From Serinicoccus chungangensis (lineage in GTDB: Bacteria > Actinomycetota > Actinomycetes > Actinomycetales > Dermatophilaceae), in NCBI RefSeq assembly GCF_001483745.1, contig NZ_LQBL01000031.1, positions 233,861-297,860 of the forward strand: 64,000 nt of DNA. The letters run 5' to 3'. Below are positions 1-64,000 of the stretch, one piece after another (positions within the stretch are counted from its first letter, which is position 1; each line of letters begins with the position of its first letter). The notes beneath the pieces were generated by a model. It saw only the letters and a program-made list of their open reading frames with translations, did no database searches and was not told where the DNA came from. The position numbers were made by a program, and so were the translations under genes.

Positions 1-2303
1 TCGTCGGGCCCTCGCCCCTGGTGGGCGCCGGCGGGTCGGCGGACCGACCTGCGCAGGAAGGGCCCGAGGAGCCCGAGCCCGAGGACGCCCCGGAGGTGCC
101 GATCGTGCTCCTCGAGGAGACGGCGCAGGAGCTGCACCTGGAGGTGGGCGACACGGTGCCGCAGACCGACCTCGTCGTCAGCGGCACCTACGTCCCCCGC
201 GACCCGGACGACCCGCGGTGGCAGCACGTCGACAACGCCGCGGTCATGGGCACGCTCTACGACCCCAACCAGGGCGAGGCGGCCTTCCTCACCGGTTTCC
301 TGTCCCCGGAGAACCGCGGGAGCACCGGTCAGCCGGCCAGCGTCTCGATGCGGGTCTGGTACCCCGTGGACCCCTCCGCGATCACCGGCACCACCGGCCA
401 GGTCGAGGCGCTGACCGCCCAGGTCAACGGCTTCCTCGCCGCCCAGCACACGCTCGCCACCGCCGAGCAGATGGGCGACGCGCGGGCCGCCCAGATCCCG
501 CTCTTCACCACCGACCTCACCGAGACGCTCGACCGGATCGCCGGCCAGCAGCGGGCGACGAGCTCGATGCTGGCGGTGGTGACGGCCGGTCCGCTCGGGG
601 TGGCGCTCGCCGTCGCCGCGCTGGGGGCCCGGCTCGTCGTGCAGCGTCGGCAGCAGAGCCTGGCGATGACGCTCGCGCGCGGCGCCTCCCCCGCCCAGCT
701 GCGCCGCCTGATCGCCGCCGAGGGCCTGCTGCTGGGGGTGCCGGCCGCCGCGCTCGGCCACGCCGCCGCGATGCTGCTCGTGCCCGGCCCGACCCCCTGG
801 TGGCAGTGGGCGGTCTCGGGGGCGGTCGCCCTCGTCCCGTCGCTGGCGCTGGCCGCCTCGGTCGACGACGCCTCGCTGCTGACCCGGCGCCAGGACCTCG
901 CCGGCCGCAGCCGCAGCCGGTGGCGCTGGGTGGTGGAGGTCGCCGTCGTCGTGCTGGCCGGGGTCGCGACCTGGCGGCTCCTGGGCCGCGGGGCCCGCGG
1001 GGACGACGCGGCCGCGACCGGCATCGACGTGCTCGCCGCGGCCACCCCCGTGCTGCTCGCCCTGGCCGCCTGCGCGCTCACCCTGCGCCTCTACCCCCTC
1101 CCCCTGGCCGCACTGACGAGGGTGCTGCGCGGACGGCCCTCGCTCACCCCGTTCCTGGGGTCGGCCCGCGCCCTGCGCGACCCGGCCGGTGGCCTGGTCC
1201 CGACCCTGGCCGTCGTCCTCGGCACCGCCGTTGCGCTGGTCAGCGCGGTGCTGCTGTCGACCGTGACCCGCGGCGCGCAGGTCGCGGCGTGGCAGGACAA
1301 CGGCGCCCCCGTCCGGCTCACCGGGCCGGTCCTCACCGACGAGCTGCGCGCCGAGATCGAGGCCGTCCCCGGGGTCGGCGCGGTCGGCGGCGTCGCCGAC
1401 AGCGGAGCGACCCAGGACCTGGTCGTCGACGGGGAACGCACCGCGGTGCGCGTCTGGGTGGCGGAGCCGCAGGTGGAGCAGGTGTATGCCTCCTCCGACC
1501 TCCTCGACGGCCCGCCGGCCGCGTTCTGGTCCGACGACGGCATACCCCCGGTCATGACGCTGCGCTCTGCCGGCGAGGCGGTGCCCGAGGGGGCGGGCGA
1601 CGTCGCCGTCGCGGGCCTCGGGCAGGTCGAGGTGCTCGGCCACCTGGACGAGGTCCCCGGCATCCGGGTCACCGGTGCCGGCGTGCTCGTCGACGGGGAC
1701 CGGTGGGTGGCGGCCGGGAGGACCCTGCCCAGCGTGTCCACCACGCTCATCGGGGTCGAGGACGGCGCCGACCCGGCGGCGGTCGCCGACGCCGTGTCCG
1801 AGCTCGTCGGAACCGGTGGCGTGGTGACGACGGTCTCGTCCCGGCTGGAGACCTTCACCGAGGCGCCGGTGACGACCGGGCTGCGCCAGCTCTTCGTCGG
1901 GGCGACCGCGGTCTCCGCGCTGCTCACCGTCCTGGCCGTTGTCGTGGTGCAGCTCATGGGCTCGGGCGCCCGGACCCGCCTGCTCGCGACCCTGCGCACC
2001 CTCGGGCTGGCACCTGGCCAGACGCGGGCGCTGACGGCCTGGGAGCTGGCCCCGCTGCTGGCGACCTCCCTCGTCGTCGGGACGGTGCTGGGGCTCACCG
2101 TGCCCCGGGTCCTCCTGCGTGGCCTCGACCTCACGGGCCTCACCGGTGGGACCACCCAGCCCGCCCTCCACCTGGACCTGCCGCTGCTGGCCGCCGTGCT
2201 GGGCGCGGTGGTCCTGACCGTCCTGACCGCCGTCACCACCAGCGCCTGGCTCGCCGGGCGCACCAACCTCGCGCAGGCGCTGCGCGTCGGGGAGGACCGA
2301 TGA
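1..2303 (+). CDS. ABC transporter permease, FtsX/MacB type (5' end outside window)
   Basis: The reading frame is open from the first base, so the true start lies upstream and the first GTG at 21 is probably internal. The visible part starts with an extracytoplasmic stretch, then membrane segments near 560-640 and a positively charged loop (LVVQRRQQSLAMTLARGAS) typical of FtsX domains. More helices follow, then a second extracytoplasmic domain (about 1270-1850) and a C-terminal FtsX domain with a second charged loop (TRLLATLRTLGLAPGQ). This duplicated FtsX layout is known from MacB/Lol-type permeases that move lipids, peptides or drugs without forming a classic channel. The stop overlaps the ATG of the following ATPase (ATGA), so the genes are translationally coupled. 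The substrate cannot be read from the sequence. Confidence 0.85.
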   Translation, partial: VGPSPLVGAGGSADRPAQEGPEEPEPEDAPEVPIVLLEETAQELHLEVGDTVPQTDLVVSGTYVPRDPDDPRWQHVDNAAVMGTLYDPNQGEAAFLTGFLSPENRGSTGQPASVSMRVWYPVDPSAITGTTGQVEALTAQVNGFLAAQHTLATAEQMGDARAAQIPLFTTDLTETLDRIAGQQRATSSMLAVVTAGPLGVALAVAALGARLVVQRRQQSLAMTLARGASPAQLRRLIAAEGLLLGVPAAALGHAAAMLLVPGPTPWWQWAVSGAVALVPSLALAASVDDASLLTRRQDLAGRSRSRWRWVVEVAVVVLAGVATWRLLGRGARGDDAAATGIDVLAAATPVLLALAACALTLRLYPLPLAALTRVLRGRPSLTPFLGSARALRDPAGGLVPTLAVVLGTAVALVSAVLLSTVTRGAQVAAWQDNGAPVRLTGPVLTDELRAEIEAVPGVGAVGGVADSGATQDLVVDGERTAVRVWVAEPQVEQVYASSDLLDGPPAAFWSDDGIPPVMTLRSAGEAVPEGAGDVAVAGLGQVEVLGHLDEVPGIRVTGAGVLVDGDRWVAAGRTLPSVSTTLIGVEDGADPAAVADAVSELVGTGGVVTTVSSRLETFTEAPVTTGLRQLFVGATAVSALLTVLAVVVVQLMGSGARTRLLATLRTLGLAPGQTRALTAWELAPLLATSLVVGTVLGLTVPRVLLRGLDLTGLTGGTTQPALHLDLPLLAAVLGAVVLTVLTAVTTSAWLAGRTNLAQALRVGEDR

Positions 2304-3391
2304 GCACGACCCCTCAGAGCCACCAGGAGCAGACCGTGGACGACCAGGCCGGGCCCGCGACCGTGGACGACCAGGCCGGGCCCGCGACCGTGGACGACCA
2401 CGCCACCCTCGGGACGGTGCGCGAGCACCAGGGCCCGGACATCTGGTGCGAGGACCTGGTGCGGATCTACTCCACCGAGGGCGTGGAGGTGCAGGCCCTG
2501 CAGGGGCTCAACCTCGTCGTCGACCCCGGTGACGTCGTCGCGCTGGTCGGGGCCAGCGGGTCGGGGAAGTCGACCCTGCTCGGCATCCTGTCCGGGCTGG
2601 ACCGGCCGACCGGGGGCCGCGCCCGGGTGGCGGGGGTGGACCTGCTGTCGATGGGCCGCGCGCAACGGGTCGACTACCAGCGGCACACCGTCGGGTTCGT
2701 CTGGCAGCAGACCTCCCGCAACCTGCTGCCCTTCCTCACCGCGGCCGAGAACGTCGCCCTCCCCATGGTCATCTCCGGCCGGCGGGAACGGGCCCGACGG
2801 GTGGCGGAGCTGCTCAGGCTGCTCGACCTGGACGACTGCGCCGACCGTCGCCCGACCGAGCTGTCCGGCGGGCAGCAGCAGCGGGTCGCGATCGCCACCG
2901 CCCTCGCGAACTCCCCCGCGGTGCTCCTCGCCGACGAGCCGACCGGCGAGCTCGACGACGCCGCCTCCGCCCAGGTGCTCGAGGTCATGCGCGAGGCCGC
3001 CGGCAGCCTCGGCACCACCGTGCTCGTGGTCACCCACGACCCCACCGTCTCCGACCACGTGCGCCGCACGGTCGCGATCCGCGACGGCCGCACCTCGACC
3101 GAGGTGCTCCGGTATGTCGTGACCGACGAGTCCGGGGATCAGCGGCAGGTCGCCCGGGAGTACACCGTCATCGACCGGGCCGGGCGGATCCAGCTGCCGA
3201 AGGCGCACGTCGAGGGGCTCGGCCTGCGGGACCGGGTGCGGCTGGAGCACGAGAGCACCCACGTGCAGGTCTGGCCCGACGACGAGGAGCACCGGACGGG
3301 GCCGGGGTCGCGACCGCCGGACGACGGTGGTGCGACGCCGGCGCCCCGCACCGGGCGCGCGCCCCAGCCGCAGGAGGACGACGATGAGTGA
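2300..3391 (+). CDS. ABC transporter ATP-binding protein with AbrB-like C-terminal tail
   Basis: A 363-residue ATPase that should power the neighbouring FtsX permease. Walker A (GASGSGKS) is near residue 84, the Q-loop reads WQQ, the signature is LSGGQQQR and Walker B is VLLADEPTGELDD. The ATG at 2300 overlaps the permease stop and leaves a 45-residue N-terminal extension holding a perfect tandem duplication (VDDQAGPAT twice). After the ATPase core, residues about 287-325 read as a swapped-hairpin AbrB/SpoVT-like segment (IDRAGRIQLPKAHVEGLGL...DRVRLE), followed by an acidic, proline-rich tail. Family members of this MacB/LolD class are usually about 230 residues, so both extensions are unusual. 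Confidence in the ATPase is high; the AbrB resemblance is by eye. Confidence 0.9.
   Translation: MSTTPQSHQEQTVDDQAGPATVDDQAGPATVDDHATLGTVREHQGPDIWCEDLVRIYSTEGVEVQALQGLNLVVDPGDVVALVGASGSGKSTLLGILSGLDRPTGGRARVAGVDLLSMGRAQRVDYQRHTVGFVWQQTSRNLLPFLTAAENVALPMVISGRRERARRVAELLRLLDLDDCADRRPTELSGGQQQRVAIATALANSPAVLLADEPTGELDDAASAQVLEVMREAAGSLGTTVLVVTHDPTVSDHVRRTVAIRDGRTSTEVLRYVVTDESGDQRQVAREYTVIDRAGRIQLPKAHVEGLGLRDRVRLEHESTHVQVWPDDEEHRTGPGSRPPDDGGATPAPRTGRAPQPQEDDDE
2333..2400 (+). repeat. 27-bp in-frame tandem repeat in the ATPase N-terminus
   Basis: Two identical 27-bp units (2333-2359 and 2360-2386) and a 14-bp partial third copy encode the repeated VDDQAGPAT peptide. Exact identity at the DNA level points to a recent duplication by slippage. 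Confidence 0.9.
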
Positions 3392-4103
3392 GCCGACGGC
3401 ATACCGGACGGACGAGGAGGTCGAGGGGCCGCGCGCGGTGCTGGTCGGGGCCGGGCTGCACCGGACCTTCGGCAGCGGCGCCACCCAGGTGCACGCCGTC
3501 GCCGGGGTCGACCTGGAGGTGTCCCCCGGGCGTCTCACCGTGGTGCGCGGTCCGTCGGGCTCGGGCAAGACGACCCTGCTCAACCTGCTGGGCGGGCTCG
3601 ACCGGCCGGACGCCGGTCAGGTGCTCCTCGACGACGGGCGGGTGCTCTCCGAGCTTCCCGAGAAGGAGGTCCTGGCGGTCCGGCGGGAGCGCATCGGCTA
3701 CGTCTTCCAGAGCTTCGGGCTGGTGCCGGTGCTGTCGGCGGCCGAGAACGTCGAGGTCCCGCTGCGGCTCCAGCGGACCGCGGTGGGCGAGCGGGCCCGT
3801 CGGGTCGAGGAGGCGCTGGAGCTCGTCGGGCTGGCCCGGCACAGCCGGCAACGGCCCTACGAGCTGTCCGGCGGCCAGCAGCAGCGGGTCGGCATCGCGC
3901 GGGCCCTCGTCGGCGAGCCGGACATCCTCGTCGCCGACGAGCCGACCGGGCAGCTGGACTCCGAGACCGGCGCCATGGTCATGGACCTGCTGGTGCGCCT
4001 CACCCACGAGCGCGGCATCGCCTCCGTGGTGTCCACCCACGACCCGGTGCTCATGGAGCGCGCCGACCAGGTCGTCGAGCTGCACGACGGACGCCGGGTC
4101 TGA
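3384..4103 (+). CDS. ABC transporter ATP-binding protein (LolD/MacB class)
   Basis: A second ATPase of 239 residues, standard length for the family, with Walker A GPSGSGKT, Q-loop FQS, signature LSGGQQQR, Walker B ILVADEPTGQLD and H-loop STHD. The ATG at 3384 lies inside the end of the previous gene (8-bp overlap) and is preceded by AGGAGG at 3372-3377, which fixes the start. With the preceding ATPase and permease it forms one three-gene unit, so the exporter may use a heterodimeric ATPase pair. The substrate is unknown. Confidence 0.92.
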   Translation: MSEPTAYRTDEEVEGPRAVLVGAGLHRTFGSGATQVHAVAGVDLEVSPGRLTVVRGPSGSGKTTLLNLLGGLDRPDAGQVLLDDGRVLSELPEKEVLAVRRERIGYVFQSFGLVPVLSAAENVEVPLRLQRTAVGERARRVEEALELVGLARHSRQRPYELSGGQQQRVGIARALVGEPDILVADEPTGQLDSETGAMVMDLLVRLTHERGIASVVSTHDPVLMERADQVVELHDGRRV

Positions 4104-4193
4104 GACCTCCCGCGCCCGACCGGCGAATCGTCGCCGGGGCCGCACTTCCACGGTCAGCAGCGCAGACCGCGGGTGCGGGTCACGGGATACGGC

Positions 4194-4685
4194 TCAGGAG
4201 GCGGCCTTGCGCGCGTGCAGCGCGCGCACTTGCTCCGCCAGCTCCGGGTCCGGCCCGGCGACCACGGCGCCGGGCACGAGGGCGGTGATCGGCAGCGGCG
4301 CGACGGCCCCCGGCGGCACGCCCAGCTCGGCCGACCAGACGGAGAGCTGCTCGGTGGAGGAGGCGTAGACGATGCGGCCCAGGCCCACCCAGCCGTGCGC
4401 CGCGGCACACATCGGGCAGTGCTCGCCGGAGGTGTAGACGGTGCTCGCGGCGCGCTCCTGCGGCGAGAGGTGCTGCGCGGCCCAGCGGGCGATCGCGAGC
4501 TCCGGGTGCTGGGTGTGGTCGCCCCCCGACACGTGGTTGTGGTCCTCGAGCAGCACCTCGCCGCCGGCCGAGACGAGCAGCGAGCCGAACGGCTCGTCAC
4601 CGGCGTCGAGCGCGGCCTCGGCCAGCTCGACGGCCCGGGAGAGGTGGGTCCGGTCGGTCGCGGAGATGCTCGTGCGTTCGCTCAC
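4194..4685 (-). CDS. Nucleoside/guanine deaminase-like zinc enzyme
   Basis: A 163-residue member of the cytidine/deoxycytidylate deaminase fold. The zinc site reads HPELA (His and catalytic Glu) and EHCPMC (two Cys), and the domain covers nearly the whole protein. Family members deaminate guanine, cytosine or adenine; the EHCPMCAAAHGWVG stretch fits small purine deaminases better than the tRNA enzyme TadA, but this is not proven. The GTG at 4685 is preferred over the upstream codon at 4727 because a TACCCT hexamer sits exactly 6 nt before it, as in other leaderless starts in this window. It is divergent from galE. Confidence 0.8.
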   Translation of the reverse strand: MSERTSISATDRTHLSRAVELAEAALDAGDEPFGSLLVSAGGEVLLEDHNHVSGGDHTQHPELAIARWAAQHLSPQERAASTVYTSGEHCPMCAAAHGWVGLGRIVYASSTEQLSVWSAELGVPPGAVAPLPITALVPGAVVAGPDPELAEQVRALHARKAAS

Positions 4686-4691
4686 GCCCCG

Positions 4692-4697
4692 AGGGTA
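4692..4697 (-). promoter_or_regulatory. -10 element of a leaderless promoter for the deaminase
   Basis: On the minus strand TACCCT is followed by 6 nt and then the GTG start, with no Shine-Dalgarno sequence. The hexamer overlaps one copy of the GGTATGCC octamer. Confidence 0.55.
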
Positions 4698-4762
4698 TGC
4701 CGCCGCCCTCCCGACCCGCCGCGTCACGGCATACCGGAGCTGCCGTCTGACACCATGACGGC

Positions 4763-5779
4763 ATGCGCGTTCTCGTCACCGGCGGCGCCGGCTACATCGG
4801 GTCCCACACGGTCGTCGCCCTGGCCCGGGCGGGCCACGAGGTGGTCGTCGTCGACGACTTCTCCAACAGCAAGCCGTCGGTGACGCCACGGCTGGAGGAG
4901 CTGGCCGGCATCCCCGTGCCGGTTCACGCCTTCGACCTCGCCGACGGCGACAAGCTCGACTCCCTGCTGGCGCAGGAGTCCTTCGACGCGGTCATCCACT
5001 TCGCCGCGTTCAAGGCGGTGGGCGAGTCGGTCGAGAAGCCGATCGACTACTACCGCAACAACATCGGCGCCACGCTGCGCCTCGTCGAGGCCATGGTCGA
5101 CCGCGGCGTCCCCCACCTGGTCTTCTCCTCCAGCGCCACCGTCTACGGCGAGGACGCGCCGGTGCCGATGACCGAAGGGCTGCCGACCTCCGCGACCAAC
5201 CCCTACGGGTGGACCAAGGTCATGAACGAGCAGATCCTGCGCGACGTGACCCACGCCTACCCGCAGCTCAGGGTGGCCCTGCTGCGCTACTTCAACCCGG
5301 TCGGCGCGCACCCCTCCGGACGCATCGGCGAGGACCCCTCCGACATCCCCAACAACCTCATGCCCTTCGTGGCCCAGGTCGCGGTGGGCCGGCGGGAGAA
5401 GCTCGCGGTCTTCGGCGACGACTACGACACCGTCGACGGGACCGGCGTGCGCGACTACATCCACGTGCAGGACCTCGCGGAGGGCCACGTCGCGGCGCTG
5501 GAGTGGATCAGCAGCCACGACCGGCCGCTGTCGGTGTGGAACCTCGGCACCGGACGCGGGACCTCGGTGCTCGAGCTGGTCTCCGCCTTCGAGCGGGCCA
5601 GCGGGCAGCAGATCCCCTACGAGGTCGTCGGGCGCCGCCCGGGCGACATCGCCAGCTCGTATGCCGACCCCTCGCTCGCGGAGTCCGAGCTGGGGTGGCG
5701 GGCGACCCGGTCGGTGGAGGACATGTGCGCCGACACGTGGCGGTGGCAGCAGGCGAACCCGCAGGGCTACCCCGACTGA
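4763..5779 (+). CDS. galE: UDP-glucose 4-epimerase
   Basis: A 338-residue cytoplasmic short-chain dehydrogenase that interconverts UDP-glucose and UDP-galactose for galactose use and cell-surface glycans. The NAD-binding motif TGGAGYIGS is at residues 5-13, SSSATVYG carries the catalytic Ser/Thr near residue 120, and YGWTK carries the Tyr/Lys pair near 150. LLRYFNPVGAHPSG is characteristic of GalE. Length is standard. The ATG at 4763 is the first in frame with the GalE N-terminus (MRVLVTGG) and has no clear Shine-Dalgarno. The 3' gap holds the first 22-bp repeat array. Confidence 0.95.
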   Translation: MRVLVTGGAGYIGSHTVVALARAGHEVVVVDDFSNSKPSVTPRLEELAGIPVPVHAFDLADGDKLDSLLAQESFDAVIHFAAFKAVGESVEKPIDYYRNNIGATLRLVEAMVDRGVPHLVFSSSATVYGEDAPVPMTEGLPTSATNPYGWTKVMNEQILRDVTHAYPQLRVALLRYFNPVGAHPSGRIGEDPSDIPNNLMPFVAQVAVGRREKLAVFGDDYDTVDGTGVRDYIHVQDLAEGHVAALEWISSHDRPLSVWNLGTGRGTSVLELVSAFERASGQQIPYEVVGRRPGDIASSYADPSLAESELGWRATRSVEDMCADTWRWQQANPQGYPD

Positions 5780-5788
5780 CGGCATACC

Positions 5789-5930
5789 GGTGCGGCCCGA
5801 GCACGCGTCCGGTGCGGCCCGAGCACGCGTCCGGTGCGGTCGGAGCACGCGTCCGGTGGGGTCGGAGCGCGCGTCCTGTGCGACCCGAGCACGCGTCCGG
5901 TGCGTCCCGAGCACGCGTCCGGTGCGGTCG
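5789..5930 (+). repeat. 22-bp tandem repeat array 1 (six full units plus one partial)
   Basis: Six consecutive 22-bp units start at 5789, 5811, 5833, 5855, 5877 and 5899, and a partial unit reaches 5930. Each begins GGTGCGG (or a variant) and ends CACGCGTCC, with one to five substitutions between units. The array starts 9 bp after the galE stop and ends just upstream of the blaI promoter. There are no spacers, so it is not a CRISPR. Related units occur at 33900-34080. Confidence 0.95.
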
Positions 5931-5955
5931 GGGGGTGGTTCCCAGGTGGGGGGCG

Positions 5956-5961
5956 TACCCT
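5956..5961 (+). promoter_or_regulatory. -10 element of a leaderless promoter for blaI
   Basis: TACCCT lies 6 nt before the ATG at 5968 and no Shine-Dalgarno is present. No convincing -35 hexamer is visible; the last repeat unit of the upstream array ends close to the -35 position. Confidence 0.55.
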
Positions 5962-5967
5962 GCCGGT

Positions 5968-6360
5968 ATGCCCCTGCGCAGCACCTCCCTCGGCGACCTG
6001 GAGCGCGCCGTGATGGACATCCTCTGGTCCGAGGGACCAGGGCTGTCGGTCCGTGACGTCCTGGACCACCTGGAGCGGCGCGACCACCACAAGGAGCTGG
6101 CCTACACCACGGTGATGACGGTGCTGGACCGGCTGACGAAGAAGGGCGTGACCCAGCGGACCCGCGAGGGGCGGGCGTGGCAGTACTCCCCCGCCGCCAG
6201 CCGCGAGGAGCTCGCCGCCGGCGCCCTGCGCTCGGCCCTCGACACCGTCCAGGCCGACCGGACGGCCGCGATGCTGCACTTCCTGGACGACGCCAGCCCC
6301 GGTGAGCTCGACGACCTGCGGGCCGCGCTCGCCGAGGTCGAGCGCCGCCGCGGCGCCTGA
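5968..6360 (+). CDS. BlaI/MecI/CopY-family transcriptional repressor
   Basis: A 130-residue winged-helix regulator. The N-terminal half reads LGDLERAVMDILW...LSVRDVLDHL, with the recognition region AYTTVMTVLDRLTKKGVTQRTREGR, as in BlaI and the mycobacterial regulator Rv1846c. The C-terminal half is the dimerisation region. Such repressors bind inverted repeats as dimers and are released by cleavage by a membrane metalloprotease or by another signal. The next gene is such an M56-like protease and the one after is cydA, so control of cytochrome bd is a reasonable inference. The start at 5968 is chosen from homology and from the leaderless -10 spacing. Confidence 0.88.
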   Translation: MPLRSTSLGDLERAVMDILWSEGPGLSVRDVLDHLERRDHHKELAYTTVMTVLDRLTKKGVTQRTREGRAWQYSPAASREELAAGALRSALDTVQADRTAAMLHFLDDASPGELDDLRAALAEVERRRGA

Positions 6361-6376
6361 CCTTCACGCCCCCGCC

Positions 6377-7240
6377 ATGGGCGGCCCGCTGCTCACCGCC
6401 GCCGTCGTCCTGGCCGCCCTCCTCCTCGTCCTGGGCGCGCCCCGCGTGCTCCCCGCCTGGACCGCGCTGCGCCGCATGCCGGGTCCGGGCCTGCTGCTGT
6501 GGCAGTCCGTCAGCCTGGCGGGGGCCCTGTGCGCGCTGCTGGCCGCCCCCACGGCGGTCCTCACGACCGGGCTGTCCCAGCCGCTGCTCCTGGGCCTGGC
6601 CCTCCTCCTGTCCGGGGCCATGCTCGTGCGGCTGCTCGTCTCCGGGCACCGGGTCGGCACCGACCTGCGCCGCCGCCGCACCCGGCACCGGGAGCTGGTC
6701 GACCTCGTCGGCGAGCACCTCGACGACACCCTGGCCCGCGGCGCCGAGGGCATCACCCGGCCGGACGTCACCGTCCTCGCCCTGGGCAACCCCAGCGCCT
6801 ACTGCCTCCCGGGGCGCGGGCACCGCATCGTCCTCACCCGCGCCGCCCTGGACCGCCTGGGCGCCACCGAGCTGCGCGCCGTCCTCGCCCACGAGCAGGG
6901 CCACCTCGACGCCCGGCACGACCTGCTCCTCGAGCTGTTCACCGTGCTGCACGAGGCCGTCCCCCGCCGCCTGCGGGTGCCGGCGGCCCTGACCGAGGTG
7001 CAGCTGCTCACCGAGGCGCTCGCCGACCGGATCGCCGAGCAGCGCACCGGGCACGCCGACCTGGCCCGGGCCCTGGTCGCCATGGCCACGGCAGCGACCC
7101 CCGAGGTCACCGCCCGGGTCCGGCTCCTCAGCCACCCGCCGGCGCCCCGGCATACCCGCATCGCCGTCACCGCCCTGTCCGCCGCGGTGCTCGCTGTGCC
7201 CGTCGCCGTCACCGTGACCCTTATCACGCCGACCGGGTGA
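6377..7240 (+). CDS. M56/M48-like membrane metalloprotease (BlaR-type partner)
   Basis: A 287-residue polytopic protein with hydrophobic segments near residues 5-22, 38-58 and 68-88 and one at the C-terminus. The cytoplasmic zinc-protease motif HEQGH sits near residue 177. The BlaR/MecR sensor domain that binds beta-lactams is absent. This short form following a BlaI repressor is common in actinobacteria, where the protease is assumed to act on the repressor; direct cleavage here is inference. It starts 16 bp after blaI. Confidence 0.83.
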   Translation: MGGPLLTAAVVLAALLLVLGAPRVLPAWTALRRMPGPGLLLWQSVSLAGALCALLAAPTAVLTTGLSQPLLLGLALLLSGAMLVRLLVSGHRVGTDLRRRRTRHRELVDLVGEHLDDTLARGAEGITRPDVTVLALGNPSAYCLPGRGHRIVLTRAALDRLGATELRAVLAHEQGHLDARHDLLLELFTVLHEAVPRRLRVPAALTEVQLLTEALADRIAEQRTGHADLARALVAMATAATPEVTARVRLLSHPPAPRHTRIAVTALSAAVLAVPVAVTVTLITPTG

Positions 7241-7249
7241 CCCGACCGT

Positions 7250-7284
7250 CTACGACCGGAAGTAGCATCTACGACGACACGTAG
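7250..7284 (+). promoter_or_regulatory. Paired CTAC-N8-GTAG dyads in the cydA promoter (candidate BlaI operator)
   Basis: Two inverted repeats of identical layout, CTAC-N8-GTAG, lie at 7250-7265 and 7269-7284, offset by 19 bp (nearly two helical turns). TAGCAT at 7263-7268 could be the -10 of the cydA promoter and would be covered by the first dyad. BlaI-family repressors bind TAC/GTA-rich dyads, and blaI is two genes upstream, so it is the first candidate. Binding is not shown. Confidence 0.55.
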
Positions 7285-7314
7285 TTCACTCCTCGCAGAC
7301 GGGAGGCACCCTTC

Positions 7315-8778
7315 GTGGATGCACTCGACCTGGCCCGCTGGCAGTTCGGCATCACCACCGTCTACCACTACTTCTTCGTGCCGATCACGATCGGGCTCAG
7401 CCTGCTCGTGGCGATCATGCAGACGCAGTGGATGCGCACCCGGAACCCGCAGTGGCTGCGGCTGACGAAGTTCTTCGGCAAGCTCTTCACCATCAACTTC
7501 GCGCTGGGCCTGGTCACCGGGATCGTGCAGGAGTTCCAGTTCGGCATGAACTGGTCGGACTACTCGCGCTTCGTCGGCGACATCTTCGGCGCCCCGTTGG
7601 CGATCGAGGCGCTGCTGGCGTTCTTCCTCGAGTCGACGTTCCTCGGGCTGTGGATCTTCGGCTGGGGACGGATCCCGGAGAAGCTGCACGCCACGGCCAT
7701 CTGGCTGGTGCACATCGGGACCCTGCTGTCGGCCTACTTCATCCTGGCCGCCAACTCGTTCATGCAGAACCCCGTCGGCTACCGGCTCAACCCGGAGACC
7801 GGGCGCGCCGAGCTCACCGACTTCCTGGCGGTGCTCACCAACCCGGTGCAGCTGGTGACCTTCCCGCACGTCATCGCCGCGGCCTACATGACCGGCGGGG
7901 GGTTCGTGCTGGCCTTCGCGATGTGGCACCTGTGGCGCGACGCCACCCCGCGGACGGACAAGCCGATGTACCGCAAGGCCGCCAAGCTCGGCGCCGTCAC
8001 CGTCCTCGTCGCCTCCCTCGGCGTCATCGTGTCGGGCGACCTGCAGGGCAAGGTCATGACCGAGGTGCAGCCGATGAAGATGGCCGCCGCCGAGGCGCTC
8101 TACGAGGACGTGCCCGAGGGCGAGGGCGCCCCCTTCTCCATCGTCACCGTCGGCACCCTCGACGGCACCGAGGAGGTCTGGGCGCTGACCGTGCCCAAGC
8201 TGCTCTCCTACCTCGCCACCGGCACCCTCGACGGGGCCGTCGAGGGCATCGACCACATACAGGAGCGCTACGAGCTGACCTACGCCGGGTCCGAGCTGAC
8301 GGCCGTCGAGGACTACCGCCCGGTCATCCCCGTCACCTACTGGACCTTCCGGCTCATGATGGGGCTGGGTTTCGCCGCCATGGCGATCGCGGCCGCGGTG
8401 CTGTGGGTGCTGCGGGGCCGGGGCAGCGAGACCGACGAGCAGCGGCTCGCGCACCGGGCGTGGGGCTGGGCCGGGCTCCTCGTGCTGCTGCTGCCGCTGC
8501 TGGCCAACACCTTCGGCTGGATGTTCACCGAGATGGGGCGCCAGCCGTGGCTCGTCATGGGCCTCATGACGACCCAGACCGGCGTGTCCCCGGGCACGAC
8601 CGCCGCCGAGGTGCTGACCTCGATGACCGTCTTCACCCTCCTCTACGGCGTGCTCGCCGTCGTCGAGGTCGGCCTCCTGCTGCGCTACGGCCGGGCCGGC
8701 GCGGAGCAGGTGCCCGAGGACGCGTCCTACGACCCCCGGAACCGCGACGACGACGACGCGTTCGTCTTCACCTACTGA
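7315..8778 (+). CDS. cydA: Cytochrome bd quinol oxidase subunit I
   Basis: A 487-residue polytopic subunit carrying the quinol site and hemes b558, b595 and d. The N-terminus WQFGITTVYHYFFVPITIG holds the conserved heme-ligand His, and GRQPW marks the signature near residue 409. The protein is of the short Q-loop type usual for actinobacteria. GTG at 7315 follows GGGAGG at 7300-7305. It heads a cydA-cydB-cydDC operon, a high-affinity terminal oxidase used at low oxygen or when the main oxidase is blocked. Confidence 0.95.
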   Translation: MDALDLARWQFGITTVYHYFFVPITIGLSLLVAIMQTQWMRTRNPQWLRLTKFFGKLFTINFALGLVTGIVQEFQFGMNWSDYSRFVGDIFGAPLAIEALLAFFLESTFLGLWIFGWGRIPEKLHATAIWLVHIGTLLSAYFILAANSFMQNPVGYRLNPETGRAELTDFLAVLTNPVQLVTFPHVIAAAYMTGGGFVLAFAMWHLWRDATPRTDKPMYRKAAKLGAVTVLVASLGVIVSGDLQGKVMTEVQPMKMAAAEALYEDVPEGEGAPFSIVTVGTLDGTEEVWALTVPKLLSYLATGTLDGAVEGIDHIQERYELTYAGSELTAVEDYRPVIPVTYWTFRLMMGLGFAAMAIAAAVLWVLRGRGSETDEQRLAHRAWGWAGLLVLLLPLLANTFGWMFTEMGRQPWLVMGLMTTQTGVSPGTTAAEVLTSMTVFTLLYGVLAVVEVGLLLRYGRAGAEQVPEDASYDPRNRDDDDAFVFTY

Positions 8779-8790
8779 GACAGGGACGTC

Positions 8791-9870
8791 ATGGAACTCA
8801 CCACGATCTGGTTCATCCTCATCGCCGTCCTGTGGGTCGGCTACTTCTGCCTCGAGGGCTTCGACTACGGCGTGGGCATGCTGCTGCCGGTGCTCGGCCG
8901 GGACGAGACCGAGGGCGAGACCCCGCACAGCGGGGAGACGCGCAAGCGGCAGATGCTCTCGGCCATCGGTCCGTTCTGGGACGGCAACGAGGTATGGCTG
9001 CTCACCGCGGGCGGCGCCATCTTCGCCGCCTTCCCGCACTGGTACGCCACCCTCTTCTCCGGGTTCTACCTGCCGCTGCTGCTCATCCTCGTCGGGCTCA
9101 TCCTGCGCGGCGTGGGCCTGGAGTACCGCGGCAAGGTCGACTCCCCGGCCTGGCGGGCCCGGATGGACGCGATGGTGGTCGCCGGGTCCTTCGTCCCGGC
9201 GCTGCTCTGGGGCGTGGCCTTCACCAACATCGTGCTCGGGGTGCCCATCGACGCGGACATGGAGTACGTCGGCGGCTTCTGGAACCTCCTGGGCCCGGTG
9301 GCCCTGCTCGGCGGGCTGACCACGCTCACCCTCTTCCTCACCCACGGGGCACTCTTCGTGGCGCTCAAGACCGACGGCCGGCTGCGCCACGACGCCCGGG
9401 CGCTGGCGCTGCGGCTCGGGGCCGCGAGCGCCGTGCTGGCGGTCCTGTGGCTGGGGGTCGTGCACCTGCGCACCGGCACCACGGCCTCCTGGGTGGTGGC
9501 CGGCGTGGCTGCGGCCAGCCTCGTCGGCGGGCTGCTCGCGGCGGCCCGCGGCCGCGAGGGCTGGGCCTTCACCGGCACCTTCGTCGCCATCGCGATGGCC
9601 ACCACGTCGCTGTTCCTCGCGCTCTTCCCGGACGTCATGCCCTCGAGCCTGGACCCCGCCTGGTCGCTCACGGCGGAGAACGCCAGCTCCAGCCAGAAGA
9701 CGCTCGGGATCATGACGGTCGTGGCGCTCGTCTTCACGCCGATCATGCTGCTCTACACCGCGTGGAGCTACTGGGCGTTCCGCAAGCGGGTGTCCGGGCA
9801 CCACATCCCCACCGAGGTGCACCACGCGGCCGTCGTCGACGGCGGCGAGCGGGCCGGGGCGGAGCGCTGA
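8791..9870 (+). CDS. cydB: Cytochrome bd quinol oxidase subunit II
   Basis: A 359-residue membrane protein, partner of CydA. Conserved family stretches are visible: GYFCLEGFDYGVGMLLP at the N-terminus and GPFWDGNEVWL near residue 63. Length and number of hydrophobic segments are standard. It starts 12 bp after cydA and is followed at 27 bp by the exporter gene needed for oxidase assembly. Confidence 0.95.
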   Translation: MELTTIWFILIAVLWVGYFCLEGFDYGVGMLLPVLGRDETEGETPHSGETRKRQMLSAIGPFWDGNEVWLLTAGGAIFAAFPHWYATLFSGFYLPLLLILVGLILRGVGLEYRGKVDSPAWRARMDAMVVAGSFVPALLWGVAFTNIVLGVPIDADMEYVGGFWNLLGPVALLGGLTTLTLFLTHGALFVALKTDGRLRHDARALALRLGAASAVLAVLWLGVVHLRTGTTASWVVAGVAAASLVGGLLAAARGREGWAFTGTFVAIAMATTSLFLALFPDVMPSSLDPAWSLTAENASSSQKTLGIMTVVALVFTPIMLLYTAWSYWAFRKRVSGHHIPTEVHHAAVVDGGERAGAER

Positions 9871-9897
9871 CGTGACGGCACCGGAGCGCTGAGCCGC

Positions 9898-12800
9898 GTG
9901 CGACCCGTCGACCCCGCCCTGCTGCGCGCGCTCCCGGCGACCCGCGGCCCCGTGGCCTCGCTGTCCGTCGTCGGCATCCTCTCCGGCATCGTCGCGATCG
10001 CCCAGGCCCTCTGCCTCGCCCTCGTCGTCGGCGCGGTGGTGCGCGGCTCGCGCGAGGAGCTCACGGCATACCTCGGCTGGCTGGTCGCCCTGCTCGTGCT
10101 GCGCGGGGTGCTCGCCGGGACGGGCGAGCTCGTGGCGCGTCGCGCCGGGCTGCGGGTCGTTGGCGTCGTCCGCGAGGCTCTGCTCCGGCACTGGCTGGGG
10201 CGGCCGGTCGAGGCGCGGCCACGGACCGAGGTCGCGGTGACCCGCGCCACCGACGGGGTCAGCGCCCTCGAGCCGTATGTCGCGCGCTACCTCCCCGCGC
10301 TCGTCACGGCCGCCGTGGTGCCGGCGCTGGCGCTCCTCGCCCTCGTCGTGGTGGACCCCTGGAGCGCACTCGTCGTCGTGCTCACGCTGCCGCTGCTGCC
10401 GCTCTTCGCGGCGCTCATCGGCATGCACACGCGGGACGAGACGCAGCGCCGCTGGGGGGCGATGGAGCTGCTGGCGGGGCACTTCCTCGACGTCATGAGG
10501 GGGCTGCCGACGCTGGTGGCCTACGGGCGGGCCCGGGCGCAGGTCGAGGTGGTCCGGGAGGTCGGCGAGCGGCACCGGAGGGCGAGCGTCGCGACCCTGC
10601 GGACGGCCTTCCTGTCGACGGCGGCGCTGGAGCTGCTGGCGACGATCTCGGTGGCGATGGTGGCCGTGGCCGTCGGGCTGCGGCTCGCGTACGGCCAGAT
10701 GGATCTCGTCGTTGGGCTCACCGCGATCCTGCTGGCGCCCGAGGCCTACTGGCCGGTCCGCCGGGTGGGGGCGGAGTTCCACAACGCCGCCGACGGGGCG
10801 CAGGTGCTGCAGGAGCTCGCCGACGAGGGGGTGCTGGGGGGCGCGGCGGCGCAGGGCCCCGGTGGGCGTGCGGACGGACGGGCACCACGCCTCGGGGCCA
10901 CCACGTCCGGCGAGAGCGCAGCCCGTGGTGCCCGTCCGGCGACACCGGCCGGGGGGTCGATCGGCCTCACCGAGGTGTCCTACGCCCACCCCGGCCGGGT
11001 CCGCACCCTGGACGGGCTCTCGCTGCGCACGCCGGCGGGCCCCGGCGTCACCGCGCTCACCGGGCCGAGCGGGGCCGGTAAGACCACGGTCCTGGAGCTC
11101 CTGACCGGGCTGCGCACCCCCGCCTCGGGGACGGTCAGCGCGCCCGCGGCCCACCTGGCGACCCAGCGGCCGCTGCTGCTGCCGGGCACCGTGCGCGACA
11201 ACCTGGCGATCGCCGACCCGGACGCGACCGACGCGGCGATGACGCAGGCGCTGGAGCGGGTCGGGCTCTGGCGCCAGCTGGCGGACCGGCACGGGCTGGA
11301 CACCTGGCTGGGCGACGACGGCGTCGGCCTGTCCGCGGGGCAGCGGGCGCGGCTGGCCCTGGCCCGGGCCACCCTCTCGCCGGCACCGCTGCTCCTGCTG
11401 GACGAGCCGACGGCCAACGTGGCGGTGGACGGCATACCCCGGCTGCACCAGGTCATCACCGAGCTCGCGGAGACGCGACGCATCGTCGTCGTGACGCACG
11501 ACTGCTACCTGGCCGCGCTCGCGGACGACCGCTGGCGGCTCGAGGGGGCCGCGGAGCCGGCGCCCCGGACCGGGGGGCCCGTCCACCACCTCGCGGCACC
11601 CGTCCTGTCCCTGCCCGACCCCGAGACCGCCCCCGGGGCCGAGTCCGACGTCGGCCGCAGGGCCGACCCCGAGGCCGACCCGACCCCGCGCCCCGGGGAG
11701 GTCGACCCCGTCCGGACCCCGCGCGGCCGCCGCGGCCTGGCGCTGGCCTGCCTGCTCGGGGGTGCCTCCCTAAGCTGCGGCGTGGCGCTCACGGCGACGT
11801 CGGGGTGGCTCATCGTGCAGTCCTCGACCATGCCGGTTGTGCTCACCCTGCTCGTGGCGATCGTGGGGGTGCGGGCGTTCGGCATCTTCCGCCCGGTCTT
11901 CCGCTACGCCGAGCGGGTGGTCAGCCACGACGTCGCGCTGGACGACCTGTCCCGCCGCCGGGCGGACCTCTACGCCGCACTCATCCCGCTCACCCCGGCC
12001 CGGCTCGGGCGGCGCAGCCGCGGCCAGGTGCTCACCGCCGCCGCGCGTGACCTCGAGGACGTCGTCGACGAGCACGTGCGGGTGAGCGTGCCCGGGTGGT
12101 CCACCGGCATCGCGACCCTCGTCGGGGCGGTCGTCGCGGGCTGGCACCTGCCGGCCGCCGGCCTGGTGGTGGCGGCCGGCGGGCTGGCCGTCACCCTCGT
12201 CGGCGTCCTCGGGTATGCCGCCGAGCGCCCCGCCCAGGACGCCGCGGTCGCGCGGCGCGGGGAGGTGCGCGACCGGGCCACCGCCCTGGCCGCCCAGCTG
12301 CTCCCCGTGCAGGCGGTCAGCGGCGTCGACGGCGGGCACCGGCAGCTGCTCGCCCCGGTGCTGCGGGCCGAGGAGGCGCAGCGCCGCGGCGAGGCGCGGC
12401 TCACCCGGGCCCGGGCCACGGGGCTGGCGGCCACGTGGGTGGTCGTCGCCGCGACCGCGACGGCCGTGGCCCTGCTGGCCTTCGACGCGCGTGCCGTCGG
12501 GGCGCTGAGCGGGCCCTTCGCCGCGCTCGTCGCGCTGGTGCCGCTCGCGCTGGCCGACGCGTGGGCGGACGTCCCCGACGTGGCGGGCGCCCGGGCCCGG
12601 GCCCGGTCGGCGCGGGCCCGCCTGGACGCGCTCGTCGACCAGACGCCGGCCGTCGCCGGGGGCGGGACCGCCTCGGCGCCGACGGGACCGCCGGCGCTGG
12701 AGCTGCGGGAGGTCACCGCCCGGTGGTCCCCGGGGGCGACCGGGGGCCCGGCACCCGACCTGCCCCCGCTGGACCTCGACGTGCAGCCGGGCGACCGCAT

Positions 12801-13410
12801 CCGGCTGGACGGGCCCAACGGGGCCGGCAAGTCGACCGCCCTGGCCGTGCTCGCTCGCCACCTCGACCCGGAGGAGGGCTGCTACCTCGTGTCCGGCGCG
12901 GGCGCAGCGGGAGGGTGCCGGTGCGGCGCGGACGTGCGGGCGCTGGACCTGGAGCAGACCCGGGCCCTGATGGCCGTCGTCGACGACGAACCGCACGCGT
13001 TCGCAGGGTCGGTCCGCGCCAACCTCGTGCTCGCCGCGCCCGGCGCGACCGACGGCGAGCTGCTCGACGCACTCGGGGCGGTCGACCTCGGCGGCTGGTT
13101 CGCCGGCCTCCCCCACGGGCTGGACACCCCCCTGACCGGGCTGTCGGGCGGGGAGCGCAGCCGGCTCGCGCTGGCCCGCGCGCTGCTCTCAGCGCGGCCG
13201 GTGGTCCTGCTGGACGAGCCCACCGCGCACCTCGACGACGCGACGGCCGAGCGCTCGCTCGGCGGGTTGCTGGCCGGTCTCGGCGGCGGCCGGTCGGTGG
13301 TGCTGGTGAGCCACACCGCGCCGGTCACCGGGCGGTGGACCGACCACCGGGTGGGCCGGGACGCCTCGTCGGCAGCGGACGACCGAGCGGTCCCGCAGCA
13401 CATCGGCTAG
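9898..13410 (+). CDS. cydDC: Fused CydD-CydC thiol reductant ABC exporter
   Basis: One 1170-residue polypeptide joins two half-transporters. The first half has an ABC transmembrane domain and an ATPase with Walker A GPSGAGKTT (near residue 388), signature LSAGQRARLALAR and LLLLDEPTANV. After a proline-rich linker the second half repeats the plan with GPNGAGKST (near 971), LSGGERSRLALAR and VVLLDEPTAHLDD. CydDC exports cysteine and glutathione-type thiols and is required for cytochrome bd assembly; the fused form is known in actinobacteria. The second ATPase carries a short insertion containing CRC between Walker A and the Q-loop. Start is GTG at 9898. Confidence 0.93.
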   Translation: MRPVDPALLRALPATRGPVASLSVVGILSGIVAIAQALCLALVVGAVVRGSREELTAYLGWLVALLVLRGVLAGTGELVARRAGLRVVGVVREALLRHWLGRPVEARPRTEVAVTRATDGVSALEPYVARYLPALVTAAVVPALALLALVVVDPWSALVVVLTLPLLPLFAALIGMHTRDETQRRWGAMELLAGHFLDVMRGLPTLVAYGRARAQVEVVREVGERHRRASVATLRTAFLSTAALELLATISVAMVAVAVGLRLAYGQMDLVVGLTAILLAPEAYWPVRRVGAEFHNAADGAQVLQELADEGVLGGAAAQGPGGRADGRAPRLGATTSGESAARGARPATPAGGSIGLTEVSYAHPGRVRTLDGLSLRTPAGPGVTALTGPSGAGKTTVLELLTGLRTPASGTVSAPAAHLATQRPLLLPGTVRDNLAIADPDATDAAMTQALERVGLWRQLADRHGLDTWLGDDGVGLSAGQRARLALARATLSPAPLLLLDEPTANVAVDGIPRLHQVITELAETRRIVVVTHDCYLAALADDRWRLEGAAEPAPRTGGPVHHLAAPVLSLPDPETAPGAESDVGRRADPEADPTPRPGEVDPVRTPRGRRGLALACLLGGASLSCGVALTATSGWLIVQSSTMPVVLTLLVAIVGVRAFGIFRPVFRYAERVVSHDVALDDLSRRRADLYAALIPLTPARLGRRSRGQVLTAAARDLEDVVDEHVRVSVPGWSTGIATLVGAVVAGWHLPAAGLVVAAGGLAVTLVGVLGYAAERPAQDAAVARRGEVRDRATALAAQLLPVQAVSGVDGGHRQLLAPVLRAEEAQRRGEARLTRARATGLAATWVVVAATATAVALLAFDARAVGALSGPFAALVALVPLALADAWADVPDVAGARARARSARARLDALVDQTPAVAGGGTASAPTGPPALELREVTARWSPGATGGPAPDLPPLDLDVQPGDRIRLDGPNGAGKSTALAVLARHLDPEEGCYLVSGAGAAGGCRCGADVRALDLEQTRALMAVVDDEPHAFAGSVRANLVLAAPGATDGELLDALGAVDLGGWFAGLPHGLDTPLTGLSGGERSRLALARALLSARPVVLLDEPTAHLDDATAERSLGGLLAGLGGGRSVVLVSHTAPVTGRWTDHRVGRDASSAADDRAVPQHIG

Positions 13411-13413
13411 GTT
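13408..13413 (+). promoter_or_regulatory. -10 element of a leaderless promoter for the membrane-anchored coiled-coil gene
   Basis: TAGGTT, which overlaps the cydDC stop codon, is followed by 6 nt and then the ATG at 13420. The gene has no Shine-Dalgarno and so probably has its own promoter rather than relying on the cyd transcript. Confidence 0.55.
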
Positions 13414-13419
13414 GCGGGC

Positions 13420-13758
13420 ATGGACACCTCCACCGCCGTCTGGATCGTCGTCATCGCCCTCGTCGTGGTGGCGGCGTTGGCCGTCTGGGCGATGATGGCC
13501 CGCACCAAGCGGCTGAACGCGGCCCGCGAGGAGGCGGCAGGGCTGCGGGAGAAGGCGCAGTCCGGGGAGTCCTACGCGCAGAGCGCCGAGGAGCGGGCCC
13601 GTGAGCTGCAGGGCAAGGCGCGCGAGGCCCAGCTGCGCGCGGACCAGCTGCACCGGGAGGCCGAGGAGGCGACCCGCATCGCGCGCGAGCACCGCGACCG
13701 CGTCACCGGCGACTACGTCAACGCCGACGAGATCGACCCGGACGCTAAGAAGCGCTGA
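13420..13758 (+). CDS. Small membrane-anchored coiled-coil protein
   Basis: A 112-residue protein of unknown function. Residues 6-27 form one hydrophobic helix (WIVVIALVVVAALAVWAMM). The rest is a charged, Ala/Glu/Arg-rich helix predicted by eye as a coiled coil (about 30-95), and the tail is acidic then basic (DEIDPDAKKR). The topology is N-out with a cytoplasmic coiled coil, or the reverse. Codon bias matches neighbours, which supports a real gene. No family is recognised. Confidence 0.7.
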   Translation: MDTSTAVWIVVIALVVVAALAVWAMMARTKRLNAAREEAAGLREKAQSGESYAQSAEERARELQGKAREAQLRADQLHREAEEATRIAREHRDRVTGDYVNADEIDPDAKKR

Positions 13759-13774
13759 CCTCGGTGCCGGCGGC

Positions 13775-14374
13775 TCACGACGCGTCGTCCACCGGGAGCC
13801 CGGTGTCCCGCACCAGGTAGAGCCACGGGAAGGCTCGTGCCCCCACCTGCCACCCCTGCGTGAGGTAGCTCGAGGTGGAGCGCGTCCACAGCACCCGGCG
13901 GTGCTCCCACCGGGTGGGGGTGCGCACCATCCGGTGCCGGAACATCCCGGCCTCCACGGTGTGCCAGCCGAGCCGGCCGGCGAGCTCCAGCTCGCCGAGC
14001 TCGTCGACGGCGGTGACCGGGCCGAGCCACCGCTCGTCCGGGCGCCCCTCGCCCGCGGTGTCGTCCGCGGTGTCGCCCGTGGCGTGGTCGGTGGCCGCGG
14101 GCCGACGACCGGCCCCGCCGAACCGCTGCTGGGCACCCTGCCTGCTCAGCCCCAGCTCCCGACCGAGGGTCGCCCAGCTCTGCCCGCCGGCACGGGCGGC
14201 GGTCACCGCCTGCTGCAGCAGCTCGCCGCTGACCTCGTGGGCGAGCGCGGCTCGGCGCACCAGGCGGAGATGGTCGTCGCCGTCGAGCGTCTGACCCCCC
14301 GGTTCCGGGCCGCCCTCGAGGATGATGTGCCCGATCTGGGCGGCGAGGTCGTCCTCGGGGTGCGGCTGGCTCAC
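13775..14374 (-). CDS. Hypothetical protein with helix-turn-helix segment
   Basis: A 199-residue soluble protein. Around residues 56-85 the sequence AARAGGQSWATLGRELGLSRQGAQQRF reads as a helix-turn-helix of the kind found in many actinobacterial hypothetical proteins. The C-terminal half is rich in Trp and Arg (WHTVEAGMFRHRMVRTPTRWEHRR) and resembles no domain known to me. It begins 4 bp inside the end of the upstream membrane-protein gene, so both are read from the same operator-controlled promoter. A regulatory or DNA-binding role is possible but not shown. Confidence 0.72.
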   Translation of the reverse strand: MSQPHPEDDLAAQIGHIILEGGPEPGGQTLDGDDHLRLVRRAALAHEVSGELLQQAVTAARAGGQSWATLGRELGLSRQGAQQRFGGAGRRPAATDHATGDTADDTAGEGRPDERWLGPVTAVDELGELELAGRLGWHTVEAGMFRHRMVRTPTRWEHRRVLWTRSTSSYLTQGWQVGARAFPWLYLVRDTGLPVDDAS

Positions 14375-14664
14375 CGGGGGTCCCCCCTCTTGGGGGCCGG
14401 CCCGTCGTCGGCACCGTCACGGCTGGGCAGCCAGTGCCGGTCGTCCCCGGCCTGCCCCCGGCTGCGGCGGTGCCACATCGAGGCCCCGACCAGGTAGGCG
14501 CCGGCGACCATCAACGCCAGCGTGGCGCCCTGGAAGAAGCCGTGCACGAAGCCGGAGTCGACGACGCGGCTCAGGCCGTAGGTGACGAAGCCGACGGCGA
14601 TCGCGCACAGGCCGGCGGTGAGACGGACCCGGGACATCGCGGTGGCGGCGGAGGGGATGCTCAT
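14371..14664 (-). CDS. Small two-helix membrane protein
   Basis: A 97-residue protein of unknown function with two hydrophobic helices (about residues 14-32 and 41-61) and a charged cytoplasmic tail. The ATG at 14664 is supported by promoter spacing: TATGGT ends 6 nt before it, so the message is probably leaderless. It is the first gene of a two-gene unit whose promoter is covered by two matching palindromes, which suggests strong repression under most conditions. Confidence 0.7.
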   Translation of the reverse strand: MSIPSAATAMSRVRLTAGLCAIAVGFVTYGLSRVVDSGFVHGFFQGATLALMVAGAYLVGASMWHRRSRGQAGDDRHWLPSRDGADDGPAPKRGDPR

Positions 14665-14666
14665 GC

Positions 14667-14713
14667 GTCAACCATACGTTGACACAGCGCCCGATGTCAA
14701 CGTGTCGTTGACA
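14667..14713 (-). promoter_or_regulatory. Leaderless promoter with twin GTCAAC-N5-GTTGAC operators
   Basis: Read on the minus strand, TTGACA (14695-14700) and TATGGT (14671-14676) are separated by 18 nt, and the ATG begins 6 nt after the -10. Two palindromes of the same design cover them: 14696-14712 over the -35, extendable to TGTCAACG-N3-CGTTGACA, and 14667-14683 over the -10. They are 29 bp apart centre to centre. This is the clearest repressor site in the window. The cognate regulator is not identified. Confidence 0.8.
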
Positions 14714-14772
14714 AGCGGTTCCGCGTCGGTCACCCGTTCGGTCTCGTGCCACGCCCCTGCCAAGATGGGCGT

Positions 14773-16224
14773 ATGCCGCTGCCTCCCGCCCGCACGCCGC
14801 TCGCCGAGCTCTCTCCCACCATCGCCCTGGGTGCCCTGGACGGGAGGTACCGCGGGGCGGTCGCCCCGCTGGTCGACCACCTCTCGGAGGCCGCGCTCAA
14901 CCGGGCCCGCCTGCACGTCGAGGTCGAGTGGCTGCTGCACCTGGTGCAGCACGAGGTGGTGGCGGGCGCCCCGGGTCTGTCCGAGCAGGAGCGGTCGGCG
15001 CTGCGGGCGCTGGTGGTGGACTTCGACGCCGACGCGATCGACGAACTGCGGGCCATCGAGGCGGAGACGGTGCACGACGTCAAGGCGGTCGAGTACTTCC
15101 TGCGCGGCCGGCTGACGGCTCTGCTCGCCGGGTCCGGGGCGGAGGGTGCCGCGCGGGCCGAGGCCCTGGGGCAGCTCATCCACTTCGCCTGCACCAGCGA
15201 GGACATCAACAACACGTCCTACGCGCTCATGGTGCAGGGCGCGGTCCAGGAGGTTTGGCTACCGCGGGCGCGGGCCCTGGTCGGCCAGCTCGCCGCGATG
15301 GCCCGTGACCTCGCCGAGGTGCCGCTGCTGGCGCACACGCACGGCCAGCCGGCCACCCCCACGACGATGGGCAAGGAGCTGGCGGTGCTGGCGCACCGCC
15401 TGAGGCGACAGCTGGGCCGGGTCGAGGGGGCGGCATACCTGGGCAAGCTCAACGGGGCCACCGGCACCTACGGGGCGCACGTCGAGGCGGTGCCGGGAGC
15501 GGACTGGCAGCGGCTCAGCAAGGATTTCGTCGAGCACCTGGGGCTGACCTGGAACCCTCTGACCACGCAGATCGAGAGCCACGACTGGCAGGCCGAGCTG
15601 TACGCCGACGTCGCGCGGTTCAACCGGATCCTGCACAACCTGGCCACCGACGTGTGGACCTACATCTCGATGGGCTACTTCGCCCAGGTGCGGGGGCAGG
15701 GCACCGTCGGCTCCTCGACCATGCCGCACAAGGTCAACCCCATCCGCTTCGAGAACGCCGAGGCCAACCTCGAGGTGAGCAACGCCCTGCTCGACGTGCT
15801 CGCCTCGACCCTGGTGACCAGCCGGCTGCAGCGCGACCTCACGGACTCCTCGATGCAGCGCAACGCCGGCACCGCCCTCGGCCACAGCCTGCTGGCGCTG
15901 GACAACGTGAGCCGCGGGCTCGCCGGGCTTGACGCCGTGCCGGAGGCGATGGCCGCCGACCTCGACGCGAACTGGGAGGTGCTCGCCGAACCGGTGCAGT
16001 CGGTGATGCGGGCGCTCGCCGCGCGCGGGGTCGAGGGGATGAGCAATCCCTACGAGCGGCTCAAGGAGCTGACCCGGGGGCGGCGGATCGGCCAGGCCGA
16101 GCTGGTCGAGTTCGTCCGTGGCCTGGGGCTGCCGACGCAGGAGGAGGAGCGGCTGGTCGCGCTCACGCCGGCGACCTACGTCGGTCTGGCGCCGGACCTG
16201 GTCGAGCACCTGGGGGAGGCGTGA
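14773..16224 (+). CDS. purB: Adenylosuccinate lyase
   Basis: A 483-residue cytoplasmic enzyme acting twice in purine synthesis (SAICAR to AICAR, and adenylosuccinate to AMP). The fumarase-superfamily signature GSSTMPHKVNPIRFEN lies near residue 315, and HTHGQPATPTTMGKE carries the conserved His. The sequence is of the longer, E. coli-like PurB type. The ATG at 14773 gives the usual N-terminus (...LAELSPTIALGALDGRYRG); the ATG at 14746 adds unlike residues. The stop overlaps the GTG of the barstar-like gene by 4 bp. Confidence 0.94.
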   Translation: MPLPPARTPLAELSPTIALGALDGRYRGAVAPLVDHLSEAALNRARLHVEVEWLLHLVQHEVVAGAPGLSEQERSALRALVVDFDADAIDELRAIEAETVHDVKAVEYFLRGRLTALLAGSGAEGAARAEALGQLIHFACTSEDINNTSYALMVQGAVQEVWLPRARALVGQLAAMARDLAEVPLLAHTHGQPATPTTMGKELAVLAHRLRRQLGRVEGAAYLGKLNGATGTYGAHVEAVPGADWQRLSKDFVEHLGLTWNPLTTQIESHDWQAELYADVARFNRILHNLATDVWTYISMGYFAQVRGQGTVGSSTMPHKVNPIRFENAEANLEVSNALLDVLASTLVTSRLQRDLTDSSMQRNAGTALGHSLLALDNVSRGLAGLDAVPEAMAADLDANWEVLAEPVQSVMRALAARGVEGMSNPYERLKELTRGRRIGQAELVEFVRGLGLPTQEEERLVALTPATYVGLAPDLVEHLGEA

Positions 16225-16580
16225 TCCTCCTGCCCGCCGAGCGCCTGGGCGACGCGGAGGCGCACTTCGCCCAGGCGGGGTACGCCCTCACCACCGTCAC
16301 CACCCCGCCCGCCGGAGGGTTGCGGGAGACCCAGGCGCAGCTGGCGCACGCGCTCCGGCTGCCGGAGCCGGCCTCGACCAACCTGGACGCCATGGCCGAC
16401 ACGCTGCGCGACCTGCGCGACCTGTGGGACGGCCAGGAGGTGGCGCTGCTGTGGCAGGAGGCCGGGGCGTTGGCGGCCCGTGACGGGCGGGCGTGGTGGA
16501 TCCTGGCGGAGATCCTCGACGACGCCGACGCGCTCGCCGTGGTGGCCTTCGGGGCGGCGCGGACCTCCGGGCAGCCGTGA
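16221..16580 (+). CDS. Barstar-family ribonuclease inhibitor
   Basis: A 119-residue protein with the barstar fold signature: a central NLDAMADTLRDL helix (NWDAL-type in the family) and the later hydrophobic strand VALLWQEAG. Barstar blocks extracellular guanyl-specific RNases inside the producing cell. The gene begins with GTG overlapping the purB stop (GTGA) and ends overlapping the GTG of an RNase Sa-like gene, so inhibitor and nuclease are translationally coupled with the inhibitor made first. This order strongly supports an immunity role. Confidence 0.85.
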   Translation: MILLPAERLGDAEAHFAQAGYALTTVTTPPAGGLRETQAQLAHALRLPEPASTNLDAMADTLRDLRDLWDGQEVALLWQEAGALAARDGRAWWILAEILDDADALAVVAFGAARTSGQP

Positions 16581-17095
16581 CCCGGTCGCGGGTCGTCTCC
16601 GGCGCGGCCCTGGCGCTGCTCGCGGCCCTGCTGGTGTGGCTGGCGCTCGGCCGGGTCGGCGGGGAGGGGGACGCACCGGGAGCCACGGGCGAGCCGTCGG
16701 CAGGGACCGGCGAGCCCTCGGCGGGGATGGACGAGCCGGCTGGCGAGGGCGCACCGGCCGGCGGTGCCCGCGGCACGGACACCCGCGCCTGGGACGACGT
16801 CGACGCCTGCGCCGACGCGGTGCTGCCGCCCGAGCTCGAGCCGGTGGTCGACGACATCGAGGACGGTGGGCCCTACGCATACCCGGATCGGGACGGGTCC
16901 ACGTTCAGGAACCAGGAGGGTTTCCTGCCGCAGGAGGAGCGGGGGTACTACCGGGAGTTCACCGTCCAGACCCCTGGCCTCTCGCACCGGGGCGCGAAGC
17001 GGGTGGTCACGGGTGGGGACGAGGTCGACCCCGAGGTCTGGTACTACACCGACGACCACTACGAGAGCTTCTGCGAGTTCGCCCCGGCCGGGTGA
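16577..17095 (+). CDS. Secreted guanyl-specific ribonuclease (RNase Sa/barnase family)
   Basis: A 172-residue protein with an N-terminal signal or anchor helix (residues about 5-25), a Gly/Pro/Glu-rich linker (28-68) and a C-terminal nuclease domain of about 100 residues. The domain aligns with Streptomyces RNase Sa: LPPEL near the start, GYYREFTV with the catalytic Glu127, SHRGAKRVVTG with the Arg pair, and DDHYESF with catalytic His161. Cys78 and Cys166 match the RNase Sa disulfide. It cleaves RNA after G outside the cell. The upstream coupled barstar gene would protect the producer. Confidence 0.86.
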   Translation: MTRSRVVSGAALALLAALLVWLALGRVGGEGDAPGATGEPSAGTGEPSAGMDEPAGEGAPAGGARGTDTRAWDDVDACADAVLPPELEPVVDDIEDGGPYAYPDRDGSTFRNQEGFLPQEERGYYREFTVQTPGLSHRGAKRVVTGGDEVDPEVWYYTDDHYESFCEFAPAG

Positions 17096-17544
17096 GGCTG
17101 GTGACGCTGACGGGTGGTGGTCACGCTCCGTGTGTCAGCTCCCCCCGTGGGCCGCCGCTCTCGGCTCTCGTCACTCCCCTGCCGAACCAGGGCCCGCCAG
17201 GCGACATACGCGAGCGCGCCCGAGGCGGGCGTCCAGATGGCCCGCTCGAGAGCGGAGCGGGACATCGCGTTCGGGACGATGGCCACCGACATCAGCCCGG
17301 CCACCGCGGTGAGGACGCCGCGCCGCACCTGTGGCGGTGTCCGCTCGCTGGCGACGGTGACGGCCACACCGGCGTAGACCACCGTGGCCCCGGCGCTCAC
17401 CCATCTCAGCCGTCGTGGCAGCACCCCCTCGTGCTGGCCGCCGTAGCTCGCCCGGCCCCACGGCGCGCCCAGCGCCAGGGCCAGCTGGAACGCGGCCACC
17501 CCACCCAACCCCAGGGCAGTGACCGTCTGGTCTCGTGTCGACAT
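17059..17544 (-). CDS. Four-helix membrane protein of unknown function
   Basis: A 161-residue protein with about four hydrophobic segments (residues 8-28, 46-66, 77-97, 102-122) and a basic tail. Start at ATG 17544 is set by GAGGAGAGG just upstream. It resembles the small DUF-type integral membrane proteins common in Micrococcales, but I cannot name a family. It is convergent with the RNase gene and overlaps its last 37 bp. Confidence 0.7.
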   Translation of the reverse strand: MSTRDQTVTALGLGGVAAFQLALALGAPWGRASYGGQHEGVLPRRLRWVSAGATVVYAGVAVTVASERTPPQVRRGVLTAVAGLMSVAIVPNAMSRSALERAIWTPASGALAYVAWRALVRQGSDESRERRPTGGADTRSVTTTRQRHQPHPAGANSQKLS

Positions 17545-17704
17545 CGCCTCTCCTCTCGGCGTCCCCTCGACAGGCTCCGGCACGTGGCGGTCACCCGGCG
17601 GACTCGGGGACCGGGTGTCGCCCACCTCGCCGCGCTCCCGCCGGTCAGACTAGTGCCCCCCGCCCACCGGCCCCGGGCTTCCTGGCCACACCCCAGGGTC
17701 GTTC

Positions 17705-17895
17705 GCCGGAGACGTCACGATGAGTCACCCTCAGAATCAGCGCGCCACTGAGTCACCCCCCGGATCAACGAGCCACTCAGTCGCCTGGAGACGCAGTCCG
17801 CCGCTGAGTCGTCCTCCAACTCAGTGCGCCGGTGAGTCACGGGCTACATCAAGGGCGGACTGATTCGCGGGGTCACTCATCGTGACGTCTCCGGC
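17705..17895. mobile_element. Non-autonomous or collapsed insertion element with inverted termini and 28-bp repeats
   Basis: The ends are a perfect 21-bp inverted repeat (17705-17725 against 17875-17895; outer end GCCGGAGACGTC), extended to about 26 bp with one mismatch. Inside, five imperfect 28-bp units follow head to tail from 17719 to 17858, each starting with a variant of ACTGAGTCAC and ending in GCGCC. No transposase frame fits in the 191 bp. Multiple subterminal repeats are known from IS21- and IS481-type ends, so this may be both ends of an IS that has lost its centre. No clear target duplication is seen. Confidence 0.75.
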
Positions 17896-17960
17896 GGGGC
17901 ACGGGCGGGGGCGCCCCCCAGGCCGGCACGGGCGGGCGGGTGGAGTCTGCGGCCGAGAAG

Positions 17961-18524
17961 TCAGTCGTGGGCCGTGTACCGGGTCATCAGGACGCCACCG
18001 GGGAACGTCCTGGTCTCCACGAGGTCCAGGTGCACCCAGCTGTCCAGGGTCGCGAAGAACGGCGTGCCACCACCCACCAGGACCGGGGTGGTGGCCAGGA
18101 CGTACTCGTCGACGAGGCCGGCGCGCATCGCGGCGGCGGCGAGGGTGGCGCCCCCGATGTCCATCGGCCCGCCGTCCTCCTCCTTGAGCCGACGGATCTC
18201 GCTCATCGCGTCGCCGGTGACCAGCCTGGTGTTCCAGTCGACCGGGCACGTCGTGGAGGAGAAGACGACCTTCGGCATGGCCCGCCAGCGGCGCGCGTAC
18301 TCGCGGTGCTTCGGAGTGGCGCCGGGCTGCTGGTCCGCGGTCGGCCAGTGGGAGCTCATGTCCTCCCACAACCGGCGCCCGTAGAGCGCAAGCTCCGTCG
18401 CACCCACGCGGTCGGACCACCACTGGAACAGCTCGTCGCTCGGCTCGCTCCAGTCGAGGTCACCGTCCGGGCCGGCGACGTAGCCGTCCAGGCTCACATT
18501 CATGGCGAAGGTCAGCCTGCGCAC
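17961..18524 (-). CDS. Dihydrofolate reductase/RibD C-terminal-like oxidoreductase
   Basis: A 187-residue protein matching the RibD C-terminal family of NADPH reductases: N-terminal RRLTFAMNVSLDGYVAGPDGD, GRRLWEDM in the middle, and DIGGATLAAAAMRAGLVDEYVLATTPVLVGGGTPFF toward the end. Members of this family are single-domain and their substrates are mostly unknown. GTG at 18524 follows GGAGAGG at a good distance; upstream codons lack one. Confidence 0.82.
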   Translation of the reverse strand: MRRLTFAMNVSLDGYVAGPDGDLDWSEPSDELFQWWSDRVGATELALYGRRLWEDMSSHWPTADQQPGATPKHREYARRWRAMPKVVFSSTTCPVDWNTRLVTGDAMSEIRRLKEEDGGPMDIGGATLAAAAMRAGLVDEYVLATTPVLVGGGTPFFATLDSWVHLDLVETRTFPGGVLMTRYTAHD

Positions 18525-18706
18525 GGCGGTCCACCTCTCCTCGAGCCGGTTCTCTAGTGCACCAGACCACGGTGGTCCGCCATTCTCATCGCCGCGACAC
18601 CGATGAGTGCAGCACACCGACGCGGTCACACCTGACGACCCCGGCCGGCCACCGAAGACCTCGGCGGCACACAGGCCGACGATCGGCGGCGTGCGAAGGA
18701 GAACCC

Positions 18707-19594
18707 ATGCTGCAGCGCGTCACGGACGACGTCCTGGTCCACCAGAGCGAGCTGCTCCGCAACAACACCGTGGTGGTGCGCGGACCTTCCGGGGTCCTGC
18801 TCGTGGACCCGGGGGTCACCGACACCGAGCTGCGCGAGCTCGCCCAGGACCTCCGTGAGCTCGGCGACCAGGTGACGGCAGGCTTCGCGACCCACCCCGA
18901 CTGGGACCACGTGCTCTGGCACCCCGACCTCGGTGAGGCACCCCGGTTCGGCACGGCCCGGTGCGCCGAGTCTCTGCGCGAGCTGCGCGCACAGCCGGAC
19001 TGGCGGACCCGGGTGCGGGAGGGTCTGCCCCCCGAGATCGTCGACGAGGTGCCGCTCGAGCCCTTCGGCCTCGTCACTGGACTGCCCCAGGGCGCCATCG
19101 AGCTGCCGTGGGAGGGGCCGGCGGTGAGAGTCCTCGAGCACCCGGCGCACTCCCCCGGCCACGCGGCTCTGCTCGTCGTCGCCAGCCGCGTCCTCGTCGT
19201 CGGCGACATGCTGTCCGACGTCTTCGTGCCCATGCTCGACGAGGCCCGCGAGGGCAGCGACCCGGTCGAGGACCACCTCGCCGGGCTGCGGGTGCTGGAG
19301 TCCGTCGCGGACGACGTCGACGTCGTCGTCCCGGGGCACGGGTCGGTCGCCCGCGGACCCCAGGTGCGAGCTCGTATCGACCTCGACCGGGCCTACCTGC
19401 ACGCCCTGCGCGAGGGGCTGGAACCCGACGACCCGCGGATCGGCCCCGACGTGCCCGCGGGCTGGGAGTGGGTCCGCGACATCCACACAGGCCAGGCGCG
19501 GGGCGTCGCGCAGCGCCGCGCCGCCGCAGGGTCGGCCGGCGAGGGACCAGCGGCCGGCGAGGGACCGGCGGCCGGGGAGGCGTCAGCCCGGTAG
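18707..19594 (+). CDS. Metallo-beta-lactamase-fold hydrolase
   Basis: A 295-residue soluble protein. The metal motif reads THPDWDHVLWH (a variant of HxHxDH with Asp at the second position), HPAHSPGHAALLV gives the next His ligand, VVGDMLSDVFVP the bridging Asp and PGHG the last His. The C-terminus ends in a low-complexity GEGPAAGEGPAAGE tail. ATG at 18707 follows AAGGAG. The substrate is unknown; relatives act as lactonases, thioesterases or phosphodiesterases. Confidence 0.82.
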   Translation: MLQRVTDDVLVHQSELLRNNTVVVRGPSGVLLVDPGVTDTELRELAQDLRELGDQVTAGFATHPDWDHVLWHPDLGEAPRFGTARCAESLRELRAQPDWRTRVREGLPPEIVDEVPLEPFGLVTGLPQGAIELPWEGPAVRVLEHPAHSPGHAALLVVASRVLVVGDMLSDVFVPMLDEAREGSDPVEDHLAGLRVLESVADDVDVVVPGHGSVARGPQVRARIDLDRAYLHALREGLEPDDPRIGPDVPAGWEWVRDIHTGQARGVAQRRAAAGSAGEGPAAGEGPAAGEASAR

Positions 19595-20266
19595 CTGCTC
19601 GCGCAGCGTGACGACCTCGAGCGCCACCGCCCCGGGGTCGACGAGGAAGTGCAGGTGGCCGCCGGTCATCGTGCGGCGCGGCCACCCCCGGCTGCGTGCG
19701 GCGGCGAGCTCGTCGGCATACGTCGACCCGAAGGCGAGGTATGCCTGTGGCCACGCCGTCCACCCGCTCGGCGGGGCCATCTCGGTGTCGAAGTAGGACA
19801 GCGGCAGCCGAGGGCACTCCTCGTCGATCTCCGGGAACCGGTCGGCCGGGACGACCTGGTCGACGACCTCTCGCGGCCACCAGCGGGTCCAGGGCGGCAG
19901 CAGGCCGTCGGCGTCGGCGAGCCCGGCGAGGTGCTCGCGGAAGCGTGCCGGGGCCAGCGGCGCCGGGCCGGCCTCCGGCGGCAGGGCTGCGTGCATGAAC
20001 GCGATGCCGACGCGCTCGCGGCCCGCGGTCGGCGCCGCGGCCCTGACGGCGGGAGCCAGGTACCCCGCGTTGCTGTGGGCCAGCATGGTCGTGCCGGGCT
20101 CCACCAACCCGGCCCACTCCCGGACGAGGGCGTGCGGATCGAGCCCCGGGCCGGCCTCCACCGGCGCGATCCCGACCCGGACCCCGGTCTGCTCCAGCGC
20201 ACGGGCCAGACCGGCATAGGCCGAGGTCGGCAGCAGCGGGCTCGGCAGGAGGAGAATGGTCGCCAC
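19583..20266 (-). CDS. Small alpha/beta-hydrolase-like protein
   Basis: A 227-residue protein starting with a hydrophobic strand (VATILLLPSPLLPTSAYAGLARALEQTG) and containing TTMLAHSNAGYLAP, which resembles the nucleophile elbow GHSxGG of alpha/beta hydrolases with Ser as nucleophile. GGHLHFLVDP near the end supplies a His. I assign the fold by eye with moderate confidence and no substrate. GTG at 20266 is chosen because TAGGGT lies 7 nt upstream. It is convergent with, and overlaps by 12 bp, the metallo-beta-lactamase-fold gene. Confidence 0.68.
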   Translation of the reverse strand: MATILLLPSPLLPTSAYAGLARALEQTGVRVGIAPVEAGPGLDPHALVREWAGLVEPGTTMLAHSNAGYLAPAVRAAAPTAGRERVGIAFMHAALPPEAGPAPLAPARFREHLAGLADADGLLPPWTRWWPREVVDQVVPADRFPEIDEECPRLPLSYFDTEMAPPSGWTAWPQAYLAFGSTYADELAAARSRGWPRRTMTGGHLHFLVDPGAVALEVVTLREQLPG

Positions 20267-20273
20267 GAGGCCG

Positions 20274-20279
20274 ACCCTA
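20274..20279 (-). promoter_or_regulatory. -10 element of a leaderless promoter for the hydrolase-like gene
   Basis: TAGGGT on the minus strand lies 7 nt before the GTG at 20266 and no Shine-Dalgarno is visible. Confidence 0.5.
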
Positions 20280-20332
20280 CGGCGCGTCCAGCCAGGGATC
20301 CTCGTGCACATCCCGGGACGGGCCAGGACGAA

Positions 20333-20352
20333 ATACCCTCAGGGGGTATGCT
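20333..20352 (+). promoter_or_regulatory. CsoR operator overlapping the leaderless csoR promoter
   Basis: ATACCC-N5-GGGTAT (20333-20349) is the classic copper operator half-site pair recognised by CsoR. Its right half merges into TATGCT (20347-20352), a -10 hexamer placed exactly 6 nt before the csoR ATG. CsoR bound here would cover the -10, giving copper-inducible autoregulation of the csoR-copZ-copA unit. Confidence 0.88.
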
Positions 20353-20358
20353 GTTGGC

Positions 20359-20646
20359 ATGGCTGTGAACGGATACACCGGGTCCAAGGAGGACTACCTC
20401 AAGCGGCTGCGCCGTATCGAGGGCCAGGTGCGCGGCATCGCCCGCATGGTCGAGGACGACACCTACTGCATCGACGTGCTCACCCAGGTGAGCGCGGCCA
20501 CCAAGGCGCTGCAGGCGGTGAGCCTCGGCCTGCTCGAGGACCACATCGGCCACTGCGTCGTCGACGCGGCCGCCGAGTCCGAGGAGGCCAAGGACGAGAA
20601 GGTCCGCGAGGCCTCCGCGGCTATCGCCCGGCTCGTCCGCAGCTGA
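20359..20646 (+). CDS. csoR: Copper-sensing transcriptional repressor CsoR
   Basis: A 95-residue all-helical tetrameric repressor. The Cu(I) ligands Cys37 (DDTYCIDVLTQ), His62 and Cys66 (EDHIGHCV) match C36/H61/C65 of the M. tuberculosis protein, so it should sense copper rather than formaldehyde or nickel. It binds its own promoter without copper and releases with it. The start ATG at 20359 is confirmed by leaderless promoter spacing. copZ and copA follow on the same strand. Confidence 0.93.
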   Translation: MAVNGYTGSKEDYLKRLRRIEGQVRGIARMVEDDTYCIDVLTQVSAATKALQAVSLGLLEDHIGHCVVDAAAESEEAKDEKVREASAAIARLVRS

Positions 20647-20709
20647 CCCAGCACCCACTCAGGGGCCGGGCCTAGTGTGCCGGCCGCACCGCATACCGAG
20701 GAGAGCACC

Positions 20710-20949
20710 ATGACCGACACCCCGCTGCAGAACCAGACCACCAAGGTGGTCGTCTCCGGCATGACCTGCGAGCACTGCGTAGCCTCCGTCACCGAGGAGC
20801 TGCAGGAGATCGAGAACGTCCTGGAGGTCCGCGTCGAGGACCTCGTCAAGGGCGGCGAGACCGACGTCTTCGTCGTCTCCGACGGCCCGCTCGACCTCGG
20901 CGCCGCGCGGGCGGCCGTCGAGGAGGCCGGATACACCGCCAGCGCCTGA
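20710..20949 (+). CDS. copZ: CopZ-like copper chaperone
   Basis: A 79-residue single heavy-metal-associated domain with the copper site GMTCEHC (Cys20, Cys23). It would carry Cu(I) to the CopA ATPase encoded 31 bp downstream. ATG at 20710 is preceded by GAGGAGAG. The domain contains an acidic insertion (VEDLVKGGETDVFVVSDGP) typical of actinobacterial members. Confidence 0.9.
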   Translation: MTDTPLQNQTTKVVVSGMTCEHCVASVTEELQEIENVLEVRVEDLVKGGETDVFVVSDGPLDLGAARAAVEEAGYTASA

Positions 20950-20980
20950 CCCTGCCCCACCCACGCTCCAGGAAGAACCG

Positions 20981-23196
<2,216 letters not shown>

Positions 23197-23200
<4 letters not shown>

Positions 23201-24555
23201 CGCGACCCGGTCGTGGTGGGCACCCAGCCGGGCGGGGCGCCGTCGCCGACGTCCCACCGCTCGTCGATCGACCAGGTCTGGCCGTCGGTCGTCAGCGTCG
23301 CCCAGGTGTCCCGCTCGTCGGGGTCGGCCGTGGGTCCCAGGCGCAGCCCGACCAGCGCGCCCTCGGTGGTCTCCTCGACGACCTCCACGCACGGGAACTC
23401 GCCGGTCGGCTCGTCCTCGCACAGGTCCAGGTACGCGCCGGCGGGCAGCTCCGCCTCCCAGAGCAGCCAGGCCGCCTCCCAGGCGTCGTAGGCGATCACC
23501 CCGTCCTCGTCGCCGCCCGGGGTGGACCCGTCGGACCCCTGGCCCCCGGGGTCGTCCCCGACCCACACCTCGTCGCCGAACGGCCCCGAGCCCTCACCGA
23601 ACCCCTCCTCCAGCCCCGCACCCTCCGGACCCACCGCTGGCGGAGCCGGCACCACCGTGCCGTCCTGCGGTGGCGGCTCGGAGCCGGCGACCGGTGCGCC
23701 GGCACCGGCGGCCTCGGCGTCCGCGTCGCGGGTGTCGACGGTCACCAGCGGCTCCCCGGACGCGTGCAGGTCGCCCCAGTAGCGGTCGAAGAGTTCCAGA
23801 CCGGTGTCGCTCGGCGCTGCCCCCTGGTGCTCGGCGACCCACTCGATCGAGGCCAGCACGTCGTCCAGCGCGGCGTCGTCGGGGTCGGCGTCGCGCAGGG
23901 TGAGCACGGCGGCGCCGTCCCCGGAGATCTGCAGCACGGGGTCCCCGGCGAGGAAGGACTCCGGCCCCTGGGAGGCGAAGCAGTAGATGGCCGTCAGCCG
24001 GGTGCCGGGCTCCAGCCACGTCGGGTCACCGTGCACACCGGTGGGAGCGGTCCAGCCGTACCCGCACTCGCTGAGGCTGCCCGACCCCTGCCCGGACGTC
24101 GTGAACACGTCGACGTCGAGCTCGTCGAAGCCGCGGCTGCTGGTCAGATCGAGCGCCCGGTCGCCCACGACCTCGAGGTCGAACACCGCGGCCACCCCCA
24201 GGAACTCCGGGTTGGCCTCGTTGCCGGTCAGCTGGCGCACCGTGCGGCCGCCCCGGTAGGTGATGCGGAGGTGGTCGGAGACGAAGGTGGTCCCCGCTCC
24301 CGCGAGGGCCGTCGGGTCGCCCGGGCACCCCGGCGCCTCGCCCGTCGTGCAGCGCTCCTCGAGGGACAACGGGTACTCACCGCCGGCGGCCACGTCCAGG
24401 TCCGCCACGTCGGCGGCCGGTGCGGCGTCGCCGGAGTGGACGACGACGACATTCTCGTCGGCCACGTCCTCACCACCCTGCCCGCAGGCCCCCAGGACGA
24501 GGAGCGGCACCAGCGCGACCGCTCCCCCGCGGCGCGACGACAGCTTCGGACGCAC
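23197..24555 (-). CDS. Secreted lipoprotein of unknown function
   Basis: A 452-residue protein with a lipoprotein signal peptide: basic start, hydrophobic core and lipobox LVLGAC. The body is acidic and contains several cysteines and a long Gly/Pro/Asp-rich linker (about residues 270-345). The C-terminal part is a compact domain with CEDEPTGEFPCVEVVEE. I choose GTG at 24555 because GGAGGAG lies at ideal distance; the GTG at 24570 lies within or upstream of that site. No family is recognised. It faces copA but nothing in the sequence ties it to copper. Confidence 0.72.
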
Positions 24556-24684
24556 GGTGCTCTCCTCCACGACGGGGGCGTTGCGCGCACACGTTAGCGG
24601 CGTTCTTGACCGCCTGACAAGGATCTCTTGACGATTCCTTGACCCAGTCGCGAGGGTCGGGAGCCGGCGGCCGGCCGCAGGACC

Positions 24685-25341
24685 TCAGATGGTGGAAGGC
24701 CCCTGGGGCGTCTCGAAGGAGACCTCGACCAGGCACGGGCAGTCGTCGTCCTCGAGGAAGCCGAACTCGATCTCGCTCTCGAACGAGCCCTCGGGCTCGC
24801 CGGTCAGGCCCAACCACTCGCGCACCTCGGGGAAGTCCCCGCCGATGGTGAGCCCGGTCAGCCGGGTCGCCGACGCCGCCAGCCGGGAGGGGTGGTGCTC
24901 CACGTCGGACTCCCAGCGCACGAAGAACGGGCGGTTGCCGTGGTCGATGACATTCTTGACGCCGATCTGCCGCCACCGCAGCTGCACGCCCTCGGGGGTG
25001 TGCCGGTGCCCCTCGACCGAGGGCCGCCCCAGGCGCTCCTCGACCGGGGCGAGGTCGTCGACGGCGACGACCCAGGCCATCCAGCCCCCGCCGGCGGCGG
25101 AACGGGCGCGGACGGCCTGGCCGAACGGCGCCTTGTCCGAGGCCGGGTGGTCGAGCACCTCGACGACCTCGACGTAGCGCTCGTCGGCGAGCGGGAGGAT
25201 GACGTTGCGGGTGCCGAAGCGCGGGTGCACCCCACCGTCGTGCGGAGTGACCTCGAGCTGCGCCGCCAGGCGCTGCGCCGTGGCCTGGAGCCCTTCCGGG
25301 CCGGCCGCATAACTCACGTGGTCGATACGCATGGCGCTCAT
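24685..25341 (-). CDS. Glyoxalase-like (VOC superfamily) domain protein
   Basis: A protein of about 218 residues. It begins MRIDHVSYAAGPEGL, a typical first strand of the glyoxalase-like fold, and has two beta-alpha-beta modules: the first with FGTRNVILPLADERYVEVVEVL, the second with IGGDFPEVREWL and a C-terminal FETPQGP. Metal ligands are plausible (His in the first strand, Glu in YVEVVEVL) but the substrate is unknown. Start may be ATG 25341 or ATG 25332; neither has a ribosome-binding site. Confidence 0.8.
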   Translation of the reverse strand: MSAMRIDHVSYAAGPEGLQATAQRLAAQLEVTPHDGGVHPRFGTRNVILPLADERYVEVVEVLDHPASDKAPFGQAVRARSAAGGGWMAWVVAVDDLAPVEERLGRPSVEGHRHTPEGVQLRWRQIGVKNVIDHGNRPFFVRWESDVEHHPSRLAASATRLTGLTIGGDFPEVREWLGLTGEPEGSFESEIEFGFLEDDDCPCLVEVSFETPQGPSTI

Positions 25342-25367
25342 CGTGACACACCCGTGTTTCGGGGAGG

Positions 25368-26168
25368 TCATCGACCTCGACCCCGTTGCCGGACCGCCTC
25401 GTAGACGATGATCGCGGCCGAGGTCGCGACGTTGAGGGAGTTGACGCGACCGGCCATGGGGATGCGCACCCGGTGCGTGGCCCGCCCGAGGACCAGGTCG
25501 GTGAGGCCGGTCTTCTCGGTGCCGACCGCGATCGCGACGGGTCCGCGGTAGTCCACGGAGGTGTGCAGCGCATCGGTGTCGGGGGTGGCCGCGACCAGAG
25601 GTATGCCGTGCCCGTCCAGCCAGTCCAGGGTCGCCTCCGTGCCTTCCGCGGCGACGGGCACGGAGAAGACGGTGCCCTTGGAGGCCCGGACCGTGTTGGG
25701 GTTGCCCCAGTCGGTCACCGGGTCGGCCGCGACCACCGCGTCCACCCCGGCGGCCTCGGCGGTGCGCAGCACGGCCCCCAGGTTGCCCGGCTTCTCCACC
25801 CCCTCGCAGACGAGCACGAGCGCGTCCGGCGGCAGGGTGAGCTCTGCGGGCCGGCGCCGCGTGGTCGGCACGACCGCGAGCACCCCGTCCGGGCCCTCGC
25901 GGTAGGCCGCCTTCTCGAAGGCCGCGCGGGAGGCCTGCACCGTCTCCACGGCCAGCTCGTCGGCCCGGGCCAGCACCTCGTCGAGCACGCCGTCGGCCAT
26001 GAGCTCGGGACAGACCAGCACCAGCTCGGGGACGACCCCGGCCTCCAGGGCCAGGCTGAGCTCCTCGTGCCCCTCCACGACCGTGCGGCGCTCCGCCTCG
26101 CGGGTCCGTCGCCGCCGCAGGCCCACGACGGCCTTGATCCGCGGGTTGGCAGGCGAGGTGATGAGCAC
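25368..26168 (-). CDS. TrmH/SpoU-family RNA 2'-O-methyltransferase
   Basis: A 266-residue enzyme of the SPOUT superfamily. An N-terminal RNA-binding region (ITSPANPRIKAVVGL...VVEGHEEL) precedes the trefoil-knot methyltransferase with its three motifs: EKPGNLGAVLRTA, IAVGTEKTGL and IPMAGRVNSLNVATSAAIIVYE. It should methylate a ribose in rRNA or tRNA using S-adenosylmethionine; the exact site is not readable. GTG at 26168 lies 2 bp after the HAD gene stop, so both are one operon. Confidence 0.9.
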   Translation of the reverse strand: MLITSPANPRIKAVVGLRRRRTREAERRTVVEGHEELSLALEAGVVPELVLVCPELMADGVLDEVLARADELAVETVQASRAAFEKAAYREGPDGVLAVVPTTRRRPAELTLPPDALVLVCEGVEKPGNLGAVLRTAEAAGVDAVVAADPVTDWGNPNTVRASKGTVFSVPVAAEGTEATLDWLDGHGIPLVAATPDTDALHTSVDYRGPVAIAVGTEKTGLTDLVLGRATHRVRIPMAGRVNSLNVATSAAIIVYEAVRQRGRGR

Positions 26169-26170
26169 GC

Positions 26171-27022
26171 TCAGACCAGCTCGGCGAGGACCTCGTCGAG
26201 GGCGTCGGCCAGACCGTCCTCCTCTACCGCACCGGTGGTGCGGTCCGCGACCCGGAGCACCTCGTCGGGAGCCTGACCCATGGCATACCCCACGGCGGCC
26301 CAGTGCAGCATCTCCAGGTCGTTGCGCTGGTCGCCGACCGCTACCGTGCGGTGCGGCTGCACGCCGAGCCGGCGGCGCACGAGCTCCAGCGCGGACGCCT
26401 TGGACACGCCCTCGGGCGCGAGGTCGAGCCAGGCGCTGTAGCCCACGGCGTAGGACACCCCGTGCAGACCGATGCGTTCCACCAGCGCGGTGAAGTCGGC
26501 CGAGCTGAGCGTGGGCTCGCGGAAGGTCACCCGGGTCGCGGGCCGGGCGGCGAGCTCCTCGACGGGCACCACCCGCTCCTCGCCCCACAGCTCACCGGGC
26601 GGGAAGGGAGTGCTCACCTTGAAGCCCACCCCGATCTCCTCCACCGCGACCAGCGCGGAGGGCAGGTGGGTGTGCACGAGGGCGATGGCCGGGGCGGGGT
26701 CGAAGGTCACCATGTCGACGAGCTCGTAGCCCTCGTCCATCTGCGGCGCCGCGCTGATCGTCACCGCCCCGTTGGAGCAGACGGCAGGACGCCCCGCCGT
26801 GCTGAGCCCCAGCTGGTCCATGACCGGCAGGGTCGAGAGCACCGATCGTCCGGTGGCGATCATCACGGTGACGTGCGGCAGGGCCGCCAGGGCCTGGACC
26901 GTCTCGCGCACCCGCGGGGCGAGGTAGCCGTCGTGGTGGACGATGGTGCCGTCGACGTCCAGCGCCACGAGCAGCGGGGACGCGGTGGCGGAGGCGGGGT
27001 CGAACTGCTCGGGGTCGCTCAC
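26171..27022 (-). CDS. HAD-superfamily phosphatase, Cof type
   Basis: A 283-residue cytoplasmic phosphatase. DVDGTIV near residue 22 holds the nucleophile Asp, ATGRS is motif II, and VAVGDQRNDLEML is the motif IV Asp cluster. The Cof-type cap domain fills the middle. Cof-type members hydrolyse sugar phosphates, pyridoxal phosphate or nucleotides. The GTG start at 27022 has TAGGCT 6 nt upstream, so it is probably leaderless. It leads the two-gene operon with the RNA methyltransferase. Confidence 0.87.
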   Translation of the reverse strand: MSDPEQFDPASATASPLLVALDVDGTIVHHDGYLAPRVRETVQALAALPHVTVMIATGRSVLSTLPVMDQLGLSTAGRPAVCSNGAVTISAAPQMDEGYELVDMVTFDPAPAIALVHTHLPSALVAVEEIGVGFKVSTPFPPGELWGEERVVPVEELAARPATRVTFREPTLSSADFTALVERIGLHGVSYAVGYSAWLDLAPEGVSKASALELVRRRLGVQPHRTVAVGDQRNDLEMLHWAAVGYAMGQAPDEVLRVADRTTGAVEEDGLADALDEVLAELV

Positions 27023-27028
27023 CCGGCC

Positions 27029-27034
27029 AGCCTA
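27029..27034 (-). promoter_or_regulatory. -10 element of a leaderless promoter for the HAD gene
   Basis: TAGGCT on the minus strand, 6 nt before GTG 27022; no Shine-Dalgarno. Confidence 0.55.
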
Positions 27035-27068
27035 GCCACCCGCCCCCGCCGTCCCCGGCGGAGCCTGG

Positions 27069-28250
27069 TCAGTCCTTCGACAGCGACATGGCCCGGCGCC
27101 AGGACAGGCTGCCGGAGGTGTGCAGCAGCGCCCGCTCGTAGAGGCGCGAGCCCAGGGTGATGGTCAGGGCGCAGAAGACGAGGGCGAGCGCCAGCGCCAC
27201 CACCGGCTCCCAGATCGCCGTGTCCCCCTCGATGATCCGGACCGGCATGACGAAGGTGGACGCCACCGGGACGAAGGAGAAGACCTGCTGCCACATCCCC
27301 TCGAGGTAGAGCCCGATGATGAAGAGCACCACGAGCACCATCGTCAGCGGCATCGTCGTCTGCTGCAGGTCCTCGGTCCGCGAGGCCAACGCACCGGCGG
27401 CCGCCCAGACGCAGGCCAGGGCGAGGAAGCCCACGAGGAAGAACGGCAGGTACCACAGGATCGCCTGGGTGAGGCCGGGCAGGGCCACGTCGAGGTCCAC
27501 GACGGTGAGGCCGACGAGGCTGACCGCCGCGATGAGGGCCAGCTGGCCGAAGGCCAGCACCGTGTTGCCCAGCACCTTGCCCATGAGCAGCTGGCGGGTG
27601 GGGATCTTGGCGGCGAGGATCTCGATGATGCGCGACTGCTTCTCCTCGACCACGCTGTTGGCGATCTGCATCCCGAACATCAGGGCGGCGAAGTAGAAGA
27701 GCATCGCGAACGCGAAGCCCAGCACGAAGGCCAGCGGCCCGGTCATGGTGCCGTCGTCGGCCGCCAGGTCGACCTGGGCGAGCTCGCTCCCGGCCGTCAG
27801 GTCGGCGACGGTCGTCCCCGCCGCCTCGGCGTTGGCCGCCATGGCGGAGGCGCTGACCGCCTCGCTGAGCGCACCGTCCAGGCTCGTGGGGGCCCCGCCG
27901 TCGTGCAGGAGCTCCCAGGCGCCCGGCCCGCCCACCAGGGCGGCGTCCACGTCGCCGTCCAGGACGGCGGTCTCGGCCGCCGCCCGGTCGGCCACGTCGA
28001 CCGGCGTGATCGCGGACTCCTCGTCCGCGGCCTGCAACGACTCCTCGGCCTGGTCGACGACCCCGGTGGCCGCCTCGTCGGTCACCGCGACGTCGTAGGA
28101 CGTCGTGCCCCCGCCGATGAGGGCGGGGAGGAACATGGCCCCGAGCAGCAGCACGAGGGTCAGCGCCGTGCCCACGAGGAAGTTCTTGTCGGTCAGCTTG
28201 ACCTGGATCTCGCGCGCGGCGACCAGGGTCCAGGGGGCTCGGGCGCTCAT
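27069..28250 (-). CDS. ABC-2 type permease, NatB-like exporter subunit
   Basis: A 393-residue membrane protein. One N-terminal helix (VGTALTLVLLLGAMFLPALIG) is followed by a soluble extracytoplasmic domain of about 120 residues (YDVAVTDEAATG...) and then five to six helices, the layout of NatB/YhaP permeases. Relatives export sodium, peptides or antibiotics. The start ATG at 28250 overlaps the stop of the ATPase gene by 4 bp, so the pair is translationally coupled. Confidence 0.87.
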   Translation of the reverse strand: MSARAPWTLVAAREIQVKLTDKNFLVGTALTLVLLLGAMFLPALIGGGTTSYDVAVTDEAATGVVDQAEESLQAADEESAITPVDVADRAAAETAVLDGDVDAALVGGPGAWELLHDGGAPTSLDGALSEAVSASAMAANAEAAGTTVADLTAGSELAQVDLAADDGTMTGPLAFVLGFAFAMLFYFAALMFGMQIANSVVEEKQSRIIEILAAKIPTRQLLMGKVLGNTVLAFGQLALIAAVSLVGLTVVDLDVALPGLTQAILWYLPFFLVGFLALACVWAAAGALASRTEDLQQTTMPLTMVLVVLFIIGLYLEGMWQQVFSFVPVASTFVMPVRIIEGDTAIWEPVVALALALVFCALTITLGSRLYERALLHTSGSLSWRRAMSLSKD

Positions 28251-29128
28251 GCGGCCACCTCTCGGTAGATCTCGGACAGGGTCGGCCGGATGCGGGAGAA
28301 CTCCCGCACCCCGCCGCGGGCGACGGCGTCGGCGAGCAGCCGCTCCGCCGTCGCCTCGTCCTCGGGCTGGATGAGCGCGCTCGGCCCGTCCAGGTCGATG
28401 ACCTGGACGCCGGCGGCCCCGCGCACCCAGCCGGTGTCCCCGGTGGTCACCAGCCGGTAGCGCAGCGGGGCGCTGGCCCGCAGGTCCTCGGAGGTGCCGT
28501 GGGCGACGACCCGGCCCGCGTGCAGGACCACGATGGAGTCGCAGAGCCGGTCGACGAGGTCGAGCTGGTGGGAGGAGAAGAGGACGGGGGTGCCGTTCGC
28601 CGTGTGCTCGCGCAGCAGCGCGCTCATCTGGTCCACGGCCGCGGGGTCCAGGCCGCTGAACGGCTCGTCGAGCACGAGCATCTTGGGGTCGCCGAGCACC
28701 GAGGCGATGATCTGGGCCCGCTGCTGGTTGCCCAGCGAGAGGGTCTCGACCTTGCTGGTGAGCCGTTCCCCGAGCCCGAAGCGGGTGAGTAGCTCCTCGG
28801 AGCGCTGCCGGGCGTCGGCCTGCGGCATGCCGTGCAGCTGCCCGAGGTAGGTGAGCTGGGCCAGGACCGGCTGCTTGGGGTAGAGCCCCCGCTCCTCGGG
28901 CATGTAGCCGAAGCGCACCCGGTCAGCCCGGGTGACCGGCTCGCCGTCCCACCGGACCTCGCCGGCGGTCGGCGCCAGGACGCCCATGATCATCCGCATG
29001 GTCGTGGTCTTGCCGGCCCCGTTGCCGCCGACGAAGCCCACCATCCGCCCGTCCGGGACGGTGAAGCTCACCTCGTCGACGGCGCGGTGCTCGCCGTAGC
29101 TCCGACTCAGTCCGTGCAGCTCGAGCAC
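28247..29128 (-). CDS. ABC transporter ATP-binding protein, NatA-like
   Basis: A 293-residue ATPase with Walker A GGNGAGKTT near residue 34, signature LSLGNQQR, Walker B MLVLDEPFSGLD and H-loop SSHQ. After the core comes the DUF4162-type C-terminal domain usual in this subfamily. GTG at 29128 follows AGAGGGG. It drives the NatB-like permease; the response regulator and kinase genes immediately upstream suggest the exporter is controlled by them, as in many drug-resistance loci. Confidence 0.9.
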   Translation of the reverse strand: MLELHGLSRSYGEHRAVDEVSFTVPDGRMVGFVGGNGAGKTTTMRMIMGVLAPTAGEVRWDGEPVTRADRVRFGYMPEERGLYPKQPVLAQLTYLGQLHGMPQADARQRSEELLTRFGLGERLTSKVETLSLGNQQRAQIIASVLGDPKMLVLDEPFSGLDPAAVDQMSALLREHTANGTPVLFSSHQLDLVDRLCDSIVVLHAGRVVAHGTSEDLRASAPLRYRLVTTGDTGWVRGAAGVQVIDLDGPSALIQPEDEATAERLLADAVARGGVREFSRIRPTLSEIYREVAA

Positions 29129-29240
29129 GTGTGTCCCCTCTCGTCTCCCGCGACCCGGCGGGACGCGGCTGGTATGCCGTCACGCTAGTGCGGGCGGGGG
29201 TGGCGGGGCATCGGTCGCGCCGCCGATCCTGGGCTCCCCC

Positions 29241-29939
29241 TCAGGACGGAGACGACGACGTGCCCGGTCGGACCAGGCCGGCCTCGTAGGCGGCGATGAC
29301 GGCCTGGACCCGGTCCCGGACGAGCAGCTTGGCCAGGACGTTCGAGACGTGGGTCTTCACGGTGGCCTCGCTGACGAAGGCCTCGGAGGCGATCTCGGCG
29401 TTGGACAGCCCCCGCGCCATCATCCGCAGCACCTCGCGCTCGCGCTCGGTGAGCTGGGGCAGCGCGGTCTCCGGGTCGGCCGCGGGTCCTGCACCGGCGG
29501 CGGCCGGGCCTCCCGCCATCCGGTCGATGACCCGCATCGTGACCTCCGGGGCGAGCAGCGCGTGCCCCTCGGCGGCGGCACGGACGGCGTCGACGAGGTC
29601 GTCCGCCTCGGCGTTCTTGAGCAGGAAGCCGCTCGCGCCCGCCTCGAGGGCGTCGAAGAGGTAGTCGTCGCGGTCGAAGGTGGTGAGGATGACCACCTTG
29701 ACGTGCGGGTGCTCGGTGACGATGCGCCGCGTGGCCTCGATGCCGTCGAGCACCGGCATCTGGACGTCCATGAGGACGACGTCCGGGCGGTGCGCCGCGA
29801 CCGCGGCCAGCGCCTCCCGACCGTCGGCGGCCTGGCCGACCACCTCGACGTCCGGCTCGGTCGACAGGATCATCGAGAAGCCCTGCAGCAGCAGCGGTTG
29901 GTCGTCGACGAGCAGCACCCGCAGCGGGGACGTGGTCAC
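29241..29939 (-). CDS. NarL-family response regulator
   Basis: A 232-residue regulator. The receiver domain has the acidic pair VDD (residues 11-13), phospho-acceptor Asp58 in VVLMDVQMP, and the conserved Lys in FLLKNA. A Gly/Ala/Pro linker leads to a LuxR-type helix-turn-helix (LTEREREVLRMMARGLSNAEIASEAFVSEATVKTHV, split here only by reading). GTG at 29939 overlaps the kinase stop (GTGA). Its likely targets are the NatAB-like exporter genes downstream. Confidence 0.92.
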   Translation of the reverse strand: MTTSPLRVLLVDDQPLLLQGFSMILSTEPDVEVVGQAADGREALAAVAAHRPDVVLMDVQMPVLDGIEATRRIVTEHPHVKVVILTTFDRDDYLFDALEAGASGFLLKNAEADDLVDAVRAAAEGHALLAPEVTMRVIDRMAGGPAAAGAGPAADPETALPQLTEREREVLRMMARGLSNAEIASEAFVSEATVKTHVSNVLAKLLVRDRVQAVIAAYEAGLVRPGTSSSPS

Positions 29940-31345
29940 GAGAGGGCCCTCCTCGGGGTGGCGGGGGTGGTCACCCGGTGCCCGTCCAGCGGCAGCCAGA
30001 CCCGCACCCGCCAGCCCGGCCCCCCGGTGCGCGGACCGGCCTCCACCCCGCCGCCGAGGTAGTCGGCACGCTCGCGCATGCCCTGCAGCCCCAGGCCGGT
30101 GCCGGAGGTGCCGACCCGGGGGGAGCCGTCGTCGACGACCTCGACCTCGACCGTGCCCGCGTCCTCGTCGACCCGGACGGTGGCGCGGGCGTGCCGGGCG
30201 GTGGAGTGGCGGCGGACGTTGGCCAGGGCCTCCTGCACGATCCGGTAGGCGGACAGCTGCAGCGGCGGGGGCACCCGGCCGGCCGCCCCCGGTGCGGACT
30301 CGACCACCTGCCCGGTGACCTCGCACACCGGCGTCGTCGCCTGCTCGATGAGCTGCGGCAGCGTCGCCAGCGTGGGCTGCGGTGCCCGGTCGGTGGAGTC
30401 CGGCACGGGCCGGTCGTCCTCGTGGCTGTCCTGGTGGGCGCCCGCGGAGCGGCCGTCGGCGACGCGCAGCGTCCCCAGGAGGTCACGCATCTGCGCCACG
30501 CCGTCGCGGGCCGCCCGCTCGATCGCGGTGAGCGAGTCGCGCGCGGCCTGCGGGTCGCGCTCCATCACCCGTCGGGCCGCCGCCGCCTGCACCCCCATGA
30601 CGGACACGTGGTGGGCGACGACGTCGTGCAGCTCCCGCGCGATGCGCAGCCGCTCCGCCACGACCGCCTGGTCGGTGAGCCGCTCGGTCTGCGCGCGGAT
30701 CGTGTCCGCCTGCGCCTCCACCTGCGCGTTGCGCATGGCCCCCCGCCACGCCACCTGGCCCAGGCCGATGGCGAACCCGAAGAAGATGGCGTTGCCGAGG
30801 ATCGAGAAGAGCACCACGGCGAGCACGGTCGGCACCGGCCCCACCTGCTCGACCTCCGACTCCCCCAGGTTGCGGCGGATGTCCTCGAGGCCCGATCCGA
30901 GGGCATACGTCCAGGCGAAGAGCAGCACCATGAGCACGAGCACGACGGCCACCGCACCCGCGAGCGCCCGTCGGTTCCTCGCCCAGGCCATGCCGGAGAA
31001 GATGAGCAGGAAGTAGGCCATCTGCGTCGTCAGCTGCGACATCGTCATGGGCATGACGAGCGACATGAGGATCATGTGGGCGCTCGCGGCCAGCGTGACG
31101 AAGACCGGCAGCCGTCGCCGCACGACGACGAGGGCGCAGAGCGAGACGATCCCGGCGTACTGCCACACGGGTCCGTAGCTCTCGTCCTGCAGGAGCCCGA
31201 GCGAGCGGGTCAGCTCCTGCGACACGGTGATCGTCACCAGCGCCACCAGGGCCCACCGCAGGTCCGCCCGCAGCTCGCCGGCTCCGGGGGCAGGGCGCTC
31301 CCAGACCTCGTCGACCCCGAACCAGCCCTCGACCGCCCGGATCAC
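29936..31345 (-). CDS. Sensor histidine kinase (HisKA_3 type)
   Basis: A 469-residue membrane kinase. About six hydrophobic segments in residues 25-200 replace a large sensor domain. The phospho-acceptor box reads ERLRIARELHDVVAHH (near residue 250), and the C-terminal ATPase holds the DDGSPR and GTGLGLQGMRERA motifs. An inserted Asp/His-rich stretch (GAHQDSHEDDRPVPDSTD) lies between the two. Partner of the adjacent NarL-type regulator. The stimulus is unknown; short membrane sensors of this type often respond to cell-envelope stress. Confidence 0.9.
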   Translation of the reverse strand: MIRAVEGWFGVDEVWERPAPGAGELRADLRWALVALVTITVSQELTRSLGLLQDESYGPVWQYAGIVSLCALVVVRRRLPVFVTLAASAHMILMSLVMPMTMSQLTTQMAYFLLIFSGMAWARNRRALAGAVAVVLVLMVLLFAWTYALGSGLEDIRRNLGESEVEQVGPVPTVLAVVLFSILGNAIFFGFAIGLGQVAWRGAMRNAQVEAQADTIRAQTERLTDQAVVAERLRIARELHDVVAHHVSVMGVQAAAARRVMERDPQAARDSLTAIERAARDGVAQMRDLLGTLRVADGRSAGAHQDSHEDDRPVPDSTDRAPQPTLATLPQLIEQATTPVCEVTGQVVESAPGAAGRVPPPLQLSAYRIVQEALANVRRHSTARHARATVRVDEDAGTVEVEVVDDGSPRVGTSGTGLGLQGMRERADYLGGGVEAGPRTGGPGWRVRVWLPLDGHRVTTPATPRRALS

Positions 31346-31453
31346 GGCAGGGCCCGCCCACGCTCTCGTCTCACCACGGGACCAGCCTAGGCAGACCCGG
31401 CGGGGGCGTGCCTCCGCCGCACGGGGGAGATCACGACCGGCCGTCGCGGTGGC

Positions 31454-32734
31454 TCATCCCCGCGGGGTGAGCGACGGCATACCCCCGAGGAAGGGGCGCA
31501 GGGCCTCCGGCACGCGGACGCTGCCGTCGGCCTGCTGGTGGTTCTCCAGGAGGGCCACGATCGGGCGGGTGCTCGTGGCGACCGTGCCGTTGAGGGTCGC
31601 CACCGCCCGGGTGCCCGAGCCGTGCGGGTCGCGCTCGCGGGTGCCCAGACGACGCGCCTGGAAGGTCGTGCAGTTGGAGGTGGAGGTGAGCTCGCGGTAC
31701 CTCTCCTGCGTCGGCACCCACGCCTCGCAGTCGAACTTGCGCGCCGCCGGGCCGCCCAGGTCGCCGGCCGCGACGTCGATGATGCGGTAGGGCAGCTCCA
31801 GGGCGTCGAGCAGGCGGCGCTCGATCCGCAGGAGGTTCTGGTGCTCGGCCTCGGCGTCCTCGACGCGGCAGTAGACGAACATCTCGGTCTTGGTGAACTG
31901 GTGCACCCGGAAGATGCCCTTGGTGTCCTTGCCGTAGGACCCGGCCTCGCGGCGGTAGCAGGTGGAGGTCGCGACGTACCGCAACGGGCCCTCGCCGAGG
32001 TCGAGGATCTCGTCGGCGTGCAGCCCGGCGAGCGCGACCTCGGAGGTGCCGGTGAGGTAGAGGTCGTCGGCCTCCAGGCGGTAGACCTCGTCGGCGTGGG
32101 CGTCGAGGAAGCCGGCGCCGGCCATGGTCTCGGGGCGGACGAGGTTGGGGACGATCGCCGGGACGAAGCCCTCCTCCTGCGCGATCTGCTGGGCCAGGCC
32201 CATGAGCGCCTGCTCGAGCCGGGCGCCGTCGCCGAGCAGGTAGTAGAAGCGGGCCCCGGCGACCTTGGCGCCGCGGGCCATGTCGATGGCGCCGAGCCCC
32301 TCCCCGATCGCGAGGTGGTCGCGCGGCTCGAAGCCCTCGGCCGCGAAGTCGCGGGGGGTGCCGACCTCCTCGAGGGTGACGAAGTCGTCCTCGCCGCCGA
32401 CCGGCACGCCGTCCATGACGACGTTGCCGATCCGGCGCATCGCCGCGTCGCGGGCGTCCGCCGCCTCACCGGCCTGCGCGTCCAGGGTCTTGACGCGGGC
32501 GGCCAGCTCCTTGACCTCCGCGAGCAGGGCCTGCTTCTCCTCGCCCTGCGCCTGGGCGACCCTCTTGCCGAACGCCTTCTGCTCGGCCCGCGCGGCCTCG
32601 AACTGCGCGAGCGCGCCGCGGTGCGCCTCGTCCGCGGCGAGCACCTGGTCGACGACGGACGGGTCCTCACCACGGGCCTGCTGGCTGGTGCGGACGCGGT
32701 CGGGGTCGGAGCGCAGGTCGCGGAGGTCGATCAT
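31454..32734 (-). CDS. serS: Seryl-tRNA synthetase
   Basis: A 426-residue class II synthetase that charges tRNA-Ser. The N-terminal long coiled-coil arm (residues about 30-110) binds the tRNA variable arm. Motif 2 reads [14 protein letters not shown], and motif 3 is the C-terminal [29 protein letters not shown] segment. ATG at 32734 has TAGGCT 6 nt upstream and so is probably leaderless. The gene is divergent from the lipid kinase with only 36 bp between start codons. Confidence 0.95.
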
Positions 32735-32740
32735 GCGGCC

Positions 32741-32764
32741 AGCCTACTGGCGAGTCTGTAGGGT
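32741..32764. promoter_or_regulatory. Back-to-back leaderless promoters for serS and the lipid kinase gene
   Basis: TAGGCT (minus strand, 32741-32746) is 6 nt before the serS ATG, and TAGGGT (plus strand, 32759-32764) is 6 nt before the kinase ATG at 32771. Each -35 region must lie inside the other gene's -10 and start region, so the two polymerases should exclude each other. Confidence 0.6.
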
Positions 32765-32770
32765 CACGGC

Positions 32771-33793
32771 ATGGATTCTCCTGGCCGGGCGGCCGTCATC
32801 GTCAACCCCACGAAGTTCTCCGACGTGGGTCGCGTGCGCCGGCGGGTGGAGGAGGTATGCCGAGTGCACGGCTGGGAGGAGCCGCTCTGGCTCGAGACCA
32901 CCGCCGAGGACCCGGGGCCGGGCCAGACCGCCCAGGCGCTGGAGGCGGGGGTGGACGTCGTCTGCCCGCTCGGGGGCGACGGGACGGTCCGGGCGGTGGG
33001 GGCCGCGATGGTCGACTCCGGGGTGCCGGTGGGCCTGCTGCCCGGGGGCACCGGCAACCTGCTCGCCCGCAACCTGGAGCTGCCGGTCGAGTCGCTGGAC
33101 AAGGCCCTGACGATCGCCCTCACCGGCCGGACGGCCCCCATCGACACCTGCCGGCTCGAGCTCGTCCGGCCCACGACCTCCCAGCTGGAGGCGCGGCTGG
33201 AGGACGAGGAGGGCCAGCCCTCCACGAGCGTCGACATGGACGACGCCGTCGACGACCGCACCAGCCCGGAGGTGCGCGAGGAGCACCGCTTCCTCGTCAT
33301 GGCGGGCCTCGGGTTCGACGCGGAGGTCATGGCCGCCGCGCCGGAGAAGCTCAAGGACCGCGTCGGGTGGCTGGCCTATCTCGTGACCGGGCTGCAGCAC
33401 CTCAAGGGCCCCCAGTTCACCGTCGACCTGCGGATGCCGGGGAGCGGGCAGGTGCGCCGGCGGGTGCGCTCGGTCATGGTCGGCAACGTGGGCAGGCTGC
33501 AGGGCGGGATGGAGCTGCTGCCCGACGCGCTCGCCGACGACGGCACCATGGACGCGGTGCTGCTCTCCCCCGAGGGGATCGTCGGCTGGGTCGCGACCGT
33601 CGCCCAGCTCACCACCCGCCGCCGGATCGGGCACCGGCGGGTCGAGCACTTCCAGAGCCCCGAGGTGCGGGTCGTGTCGGACAAGCCGGTGGAGCTGGAG
33701 ATCGACGGGGACACCATCGGCTCGGTGCTGGCCATCCGGGTGCAGGTGGACCCCGGGAGCCTGCTCGTGCGCCTCCCCGGGACCGCCGCCTGA
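32771..33793 (+). CDS. Diacylglycerol/lipid kinase family protein
   Basis: A 340-residue kinase of the DAGK catalytic family. The nucleotide-binding motif CPLGGDGTVRAV lies near residue 60 and PGGTGNLLARNL near 90. The C-terminal half is the YegS/DgkB-like beta domain (GLGFDAEVMAAAPEKLK... and IDGDTIGSVLAIRVQVDPGSLLVRLP). Members phosphorylate diacylglycerol or related lipids at the membrane surface. ATG at 32771 fits the leaderless promoter and the usual N-terminus (AAVIVNPTKF). Confidence 0.9.
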   Translation: MDSPGRAAVIVNPTKFSDVGRVRRRVEEVCRVHGWEEPLWLETTAEDPGPGQTAQALEAGVDVVCPLGGDGTVRAVGAAMVDSGVPVGLLPGGTGNLLARNLELPVESLDKALTIALTGRTAPIDTCRLELVRPTTSQLEARLEDEEGQPSTSVDMDDAVDDRTSPEVREEHRFLVMAGLGFDAEVMAAAPEKLKDRVGWLAYLVTGLQHLKGPQFTVDLRMPGSGQVRRRVRSVMVGNVGRLQGGMELLPDALADDGTMDAVLLSPEGIVGWVATVAQLTTRRRIGHRRVEHFQSPEVRVVSDKPVELEIDGDTIGSVLAIRVQVDPGSLLVRLPGTAA

Positions 33794-33836
33794 CCCTCCC
33801 CGCCGCGGATCGGGGGTCGCGGGTCGATGGTCAGGA

Positions 33837-33866
33837 GGTCAGGTGTCCTGGCCGGTGCGGGCGGCG
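33837..33866 (+). repeat. 30-bp direct repeat, left copy
   Basis: Identical to 34084-34113, which is the 3' end of the DUF4446 gene. The left copy is therefore a duplicated gene end lying on the far side of the repeat array. Confidence 0.9.
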
Positions 33867-33899
33867 CCCCTCCGCCAGCGGCTCCGGCTCCTCCGCACA

Positions 33900-34080
33900 G
33901 GACGCGCGCTAGGCACACACCGGACACGTCCTCGGCATACACCGGACGCGCGCTCGGCATACACCGAGTCACGGTGGTCGGTTCGGCGCGGCCCCACCAC
34001 GTGTTTTGTGCCGCCCCACCACGTGTCCTGTGCGGCCCGACGGCGCGTCCTGTGCGGCCCCACCACGCGTCCTGTGCGGG
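33900..34080. repeat. 22-bp repeat array 2 (three inverted units, four direct units)
   Basis: Units at 33900, 33922 and 33944 are the reverse complement of the array-1 unit; units at 33985, 34007, 34029 and 34051 are in the direct orientation, with a partial unit to 34080. The two blocks face each other across a 19-bp gap. The half-arrays could pair into a long imperfect stem. The array lies between the lipid kinase stop and the DUF4446 stop (convergent genes). Confidence 0.9.
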
Positions 34081-34083
34081 AAA

Positions 34084-34113
34084 GGTCAGGTGTCCTGGCC
34101 GGTGCGGGCGGCG
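34084..34113 (+). repeat. 30-bp direct repeat, right copy (3' end of DUF4446 gene)
   Basis: Identical to 33837-33866. It includes the stop codon and last codons of the DUF4446 gene, so it is the likely source copy. Confidence 0.9.
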
Positions 34114-34541
34114 TCGAGCGCCTGCCGCTCCTCGGGGGTCAGGACGATCTCGGAGTCCCCGCCGACGATGCCCTTGGCGTAGGTCCGGCTCTCGCCGCGG
34201 GCATGGATCGAGCTGATGACCATGCCGTCCCCCGTGTCGTCGACGACCGCGGCCGAGAAGCTCATCCGGCCACCCATGTCCCCGAAGGCGTCGTACCGGA
34301 CGACCGCCACGTGCCGCAGCGCCTGCGCGAGGTCACCGCGCACGCTCGCCAGCTCCTGCTCCAGCGCCTCGATCCGCCCGCGCTCGGGCGTGGTGGGCGC
34401 GCCCGCCTCGACGAGCTGGGTCAGCCGCCGGTCGACGACCCGCAGCCGTCGCCAGACGACAGCCGTGACCAGCAGCGCGAGCAGGGCGATCGCGCCGGCG
34501 GTCCAGGCGAGCAGCTCGGGGTCCAGGCGTGCAGCGTCCAC
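34086..34541 (-). CDS. DUF4446 family protein
   Basis: A 151-residue protein with one N-terminal membrane helix (residues about 13-30), a coiled-coil stretch (RIEALEQELASVRGDLAQAL) and the conserved DUF4446 core VRYDAFGDMGGRMSFSAAVVDDTGDGMVISSI...RTYAKGI. The family is widespread in actinobacteria and clostridia; its function is unknown to me. GTG at 34541 is chosen because TACCCT ends 6 nt upstream and the family N-terminus fits. Its 3' end has been duplicated across the adjacent repeat array. Confidence 0.86.
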   Translation of the reverse strand: MDAARLDPELLAWTAGAIALLALLVTAVVWRRLRVVDRRLTQLVEAGAPTTPERGRIEALEQELASVRGDLAQALRHVAVVRYDAFGDMGGRMSFSAAVVDDTGDGMVISSIHARGESRTYAKGIVGGDSEIVLTPEERQALDAARTGQDT

Positions 34542-34547
34542 GCGCTC

Positions 34548-34553
34548 AGGGTA
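34548..34553 (-). promoter_or_regulatory. -10 element of a leaderless promoter for the DUF4446 gene
   Basis: TACCCT on the minus strand, 6 nt before GTG 34541, overlapping a GGTATGCC octamer; no Shine-Dalgarno. Confidence 0.55.
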
Positions 34554-34635
34554 TGCCGCCACGCACCAGGCGGCGTCCGGCCGCTCCCCGGGGAGCCGAC
34601 GGGCCGCCGTGGGACCATGCACGGGGAGGTGAGCC

Positions 34636-36762
34636 ATGGGAGACGGTCGGCGCGAGCCGGGCAGCGTGCCGCGGGGGTCCGACGGCGGTGAGGCAGCACC
34701 GTCGGCGCCGCCGGGCGGCCCGCCGTCGGCCGGCCCACGGTCGCCCCGGGCGGCCTGGGGGCTCGTGGGGACGGTGCTCCTCTCCTGGGTCCTCGCCGCG
34801 GTCGCCGTGGTGACGGACGTGGCGCCCGCGCACGCCCCCGACACCCGGCCGCTGGTCACGGCGACGGACCCGCAGGTGGTGCTCGTCGGCATACCGGGGC
34901 TCACCTGGGACCTCGTGGACGAGGACACGCCGACGCTGCGGTCGCTGGCGCGGACCGGCCGTTCCGCGGCGCTGGTCGTCCGGGGGCCGGACGAGGTGAC
35001 CTGCGCCGCCGACGCCTGGCTGACGGTCGGCACCGGTACCCGGACCGACCGCGAGGCGCTCGGCTGCGGCCCCGACGCCACGCCGCCGTGGGGCGCCGCC
35101 GACGCCCCGGACCCCGACCTGCGGGCCCTCACCGGGCCGGTCGAGGCGGCCGGGGGGTGCGTCGCGACGTACGGCCTGACCGCCACCGCCGACCCGGCCG
35201 GCCGGCCGCAGCTGGACACCGCGAGCGCCGGGCTGCTCGCCGGGCCCGCCCTCGACCGGGAGTGCCGCGTCCACCTCCTCGCCGGCCCGACCATCCTCGA
35301 GGGGGACCGCTCGGACGTGCTGGAGGCCTCGGACGCAGCGCTCGCCGACCTCGTGGCGGACCTCCCGGACGGGAGCACGCTGGTGGTGAGCGGGATGGGG
35401 CAGACCGCCGGCCGCCCCGACGCGCAGGTACTCGTGGTCCACGGGCCGACGGGAGGCTCGCCGGACCTCCCGCCCCCGGCGCAGCTCAGCTCGGGCTCGA
35501 CCCGGCAGACCGGGCTCGTGCAGCTGGTCGACCTCACCCCGACCCTCCTCTCCCTCGCGGACGTGCCGCCCGGCCCGGACGGTGCGGCCCTGCCCGGTTC
35601 ACCGGTCACCGCCGTCGCGGGGGCGACGACGGACCCCGCCCGGGCCGCCGCGGACCTGGCCGACGTGGTCAGCGACGCCAAGAGGCTGGCCCCGTGGACC
35701 CTCGGTGCTCTGGCGGTGGTGCTCCTCCCGCTGCTCGGGCTCGCCGGTCTGCTCGGCAGCCGTCGCCTGCTCGTCGGCACCACCGCGACGGTCATGGCGG
35801 TGCCCGCCGCCAGCTTCCTCGCCGGCCTGGTGCCGTGGTGGCGGGCCGGGCAGCCCTGGCCGGCCCTCACGGTCACCGTCCTCGCCGTCGCCGCGCTGGT
35901 CGCCGCCCTGGCGGTCACCCTCGCCCACCGGGCCGGCCCGGTGACCGGACCGGGGCGTCGCAGCCCGCTGCTCCTCCCCGCCGTCCTGGCGGCGGCGACC
36001 CTCGTGGTGCTCGGCGTGGACACGATCTGGTCCTCACGGCTGGGGCTGGTGAGCGTCCTCGGGCTGCAGCCGGTGACGGCGGGCCGGTTCTACGGTCAGG
36101 GCAACGTCGGCTTCGGCATGCTGCTGGGCGCGCTGCTCGTGCTCCTGGCCGCCGCGCTCAGCTGGTTGCCGCGCCGCGGCGCGGCCCTGGCCGTGGCCCT
36201 GCTGGGCGGGGCGTCCCTGCTGCTGGGCGCGGCCCCCGGTGCGGGCGCCGACTTCGGCAGCGTGCCGGCCACGGCGGTGGTGACCGGCCTGCTGCTGCTC
36301 GCCGCCCTGGGTCTGCGGTGGACCTGGCGCTCGCTGCTCCTGGTGGCCGGCGGGTCCGCGGTCCTGGCGCTGCTGGCGATGGTGCTCGACTGGCTGCGGG
36401 GGCCGGAGCGACGCACCCACCTGGGGGCGTTCGTGCAGTCCGCGCTGGACGGCGAGGCGCTCGGCATCGTCACCCGCAAGCTCGAGCAGAGCCTGGGGAT
36501 CCTCGTGAGCTACCCGCTCTCGTGGCTGGCGGTCGCCGCCCTCCTCGCCGTCGCCTGGGTCGTGGTCCGCCGGCCGGGGTGGAGCGGGCCTCTCTGGCGC
36601 GAGCCCGGGGTGGCGCCGGCGGCCGGGGCCGCACTCGCCGGGATGGCGGCCGCCTGGGTCCTCAACGACTCCGGCATCGCGGCGGTCGCGCTCTGCCTGA
36701 CGATGCTGCTGGCGGCCGGGATCCTGCTGCTCGCCCCCGAGGGGGAGGCGCCGGGACGCTGA
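34636..36762 (+). CDS. Large membrane protein with alkaline-phosphatase-like extracytoplasmic domain
   Basis: A 708-residue protein. After a proline-rich cytoplasmic start, one helix (residues about 45-65) leads to a soluble domain (about 75-335) with features of the alkaline phosphatase/sulfatase fold: QVVLVGIPGLTWDLV at the start, a TCAADAWLTVGTGTR nucleophile-like region and QLVDLTPTLLSLADV near the end. About ten further helices follow from residue 351. This architecture is common in actinobacteria next to cell-envelope glycosyltransferases, but activity is unproven and metal ligands are incomplete. ATG at 34636 follows GGGGAGG. Confidence 0.78.
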   Translation: MGDGRREPGSVPRGSDGGEAAPSAPPGGPPSAGPRSPRAAWGLVGTVLLSWVLAAVAVVTDVAPAHAPDTRPLVTATDPQVVLVGIPGLTWDLVDEDTPTLRSLARTGRSAALVVRGPDEVTCAADAWLTVGTGTRTDREALGCGPDATPPWGAADAPDPDLRALTGPVEAAGGCVATYGLTATADPAGRPQLDTASAGLLAGPALDRECRVHLLAGPTILEGDRSDVLEASDAALADLVADLPDGSTLVVSGMGQTAGRPDAQVLVVHGPTGGSPDLPPPAQLSSGSTRQTGLVQLVDLTPTLLSLADVPPGPDGAALPGSPVTAVAGATTDPARAAADLADVVSDAKRLAPWTLGALAVVLLPLLGLAGLLGSRRLLVGTTATVMAVPAASFLAGLVPWWRAGQPWPALTVTVLAVAALVAALAVTLAHRAGPVTGPGRRSPLLLPAVLAAATLVVLGVDTIWSSRLGLVSVLGLQPVTAGRFYGQGNVGFGMLLGALLVLLAAALSWLPRRGAALAVALLGGASLLLGAAPGAGADFGSVPATAVVTGLLLLAALGLRWTWRSLLLVAGGSAVLALLAMVLDWLRGPERRTHLGAFVQSALDGEALGIVTRKLEQSLGILVSYPLSWLAVAALLAVAWVVVRRPGWSGPLWREPGVAPAAGAALAGMAAAWVLNDSGIAAVALCLTMLLAAGILLLAPEGEAPGR

Positions 36763-36831
36763 GGGCGCGGCCGAGGGGACATCGGGCGTCCGGGCGAGGC
36801 GGGGCCGCGCCGGGTGCGTGCCGGGTGTGCC

Positions 36832-37758
36832 TCAGGCGTCCGGACGACGGCGCGCGCGCTCCTCGTAGGCCGCCCTCGCCCGGTCCAGGAGCGGACGTCC
36901 GTGCCGCTGCACCTGCTCGCCCACCTGGCTGGCGGTGCGCCGCGCCAGCGGCACCCCGCGCTCCCGGGCGGTCTGGGCGATCCTCGCCCCCTGCTCGCGG
37001 GCGATGCGGCTGCCCTCGAGCCCGCCCTCGCGGACCTTGTCGGGCACCCCGGAGCGCTCGGCCAGCGCCAGCGAGACGTCCGCCAGCTGGCGGGCGCGGT
37101 GGGCCTGGGAGGACAGGTCACGCCCGGTCGCCCGGTGGCGCACCTCGCAGGGGATCTCGAGCACCCGGCCGCCGGAGCGGATGACGTCGATGGTCAGGCC
37201 GACCTCCACGCCCCACCCCCGCGCCAGCGGCATCGCGTCCAGGAGCGCCTCCCGGGTGAGGCAACGCTGCCCGGAGAGCGGCTGCGTGGGCTCCCAGCCG
37301 GTGAGCCGCCGGATGCCGGCGGAGGCGGTCCGCACGACCAGGCCCAGCCCGGCGGCACCGGGCTGCGGCGGCAGGACCGCGATCGTCATGTCGGCCCGGC
37401 CGACGAGCACCGGCGTGATGATCGGCCCCAGCTCGGCGGCCGACTCCTCGAGGTCGGCGTCCACGAAGAGCACGGGCGCACCGGGGCGCAGCTCCTGCGC
37501 TCGGGCCACACCGGTGGTCATGGCGGCGGCCTTGCCACGGTTGCGCTCGTGCCGGACCACCTCGACCCGTCCCGACCACGCGGCGACGTGGGCCGTCTGG
37601 TCGGTGGACCCGTCGTCGACCACCACGACCTCCCCCACCTGCGGCAGCCGCTGCAGGGCCGCGAGGGTGGCGCCGATCCGCGACTCCTCGTCCTTGGCGG
37701 GCACGACGGCCACGACGAGCTCCTGCGGGACGCCCTCCACCGGCTGCGACGCGCTCAT
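36832..37758 (-). CDS. Glycosyltransferase family 2
   Basis: A 308-residue GT-A enzyme. VAVVPAKDEESRIGATLAAL starts the fold, VVVDDGSTD holds the nucleotide-sugar-binding Asp, VLFVDADLEE is the DxD-type metal site, and LSGQRCL follows. A C-terminal helical extension rich in Arg and Glu (from about residue 230) is unusual. There are no membrane helices, so it acts at the cytoplasmic face. ATG at 37758 lies 4 bp after the DUF5926 stop, making one operon. Relatives include glucosyl-3-phosphoglycerate synthase and dolichyl-phosphate sugar synthases. Confidence 0.83.
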   Translation of the reverse strand: MSASQPVEGVPQELVVAVVPAKDEESRIGATLAALQRLPQVGEVVVVDDGSTDQTAHVAAWSGRVEVVRHERNRGKAAAMTTGVARAQELRPGAPVLFVDADLEESAAELGPIITPVLVGRADMTIAVLPPQPGAAGLGLVVRTASAGIRRLTGWEPTQPLSGQRCLTREALLDAMPLARGWGVEVGLTIDVIRSGGRVLEIPCEVRHRATGRDLSSQAHRARQLADVSLALAERSGVPDKVREGGLEGSRIAREQGARIAQTARERGVPLARRTASQVGEQVQRHGRPLLDRARAAYEERARRRPDA

Positions 37759-37762
37759 CGGC

Positions 37763-38671
37763 TCAGCGCAGGGTGACCTGGCGGGAGACCAGGGCGTTCC
37801 TGGCCCGGCGCTCGGGCTCGGTGAGCGGCGCGTCCTGGCCGAGGGCGGCGGCATACCGCTCCTGCAGCGCGGTCAGCGCCTCGGCGTGGTCCTCGGCGCC
37901 GGTGCCGGCCGGCACCTCCAGGACGGGGACGAGCACCCCGCAGGCGCGGAACGCGCCGATGAGGTCGGTGCCCTCGCCCAGGGTGTGCTCGTGGGCGGCC
38001 TGCAGCCGGGCCAGCGCCTGCAGCGCCGTGTCCTCGTCCTCGTCGAGGATCCACCGGATGTAGGACCGGCCCGACATGTGGCACCAGAACGCGGTGGGCA
38101 CGCCCTCGACGCGGGCCATGGGGACGGCCGACTCGTTCATCTGCTCGAGCGCGGCCGTCATCTCCTCGCTGGCGTCCTCGCCGAGCCAGAAGCCGAAGTC
38201 GTCGTGCACCTCGACGGCCAGCTGCTGCCCCTCGACGAGGACGTCCTGCAGCCGGGGCGTGTCGGTGGTCGCCGGCCGCACGGAGTTGACCGAGGTGCCC
38301 GGCTCCGCGGCGAGCGCGGTGAGGGCGGCGGCGACGATGTCGCGGGAGGCGTCGCCGCTGCTGGTGCGGGACTGGAGGGCGACGAGCACCTCGCCGTTCT
38401 CGCGGTGGATCGCCGGCATCGCCGCAGGCAGGACGGTGACCAGGGTGACCTGGTGCTCGCCCGCGGGGACCTCCCGGCCGGAGACCGTCGTGCCCTCGGG
38501 CACGGCGAGGGTGACCGGGGCCGAGGCGGCGGGGAGGATCTCCCGCATCGCCACCCACTCGCTCTCGTCCGCGAGACCCTCGAAGGGCCGGGAGACGAAG
38601 GGCGCCGGCCGCGCCGACCCCTGCGCCTGCGTACCGCCCGCCTGCCGCTTCTTGCGTGATGCCTTACCCAT
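37763..38671 (-). CDS. DUF5926 family protein
   Basis: A 302-residue soluble protein beginning MGKASRKKR, with the family stretch APFVSRPFEGLADESEWVAMREILPAA and a second conserved block FGFWLGEDASEE. The family is restricted to actinobacteria and has no known function. A basic N-terminus suggests nucleic-acid binding, which is only a guess. TAGACT lies 8 nt upstream of the ATG, so the message may have a very short leader. Confidence 0.87.
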   Translation of the reverse strand: MGKASRKKRQAGGTQAQGSARPAPFVSRPFEGLADESEWVAMREILPAASAPVTLAVPEGTTVSGREVPAGEHQVTLVTVLPAAMPAIHRENGEVLVALQSRTSSGDASRDIVAAALTALAAEPGTSVNSVRPATTDTPRLQDVLVEGQQLAVEVHDDFGFWLGEDASEEMTAALEQMNESAVPMARVEGVPTAFWCHMSGRSYIRWILDEDEDTALQALARLQAAHEHTLGEGTDLIGAFRACGVLVPVLEVPAGTGAEDHAEALTALQERYAAALGQDAPLTEPERRARNALVSRQVTLR

Positions 38672-38709
38672 AGCGGGCGAGTCTACGTGCGTCGTGAGAG
38701 CCTGCCTGC

Positions 38710-39783
38710 ATGCGCGACGACGCCTCCCTGACCTGGCAGCCGGCCGAGGGCCACGGCGCGGGGGTGGTGTATGCCGTGGACGGCCCGCTGGGCCGGGTGC
38801 GCCTCGACCGGCCGCGCGCGATCAACGCGTTGGACCGGCCCGCCGTCGACTCGCTGCTGCACCAGCTGCGGGCCTGGGCCGACGACGACCGCATCGAGGC
38901 GGTCGTGCTCGACGGCGCCGGGGAGCGCGGCCTGTGCGCCGGGGGCGACGTCCGCGCGCTGCGGGAGGCGATCCTCGCGGGCCGCGAGCAGGAGGCGCTG
39001 GACTACTGGGAGGCGGAGTATGCCGTGGACGCCCTGGTCGCGACCTACCCCAAGCCCTACGTCGCGTGGATGGACGGGATCGTCATGGGCGGCGGTGTCG
39101 GGATCTCGGCGCACGGGTCGGTGCGGCTGGTGACCGAGCGGACGCAGCTCGCCATGCCCGAGGTCGTCATCGGCTTCTTCCCGGACGTGGCCGGGCTCCA
39201 CCCGCTCTCCCGCGCCCCCGGTGAGACGGGCACCCACGTGGCGCTCACCGGTGCGCCGGTGGGCGGGACGGACGCGGTGCTGCTGGGGATGGCCGACGCC
39301 CTCGTGCCCAGCCAGGCCGAGGACGAGGTCCTCGCGGCGCTGCGGGAGGACCCGACCCGGGACGCCCAGGCGCTGGCCGCCCTGGCCTCGGCCCCCGGCG
39401 GGACGGCAACGGCGCAGGCGTCCTGGCTGGAGCAGCAGCGGTCCTGGATCGACGAGTGCTACGTCGGGGACGACGCCGGGGAGATCCTGCGGCGGCTGCG
39501 CGAGCACCCCGAGCCCGCGGCCCAGGGGGCGGCCGAGCTGGTCGGCTCCCGCTCCCCCCACTCGGTGGCGGTCACGCTGGAGGCCCTGCGGCGGGCGGCG
39601 TCCATGACCGTCGAGGAGGTCCTGGCGCAGGACCTGCGGCTGGGCCCGGTCTTCGCGTCCCACCCCGACTTCGCCGAGGGTGTGCGCGCCCAGCTCGTCG
39701 ACAAGGACCGCCAGCCGCGCTGGCAGCACGCCTCGCTGGCCGACGTCACCCGGGCCGAGGTGCTGGCGGCCTTCGGCACCTGA
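38710..39783 (+). CDS. 3-hydroxyisobutyryl-CoA hydrolase-like (enoyl-CoA hydratase family)
   Basis: A 357-residue crotonase-fold protein. The oxyanion-hole motif is ERGLCAGGDVRALRE and the second is MDGIVMGGGVGIS. LAMPEVVIGFFPDVAGLHPLSRAPGE matches hydrolases of the ECH_2 class that remove CoA in valine breakdown, and the length (about 350) also fits that class rather than the 260-residue hydratases. ATG at 38710 gives the full family N-terminus. It is divergent from the DUF5926 gene. Confidence 0.85.
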   Translation: MRDDASLTWQPAEGHGAGVVYAVDGPLGRVRLDRPRAINALDRPAVDSLLHQLRAWADDDRIEAVVLDGAGERGLCAGGDVRALREAILAGREQEALDYWEAEYAVDALVATYPKPYVAWMDGIVMGGGVGISAHGSVRLVTERTQLAMPEVVIGFFPDVAGLHPLSRAPGETGTHVALTGAPVGGTDAVLLGMADALVPSQAEDEVLAALREDPTRDAQALAALASAPGGTATAQASWLEQQRSWIDECYVGDDAGEILRRLREHPEPAAQGAAELVGSRSPHSVAVTLEALRRAASMTVEEVLAQDLRLGPVFASHPDFAEGVRAQLVDKDRQPRWQHASLADVTRAEVLAAFGT

Positions 39784-39887
39784 GCACCCGCGTCGGGGAG
39801 CGCGCCGGGGAGGCCCGCCGACGTCCTCCGACGCCGTCCGGCCAGGACCACCGCGCCTCGGGGGACGGCATACCCAGGGCCACCGGC

Positions 39888-39893
39888 TATCGT
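39888..39893 (+). promoter_or_regulatory. -10 element of a leaderless promoter for lgt
   Basis: TATCGT lies 7 nt before the GTG at 39901. The same hexamer and spacing precede the membrane-protein gene at 48950. Confidence 0.5.
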
Positions 39894-39900
39894 CGCGCTC

Positions 39901-40788
39901 GTGCCGCTGCTGACCGACCTGGCCCTGCTCGCCGCGAGCGCCTCCGGCGACGACTCACCGCTGCGCTGGGAGGACCTGGGACTCTCCCAGGGCATCGACC
40001 TGGGCTTCTTCACGCTGCGCTACTACGCGCTGGCCTACCTGCTGGGCATCCTGCTCGGCTACTGGCACTTCGTCCGCATGGCCAAGGCGCCCGGCAGCCC
40101 CATCACCTCGCGGCAGGTCGACGACCTCATGATCGGGGTGACCTTCGGCATCATCATCGGCGGCCGCCTCGGCTACGCCACGTTCTACAACCCCTCGCTG
40201 TGGACCTCGTGGGAGATCCTGCAGCCGTGGAACGGCGGGATGAGCTTCCACGGCGGCCTCATCGGCGTGCTCGTCGCGATGGCGTGGTTCACCTGGCGCC
40301 ACGACCTGAGCCCGCTGCGGGTCACCGACTACATCGCGGTCAACGTGCCGATCGGCATGATGCTCGGACGGATCGCCAACTTCATCAACGGCGAGCTGTG
40401 GGGCCGGCCCAGCGACGTGCCGTGGGCCATGGTCTTCCCCGGTGCCGGCGAGCAGCCCCGGCACCCCAGCCAGCTCTACGAGGCGGCGCTCGAGGGGGCG
40501 CTGCTCATCCTCGTGCTCTTCTGGCTCTTCTGGCGCACCCGGGCGCGCTGGCGGCCCGGTCTGCTGGCCGGGGTCTTCGCCATCGGGGTCGGCGGCGGGC
40601 GCTTCGTCGTGGAGTTCTTCCGCGAGCCCGACGCCCAGCTCACGGAGTTCGCCGCCGCGACCGGGCTCAACATGGGCCAGTGGCTGACGATCCCGCTCGT
40701 CGTGGCCGGGGTCGTGCTCGTCGTCCGGGCGCTGCGCCGCCCCGAGGTGGAGACGCCGGAGCCGGTCGAGGAGCAGCCGGCTAGCTGA
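39901..40788 (+). CDS. lgt: Prolipoprotein diacylglyceryl transferase
   Basis: A 295-residue polytopic enzyme that attaches diacylglycerol to the lipobox cysteine of lipoproteins, several of which are encoded in this window. The Lgt signature GRIANFINGELWGRP is near residue 158 and SFHGGLIGV near 117. About seven helices are visible. The C-terminus is short, unlike the long tails of some mycobacterial Lgt proteins. It overlaps the convergent MurE-like gene by 8 bp. Confidence 0.94.
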   Translation: MPLLTDLALLAASASGDDSPLRWEDLGLSQGIDLGFFTLRYYALAYLLGILLGYWHFVRMAKAPGSPITSRQVDDLMIGVTFGIIIGGRLGYATFYNPSLWTSWEILQPWNGGMSFHGGLIGVLVAMAWFTWRHDLSPLRVTDYIAVNVPIGMMLGRIANFINGELWGRPSDVPWAMVFPGAGEQPRHPSQLYEAALEGALLILVLFWLFWRTRARWRPGLLAGVFAIGVGGGRFVVEFFREPDAQLTEFAAATGLNMGQWLTIPLVVAGVVLVVRALRRPEVETPEPVEEQPAS

Positions 40789-42286
40789 CGTCCTCGCCGC
40801 GTCGCGCCGCGAGCGCCCGACGGGCCTCCCCGACCTCGTCCCAGGGCACCAGCTCGGTGCCGCGCTCCATGGTCTCCTCCGGGCCCTTGCCGGCCAGGAG
40901 GACCGTGTCGTCGGGGGCGGCCTCGCGCACGGCGTAGCGGATGGCCTCGGTGCGGTCGCCGATCGAGACGTAGTTCTCGCGCCCGGCCTCGCGGGCCCCC
41001 CGCTCCATCTCCTCGAGGATCTCCTGCAGCGGGGTGGTGCGGTGGTCCTCCTCGGTGAGCACGACGTGGTCGGCGAGCTGGGTGGCGACCCGGCCCAGCG
41101 GGGCGCGCTTGGACGGGTCACGCGGGCCTCCGGCCGAGCCGAGCACCACCCACAGCCGGCCCCGCGTCGTCACCCGCACCGTCTCCAGCGCCTTCTCCAG
41201 GCTCGGGGGGGTGTGGGCGAAGTCCACGATGACCCGCGGGTCGCCGTCGGTGTGCTCCACCATCTCCATCCGTCCGGCGACCCCGGCGAAGGTGGCGAGC
41301 CCGGCGACCAGCTCGTCCAGGGGCACCCCGGTGGCGGCGACGCCGGCCATCGCGGCCAGGGCGTTGGCGACGTTGAAGCGGCCGATCATCGGCAGCCGCG
41401 CCGGCGCCTCGCCCTGCGGCGCGTGGACGGTGAAGGTGATGGCCTCGGCCCCCTCGACCACGTCGGTGGCGCGCCAGTCGGCCGCGCTCCCCTCGGCGGA
41501 GTAGGTCGTCGCGCCGTGCCCGTCGGCGGTCGCCATCGGCAGGAGCTGCTCGACCCAGGGGCGGTCGTCGACGTTGAGGACGCTGTGCCGCGCCCGCTGC
41601 ACGAGCCGGGCCTTGTCGGCGAAGTACTGCTCCATGGTGCCGTGGAAGTCGAGGTGCTCGCCGGTGAGGTTGGTCCAGACCGCGACGTCGTAGTCGACCC
41701 CGCGCACCCGGTCCAGCGCCAGGGCGTGGCTGGAGCTCTCGACCACCGCGTCGCTCGCCCCGGCCTCGACGAGGTCGCGCAGGATCTGCTGCACCTGCGG
41801 GGCCTCGGGGGTGGTGAAGTGCGAGGGCGGCTGGCGCAGCACGCCGTCGGGCAGCTGGTAGCCGATCGTCGAGAGCAGCCCGCTGGCCCGCCCCGCCTCC
41901 CGCAGCAGGTGCAGCGCCAGGCAGGAGGTGGTGGTCTTGCCGTCGGTGCCGGTGACGCCGATGACCCGCAGCGCGTCACTCGGTCGCCCGGCGAGGGCCG
42001 TGGCCGCGTCGGCCAGCGCCGGCCGCACCGCCTCGACGCGCAGGTAGGGCACGGGACAGGTCGCGCCATCGGGCAACCCCTCGCCGATGACGGCGACGGC
42101 GCCACCGCGCACGGCCCGGTCGATGAAGGTGTGCCCGTCGAAACGGGCTCCGCGGATGGCCACGAAGGCGTCCCCCGGCCGGATCCAGTCCGCCTGGTGG
42201 CTCACTCCGGTGACGTCCACGTCGCCGGCCTCAGGGCCCGGGACGACACGGACCCCCAGGGTGGCGGCGAGGTCGCTCAGCTGCAT
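40781..42286 (-). CDS. murE: MurE-like UDP-MurNAc-dipeptide amino acid ligase
   Basis: A 501-residue Mur ligase with the three-domain plan: N-terminal UMAG-binding domain, central ATPase with GTDGKTTT near residue 112, and C-terminal domain with WVVLGSAGGPRDPSKRAPLG. It adds the third residue of the peptidoglycan stem. At the position where diaminopimelate enzymes have DNPR, this one reads EEDHRTTP, so the amino acid cannot be assumed to be diaminopimelate. The gene is alone, not in a division cluster, so it may be a second copy. ATG at 42286 has TAGGGT 6 nt upstream. Confidence 0.85.
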   Translation of the reverse strand: MQLSDLAATLGVRVVPGPEAGDVDVTGVSHQADWIRPGDAFVAIRGARFDGHTFIDRAVRGGAVAVIGEGLPDGATCPVPYLRVEAVRPALADAATALAGRPSDALRVIGVTGTDGKTTTSCLALHLLREAGRASGLLSTIGYQLPDGVLRQPPSHFTTPEAPQVQQILRDLVEAGASDAVVESSSHALALDRVRGVDYDVAVWTNLTGEHLDFHGTMEQYFADKARLVQRARHSVLNVDDRPWVEQLLPMATADGHGATTYSAEGSAADWRATDVVEGAEAITFTVHAPQGEAPARLPMIGRFNVANALAAMAGVAATGVPLDELVAGLATFAGVAGRMEMVEHTDGDPRVIVDFAHTPPSLEKALETVRVTTRGRLWVVLGSAGGPRDPSKRAPLGRVATQLADHVVLTEEDHRTTPLQEILEEMERGAREAGRENYVSIGDRTEAIRYAVREAAPDDTVLLAGKGPEETMERGTELVPWDEVGEARRALAARRGEDVS

Positions 42287-42292
42287 GGCGAC

Positions 42293-42298
42293 ACCCTA
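42293..42298 (-). promoter_or_regulatory. -10 element of a leaderless promoter for the MurE-like gene
   Basis: TAGGGT on the minus strand, 6 nt before ATG 42286; no Shine-Dalgarno. Confidence 0.55.
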
Positions 42299-42347
42299 TG
42301 TCCGGAGCCGACGGGGTCCGGCCAGCCCGGCGGCCACACGCCGCAGG

Positions 42348-42396
42348 GACGCCGGCCGGCCTCGCGAGCAGGATGGGGGCGAGGACGGCCGGCGTC
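42348..42396 (-). terminator. Strong hairpin terminator after the zinc-ribbon gene
   Basis: An 18-bp stem with one mismatch (GACGCCGGCCG... paired with CGGCCGGCGTC) and a 13-nt loop lies just past the stop of the 60-residue protein and before the MurE-like promoter. No U-tract is evident, as is usual in high-GC actinobacteria. Confidence 0.7.
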
Positions 42397-42421
42397 GGGA
42401 CCGCGCAGGGGAACGCGGTCG

Positions 42422-42604
42422 TCAGCGCCCGAGGAGCCGGGAGAGCAGGCCCCCGCCGGACGGGGCGGCGCCGGAGGCGGCGTCACCCTCGTGCCCGTCG
42501 CACCAGCGGCCCGCCGGCACCCCGCGCCGGACCTGGTCGACGTGCTGGCCGCAGCCGGCCCAGGTGGTCCTGCCGCAGGTCCTGCAGGTGACAGCTCGGC
42601 ACAC
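42422..42604 (-). CDS. 60-residue zinc-ribbon-like protein under CsoR-type operator
   Basis: A tiny protein starting VCRAVTCRTCGRTTWAGCGQHV and containing CDGHE. The Cys/His spacing (CxxC, C, C, H) indicates a metal-binding knuckle, followed by a Gly-rich linker and a short amphipathic tail (GLLSRLLGR). Related small proteins are widespread in actinobacteria as hypothetical proteins. GTG at 42604 follows GAGGAG at 6 nt. A perfect copper-type operator lies 57 bp upstream. A role in copper handling is inferred from the operator only. Confidence 0.78.
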   Translation of the reverse strand: MCRAVTCRTCGRTTWAGCGQHVDQVRRGVPAGRWCDGHEGDAASGAAPSGGGLLSRLLGR

Positions 42605-42659
42605 GAGAGGCTCCTCGGTCGGTCGTCGGACGCCGCTGCGGCGTCCTGACGTCCAAACT

Positions 42660-42685
42660 ACTATACCCCCGGGGGTATAGGTCAA
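42660..42685 (-). promoter_or_regulatory. Perfect 20-bp CsoR-type operator and promoter of the zinc-ribbon gene
   Basis: CTATACCCCCGGGGGTATAG (42661-42680) is a perfect palindrome with the TATACC...GGTATA core of copper operators. On the minus strand TTGACC (42680-42685) and TATAGT (42660-42665) flank and overlap it, spaced 14 nt, which is short for a standard promoter. The amylosucrase stop codon is inside the TTGACC. Confidence 0.85.
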
Positions 42686-44679
42686 GCGCGCACGAGCCAC
42701 ACCGGCTGGTAGGTCGAGAGGTACACCGAGCCGTCGGCGGTGAGGCTCGGCGGGTAGCCGTTGAGGGCGTCGACGGTCCGGTCCACCGACAGGCCCTGCT
42801 CACGCAGCCACCAGCCGGGGACCGAGCGCGGCCCGGCCGTGAGGTTGTAGAGCTGCACCATGGTGCCGACCGGGTGCCGGCGGACGACGACGAAGACGGC
42901 GGCGTCCGGCGCCGCGACGACCTTCGCGCCGACGCTGGCGTGCAGGTGGGGCAGCGACGCCCGGGTGCGGGCGAGGTGCTGCATCCCCCGGAGCACCCGC
43001 CCGGCGGCCGACTCCGGCGCCGTTCGCGCGGCGTCGACCTCCTCCGGGTCCAGCCGGGGCCGGTGGACCCAGCGGTTGTCCGCGGCGTGCTCGGGGACCT
43101 GGTCCCAGTCGGGGTCGCCCAGGCTCGCGATCTCGTCGCCCGACCAGATGACCGGGATGCCGCCGAAGCCGTAGACCACGGCATACCCGAGCAGGAGCCG
43201 GGCGACCGCCTCGTCGACCGCGTGCTCGGCCTCCGCGGCGCCCTCCTCGTCCACGGCGCCGTCCACCAGCTCCAGCGCCCGCTCGAGCCCGCTCAGGCTG
43301 GCGGCCGACCCGGAGATGCGGCGGTCCCCGGTGAGCGGGTTGTGCTGGAAGACGAGCCCGGTCGCCCCGGATCCGGGGAACTCCCCGGAGTAGTAGTCCG
43401 ACAGGAAGGTCCGGTGACCGTGGCCGTCCACCATGACCGAGCGGGCGTCGTCGTCGTCGATGGCCCAGCCGATGTCGTCGTGGCAGCGCAGGTAGGTGAT
43501 CCAGGCCGTCGTGGCCGGGACCGCGGGGAAGCGGCCGAGCGCGTGGGTGGCCAGCCGGGCGTCACCGCTGGCCAGCATCGACCAGATCTGCACCATGAGG
43601 CTGTTGTGGTAGGCGAGGTCGGAGACCTTGCCGTGGTGCTGCCCCCGACCGAGGTAGTGCACCACCTCGTTGGGGCCCACGATGGCCTCGGCCTTGAAGA
43701 CCAGTGCCGGCGCGGTGATCCGCGCCAGCGCGCGCAGGGCCTGGGTGAGCTGGTGCACCTCGGGCTCGTTCTGGCACTGGGTGCCCATGCGCTTCCAGAT
43801 GAACGCGATGGCGTCCAGCCGCAGGACCTCCACGCCCTGGTTGGCCAGGAAGAGGATGACGTCGGCCAGCTCGGCGAAGACGTCGGGGTTGTCCCACGCG
43901 AGGTCCCACTGGTAGTAGTTGAAGGTCGTCCAGACCCAGCCCTCCAGCTCCTCGTCCCAGGTGAAGTTGCCCGGCGCGAAGTCCGGGAAGACCTCCAGCA
44001 GGGTGCGCTCGTAGGCGTCGGGCACCTCACGGTCGGGGTAGACGTGGAAGTAGCGGCGGTAGTGCTCCTCGCCCTCCCGCGCGGCCCGCGCCCAGGCGTG
44101 CTCACGGGCGACGTGGTTGAGCACGAGGTCGAGGCACACGCTGATGCCCCGCTCGCGCAGGCGGGCGGTGAGCGCCCGCAGGTCGTCCATCGAGCCCAGG
44201 TCCTCGCGCACCGAGCGGTAGTCGGCGACGGCGTACCCCCCGTCGTTGGGCGCGGGGCGCGGTTGCAGCAGCGGCATGAGGTGCAGGTAGCGCACGCCCA
44301 GGCCGGTGAGGTGGTCGGCCAGCCCGGCGAGCGCGGTGAGCGTGCCCTCCTCGGTGAGCCGCTCGGCGTAGCCCGCATAGCCCACGACGTCCGGGCGCTG
44401 GAACCAGTCCGGCTCCAGGGACCGGCGCTGGTCCAGCAGGTGCAGCTCCTCGTCGCGGTCGCGGTATGCCGCCGCCGCCAGCTCGAGGACCCGCGCGGCC
44501 ACGGCGGGCGGGTCGGGGTAGGGCGCGAGCCCGGCGACCAGGTCGTCCCACCAGCGGGCCACGCGCAGGGCGAAGGTGGTGCGTCGGTGGTCGGGCAGCG
44601 GGGCCAGGACGGCCTCGGTGCGGGAGCGGGCCTCCGGGGGCAGTGCCACGGGCCAGGGGAGTTCACGTGTCACGGTCAC
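42682..44679 (-). CDS. Amylosucrase (glycoside hydrolase family 13, subfamily 4 type)
   Basis: An enzyme of about 665 residues that uses sucrose to extend alpha-1,4-glucan, releasing fructose. The (beta/alpha)8 barrel shows NHVA near residue 190, nucleophile Asp in VLRLDAIAFIWK (about 289), acid/base Glu in VFKAEAIV (about 331) and HD in CHDDIGW (about 400). The long N-terminal helical domain (1-95) and the GWVWTTFNYYQWDLAWDNP segment fit amylosucrase. No signal peptide, so it is cytoplasmic. I prefer GTG at 44679; a TTG at 44685 is an alternative. It follows the sugar importer genes. Confidence 0.88.
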   Translation of the reverse strand: MTVTRELPWPVALPPEARSRTEAVLAPLPDHRRTTFALRVARWWDDLVAGLAPYPDPPAVAARVLELAAAAYRDRDEELHLLDQRRSLEPDWFQRPDVVGYAGYAERLTEEGTLTALAGLADHLTGLGVRYLHLMPLLQPRPAPNDGGYAVADYRSVREDLGSMDDLRALTARLRERGISVCLDLVLNHVAREHAWARAAREGEEHYRRYFHVYPDREVPDAYERTLLEVFPDFAPGNFTWDEELEGWVWTTFNYYQWDLAWDNPDVFAELADVILFLANQGVEVLRLDAIAFIWKRMGTQCQNEPEVHQLTQALRALARITAPALVFKAEAIVGPNEVVHYLGRGQHHGKVSDLAYHNSLMVQIWSMLASGDARLATHALGRFPAVPATTAWITYLRCHDDIGWAIDDDDARSVMVDGHGHRTFLSDYYSGEFPGSGATGLVFQHNPLTGDRRISGSAASLSGLERALELVDGAVDEEGAAEAEHAVDEAVARLLLGYAVVYGFGGIPVIWSGDEIASLGDPDWDQVPEHAADNRWVHRPRLDPEEVDAARTAPESAAGRVLRGMQHLARTRASLPHLHASVGAKVVAAPDAAVFVVVRRHPVGTMVQLYNLTAGPRSVPGWWLREQGLSVDRTVDALNGYPPSLTADGSVYLSTYQPVWLVRA

Positions 44680-44699
44680 ATCCAATCATCGGACGCGAC

Positions 44700-44738
44700 G
44701 AGCGGGCGGGAGCTCCACCGGGGATCTCCCGCCCGCTC
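44700..44738 (-). terminator. Hairpin between importer operon and amylosucrase gene
   Basis: A perfect 13-bp stem (GAGCGGGCGGGAG paired with CTCCCGCCCGCTC) with a 13-nt loop. It lies after the last permease stop and just before the amylosucrase start, so it may end or attenuate the importer transcript. Confidence 0.72.
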
Positions 44739-44764
44739 GACGGTGAGGCAGGGCGCGGGACGGG

Positions 44765-45628
44765 TCAGCCCTTGACTGCGCCGCTCGTCATGCCGCGCAC
44801 CAGGAAGTTCTGGAGCGCGAAGAAGACGATCATCGGCAGCACCATGGAGATGAACGCTCCCGCGGTCAGCAGCTCGGCGCCCTGACCCTGGGTGCCCAGC
44901 AGCTGCTGGAGCTTGACGATGACCGTGGTGTTGTCGTTGCTGAGGAACAGCTTGGCGATGAGCAGGTCGTTCCACACCCACAGGAACTGCAGGGTGGCGA
45001 ACGCCGCCATCGCCGGCATCGCCATCGGCGCCACGAGCTTCCAGAAGATCTGGAAGTTGGAGCAGCCGTCGATCCGGGCCGACTCCACCACGCTGTAGGG
45101 CAGCGTCGACATGTAGTTGCGCAGGACGTAGATGCACAGCGGCATGCCGAAGCCGGTGTGCAGCAGCCACACCGCAAGGTACTGGCCCGCGATGCCCAGG
45201 CCGTTGGGCCCGAAGAGGTTGAGCAACGGCTGGAAGGCCACGTGGATCGGGACCACCATCACCGCCACGATGATGATGAACAGCGTCTCCTTGAAGCGGA
45301 ACTGCAGGAAGGTGAACGCGTAGGCGGCGAAGGCGGCGAACATGATGGGGATGACCGTCGCCGGGACCGCCACCACGATCCCGTTGAGGAAGGCGTTGCC
45401 CATGTCCGCGCGCTCGAAGACCTCGGTGTAGTTGCCGAAGGTCCACGAGGTGCCGAACGGGTTGACGATCGCCGACCACCAGCCGCTGGTCAGCGCGTCG
45501 TCCCGGCTGCGGAAGCTGGTGACGAGCAGCCCCAGGGTGGGCAGCGTCCACAGCACGGCCAGCAGCAGCATGGTCACCATCGAGACGGGGCTGCGCTGGC
45601 GCCCGTCCTTGAGCCGTCCGGCGTTCAT
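44765..45628 (-). CDS. Carbohydrate ABC transporter permease (MalG family)
   Basis: A 287-residue inner-membrane permease with six hydrophobic segments. The EAA loop that contacts the ATPase reads ESARIDGCSNFQIFWKLVAPMAMPA. ATG at 45628 overlaps the stop of the partner permease (ATGA). No ATP-binding subunit is encoded here, so a shared MsiK-type ATPase elsewhere must drive it, as is usual for actinobacterial sugar importers. Confidence 0.92.
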   Translation of the reverse strand: MNAGRLKDGRQRSPVSMVTMLLLAVLWTLPTLGLLVTSFRSRDDALTSGWWSAIVNPFGTSWTFGNYTEVFERADMGNAFLNGIVVAVPATVIPIMFAAFAAYAFTFLQFRFKETLFIIIVAVMVVPIHVAFQPLLNLFGPNGLGIAGQYLAVWLLHTGFGMPLCIYVLRNYMSTLPYSVVESARIDGCSNFQIFWKLVAPMAMPAMAAFATLQFLWVWNDLLIAKLFLSNDNTTVIVKLQQLLGTQGQGAELLTAGAFISMVLPMIVFFALQNFLVRGMTSGAVKG

Positions 45629-46827
45629 CGCATGGCCTCCTGCTTGCGGAAGTCCCTGACCTGGTAGATCAGGATGGGGATGATGGCGACGAGCAGGACG
45701 ACGATGAGCGCCGTCGCCCGGCCGGCGTCGCGGTTGGTGAACATCTCCCGGAAGAACATGTTGGCGATGACATCGGTGTTGTTGCGCCCGTTGGTGAGCA
45801 CGTAGACGATGTCGAAGACCTTCATCACCAGGATGAGCACCGTGATGAAGACGGTGACGATGGTGCCCCAGATCTGCGGGATGATGACCTGCCAGAAGAT
45901 CTGCCACTCGGAGGCGCCGTCGATCCGGGCCGCCTCGAGGGTGTCCTCGGGGACGCCCTTGATCGCCGAGCTGAGCAGGACCATGGCGAAACCGGTCTGC
46001 AGCCAGATGAGGATGACCATGAGCAGGATGCTGTTGAGCCGGGCGGTGTCGATGTCCAGCCAGCTCGCCGGGTCCTGACCGAACCAGTTGACCCAGATGG
46101 CGTTAAGCGCCGCGGTCTGCGGCTCGCCCGGGGGCCGGTAGCCGTAGACCGTCGTCAACCAGATCGCCGAGGCGGCCACGAAGCTGATGGCCATCGGCAT
46201 GAAGATGAAGCTCTTGGACCACTTCTCACTCGCGGACGACAGCTTGTCGGCCAGCACCGCCACGACGACACCCAGCGACACCGTGATCGCGGGGACGATG
46301 GCGATCCACAGCAGGTTGTTGAACATCGCCGACCAGAAGGCGCCGCTGGAGAACAGGCTGCTGAAGTTGGCCCACAGCGGGTCGACGTAGGCCGTGGAGT
46401 TCCGGTTGGCGAAGCTGTAGTGGATCGTCTGCACCGTCGGGAACAGCAGCATCAGCCCGATGAGGGAGAAGCCCGGCAGCAGGAAGGCGTACGGCATGAC
46501 GCCGTGCTCCAGCCGTCGGGGCAGCGCCTCGATCGCCATGTTCAGGAACCAGAAGAGGACGGCCGCACCGCCGACACCGACGACGAGGCCGAGGGCGCCC
46601 ATGAGCAGCTTGCTGTCGAAGAACCACTGGGGGTACCACGCGAAGGCCAGGAACAGGTTGCCGATGAGCCAGACCGAGACCGCGATGCCGAGCACCCCGA
46701 TGACGAGCTTGGCCGGCTGGAGACCGGCGTCGGAGGGTCCGACGTTGCCTGCCCCGCCCGGGCCCTCGTCCGAGGGTGCCTGTGGTACCTCCTCCCCGAC
46801 GGGAGGGGTCGATGATGTCGTGCTCAC
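45625..46827 (-). CDS. Carbohydrate ABC transporter permease (MalF family)
   Basis: A 400-residue permease. A proline-rich cytoplasmic start and two extra N-terminal helices precede the usual six-helix core; the EAA loop reads EAARIDGASEWQIFWQVIIPQIWGT. The extended N-terminus is typical of alpha-glucoside importers (AglF-like). It overlaps the binding-protein gene upstream by 4 bp and the MalG-type gene downstream. Confidence 0.92.
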   Translation of the reverse strand: MSTTSSTPPVGEEVPQAPSDEGPGGAGNVGPSDAGLQPAKLVIGVLGIAVSVWLIGNLFLAFAWYPQWFFDSKLLMGALGLVVGVGGAAVLFWFLNMAIEALPRRLEHGVMPYAFLLPGFSLIGLMLLFPTVQTIHYSFANRNSTAYVDPLWANFSSLFSSGAFWSAMFNNLLWIAIVPAITVSLGVVVAVLADKLSSASEKWSKSFIFMPMAISFVAASAIWLTTVYGYRPPGEPQTAALNAIWVNWFGQDPASWLDIDTARLNSILLMVILIWLQTGFAMVLLSSAIKGVPEDTLEAARIDGASEWQIFWQVIIPQIWGTIVTVFITVLILVMKVFDIVYVLTNGRNNTDVIANMFFREMFTNRDAGRATALIVVLLVAIIPILIYQVRDFRKQEAMR

Positions 46828-48200
46828 TGGTCCTCGCCCTCCTCACTCGCGTCGGCCGACTCGGGCCAGCCGGCCTCGATGTCGTCGGCGACCTCCTGGG
46901 CGGTCTTCGCGCCGCTCTGGAACTCGACCATGCCGGTCCAGAACGAGCCCGAGCCCACCTCGCGCGGCATGACGTCGGAACCGTCGTAGCGGAAGACGTC
47001 GGAGGTGTAGCCGAACTCGGCGATCGTCCGGGTGACCTCGTCGGGGTAGAGGCTGGTGTCGAAGCTGGTGTGCGGGCTCAACCACCCGCCGGCCTCCGCC
47101 CACGGGCCGCCGAACTCGTCGGAGGAGAGGAACTCCATCACCGCGGCCACGTCGGTGTCGTAGGTGAACGCCGCCGCGAGGTCGCCGCCACCGAGGATGG
47201 GCTGGCCGTCGTAGCCGTCCGCGGCGGGCGGGAAGACGAAGATGCCGACCTCCTCGTCGAGGTTCTCCTGCACGTCCTCGGGGAAGAACGTGGTGGCGAA
47301 GTTGCCCTGCCGCATGAGGTAGCAGCCGGGGTCGTCGTTGAACGCCGGGTTCATCGCCTCGGCGAACGGGGTGTTGAGGATGCCCCGGGCACCACCGAGG
47401 ACGTTGCCCTCCTCGTTCGCGAGGTCGCCGTAGGTCTCGATCGCCTCGACCACCCGCTCGTCGTTGAAGGGGATGCGGTGGTAGATCCAGTCGTCGTAGA
47501 CGTCCGGGCCGTGCAGGCGGAGCATGTACTCCTCCACCCAGTCGGTGCCGACCCAGCCGGTGGCCTGGTCGGACTGCCACCCGATGCACCAGGGCGGCGT
47601 GTCCGCGTCGGTCCGGATCTGGTCGGCGACCTCGTCGAGCTCGTCCAGGCTGGCCGGCTCGGTGTTCCAGCCGCCCTCCTCGTAGGGACCCTTGGGGTAC
47701 CAGACGATCGACTTGACCGCCATGCGCATCGGGGCGGCGTAGACGCGGCCGTCGAACCGGGCGGAGTCGAGGAAGCCGTTGACCAGGGTGCGGTCGATCT
47801 CGTCGTAGTCGAGCATCGCGTCGATCGGGACCAGCTCTCCGCGCTCGGCGAGGCTGAGCACACCACCGGGCTGCGGGAAGAGCCCGATGTCCGGCTTGTC
47901 GCCGGCGTCCACGCGCACCTGGATGGTGTTGGTGAAGTCCTGGTCCGAGACGTAGTCGATGGTGATGCCGGTCTCGTCCTGGAACTCCTGGAGGGAGGCG
48001 TTGAACAGCTCCTCCTCGGCTCCACCGAAGGCACCCAGGATGCTGACGCTCCCGTCGCCCTCCTCGGGCTCGGCCCCCACGGCTCCGACCGCGCCCGCCG
48101 ATCCGGCATCAGGATTCTGCAGACAGCCCGTCAGGGTCAGCCCGAGCGCTGCCGCGAGCGCCGGGACCGTGGCACGTCGCCACCTCGTAGTCGCCACCAT
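46824..48200 (-). CDS. Extracellular sugar-binding lipoprotein (AglE-like)
   Basis: A 458-residue substrate-binding protein with a lipoprotein signal (basic start, lipobox LTLTGC) and a family 1 solute-binding fold: ASLQEFQDETGITIDYVSDQDFTNTIQVRVDAGDKPDIGLFPQPG. It is anchored outside the membrane and feeds the two permeases. Similarity to alpha-glucoside binding proteins and the nearby amylosucrase suggest sucrose or a related glucoside. ATG at 48200 follows GGAGAGAGGAGCC. It is the first gene of the importer operon; no LacI-type regulator gene is in the window. Confidence 0.9.
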   Translation of the reverse strand: MVATTRWRRATVPALAAALGLTLTGCLQNPDAGSAGAVGAVGAEPEEGDGSVSILGAFGGAEEELFNASLQEFQDETGITIDYVSDQDFTNTIQVRVDAGDKPDIGLFPQPGGVLSLAERGELVPIDAMLDYDEIDRTLVNGFLDSARFDGRVYAAPMRMAVKSIVWYPKGPYEEGGWNTEPASLDELDEVADQIRTDADTPPWCIGWQSDQATGWVGTDWVEEYMLRLHGPDVYDDWIYHRIPFNDERVVEAIETYGDLANEEGNVLGGARGILNTPFAEAMNPAFNDDPGCYLMRQGNFATTFFPEDVQENLDEEVGIFVFPPAADGYDGQPILGGGDLAAAFTYDTDVAAVMEFLSSDEFGGPWAEAGGWLSPHTSFDTSLYPDEVTRTIAEFGYTSDVFRYDGSDVMPREVGSGSFWTGMVEFQSGAKTAQEVADDIEAGWPESADASEEGEDQ

Positions 48201-48373
48201 TGGCTCCTCTCTCCGTCAGCGCCCACGGCCACCGCCTCACGGAACAGGGGTGCATCACATGAGCAACTCTCTCGAAACCTAGCGCAGTAGCGGCGCCCGA
48301 TCAGCCCCGGAGAGGTCACGCTTTGGTCACGGAACCGCCGCTGTCACGGCCACCTCCGCCCGCGTGCCGGACG

Positions 48374-48895
48374 CTACGTCAACCTGTCCAGCCGGCTCAG
48401 GGTGGCGGCGACGTGCGGACCCAGCTCGGCGGGGTCGACGTCGCGTCCGTCGACCCTCCAGCCGATGACCCGCTCGCGGACGGGCAGCCCCCGGCAGCGG
48501 GTGCAGACCAGCACCCGCGTCGGTCGCCGGTGGCGGTGGACCAGGTGGCCGGCGGTGCAGCGCCCCTGCCAGCGGCCGGGCACCACGGGCCCCTCCGCCC
48601 CCACCGTGTAGCACCGCTCCCCGGTCGCGCCGAGGGACCGGGCGCGGGCACGCCATACCCCATCGTGCCCGTGGCCGGGGCCGACGAGCGCGTGCGCGAC
48701 CTCGTGCAGCACCGTCTCGCGCACCTGCGCCTCGTCCTGCACCGCCGTGATCGCCCGGCTCAGGGTGATCCTCCGGTCGGTCCAGTGGCACGCCCCGGCC
48801 CGGACCTTGGCCCGGTCGAAGCCGAACCCCCAGCCCGCCAGACCGTGCTCCCTCATCAGCCCCCGGGCCAGCGCCCCCGCCTCGTCGAGTTCCAT
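48374..48895 (-). CDS. SprT-like zinc metalloprotease
   Basis: A 173-residue protein with the SprT domain: an N-terminal helix (MELDEAGALARGLMREHG), ACHWTDRRITLSRAI, the zinc motif HEVAHALVGPGHGHDGVW (HExxH plus third His) and a C-terminal zinc ribbon (C-x16-H...VCTRCRGL). Eukaryotic SPRTN removes DNA-protein crosslinks; the bacterial role is not settled. ATG at 48895 has TAGGCT 7 nt upstream. Confidence 0.86.
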   Translation of the reverse strand: MELDEAGALARGLMREHGLAGWGFGFDRAKVRAGACHWTDRRITLSRAITAVQDEAQVRETVLHEVAHALVGPGHGHDGVWRARARSLGATGERCYTVGAEGPVVPGRWQGRCTAGHLVHRHRRPTRVLVCTRCRGLPVRERVIGWRVDGRDVDPAELGPHVAATLSRLDRLT

Positions 48896-48902
48896 GCCCT
48901 GC

Positions 48903-48942
48903 AGCCTAGGAGGCGGCACCGACGGACCTGCGGCGTTATCGT
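48903..48942. promoter_or_regulatory. Divergent leaderless promoters of the SprT-like and membrane-protein genes
   Basis: TAGGCT (minus, 48903-48908) is 7 nt before ATG 48895, and TATCGT (plus, 48937-48942) is 7 nt before GTG 48950. Neither gene has a Shine-Dalgarno. Confidence 0.5.
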
Positions 48943-48949
48943 CGTGGCT

Positions 48950-49336
48950 GTGAACCTTGAGAAAGTCGTGTTCGGCTTCTTCGTCCTGCTGGCGGCGACC
49001 CTGAACTTCGGGTACGTCCTCGGCGACATCGACAACCCGGGGTTGCACAACGTCTACGAGCTGTACGCCGCGGTGGTGGTCAACATCATCGCGACCATCC
49101 TGAAGTTCGGCGACCGCACCCAGATCGGTGCGGTCCACCTGGCCACCTCCCTGGTCGCCAGCATCCAGCTCATCGTCGCCGCGCTCGTGTGGATCTGGGC
49201 CCGGCACGTCGACCCGGGCGGGCTGACCGGGCAGCACATGAGCAGCGTGGTCTCCATCGCGGCCGGCGCGCTGCTCGCCAACATCGTCTCCATCGTCCTG
49301 CTCGTCGTGGAGACGGTCTCCTACCGCCGCCGCTGA
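48950..49336 (+). CDS. Four-helix membrane protein beside potassium channel
   Basis: A 128-residue integral membrane protein with four hydrophobic helices (about residues 5-25, 37-52, 62-85, 98-122). It begins VNLEKVVFGFFVLLAATLNFGYVLGDID, which resembles small actinobacterial proteins encoded directly upstream of TrkA-domain ion channels. It ends 14 bp before the channel gene and so is probably co-transcribed. Function unknown; an accessory channel subunit is a guess. Confidence 0.75.
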   Translation: MNLEKVVFGFFVLLAATLNFGYVLGDIDNPGLHNVYELYAAVVVNIIATILKFGDRTQIGAVHLATSLVASIQLIVAALVWIWARHVDPGGLTGQHMSSVVSIAAGALLANIVSIVLLVVETVSYRRR

Positions 49337-49350
49337 GCGGCGCCACCACG

Positions 49351-51129
49351 ATGGCCAACCTCCTCCAGCTCCTCGGCCGCGGCAAGCCGGCCCGGCCGCG
49401 CCCGGACTCGCTGCGCCGCTACCGCGTCGACGTGCCGATGGAGCTGCCGACCACCGACGCGGTCTTCCTCGTCCTGCGCCGCATGCGCACGCCGCTGGTC
49501 GTCATCGTCAGCGTCTTCGCGATCATGACCTTCGGGCTGAGCATGATGCCGGGCACCGAGGAGAACCCGGAGCGGCTGGCCATCTTCGACAGCTTCTACG
49601 TCATCAGCTACACCGGCCTGACCATCGGCTACGGCGAGGTGCCGCACGAGTTCAGCTACGCGCAACGGCTGTGGGTCACCGCGACCATCTACGCCTGCGT
49701 CATCGCCTGGTCCTACAGCATCGGTGCCCTGCTGTCGCTGTCGCAGGAGCAGACCTTCCGCCAGGCGATCCGGCTGCAGCGCTTCGGCCGCAAGGTCCGC
49801 AGCCTCCAGAACCCCTTCGTCCTCGTCGTCGGCTACGGCCAGGCCGGCGAGGCGGTCTGCCGGGCGCTGGAGGACCAGGGCCGCGACTTCGTCATCCTCG
49901 ACGAGGACCCGGAACGGGTCCAGCAGCTCGCGCTCGACGGCTACTCCAGCGACCACCCCGGCTTCGCGGCGAGCGGTCGGGACCCGCGCATGCTCGGCCT
50001 GGCGGGCCTCGGCCACGACCGCTGCGAGGCGGTGCTCGCCCTCACCGACAGCGACGAGACGAACCTCTCGGTCGTCATGTCGGTCAACCTGCTGCGGCCC
50101 GAGCTCATGGTCATCGCCCGCTGCAGCGACCGCGAGCACGCCCAGCAGATGCACGACTTCGCCGCCGACGTCATCATCAACCCCTTCGACCGCTACGGCG
50201 CCTACCTCGTCATGGCCCTGCGCCGCCCGGCCGGGTTCCGGCTGGCCTCCTGGCTCATGAGCAAGCGCGGCTCGAACCTGCCGCACCGGCTCTCCCACCT
50301 CACCGACGGGCAGTGGGTGGTCTGCGCGGACGGCACCTTCGGCTTCGAGGTGACGCGGGACCTCGAGAGCGCCGGGCTGGACGTCATCCTCGTCGACCCC
50401 GCGGACGGCCGACCCGACGTCTCCGATGCGGTGGGGTTCATCGCCGGCGCCGAGTCCGACATCGTCAACATGGCCAACGCCGCGCACGCCCGCATCGAGA
50501 ACGACCAGCTGTTCATCGCCGTCCGGCAGAACTCCGCCGTCAACGCGGCACCGCTGCAGGCCTTCGACGCCGACTCGGTCTTCATCCCCACCGAGCTGCT
50601 CGCCAGAGAGGCGGTCGCCCGGATCACCTCGCCGAACTACTGGAGCTTCATCGACCACGTCCTGCACGAGGACGACGAGTGGGACCGCCGGGTCATGGAC
50701 GAGATCGTCGCCGTGGTGGGGGACGAGACCCCGATCTCCACCCGCCTGGACCTCGACTTCACGAGCGCCCCGGCCGTGGTGCGGTGGCTGAACGAGCACG
50801 AGCTGACGCTCGGCGACCTGGTGCGCGACCCGGACGAGCGCGACGTGCGGCTGGCCGTCTACCCCGCGGTGCTGGTGCGCGCCGGACGCCGCGTCTTCAC
50901 CCCGGGCATGGACGAGAAGCTCAAGGAGGGCGACACGCTGCTGCTGCTGGGCCGCGAGCTCGACCTGGCGGTGGTCCGCTCCACGGTCTTCCACGACTCG
51001 GCCGTCGAGTACGTCGCCACCGGCCGCGAGGTCGCCACGGCCTGGGTCTTCCGCCAGCTGCAGAAGGTCACCGGCCGGGAGAAGGCCACGGCCTCGCGCG
51101 GGCCCGTCCCCCCGGCTGACGAGGGCTGA
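49351..51129 (+). CDS. Potassium channel with two RCK/TrkA-type regulatory modules
   Basis: A 592-residue protein. Two membrane helices (about residues 47-68 and 108-132) flank a pore loop with selectivity filter TIGYGE, close to the TVGYGD of potassium channels. The cytoplasmic part starts with FVLVVGYGQAGEAV, an NAD-binding Rossmann module (TrkA-N), has a second module (QWVVCADGTFGFEV...) and ends with a TrkA-C-like domain (VLVRAGRRVFTPGMDEKLKEGDTLLLLG). It should mediate ligand-gated potassium or related cation flux. ATG at 49351 gives a complete N-terminus. Confidence 0.88.
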   Translation: MANLLQLLGRGKPARPRPDSLRRYRVDVPMELPTTDAVFLVLRRMRTPLVVIVSVFAIMTFGLSMMPGTEENPERLAIFDSFYVISYTGLTIGYGEVPHEFSYAQRLWVTATIYACVIAWSYSIGALLSLSQEQTFRQAIRLQRFGRKVRSLQNPFVLVVGYGQAGEAVCRALEDQGRDFVILDEDPERVQQLALDGYSSDHPGFAASGRDPRMLGLAGLGHDRCEAVLALTDSDETNLSVVMSVNLLRPELMVIARCSDREHAQQMHDFAADVIINPFDRYGAYLVMALRRPAGFRLASWLMSKRGSNLPHRLSHLTDGQWVVCADGTFGFEVTRDLESAGLDVILVDPADGRPDVSDAVGFIAGAESDIVNMANAAHARIENDQLFIAVRQNSAVNAAPLQAFDADSVFIPTELLAREAVARITSPNYWSFIDHVLHEDDEWDRRVMDEIVAVVGDETPISTRLDLDFTSAPAVVRWLNEHELTLGDLVRDPDERDVRLAVYPAVLVRAGRRVFTPGMDEKLKEGDTLLLLGRELDLAVVRSTVFHDSAVEYVATGREVATAWVFRQLQKVTGREKATASRGPVPPADEG

Positions 51130-51156
51130 GGGCAGGGGGCAGGGGGCGTCCCGGGG

Positions 51157-51690
51157 TCAGCGGCTGCGGACCTCGACGATGTGCCCCACGACCTGCCGGA
51201 CCCAGGCGCGTTCGCGCCGCATCCAGCGGACGGCCACGAGGTTGGAGGGGACGACGACGAAGTCGCCCGCGGCGACGGCGAGGTCGGTCCCGAAGACGTC
51301 GGTGACGACCTCCCAGGCCAGGTCGGTGTGGCGGTGCAGGTGCTCGCCGACGGCCACGGCATACCGCTCCACGACCTCGTCGTGGTGCCCGTCCGCCCCC
51401 CGCGCCGCGAGCCACGCCGCGAGCTCGCGGTCCAGGCCGGCGCTGATGGACGCCAGGTCGTCGACGTCCACGCCGTCCGCCGCCACCGCGGCCAGGCCGG
51501 CGTCGATCCGGGCCCGCTCCGCCTCGCCGATCCTGCGCGACTCCGGCGTGAGCGGCAGCTCGCCGACGGGGCTCTCACCGGGGTCGGGCAGGGCCCGCAC
51601 CCGGGGCTCGTCCTGCGCCGACCGGGACCGGCCGAGCAGGTTCCGGACCTTGTCGAGGCCGGCCGACACACGGCGTCCGCGATCGCTCAT
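51157..51690 (-). CDS. Hypothetical protein, DUF3806-like
   Basis: A 177-residue soluble protein. An N-terminal helical part (LTPESRRIGEAERARIDAGLAAV) precedes a compact C-terminal domain with AVAVGEHLHRHTDLAWEVVTDVFGTDLAV and VVVPSNLVAVRWMRRERAWVRQVVGHI, which reminds me of DUF3806. Function unknown. ATG at 51690 has TACGCT 6 nt upstream and no Shine-Dalgarno. Confidence 0.75.
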   Translation of the reverse strand: MSDRGRRVSAGLDKVRNLLGRSRSAQDEPRVRALPDPGESPVGELPLTPESRRIGEAERARIDAGLAAVAADGVDVDDLASISAGLDRELAAWLAARGADGHHDEVVERYAVAVGEHLHRHTDLAWEVVTDVFGTDLAVAAGDFVVVPSNLVAVRWMRRERAWVRQVVGHIVEVRSR

Positions 51691-51696
51691 CCGGGC

Positions 51697-51702
51697 AGCG
51701 TA
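51697..51702 (-). promoter_or_regulatory. -10 element of a leaderless promoter for the DUF3806-like gene
   Basis: TACGCT on the minus strand, 6 nt before ATG 51690. Confidence 0.5.
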
Positions 51703-51755
51703 GCGCCCGGGCGTAGGATGCGCGGGGACCACGAGGAGGCGGGGACACCGGTTCG

Positions 51756-53762
51756 ATGCGCGCAGACATCCAGACCCTCCGGGCGGTCGCCGTCGTGCTG
51801 GTGCTGCTGTGGCACGCGGGGCTTCCGGGGCTGACGGGGGGGTATGTCGGGGTCGACGTCTTCCTCGTCGTCTCCGGCTTCCTCATGACCCGGATCCTGC
51901 TCGTCGAGATCCGTGAGCAAGGCCGGCTCGACCTCCCCCGGTTCTGGCTGCGGCGGGCCCGCCGGCTGCTGCCGGCGGCGGCGGTGGCGGTCCTCGGAGT
52001 GGCGCTCATCACGGTCGCCCTGCTTCCCAGCACCCGGTGGCGCGACATCGCCGGCGACATCGGCGCGAGCGCCGTCTACCTCGTCAACTGGCGGCTGGCG
52101 GACCGCTCCGTCGACTACCTGGTGGCGGACGCGGCCCCCTCCCCCCTGCAGCACTTCTGGTCGTTGGGCGTCGAGGAGCAGTTCTACCTCGTGTGGCCCG
52201 TGGTGCTGGCCCTGGTGGTCGCGGCGCCGGTCCGGCGCGGACGCGGGTCGGCCGCGGGCCGGGTGGCGCTCGTCGCAGGTCTCGCCGGGGCGCTCTCCCT
52301 GGCCTGGTCGGCCTGGCTGTCGCAGGCGGACCCCGGCCGCGCCTACTTCGTCACGACCACCCGCGTCTGGGAGCTCGCGCTCGGCGCGGTCCTCGGTGCC
52401 CTGTGGCCGTGGTGGGCCGCGCGGCACCCGGGCCCCCGCACGGCGACCGCGCTCGTCCTCCTGGGGCTCGGCGCCGTGCTGGGCTCCGCGGTCGTGCTCG
52501 ACGCGACGACGGCCTTCCCCGGGACTGCCGCGCTGGCGCCGACGCTCGGCACGGTGGCCGTCCTGCTCGGGGGCCCCTTCGTCCGCGCCGGTGGCGTGGT
52601 CCACCACTGCCTGGGCCTGCGGCCGGCGCAGTGGCTCGGTGACGTGTCCTACTCGCTCTACCTCTGGCACTGGCCGCTGCTCGTCGCGGCCACCGCGGTG
52701 GTCGGCGCGGACACGCTGCCCTGGGGCGTCGGCCTGCTGGTCCTGACCCTCACCCTCCCGGTCGCCTGGCTGTCCTACCGCTACGTCGAGACACCCTTCC
52801 GCGGGCGGATCCCCCGGGCGCCGGTGCGGGCCACCGCCCGCGCGCTCCTCCGCTCGGTCAGCGGGTATGCCCTCGCCTGCGCCGCGGGAGTCGTCGCGGT
52901 CCTCGTGGCGACGGTGACCCTGACGCCGGGCGGGGCGCTGTCGACCGTCCCTGCGCAGGCTCAGCAGCTACAGCCGGCTCCGGCATCCGCGCGGGAGGAC
53001 GTCTACGCCCCCTTCTACGACGGCTGCGCCGCGCTCGACGGGGCAGACCTGGCCACGGTGTGCGTGGACGGCGACGTCGACAGCGACACCCGGGTGGTCC
53101 TGGTCGGCGACTCGCACGCGGTCATGTGGATGCCGGCCCTCGCGGCGGCCGGCGCTCGGCACGGGTGGCGCGTGGAGCTGGTGGCGAGGACGTCCTGCCC
53201 GGCGGCGGACGTGGTCCCCATGGCCGGGAGGGACCCGCGCGAGGACTGCCCGACCTGGCTGAGCGAGGTGACCGAGACGGTCGTCGCCGACCCGCCCGCC
53301 GCGGTCCTCACGGCCCAGGTGCCCATCCCCCGGTTGTGGGTCGACGGCGAGGTGATCCGTTCCGAGGACGGGCACGCGCACATGGCCGACGGCCTGGCCC
53401 GGGCCTGGGAGCGCCTCGGCGCCGCCGGAGCACCGGTCCTGACCATGGCACCGACCCCCCGCTTCGAGCAGGACCCGCCGGAGTGCGTCGCCCGGCACCT
53501 GGAGGAGGTCTCGGCGTGCGGCGAGCCGCTGGAGCAGGCGCTGGCCCCGGTCTCACCCCCGGTGCGACTCGCGCTGGAGCAGACCCCGCAGGTGGGGCTC
53601 GTCGACCTCAACGACGAGCTCTGCCCGGACGGGTGGTGCCCCGCGGTGGACGGCTCCACGCTCGTCTGGGCCGACGGCAACCACCTCAGCCGGACCCGCT
53701 CCCAAGAGCTCGCCGACCCTCTGGCCGCGGCGCTCGCCGGGGTCCTCACCCCGGCCGGCTGA
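51756..53762 (+). CDS. OafA-like acyltransferase with SGNH domain
   Basis: A 668-residue membrane protein. The acyltransferase-3 domain (residues 1-350) has about ten helices, the conserved LRAVAVVLVLLWHAG His motif, FWLRRARRLLPA and LWHWPLL. The extracytoplasmic SGNH domain (about 395-668) has GDSHAVMW with nucleophile Ser and WADGNHLS with the Asp-His pair. It transfers acetyl or other acyl groups to cell-surface glycans, for example peptidoglycan or exopolysaccharide. ATG at 51756 follows GAGGAGG (51732-51738). Confidence 0.9.
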   Translation: MRADIQTLRAVAVVLVLLWHAGLPGLTGGYVGVDVFLVVSGFLMTRILLVEIREQGRLDLPRFWLRRARRLLPAAAVAVLGVALITVALLPSTRWRDIAGDIGASAVYLVNWRLADRSVDYLVADAAPSPLQHFWSLGVEEQFYLVWPVVLALVVAAPVRRGRGSAAGRVALVAGLAGALSLAWSAWLSQADPGRAYFVTTTRVWELALGAVLGALWPWWAARHPGPRTATALVLLGLGAVLGSAVVLDATTAFPGTAALAPTLGTVAVLLGGPFVRAGGVVHHCLGLRPAQWLGDVSYSLYLWHWPLLVAATAVVGADTLPWGVGLLVLTLTLPVAWLSYRYVETPFRGRIPRAPVRATARALLRSVSGYALACAAGVVAVLVATVTLTPGGALSTVPAQAQQLQPAPASAREDVYAPFYDGCAALDGADLATVCVDGDVDSDTRVVLVGDSHAVMWMPALAAAGARHGWRVELVARTSCPAADVVPMAGRDPREDCPTWLSEVTETVVADPPAAVLTAQVPIPRLWVDGEVIRSEDGHAHMADGLARAWERLGAAGAPVLTMAPTPRFEQDPPECVARHLEEVSACGEPLEQALAPVSPPVRLALEQTPQVGLVDLNDELCPDGWCPAVDGSTLVWADGNHLSRTRSQELADPLAAALAGVLTPAG

Positions 53763-53773
53763 GAAGCTACCCC

Positions 53774-53803
53774 TTGGTCGCGGTGGGCCACCCGCCCTAT
53801 GGT
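53774..53803 (+). promoter_or_regulatory. Leaderless promoter for the DUF427 gene
   Basis: TTGGTC (53774-53779) and TATGGT (53798-53803) are separated by 18 nt, and the ATG at 53810 begins 6 nt later. Confidence 0.65.
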
Positions 53804-53809
53804 CGGGGT

Positions 53810-54313
53810 ATGTCTGCACAGACCGAGTCCGTCTGGGACTACCCGCGACCCCCGGCCGTGGACACCTCCGGGGGGGAGCACGTCGTCATCCGGGTGGGCG
53901 GGCAGACGATCGCCGAGACCGTCGCGGCGATCCGGGTGCTGGAGACCTCGCACCCGCCGACCTACTACCTGCCGCTCGGGGCCTTCGTCACCGGCGTCCT
54001 GCAGCCGGCCCGCGACAACCGCCGCACGACCTGCGAGTTCAAGGGGTCGGCGACCTACTTCGACCTCGTCGTGGACGGCACCCGGCTGAGCCGGGCGGCG
54101 TGGACCTACCCGGACCCGACCCCCGCCTTCCGCGAGATCGCCGACTACGCCGCCGTCATGCCCAGCGCCATCGACGGCGCGACCGACCCGGCGGACGGCT
54201 GCTACGTCGACGACGAGCGGGTGCAGCCGCAGGAGGGCGACTTCTACGGCGGGTGGATCACCTCGAGGGTGCGCGGGCCGTTCAAGGGGGCGGCGGGCAC
54301 CCAGGGCTGGTAG
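53810..54313 (+). CDS. DUF427 domain protein
   Basis: A 167-residue soluble protein with the DUF427 core: SVWDYPRPPAVD, VVIRVGGQTIAET, LETSHPPTYYLP, TTCEFKGSATYFDLVVDG and CYVDDERVQPQEGDFYGGWIT. The family is a small beta-rich fold of unknown role, frequent in actinobacteria. The start is fixed by leaderless promoter spacing. It stands alone between an acyltransferase and a lipoprotein gene. Confidence 0.9.
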   Translation: MSAQTESVWDYPRPPAVDTSGGEHVVIRVGGQTIAETVAAIRVLETSHPPTYYLPLGAFVTGVLQPARDNRRTTCEFKGSATYFDLVVDGTRLSRAAWTYPDPTPAFREIADYAAVMPSAIDGATDPADGCYVDDERVQPQEGDFYGGWITSRVRGPFKGAAGTQGW

Positions 54314-54461
54314 CCCCCGCCCCGGCGCCACCCGGTCGCGCCGCGCCGGGACCGATGAGGCAGGATGGGTCCTCGCGCGTGACGGGGCCGGGGGGCCCGG
54401 GACGGGCGGTTCGCGTCGTCCATGTCGGACGGCGACCATCCACGCAAGGAGGAATGATCTG

Positions 54462-54968
54462 ATGCGACGTGCCCTGACCATGGCCACCGTGATGAGCCTG
54501 GCTGTCCTCACCGGCGCCTGCTCGGCCGAGGACGAGGACGCGGGCACCACCCCTGAGAGCTCGTCCCAGGAGGAGAGCGCCGAGAACGGGGACGACGCGA
54601 TGCAGTCGGGCGAGGAGGGCATGGCCGTCTCGGACGACCCCGCCTGCCAGGGCTTCTTCGCCGGCCAGGGGACCCCGCTCGCGGAGCGCGCGGCCACCCA
54701 GCGCGACGTCGTCGGCTCCGGCGACGACCTCGACCCGGTCGCCTTCTCGGAGGTGACGCTGCTCTCCGGCCGTCTCATGACGCTGGCCGAGGAGGCGGAC
54801 GAGGACCACGCGGCCCTCCTGGAGCGCATCAACGCGCCCTTCGAGGAGGTCAACGACGCCGTCGTCGAGGAGGGGACCCGGACCGAGGACGTCATCGCGA
54901 TCCCCGACGTCGACGTGTCCGACTCCGAGGCGGCCCAGACCGAGCTCGAGGAGGCCTGCGCGGCCTGA
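54462..54968 (+). CDS. Small acidic lipoprotein
   Basis: A 168-residue secreted lipoprotein: signal peptide with lipobox LTGAC, then a very acidic low-complexity stretch, then a mostly helical domain (residues about 60-160) with two cysteines, one at each end (ACQGFFAG and EEACAA), which could form a disulfide. No family recognised. ATG at 54462 follows AAGGAGGA. A strong terminator follows. Confidence 0.72.
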   Translation: MRRALTMATVMSLAVLTGACSAEDEDAGTTPESSSQEESAENGDDAMQSGEEGMAVSDDPACQGFFAGQGTPLAERAATQRDVVGSGDDLDPVAFSEVTLLSGRLMTLAEEADEDHAALLERINAPFEEVNDAVVEEGTRTEDVIAIPDVDVSDSEAAQTELEEACAA

Positions 54969-54995
54969 TCCCGGATTCCGGACCCCGCGTATGCC

Positions 54996-55050
54996 GGTGG
55001 CCCGGACCCCGACCCGTCGCGTGAGCGAGCGGGCCGGGGTCCGGGCCACC
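54996..55050. terminator. Bidirectional hairpin terminator
   Basis: Two 20-bp arms (GGTGGCCCGGACCCC... and its complement) with one mismatch and a 15-nt loop lie between the convergent lipoprotein and Rpf-like genes. Confidence 0.85.
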
Positions 55051-55070
55051 GTGCGTGGGTCAGCCCTCCG

Positions 55071-55928
<858 letters not shown>

Positions 55929-55948
55929 TCAGGGGAAGTGGAGTACAG

Positions 55949-55978
55949 GGGGACCGCCGCAGGCTCCCCCGCGGCCCC
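55949..55978 (-). promoter_or_regulatory. GC-rich hairpin in the Rpf-like gene leader
   Basis: GGGGACCGCCGC pairs imperfectly with GCGGCCCC around a 10-nt loop, 30-60 nt upstream of the ATG. Further up, GGTCAGACTCC is repeated at 56020 and 56031 with a partial copy at 56042. The leader may be a structured regulatory RNA, but no known class is recognised. Confidence 0.35.
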
Positions 55979-56101
55979 TCCACAGTGACGGGGCAACCTG
56001 GACGACGCAACCTGTCCACGGTCAGACTCCGGTCAGACTCCGGTCAGGAAGCTGCCGCACACCCCGCTGAGCAGCGTCGACGGCTCAGCACGTGAGACTG
56101 C

Positions 56102-56842
56102 TCACGTCCTGGCGTCTATGACGTCGAGGTCGCGCTGCGCGAACCGCAGGTGCTCCCACTCCTCCTCGACGATCGTGCGCAGGCACGAGAGCGTCGACTC
56201 GGGGTAGGCCGGTGCCCACGGGGTGCGCCGCGGTACCTCGAGGTCGTCCGCCGTGACCGTGGCGAGGTGGGCGCGGACCATCGCCACCCGCTCGGCCCGG
56301 ACCTGCAGCACCCGCTCCCAGCTCGGGTCGGTCTCGTGGAAGACCGAGGGGTCGTGCCCGTCCAGGGCGTACTCGGCGTTCGGCTGACCGATCGGGTGGT
56401 ACGGGGCGGGCAGGCCGAGCACGGCCCCGCGCAGCCAGGTGTCGGTCGCCATGACGAGGTGGCGCAGCGTCTGGGCGAAGCTCCACTCCCCGGCGACGCT
56501 GACCTCGACGGTGCCGGGCGGCATCCCCTCGGCACGCGCGACCGCCCCCGCCCAGGCGGTCTCCAGCGCGGCCCACGCCGCCCGGAGCCCGTCCGGGTCC
56601 GCGGCCCGGCGCAACGCCCGGCCGGGGAAGCGCCGGTCGAGCTCGGCGTCGACCAGCGGCGCGACGTCGACCCCGTTGACCAGCAGCGTGCCCTCGCCCT
56701 CCAGCAGCCAGGGGGCGTCGATCTCGGCGCCGTCGACGTCGACGGCGCGCATCACGGCACCGGACAGCGAGCACCCGACGAAGCGGGCTCCGCTCAGGTC
56801 CTGCCCCCGGAACTCGCGCGGGGCGGACGGCTCCTCCGGCAC
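56102..56842 (-). CDS. DinB-family protein with pentapeptide-like N-terminus
   Basis: A protein of about 246 residues. EFRGQDLSGARFVGCSLSGAVMRAVDVDGAEID reads as pentapeptide-like repeats near the start, and the rest is a DinB four-helix bundle with WSFAQTLRHLVMATDTWL and a C-terminal EEEWEHLRFAQRDLDVI. Metal-binding His residues are plausible. The start is uncertain: GTG at 56842 has AGGAGG 17 nt upstream, rather far, and no stop separates it from the peptidase E frame upstream. It may be the 3' half of a frame-joined gene. Confidence 0.62.
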   Translation of the reverse strand: MPEEPSAPREFRGQDLSGARFVGCSLSGAVMRAVDVDGAEIDAPWLLEGEGTLLVNGVDVAPLVDAELDRRFPGRALRRAADPDGLRAAWAALETAWAGAVARAEGMPPGTVEVSVAGEWSFAQTLRHLVMATDTWLRGAVLGLPAPYHPIGQPNAEYALDGHDPSVFHETDPSWERVLQVRAERVAMVRAHLATVTADDLEVPRRTPWAPAYPESTLSCLRTIVEEEWEHLRFAQRDLDVIDART

Positions 56843-56878
56843 CGGGGTCGCCCCGTGGTCCTCCTCGCGCCTCCGCTC

Positions 56879-57549
56879 GTCCCCGCGCGCACCGTCGACC
56901 GCGGGCAGGTGCCGCCAGACCCCCTCGGAGACGACCGTCACCTCGCCGTCGACCACCTGGACCGCGCTCTGGTCGTCCAGGGCGTGGGCGGGCACGCTCA
57001 GCGGCGCCACCCACCGGTCGGCTCCCTCCATCGGGTTCATCCCGACGTGCGGGTAGATCGAGAAGTCGACGACGCCCAGGGTCCGGTCGCTCCAGCCGTC
57101 GGGACGCCAGGTGACGAACGGCTCACCGATCCGGGGGTCAGGACCATGCTGCCCGCGCTGAGCCCGACCCACACGGTGTCCGTCAGCGTCGGCAGGAGGT
57201 CGGCGAGCCCGGACTCGCGCATCCAGTGGGCGAGGTAGGCCGCGTCACCGCCGTCCGCCAGCAGGGCGTCCGCCTGCTCGACCCAGGGCACCCAGCGCTC
57301 GCGGGGCAGGCTGGGCAGCGCGGTGAGCTCGAGCACGCCGAGCGAGGCCCACCCCAGGTCGCACATCGGAGACGGAGACTCTCCGGAGAGGAAGCGCCAG
57401 GCGTTCCCGGGGTCGCACATCGGGTGCCCGTAGGTCGCGGTCGGGATCGCCAGCGCGCTCGACTCCGCGACGGGTTTGCCGAGGAGGGAGACGAGGGCCC
57501 GCTCGATGCTGGGGTTGGTGACCCCGCCCGAGGTGAGCAGGAGCTTCAT
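56879..57549 (-). pseudogene. pepE: Peptidase E (S51 family), broken by a one-base frameshift
   Basis: From ATG 57549 (AAGGGA upstream) the frame encodes MKLLLTSGGVTNPS... through the nucleophile elbow GLSAGSMVLTP, then goes wrong. The family sequence continues in the next frame as RIGEPFVTWRPDG...VVDFSIYPHVGMNP...DDQSAVQVVDGEVTVVSEGVW. Adding one G to the G5 run at 57133-57137 would restore it. The repaired protein would be a normal-length dipeptidase E specific for N-terminal Asp. The restored frame then runs without a stop into the DinB sequence. The 3' boundary given is the end of family similarity. A sequencing error is possible. Confidence 0.75.
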
Positions 57550-57592
57550 ACCGGTCCCTTCGCCGCGCCACCGAGGATGCCGCAGGCACCCG

Positions 57593-57607
57593 GTCGGTCC
57601 GACCGAC
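57593..57607. promoter_or_regulatory. Palindrome between divergent peptidase E and aldo-keto reductase genes
   Basis: GTCGGTC-C-GACCGAC is a perfect 7-bp inverted repeat with one central base, about equally distant from the two start codons. It may bind a dimeric regulator of one or both genes. Confidence 0.45.
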
Positions 57608-57667
57608 GGCGCGTGCCGACATGAGGAAGAGTAGACCCGTCCGCACCGGGCGAAGGAGGCGAGGCGC

Positions 57668-58594
57668 ATGATCCTGCAGGAGACGTCGACCCTGGCCAAC
57701 GGGGTCACCATCCCCCGGCTCGGGCTCGGCACCTGGTTCATCAGCGACACGGACGTCGTGCCGGCGGTCGGCGAGGCGCTCCGCCTCGGTTACCGGCACG
57801 TCGACACGGCCCCCGCCTACCGCAACGAGCAGGGCGTGGGCAGGGCGGTGCGCGGCAGCGGCGTGCCGCGGGACGAGGTCTTCGTCACGACCAAGGTCGA
57901 CGCCGGGGCGAAGACCCACGACGCGGCCCGGGACGGCATCGACTCCTCGCTGCGCCGGACCGGGCTGGACCACCTGGACCTCGTGCTCGTCCACAGCCCG
58001 ACGCCCTGGCGGAGGTTCGGTGGCGAGGAGCGCTACCTCGAGGAGAACCGGCAGGTCTGGCGGGCGCTGGAGGAGGCGCTCGCGGCCGGCAAGGTGCGGG
58101 CCATCGGCCTGTCGAACTTCGAGGTCGCCGATGTCGACAACATCCTCGAGGGATGCACCGTCGCGCCCATGGTCAACCAGGTGCTGGCGCACATCAGCAA
58201 CACCCCGCACCAGCTGATCCGCTGGTGCGAGGACCGCGGCATCCTCGTCCAGGCCTACTCCCCCGTCGCGCACGGCGAGCTGCTGAGGAACGAGGAGGTC
58301 GCGCGGGTCGCGCAGCGGTATGCCGTGAGCGTGCCGCAGCTGTCCATCCGCTACTGCCTGCAGCTCGGGCTGGTGCCGCTGCCGAAGTCGGCCGACCCGG
58401 CGCACCTGCGGGCCAACACCGAGGTCGACTTCACCATCACCGAGGAGGACATGGACCTGCTGCGGGCCGTCGAGCAGATCGCGGACTACGGCGAGCACCG
58501 GGCGATGACGATCTACGGCGGGCAGCGCGACCTGCGCTCGCTGCTGGCCCTGGCCCGCGGCGCGCTGCGCTCGCGCCGGACGAGCGGCCGGTGA
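57668..58594 (+). CDS. Aldo/keto reductase
   Basis: A 308-residue NADPH-dependent oxidoreductase of the (beta/alpha)8 type. The catalytic tetrad is visible: Asp and Tyr in RHVDTAPAYRNE, Lys in FVTTKVD and His in VLVHSPTP. The cofactor-binding region reads LVPLPKSADPAHLRAN. Sequence type is that of 2,5-diketo-D-gluconate reductase-like enzymes; the physiological substrate is unknown. ATG at 57668 follows GAAGGAGGCGAGG. It is the last gene with the GGTATGCC octamer (58317). Confidence 0.92.
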   Translation: MILQETSTLANGVTIPRLGLGTWFISDTDVVPAVGEALRLGYRHVDTAPAYRNEQGVGRAVRGSGVPRDEVFVTTKVDAGAKTHDAARDGIDSSLRRTGLDHLDLVLVHSPTPWRRFGGEERYLEENRQVWRALEEALAAGKVRAIGLSNFEVADVDNILEGCTVAPMVNQVLAHISNTPHQLIRWCEDRGILVQAYSPVAHGELLRNEEVARVAQRYAVSVPQLSIRYCLQLGLVPLPKSADPAHLRANTEVDFTITEEDMDLLRAVEQIADYGEHRAMTIYGGQRDLRSLLALARGALRSRRTSGR

Positions 58595-58640
58595 GGCGCC
58601 GGGGCCGGAGCGCGGCCCCTGCGCGGGCTGTCCAGCACGA

Positions 58641-58720
58641 GCGGATCTGAGACTGGGCCGTGGACTTGACGCGGAGAATGAGACTGGCGCTGGGTGAGGA
58701 TTCTGAGACTTGACCACCGT
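58641..58720. repeat. IS-end-like repeats (three degenerate copies)
   Basis: Variants of GATTCTGAGACTTG recur near 58643, 58673 and 58695 at 24-30 bp intervals. Read on the minus strand (CAAGTCTCAGAATCC) they look like the multiple terminal repeats of IS21-type elements. No transposase remains. The 302-bp gap 58595-58896 holds nothing else recognisable. It marks the left edge of the accessory segment. Confidence 0.55.
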
Positions 58721-58896
58721 GGCGCGCCATGGTTCGGACGGCGCCAGATCCTCCGGGCGGTGCGGAGTCCAGCAGCGTGGCGTGCGACGACCGCCCAATG
58801 CCGCCGAGCATGCGCAACCTCGCGTACGTGCCATACCGGAAGCGAGCCCCGGATCCGGTCGATCAGCGCGGGTCCGGGCCAGAGAGGGGGCTCGCG

Positions 58897-59268
58897 TCAT
58901 GACGGCTGCTGATCCCCCGGGATGTAGCCGAGGCGGTCGAAGGCAAGGCGGATCTCGACGATCTTTCCATCCCGCACGGTGAACAGCTCACTCGCCAGTG
59001 TCGTTGTCGTCACCTCGGTCTGCGGGAAGTACCACAGCGCCACACGGCCCCGATCCGTCATCCGGGTGTGCTCGGGTGCGCCCGTCAGCATCGGTACGAA
59101 GCTGGCGAGGTACTCGTGCCAGTCGCCCTTTGTCGTGACGTTCTCGTCCGGGGCTGAACATGTCACGTCGGCCGAGACATAGGTCATGGCTCGGTCGACG
59201 TCACCGCTGGTCCAGGCATTGTGATACGCCTCGACAGTTGACAGTGCATCTTTTTCCAGGTCCGACAT
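58897..59268 (-). CDS. SnoaL-like/NTF2-fold protein
   Basis: A 123-residue protein with the NTF2-like pattern: an N-terminal helix with YHNAWTSGDVDRAMTYVSADVTCSAPDEN, then strands ending in ELFTVRDGKIVEIRLAFDRLGY. Such proteins are small isomerases, hydrolases or stress proteins; the substrate is unknown. It follows an SRPBCC and ArsR pair on the same strand and may be co-transcribed. ATG 59268 has a weak AAGAGAG upstream. Confidence 0.83.
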   Translation of the reverse strand: MSDLEKDALSTVEAYHNAWTSGDVDRAMTYVSADVTCSAPDENVTTKGDWHEYLASFVPMLTGAPEHTRMTDRGRVALWYFPQTEVTTTTLASELFTVRDGKIVEIRLAFDRLGYIPGDQQPS

Positions 59269-59298
59269 GGTGACTCTCTTCGGGTAGTGGGTGGTGCC

Positions 59299-59730
59299 TT
59301 ACGGTGCGGGTTGCCAGGTGTCGGGTGGGAGCTGCTCACCTGTGGCAGCCCGTGTGAGGCGGAGCAGGAAGTGACTCCAGCCCTGTGCGTGACCGAGAAC
59401 GTGATCCTCGGGCAGGTCGGTGTGGACAACCTCGACCCGGGTTCCGGCGCTGATCGGCGTCAGCTCGAAGGACACGGTCGACGAGCCTGGGGGCAAGCTG
59501 TCGTTGCCTGCGAATCCCCATGAGACTGTGACCCGTCGAGGTCGATCAACTTCGAGGAACATCCCGCGTGCGGGGTGACCAGCGATGTCGACGGCGAACG
59601 TTCCGCCGGGCACCGGGTCAAGTGATGCCCACTGGCCCATCCATGACGTCATCCCGGTATCCGTCACCAGGTACTCGAAGACGACCTCTGGAGCCGCCTC
59701 GATCTCGATGGACGTACGGTGCTCAGTCAT
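59299..59730 (-). CDS. SRPBCC (AHSA1-like) domain protein
   Basis: A 143-residue protein of the Bet v1/AHSA1 fold: TEHRTSIEIEAAPEVVFEYLVTDTGMTSWMGQ at the N-terminus, TRVEVVHTDLPEDHVLGHAQGWSHFLLRL at the C-terminus. This family is frequently encoded directly after an ArsR regulator, as here, where the start codon overlaps the regulator stop by 8 bp. It may bind a hydrophobic ligand; role unknown. Confidence 0.87.
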   Translation of the reverse strand: MTEHRTSIEIEAAPEVVFEYLVTDTGMTSWMGQWASLDPVPGGTFAVDIAGHPARGMFLEVDRPRRVTVSWGFAGNDSLPPGSSTVSFELTPISAGTRVEVVHTDLPEDHVLGHAQGWSHFLLRLTRAATGEQLPPDTWQPAP

Positions 59731-60055
59731 CACTGCTCACCGCGGACGACTCCACCGCGCGCTTGAGCGCAGTCAACCGTTCTGGCCAGAAGTCGTCGAA
59801 GAATCCCTTGCCGACGGCGAGTCCTTGCACGCGCACGGCGAACAGGTGGCGGGTGCCGGAACGGGCCCCGGTCACCAGCCCAGCTGCACGCAGCACTTTC
59901 AGGTGGTGCGACACGATCTGCTGCGACAGCCCCAGTGCGTCTGCGATCTCGCCGACCGCGCGCCGCTCATGGCGGACGGCCGACAGTATGGCGCGGCGGT
60001 TCGGGTCCGCTAGTGCGTGGAACGTTCGGTCCAACTCGGGTGCGAGGTCGTTCAT
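59723..60055 (-). CDS. ArsR-family transcriptional regulator
   Basis: A 110-residue winged-helix repressor: LDRTFHALADPNRRAILSAV, RRAVGEIADALGLSQQIVSHHLKVLRAAGLV and a beta-wing SGTRHLFAV. The classic metal-binding CxC of ArsR/SmtB is absent, so the inducer is probably not a metal. It is followed by an SRPBCC gene, a known pairing. ATG at 60055 follows AGGAGG. Overlapping palindromes in its promoter look like its own operator. Confidence 0.9.
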   Translation of the reverse strand: MNDLAPELDRTFHALADPNRRAILSAVRHERRAVGEIADALGLSQQIVSHHLKVLRAAGLVTGARSGTRHLFAVRVQGLAVGKGFFDDFWPERLTALKRAVESSAVSSDD

Positions 60056-60082
60056 GTGAAACCTCCTGCGGTGCACAGTAAC

Positions 60083-60104
60083 ACAAACGGATGTTTGTAC
60101 AAAC
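60083..60104. promoter_or_regulatory. Overlapping palindromes, candidate ArsR operator
   Basis: ACAAAC-N4-GTTTGT (60083-60098) and the perfect GTTTGTACAAAC (60093-60104) share a half-site, giving three alternating half-sites 28-50 bp upstream of the ArsR start. This suits cooperative binding of an ArsR dimer pair. Confidence 0.65.
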
Positions 60105-60282
60105 CAAGTCAGTGGTCTGATGGGTGTGTGCCTCGCTTCGTCCCGGCATCTTGTCGGTATCCTGGGCTGGCACGCGGGACACCGGGAGCCACATCCCACC
60201 CGAGCGATGTGTGTTGTGTGCTCGAAGGCTGATCTGGCGGGCTGGCGAGAATGGCGAGTCCGTGGAGTTTGGCGGCTATTGG

Positions 60283-61539
60283 TCAGAGGCGCCTTGAGTT
60301 GCGGCGAGGTGGCGTGAGCGGTCGGCGACTGAGCGCGAGCGCGGCGATGGGGATGACATGGAGCACGGCGATGGTCAAGATGGCGTTCGTGGGTCCGAGG
60401 TGTGCTCCGAGGAGCCCTCCGATGGCGTTTCCGAGGGGGTAGCCGGCGATGCCGATGGCGCCCCGGGCGCCGGCGATCAGGGGGCGGTGGTGGACGGGGA
60501 TGAGTCGCTGCTGGGCTGTTCTGATGACGGGGTAGAGGGGTCCGTCGGCGAGAGTTGCTCCTGCGCCAGCGGCTGCCGCCACTGAGAGTCTGCGTGCACC
60601 GCCGAGCAGTGCAAGGCCGGTGCCACGGATGAGCAGGGAGACGATCACCACGGGCCGGACGGGGAGGTCTGCGACGCGGGGGCTGATCAGGGCTGTCCCG
60701 ACGAGGGTGGAGGCCGCGAAGATGCTGGTGAGCAGTCCAAGCTGTGCGGGGCCGCCATGGAGGGTTTCGCTGACCAGCAGAGGCAGCAGGACTTCTTGAG
60801 CGCCGGACGCGAATAGGACGAACAGGCTGACCAGGGTGAGGTAGAGGCTCGAACGGTATCGGGTCAGCAGCAGGCGGAAACCGGTCAGTACCCCGCTGGA
60901 CTGCTGGGGTGTCTCGCCGTGGCATGGGTTCTCGTTGCCTGTGGAGTCGTCATCGGCCGTGGTGGGTTCGAGGGGAACCGTGGGGACCAGGAGCGCCATG
61001 CTCAAGTAGCACCCGGCGACCAAGATCAAAGCGAACGGGGCGTTGAGAGCAGCCAGGATGAAACCGGCGGTGGCCGGACCGGCGAGGTCGGAGAGATCCC
61101 ACACCAGAGAAACCAGTGCGTTGGCCTCGGTCAAGTGCTCGTCGTCAACCAGTTCGGGTGTGGCCGCGTCCAGGGCGATCTCTGAAGCTGGGCCGGTCAG
61201 CCCGGCGAAGAGTGCGTAGATCAGCAGGCTGGTCATTGACGGCTCGCCGGCTGCGAGGATCGCGGCCAATGCCAGGACGGCCATGGCTCGGGCGATGTTG
61301 TCCCAACGGACCGAGGTGCGCACGCCGACGCGGGTCACGAGGTGGCCAGCGATCGGCGAGATCGCAATCGCGGGTAACGCCGCGACCAGGAGGACCAGGC
61401 CCAGCGCGGCTGGACCATGGGCTTGCAGCGTCACCCAGACCAGCACGAGGGTGGCCATGGCATCGCCGATTCGCGCCGTCGTCATTCCGACGAATAGCCG
61501 CCGGAACGACGACCCAGCCAATGGTCTGAACAGAGACAT
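60283..61539 (-). CDS. Major facilitator superfamily transporter
   Basis: A 418-residue transporter with about twelve hydrophobic helices and a charged central loop (TTADDDSTGNENPCHGETPQQ). The start MSLFRPLAGSSFRRLFVGMTTARIGDAM and the sequence pattern fit the MFS_3/enterobactin-exporter-like drug efflux group. GC content and codon use are visibly lower in bias than in the first 58 kb, suggesting transfer. Substrate unknown. The 227 bp between this gene and the ArsR start hold only the ArsR operator. Confidence 0.88.
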   Translation of the reverse strand: MSLFRPLAGSSFRRLFVGMTTARIGDAMATLVLVWVTLQAHGPAALGLVLLVAALPAIAISPIAGHLVTRVGVRTSVRWDNIARAMAVLALAAILAAGEPSMTSLLIYALFAGLTGPASEIALDAATPELVDDEHLTEANALVSLVWDLSDLAGPATAGFILAALNAPFALILVAGCYLSMALLVPTVPLEPTTADDDSTGNENPCHGETPQQSSGVLTGFRLLLTRYRSSLYLTLVSLFVLFASGAQEVLLPLLVSETLHGGPAQLGLLTSIFAASTLVGTALISPRVADLPVRPVVIVSLLIRGTGLALLGGARRLSVAAAAGAGATLADGPLYPVIRTAQQRLIPVHHRPLIAGARGAIGIAGYPLGNAIGGLLGAHLGPTNAILTIAVLHVIPIAALALSRRPLTPPRRNSRRL

Positions 61540-61749
61540 CCCCCAGACCGTACGGCCATGATTTTTCGTTCGCCAAACACGGCGCTAATGTGTAAAACTC
61601 CAGGTCAGAGGCATGATATTAATCGGGAACGCGCGCCGTCCCCCCTCCACCACACATGGAGAGTTCCGTGCCGAACGTCGTCTCGCGTCCCCGGTCCACA
61701 GTGACGGACGAAACGCAGCGTCTCGGGATCTGAGCGCCCTTCGAGGGGG

Positions 61750-62022
61750 CCGGGTGTGCGCGGCGGAGCGCGCTACCACCACTTCGCCGACAAGTCCACC
61801 CTGCTCGCGATCGTCTGTCGCAGATCCTGGACGGGCGTTGCCCGTGGTGGAAGCGGCCGCAGCCGAGGGGCGTGGCCTGCGGACGCTGTCGTGCGCGGGT
61901 CGATCGCGTTGGAGCGTTCGCAGCGTGAGTATGCGCCTTCATCGGCCGCGCAGGTCTCGGTGTTGGACGGATGGCAGGTGTCCCTGAGAGGACCGGCCGG
62001 TGAAGGCCGAGGCGACGTATGA
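61750..62022 (+). pseudogene. Fragment of a TetR-family regulator
   Basis: The stretch [17 protein letters not shown] is the end of a TetR DNA-binding helix-turn-helix (usual form YHHFxxKxxLL). The upstream half of the domain is missing and the downstream sequence drifts between frames ([15 protein letters not shown] in another frame). The remaining 61540-61750 and 62023-62077 hold no gene I can support. Confidence 0.55.
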
Positions 62023-62077
62023 CCAGCAAGCGCGTCCCGTCGTCCCAGCGGTCGCGGAACCCAGCGTGTCGACCGGG

Positions 62078-62410
62078 CTAGTTCGCTGGGTTGGCCAATC
62101 CTTCGTTGACGAGGAAGCTGAGGACGTACTCGTGGGTGGCGCCTGGGTCTAGGGCCGGCACTAGGTGCGCGCCGGGGTGGTCGCGTGCCAGGGTGCGGTA
62201 GCCCTGGGCGATGGCGTCGTTGTTGTTGATGTCGTCCTCGTACGGGTTGAGGAACAGCAGGATCCGGTCGGCCCGGATGGGCGCCCAGATGCTGTCGATG
62301 AGATCGCGGAAGGTGTTCTCGCTCAGGGCGTCGGGGTCGATGGCTCCACCGAACCAGCCGTACGCGATGGTGGACCACCACCACCGGTCTAGGATGAGCG
62401 ACCCGGCGCT
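62078..62410 (-). pseudogene. 3' fragment of a thymidylate-kinase-like protein
   Basis: The frame encodes [19 protein letters not shown]...[30 protein letters not shown]...[13 protein letters not shown], which has the arrangement of nucleoside monophosphate kinases (DR motif and LID-like region) but no P-loop. It is joined directly to the histidine-phosphatase fragment upstream at about 62400, so the N-terminal half has been lost. Confidence 0.5.
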
Positions 62411-62696
62411 GGGCGCCCACCGGCTTGGCCGTAGGACTTCTCTCGCAGGTCCGGCAACAGCACCGGTTCGACGTGGAGAACGTTGCCGATGGCCTGGGCT
62501 GTCTGGGCCGTGCGTCGCAGGTCCGAGCTGAACAGGTCCGCCCGAGCATCGTGAGGCACCAGCCGCCGGATCGTGGTGGCGATGGCGGCGGCGTGCTGCT
62601 GACCTCGGGCGTGAGTTCGGAGTCGTACCAACCACCGACCAGGCCCTCGGTGTGATGGGTGGCCTCGGGGTGGGCGACGACGTAGAGGTTCCTCAT
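62400..62696 (-). pseudogene. 5' fragment of a histidine phosphatase, frameshifted
   Basis: From ATG 62696 the frame encodes [30 protein letters not shown] (a phosphoglycerate-mutase-type start with His next to Pro rather than the usual RHGE). It continues after a one-base shift at about 62608 as [14 protein letters not shown]...[16 protein letters not shown]...[11 protein letters not shown]. The second half of the domain is missing. As in the peptidase E gene, one base is lost in a C run. Confidence 0.6.
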
Positions 62697-62785
62697 GACC
62701 TACCCGAGTATGCCGACCTACACCGACGCAGGGAGTCGACTGCCCACGGCCCAGACCGGCGCACAGGGTGCCCCGTGGGTCCGGC

Positions 62786-63253
62786 TCACCCGACCCGCGG
62801 TCGCTGGGCGGTGCGCGTCGTCGCTGCCGCCAAGGCGACGATGTGTGGGATGTGCTGATTGGAGACCGGCTCGTGCCAAACGTCAGCGGGGCTCCACCAA
62901 CGTGTCTCTGTGATGATCTCGCCAGGGAGGCCCATGGGGTGCACGCTGTCTTCCGGAAGGGCCACGGTGAAGAAGGCTGAGGTCGAGTGATACTCAAGGC
63001 CACCGAACGAGTAGTTGTGCTCGCCTTCGTGGAACGGTCCGCGGAGGTCGTTCTCGTCGACCACGATCCCGACTTCTTCGCGCATTTCGCGCACGGCCGC
63101 CTGTCGAGCGGTCTCGCCGGGCTCGATCCGGCCACCGATGGTGAACCAGTAGGACTGGTTCGGGACCGCGGGGTCGTGACCACGCAGGAGGAGCACCCGC
63201 CCCCGTGGGCTGACGGGGATGACCCGTGCGGTGCGGCGCTGGATCGGTTCCAC
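62786..63253 (-). CDS. NUDIX hydrolase
   Basis: A 155-residue NUDIX protein with the box GGRIEPGETARQAAVREMREEVGI near residue 40 (GX5EX7REUXEEXGU). An N-terminal strand (RVIPVSPRGRVLLLRGHDPA) and a C-terminal RWWSPADVW fit MutT/ADP-ribose pyrophosphatase-like members. Substrate is unknown. The start is GTG at 63253. Base composition is less GC-rich than the first 58 kb. Confidence 0.88.
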   Translation of the reverse strand: MEPIQRRTARVIPVSPRGRVLLLRGHDPAVPNQSYWFTIGGRIEPGETARQAAVREMREEVGIVVDENDLRGPFHEGEHNYSFGGLEYHSTSAFFTVALPEDSVHPMGLPGEIITETRWWSPADVWHEPVSNQHIPHIVALAAATTRTAQRPRVG

Positions 63254-63372
63254 GGCTCAATGTCACCACATGACTCCAGGGTTCACTCCGATCGTACAGT
63301 TTTCGGTGTGCCTGGAAGTGGAGTCCAGCAGGCTGTTCCTGCGAGTTCGGTGGGCGGGCAAGGCGGGGTCGG

Positions 63373-63750
63373 CTAGGTCTCGATCCAGTAGCGACGGTAC
63401 TGGCGGCCGTAGTCATTCGTGCGGACGTCTTCCAGGACGCCGCCGCAGCTCTCGATGGTCCTCCACGATGCGGTGTTGTCCTCGTAGCAGGTAGCAAGGA
63501 CTCGGTCGAGGTTGTGGTTGCGGGCGATGGGAAGGATCTGGCGAAGACCCCACGATGCAAGTCCCCGCCGCCTCGCTGACGGACGGACGCCATAACCGAT
63601 ATGACCGCCCCTGTGTGTCAACGCAGGAGTGAGTGTGTGCCGCAGGAGGATCGACCCCAGGTACTCCTCCCCTTGCACTAGCCAGCGGTAGGTGCACGTC
63701 GGGCGCTCCGGACAGTGGACGTCCGTTTCTGAGGCGATCAGGTGCCTCAC
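63373..63750 (-). CDS. GNAT acetyltransferase, N-terminally truncated
   Basis: A 125-residue fragment of a GNAT protein: YLGSILLRHTLTPAL..GGHIGYGVRPSARRRGLASWGLRQILPIAR with the acetyl-CoA P-loop (RRRGLA), and DNTASWRTIESCGG near the end. Relatives are about 170-180 residues and carry 50-60 more at the front; here a TAG codon lies directly before the GTG, so the 5' part has been lost. It may be non-functional. Confidence 0.7.
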   Translation of the reverse strand: MRHLIASETDVHCPERPTCTYRWLVQGEEYLGSILLRHTLTPALTHRGGHIGYGVRPSARRRGLASWGLRQILPIARNHNLDRVLATCYEDNTASWRTIESCGGVLEDVRTNDYGRQYRRYWIET

Positions 63751-63908
63751 CTAAGCCGCGAACCCTGCTGCGGTTTCAACGTCTGAACCGGCTTGCAAGC
63801 CGCATCCGTCTTGCCGCTGGCCGCCCCACTCGTGAAGGGACTCGATGAACGAGGAGTGATAGCGCTGATGCGGCACGACTAGGTCGACCATGATCCGACG
63901 GTGTCAAG

Positions 63909-64000
63909 GGACAGTGGGACTTCCCTGTAGGCGGACAGTAGATCTCCTTGCTGGCGGACAGTTCATCTCCCTGTCCGTGGTCAGCTGATCTCCCTGGGGC
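63909..64000. repeat. 23-bp tandem IS-end-like repeats at window edge
   Basis: Four units starting at 63909, 63933, 63956 and 63979 begin GGACAGT (GGTCAGC in the last) and contain GATCTCC or a variant. The pattern resembles the multiple terminal repeats of IS21-type elements, and a transposase would be expected beyond the window. The gap 63751-63908 holds nothing recognisable. Confidence 0.65.

What the first reader, a model, noticed from the sequence alone, without database searches (positions are those of the whole stretch)
4685..53810. Sixteen genes share a TAnnnT-N6/7-start signature of leaderless transcription
Sequence: TAnnnT ends exactly 6 or 7 nt before the start codon for genes starting at 4685, 5968, 13420, 14664, 20266, 20359, 27022, 32734, 32771, 34541, 39901, 42286, 48895, 48950, 51690 and 53810, and none has a Shine-Dalgarno. 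Genes inside operons instead have overlaps or AGGAGG sites. Leaderless messages are well known in actinobacteria, so the novelty is the density and the rule it offers for choosing starts. That these are real transcription starts is inference.
Basis: partly seen in the sequence, partly recalled or inferred. Interest (0 to 1): 0.72.

Follow-up and report, generated by a model that had tools for sequence, protein, structure and literature searches.

The report
Genes whose messages lack leaders
About a fifth of this actinobacterium's genes carry a promoter box so close to the start codon that the message should begin at, or within a base or two of, the first codon; this is a well-documented way of starting genes in this group, so the finding is right but ordinary.

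Summary
About 20% of genes carry it (83 of 388); the window is not significantly denser (16 of 52 against 67 of 336, p=0.10). It is kept in 80 of 95 congeneric orthologues and at serS in 79 of 79 relatives. Leaderless transcription is the supported reading; motif, distance and use in start prediction are published (PMC3160421, PMC3898074, PMC12340547, PMC9581028). One refinement: with a 7-base spacer the base before the start codon is nearly always a pyrimidine, with 6 it need not be, the footprint expected if transcription starts on the start codon.

The parts
4683..4697 (-). -10 TACCCT, 6-nt spacer, GTG start at 4685 (cytidine/deoxycytidylate deaminase family)
   Evidence: motif-blind caller picks the same start; Pfam; only one homologue in the congener stretches, without the signature
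5956..5970 (+). -10 TACCCT, N6, ATG at 5968 (penicillinase repressor family)
   Evidence: signature in 7 of 7 congeneric orthologues
13408..13422 (+). -10 TAGGTT, N6, ATG at 13420 (112 aa; only a Pfam match below the curated cut-off)
   Evidence: 3 of 9 orthologues keep it
14662..14676 (-). -10 TATGGT, N6, ATG at 14664, with TTGACA 18 nt upstream of the box and GTTGAC/GTCAAC inverted repeats over the promoter
   Evidence: no Pfam match; 1 of 1 orthologue
20264..20279 (-). -10 TAGGGT, N7, GTG at 20266
   Evidence: no Pfam match; no orthologue in the congener stretches
20347..20361 (+). -10 TATGCT, N6, ATG at 20359 (Pfam Trns_repr_metal; CsoR/RcnR-type, that name recalled)
   Evidence: 10 of 10 orthologues at the same codon
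20334..20348 (+). palindrome TACCC-N5-GGGTA whose last TA is the TA of the -10; possibly the repressor's own operator (inferred)
   Evidence: present and ending 10 nt before the start in 10 of 10 congeners; 3 sites of TACCC-N3..8-GGGTA in the 464 kb of this genome examined
27020..27034 (-). -10 TAGGCT, N6, GTG at 27022 (HAD hydrolase)
   Evidence: 9 of 10 orthologues, all at shifted start codons
32732..32746 (-). -10 TAGGCT, N6, ATG at 32734 (seryl-tRNA synthetase)
   Evidence: 10 of 10 congeners; 79 of 79 named relatives with upstream DNA, the best 80 loci kept of 576
32759..32773 (+). -10 TAGGGT, N6, ATG at 32771 (diacylglycerol kinase family); back to back with serS, 36 nt between the two starts
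   Evidence: 4 of 10 congeners; motif-blind caller starts 93 nt later
34539..34553 (-). -10 TACCCT, N6, GTG at 34541 (DUF4446)
   Evidence: 10 of 10 orthologues, at shifted codons in 9
39888..39903 (+). -10 TATCGT, N7, GTG at 39901 (prolipoprotein diacylglyceryl transferase)
   Evidence: 1 of 2 orthologues
42284..42298 (-). -10 TAGGGT, N6, ATG at 42286 (Mur ligase)
   Evidence: 10 of 10 orthologues at the same codon
48893..48908 (-). -10 TAGGCT, N7, ATG at 48895 (SprT-like)
   Evidence: 5 of 5 orthologues
48937..48952 (+). -10 TATCGT, N7, GTG at 48950 (DUF6394); divergent from 48895
   Evidence: 5 of 5 orthologues at the same GTG; motif-blind caller starts 18 nt later
51688..51702 (-). -10 TACGCT, N6, ATG at 51690 (DUF3806 match)
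   Evidence: 4 of 4 orthologues, 3 of them 8 codons further in, one more only as a fragment
53798..53812 (+). -10 TATGGT, N6, ATG at 53810 (DUF427)
   Evidence: 1 of 1 orthologue; motif-blind caller starts 48 nt later
   Evidence: 10 of 10 orthologues have N7/N8 at the same ATG

Best explanation
The boxes are -10 elements of the housekeeping (SigA/HrdB-type) sigma factor, placed so that RNA polymerase starts transcription on the first base of the start codon, or within a base or two of it. The mRNA therefore has no leader and no Shine-Dalgarno, and the ribosome must engage the 5'-terminal AUG/GUG directly. A 6-nt spacer puts the start codon at the seventh base after the box, the usual start position. 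With 7 nt, polymerase reaches the purine of the start codon when the intervening base is a pyrimidine. Shown here: motif, distance peak, order specificity, Shine-Dalgarno depletion, conservation and the spacer-dependent -1 base. Inferred: the actual 5' ends, the sigma factor, and direct ribosome initiation (shown for mycobacteria in passages of PMC4633059).
For: Motif-blind distance profile: N6 30, N7 18, N8 6 of 397 starts, 29 hits over the 31 distances from 10 to 40. Eight AT-rich control patterns have no peak there, highest single count 4. Whole-genome TAnnnT-Nk-ATG: k=5 36 (control 29), 6 250 (32), 7 191 (30), 8 62 (31), 9 40 (35). Shine-Dalgarno 4-mers: 2 of 83 signature genes, 78 of 183 other first genes, 56 of 115 operon-internal genes, 720 of 6181 internal RTG. 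Genes with a gap over 30 nt: 71 of 253; same-strand gap at most 30 nt: 8 of 123. Conservation: 80 of 95 congeneric orthologues against a mean of 3 of 95 for five control groups of spacings; serS 79 of 79. A palindrome shares the TA of the csoR-type box in 10 of 10 congeners. -1 pyrimidine: serS N7 34 of 35, N6 20 of 43. In the 47 of 79 genomes of the class with an N7-pyrimidine signal at least twice control: N7-purine 1477 against control 1394, N6-purine 2286 against 1653, N7-pyrimidine 6976 against 1880; 38 of 47 have a higher N6-purine than N7-purine ratio.
Against: No RNA data were available. A -35 element is weak or absent: at least 4 of 6 matches to TTGACA in 10 of 83 against 8 of 166 control placements, p=0.066, although absence of a -35 is also reported for mycobacteria (PMC3898074). 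Several of the 16 are poorly conserved: 4685 0 of 1, 13420 3 of 9, 32771 4 of 10, 39901 1 of 2; 20266 has no orthologue in the stretches. The -1 difference between N7 and N6 is not significant at gene level in this genome alone (27 of 32 against 27 of 39, p=0.17). With N8 the -1 base is mostly a pyrimidine (9 of 9, 12 of 13, 3 of 4 in own, congener and named sets), but the -2 base, which the same reasoning would also make a pyrimidine, is one in only 6 of 13 in congeners (8 of 9 and 3 of 4 in the others).
Confidence: 0.94

Rival explanations
1. TAnnnT is a translation-side signal (an AT-rich ribosome- or S1-binding element) in a leadered mRNA, not a promoter.
For: Its place is close to where a Shine-Dalgarno would sit, and signature genes lack Shine-Dalgarno 4-mers. 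Away from the start, TAnnnT is not clearly special upstream of other first genes: 57 hits against 27 for its reverse complement, but ATNNNT gives 51 (13471 positions each).
Against: Eight AT-rich control patterns give no such peak. The signature is common at first genes and rare inside operons. The -1 base depends on its distance to the box, which fits start-site selection and not ribosome binding. A palindrome overlies one box in 10 of 10 congeners. The same motif is the -10 of mapped mycobacterial start sites (PMC3898074, passages).
Confidence: 0.03
2. The signature is partly an artefact of choosing starts to fit it: with many candidate GTG/ATG codons, one can often be found behind a TAnnnT.
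For: Five of the 16 starts differ from the motif-blind call. Allowing +-60 nt gives about 1.9 hits per distance (38 over distances 11-30) among 388 genes.
Against: The peak stands with fully motif-blind starts, and 11 of 16 are chosen blind. serS starts in relatives were set by protein alignment alone. About 6 of the 83 would be expected by chance.
Confidence: 0.02
3. Some of the boxes drive a message with a leader of 1-5 nt, or a leaderless message in addition to a leadered one from a second promoter further upstream.
For: 8-nt spacers exist, and their -2 base is not held to a pyrimidine in congeners (6 of 13). Published maps report genes with both forms (PMC6448022, passages).
Against: The near lack of excess purine at -1 with N7 argues against a 1-nt purine leader as the usual product.
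Confidence: 0.2

Closest known systems
TA-led (leaderless) genes of Actinobacteria, Zheng et al. 2011 (PMC3160421; abstract and passages seen)
   Same: TANNNT with little information in the middle, first T about 12 bp before the start (6 + 6, as here), over 20% of genes in Actinobacteria, 18.9% in Streptomyces coelicolor; a sequence-only method
   Different: The passages seen do not treat the -1 base against spacer length (a find for 'pyrimidine' and 'initiator' gave 0 occurrences as word starts); no RNA or box mutation there either
Leaderless transcriptomes of mycobacteria (PMC3898074, PMC4633059, PMC6448022; passages seen)
   Same: TANNNT -10 without a conserved -35, about a quarter of messages leaderless, C commonest at -1, RTG at +1 necessary and sufficient, leaderlessness often shared by orthologues, 7 of 14 tRNA synthetase genes with a primary start site leaderless, two dominant spacings of the box
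   Different: Those have mapped 5' ends; here only sequence. Here the pyrimidine preference at -1 is split by spacer length
-10 region adjacent to ORFs in Deinococcus-Thermus (PMC12340547; passages seen)
   Same: TANNNT mostly about 6-7 bp before the ORF, shown by mutation to act as a promoter, with a spacing requirement
   Different: Another phylum; nearly one-third of genes in D. radiodurans, about one-fifth here
GeneMarkS-2 / StartLink (PMC9581028; passages seen)
   Different: Not run on this genome here

Membership tests
Actinobacterial leaderless genes (SigA-type -10 abutting the start codon) | TANNNT box at 6-8 nt before the start codon | tested here: met
   16 of 16; genome-wide peak
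Actinobacterial leaderless genes (SigA-type -10 abutting the start codon) | No Shine-Dalgarno | tested here: met
   0 of 16; 2 of 83 in the sample
Actinobacterial leaderless genes (SigA-type -10 abutting the start codon) | First gene of a transcription unit | tested here: met
   71 of 253 genes with a gap over 30 nt against 8 of 123 with a same-strand gap of at most 30 nt; a tendency, not a rule
Actinobacterial leaderless genes (SigA-type -10 abutting the start codon) | Start codon is ATG or GTG | tested here: met
   ATG 52, GTG 30, TTG 1 of 83; 16 of 16 in the finding
Actinobacterial leaderless genes (SigA-type -10 abutting the start codon) | Leaderlessness often shared by orthologues | tested here: met
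   80 of 95 congeneric orthologues; serS 79 of 79; weak for 4685, 13420, 32771, 39901
Actinobacterial leaderless genes (SigA-type -10 abutting the start codon) | Transcript 5' end on the start codon | not testable with these tools
   no RNA data; indirect support from the spacer-dependent -1 base
Actinobacterial leaderless genes (SigA-type -10 abutting the start codon) | Conserved -35 element (not required in this family) | tested here: inconclusive
   weak excess, 10 of 83 against 8 of 166, p=0.066

The most novel reading that the evidence does not exclude
Actinobacterial leaderless promoters obey a two-part code: with 6 bases between box and start codon any base may precede the start codon, but with 7 a pyrimidine is close to compulsory. 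This would be a class-wide footprint of selection for a message that begins exactly at the start codon, so strict that even a one-nucleotide purine leader is removed, and it could be read from sequence alone to grade leaderless start calls.
Probability: 0.68. Interest if true: 0.45.

Novelty: already known. Interest (0 to 1): 0.3.

Why it matters
Starts in high-GC actinobacteria are often mis-annotated, and a promoter box at a fixed distance is a strong, independent way to fix them; here it moved 5 of 16 starts away from a codon-usage call. The spacer-dependent -1 base turns a vague claim (short or no leader) into a sequence test for initiation on the start codon itself. Gene-by-gene conservation (serS has the box in 79 of 79 relatives examined) offers genes in which to ask why leaderless expression is kept.

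Tried and rejected
Density as a special feature of this window: rejected, 16 of 52 against 67 of 336, p=0.10.

A preferred spacing of back-to-back leaderless promoters: 9 of 55 divergent pairs in the own-genome sample have both genes with the signature, with 29-136 nt between starts and no single preferred value. Pairs with the signature are closer than pairs without it, as absence of leaders would predict. Not pursued.

Leaderless mini-ORFs that end at a gene start: 2 of 183 other first genes, against 0-2 for seven control patterns, so no general enrichment; one case is noted in passing.

A -35 element: only a weak excess. A start-codon preference (ATG 52 of 83 against 161 of 305, p=0.14) was not significant. 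TAnnnT away from the start as a second sign of promoters: 57 against 27 for the reverse complement, but ATNNNT gives 51, so not counted as support.

The spacer/-1 effect at gene level within this genome alone was not significant. It rests on whole-genome counts, congeners and other actinobacteria. The 79-genome totals without selection are N7-purine 3887 (control 4573), N6-purine 4908 (4915), N7-pyrimidine 10551 (5355). The 47 genomes were picked by N7-pyrimidine at least twice control; 20 had less than 1.3 times (there N6-purine 1939 against 2673, N7-purine 1939 against 2677), and the remaining 12 are only in the total. N6-pyrimidine was counted in the own genome only. Congeners and serS rows are not phylogenetically independent, and the named-loci set contains the serS genes. 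The extension of the rule to N8 is not borne out at -2 in congeners (6 of 13).

In one search orthologue hits starting after residue 25 were set aside as fragments. Genes whose start lies within 60 nt or 130 nt of the upstream end of a stretch were left out.

Literature: nine searches were made. I saw their listings, and found passages of six papers (PMC3160421, PMC3898074, PMC9581028, PMC4633059, PMC12340547, PMC6448022); no paper was read whole. Nothing seen states the -1 rule split by spacer, but the other nine papers listed were not opened and PMC6448022 shows a logo with two spacings, so absence from print is not established.
Full report
What is there. All 16 boxes were read directly: 12 have TAnnnT-N6-start and 4 have TAnnnT-N7-start, on the strand of the gene, with no AGGA/GGAG/GAGG in the last 20 nt. 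Pfam gives ordinary housekeeping and regulatory families: deaminase, penicillinase repressor, metal-sensitive repressor (CsoR/RcnR type, that name recalled), HAD hydrolase, seryl-tRNA synthetase, diacylglycerol kinase family, DUF4446, Lgt, Mur ligase, SprT-like, DUF6394, DUF3806 and DUF427; two (14664, 20266) have no match and 13420 only one below the curated cut-off. The nearest named serS among the loci returned is 82% identical, from an Ornithinimicrobium MAG, so the genome is probably an Ornithinimicrobium or close kin (inference).

More than chance. With these motif-blind starts TAnnnT is at N6 in 30, N7 in 18 and N8 in 6 of 397 genes; distances 10-40 hold 0-4 each. Internal in-frame ATG/GTG give 4 of 6287 at N6/7. 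Letting the start move by up to 60 nt, 83 of 388 genes (21%) have N6-N8, with about 6 expected by chance. Whole-genome counts before ATG peak at 6 and 7: 36, 250, 191, 62, 40 for N5-N9 against reversed-pattern controls of 29, 32, 30, 31, 35.

What it is. The signature genes are depleted of Shine-Dalgarno 4-mers even below the level of internal codons (2 of 83 against 720 of 6181), while other first genes (78 of 183) and operon-internal genes (56 of 115) are enriched. They sit mostly at the head of transcription units (71 of 253 genes with a gap over 30 nt, 8 of 123 same-strand genes with a smaller gap). At csoR (20359) a TACCC-N5-GGGTA palindrome ends exactly in the TA of the box in this genome and in 10 of 10 congeners; that it is the repressor's own operator is inferred. 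Further upstream of other first genes TAnnnT is commoner than its reverse complement (57 against 27), but so is ATNNNT (51), so this gives no clear support. A -35 element is weak at best (10 of 83 against 8 of 166, p=0.066).

Conservation. In ten congeners (regions of about 66 kb) 80 of 95 orthologues of the 16 genes keep a box at N6-N8 of an in-frame start within ten codons of the projected start, against 15 hits summed over five control groups of three spacings, a mean of 3 of 95. For 27022, 34541 and 51690 box and start codon are shifted together along the projected N-terminus in most congeners. Weak cases are 4685 (0 of 1), 13420 (3 of 9), 32771 (4 of 10), 39901 (1 of 2) and 20266 (no orthologue found). 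For serS, starts in relatives were set by protein alignment: of the best 80 loci, 79 have upstream DNA and all 79 have TAnnnT at N6 (43), N7 (35) or N8 (1) (in two the match began one codon late, and one locus is titled a Proteobacteria MAG).

A finer rule. If transcription begins on the start codon, a purine at -1 should be harmless with N6 (the sixth base after the box is too close) but harmful with N7 (polymerase could start at -1). In this genome pyrimidine:purine before ATG is 193:57 at N6 and 172:19 at N7, while the reversed-pattern controls are 15:17 and 12:18 (Fisher p=0.0004): the purine excess over control is 40 at N6 and 1 at N7. Gene-level pyrimidine counts at N6 and N7 are 27 of 39 and 27 of 32 in this genome (p=0.17), 55 of 85 and 59 of 63 in congeners (p=2e-5), 46 of 67 and 33 of 35 in the named loci (p=0.003); serS alone 20 of 43 and 34 of 35. 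In 79 genomes of the class, the 47 with a clear N7-pyrimidine signal show N7-purine 1477 against control 1394 but N6-purine 2286 against 1653, and 38 of 47 genomes go the expected way; in 20 genomes without signal 7 of 20 do. Because the base is the same one relative to the start codon, a preference tied to the start codon alone cannot explain the difference; start-site selection can. Against a simple extension: with N8 the -1 base is mostly a pyrimidine (9 of 9, 12 of 13, 3 of 4) but the -2 base is not in congeners (6 of 13).

What is known. TANNNT about 12 bp before the start, counted from its first T, as the mark of leaderless genes, with over 20% of genes in Actinobacteria, was published in 2011 (PMC3160421). 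Mapped 5' ends in M. tuberculosis give the same motif, about a quarter of genes leaderless, C commonest at -1, and 7 of 14 tRNA synthetase genes leaderless (PMC3898074). An RTG at +1 is necessary and sufficient in M. smegmatis (PMC4633059). In Deinococcus radiodurans the box is mostly about 6-7 bp before the ORF and is a promoter by mutation (PMC12340547). Gene-start prediction already models leaderless transcription (PMC9581028). So the finding is correct and already known, and the density in this window is within the range of the genome. The conditional -1 base was not stated in anything I saw (searches; most listed papers not opened), but it would follow from the published general preference for a pyrimidine at -1.

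Limits. No transcript ends were available. The gene caller is simple and gave no calls in the last 5.4 kb of the window, where GC is lower. Congeners and serS rows are related. Pattern counts over whole genomes include sites that are not gene starts, which the controls only subtract on average.

Noticed in passing
38669-38710: 38671(-, DUF5926) and 38710(+, enoyl-CoA hydratase family) are back to back with 38 nt between starts. The box of 38671 is kept in 10 of 10 congeners, that of 38710 is present in 8 of 9 but absent here.
   Followed up: partly
29936-31389: The histidine kinase at 31345(-) has TAnnnT at N6 of its own start in 7 of 10 congeners but not here. Here a TAGGCT-N6-GTG opens an 11-codon frame whose TGA overlaps the kinase's GTG by 4 nt (GTGA), like the leaderless, coupled mini-ORFs described in mycobacteria.
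   Followed up: partly
20334-20361: TACCC-N5-GGGTA palindrome shares its last TA with the -10 of the metal-repressor gene here and in 10 of 10 congeners; a similar palindrome lies at 42664 in the window.
   Followed up: partly
14664-14713: GTCAAC...GTTGAC inverted repeats at 14667-14684 and 14695-14713 cover the promoter of 14664(-), the first of them over the -10; they look like operators.
   Followed up: no
58600-64000: GC falls to about 63-68% from 59 kb on and my codon-usage caller finds no gene; possible acquired stretch. Pfam matches: ArsR-type HTH at the end of an overlong ORF, MFS transporter, SnoaL-like protein, histidine-phosphatase match.
   Followed up: no
32734 and L021-L100: serS has the leaderless box in 79 of 79 relatives with upstream DNA, among them Bifidobacterium, Rhodococcus and Nonomuraea.
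   Followed up: yes
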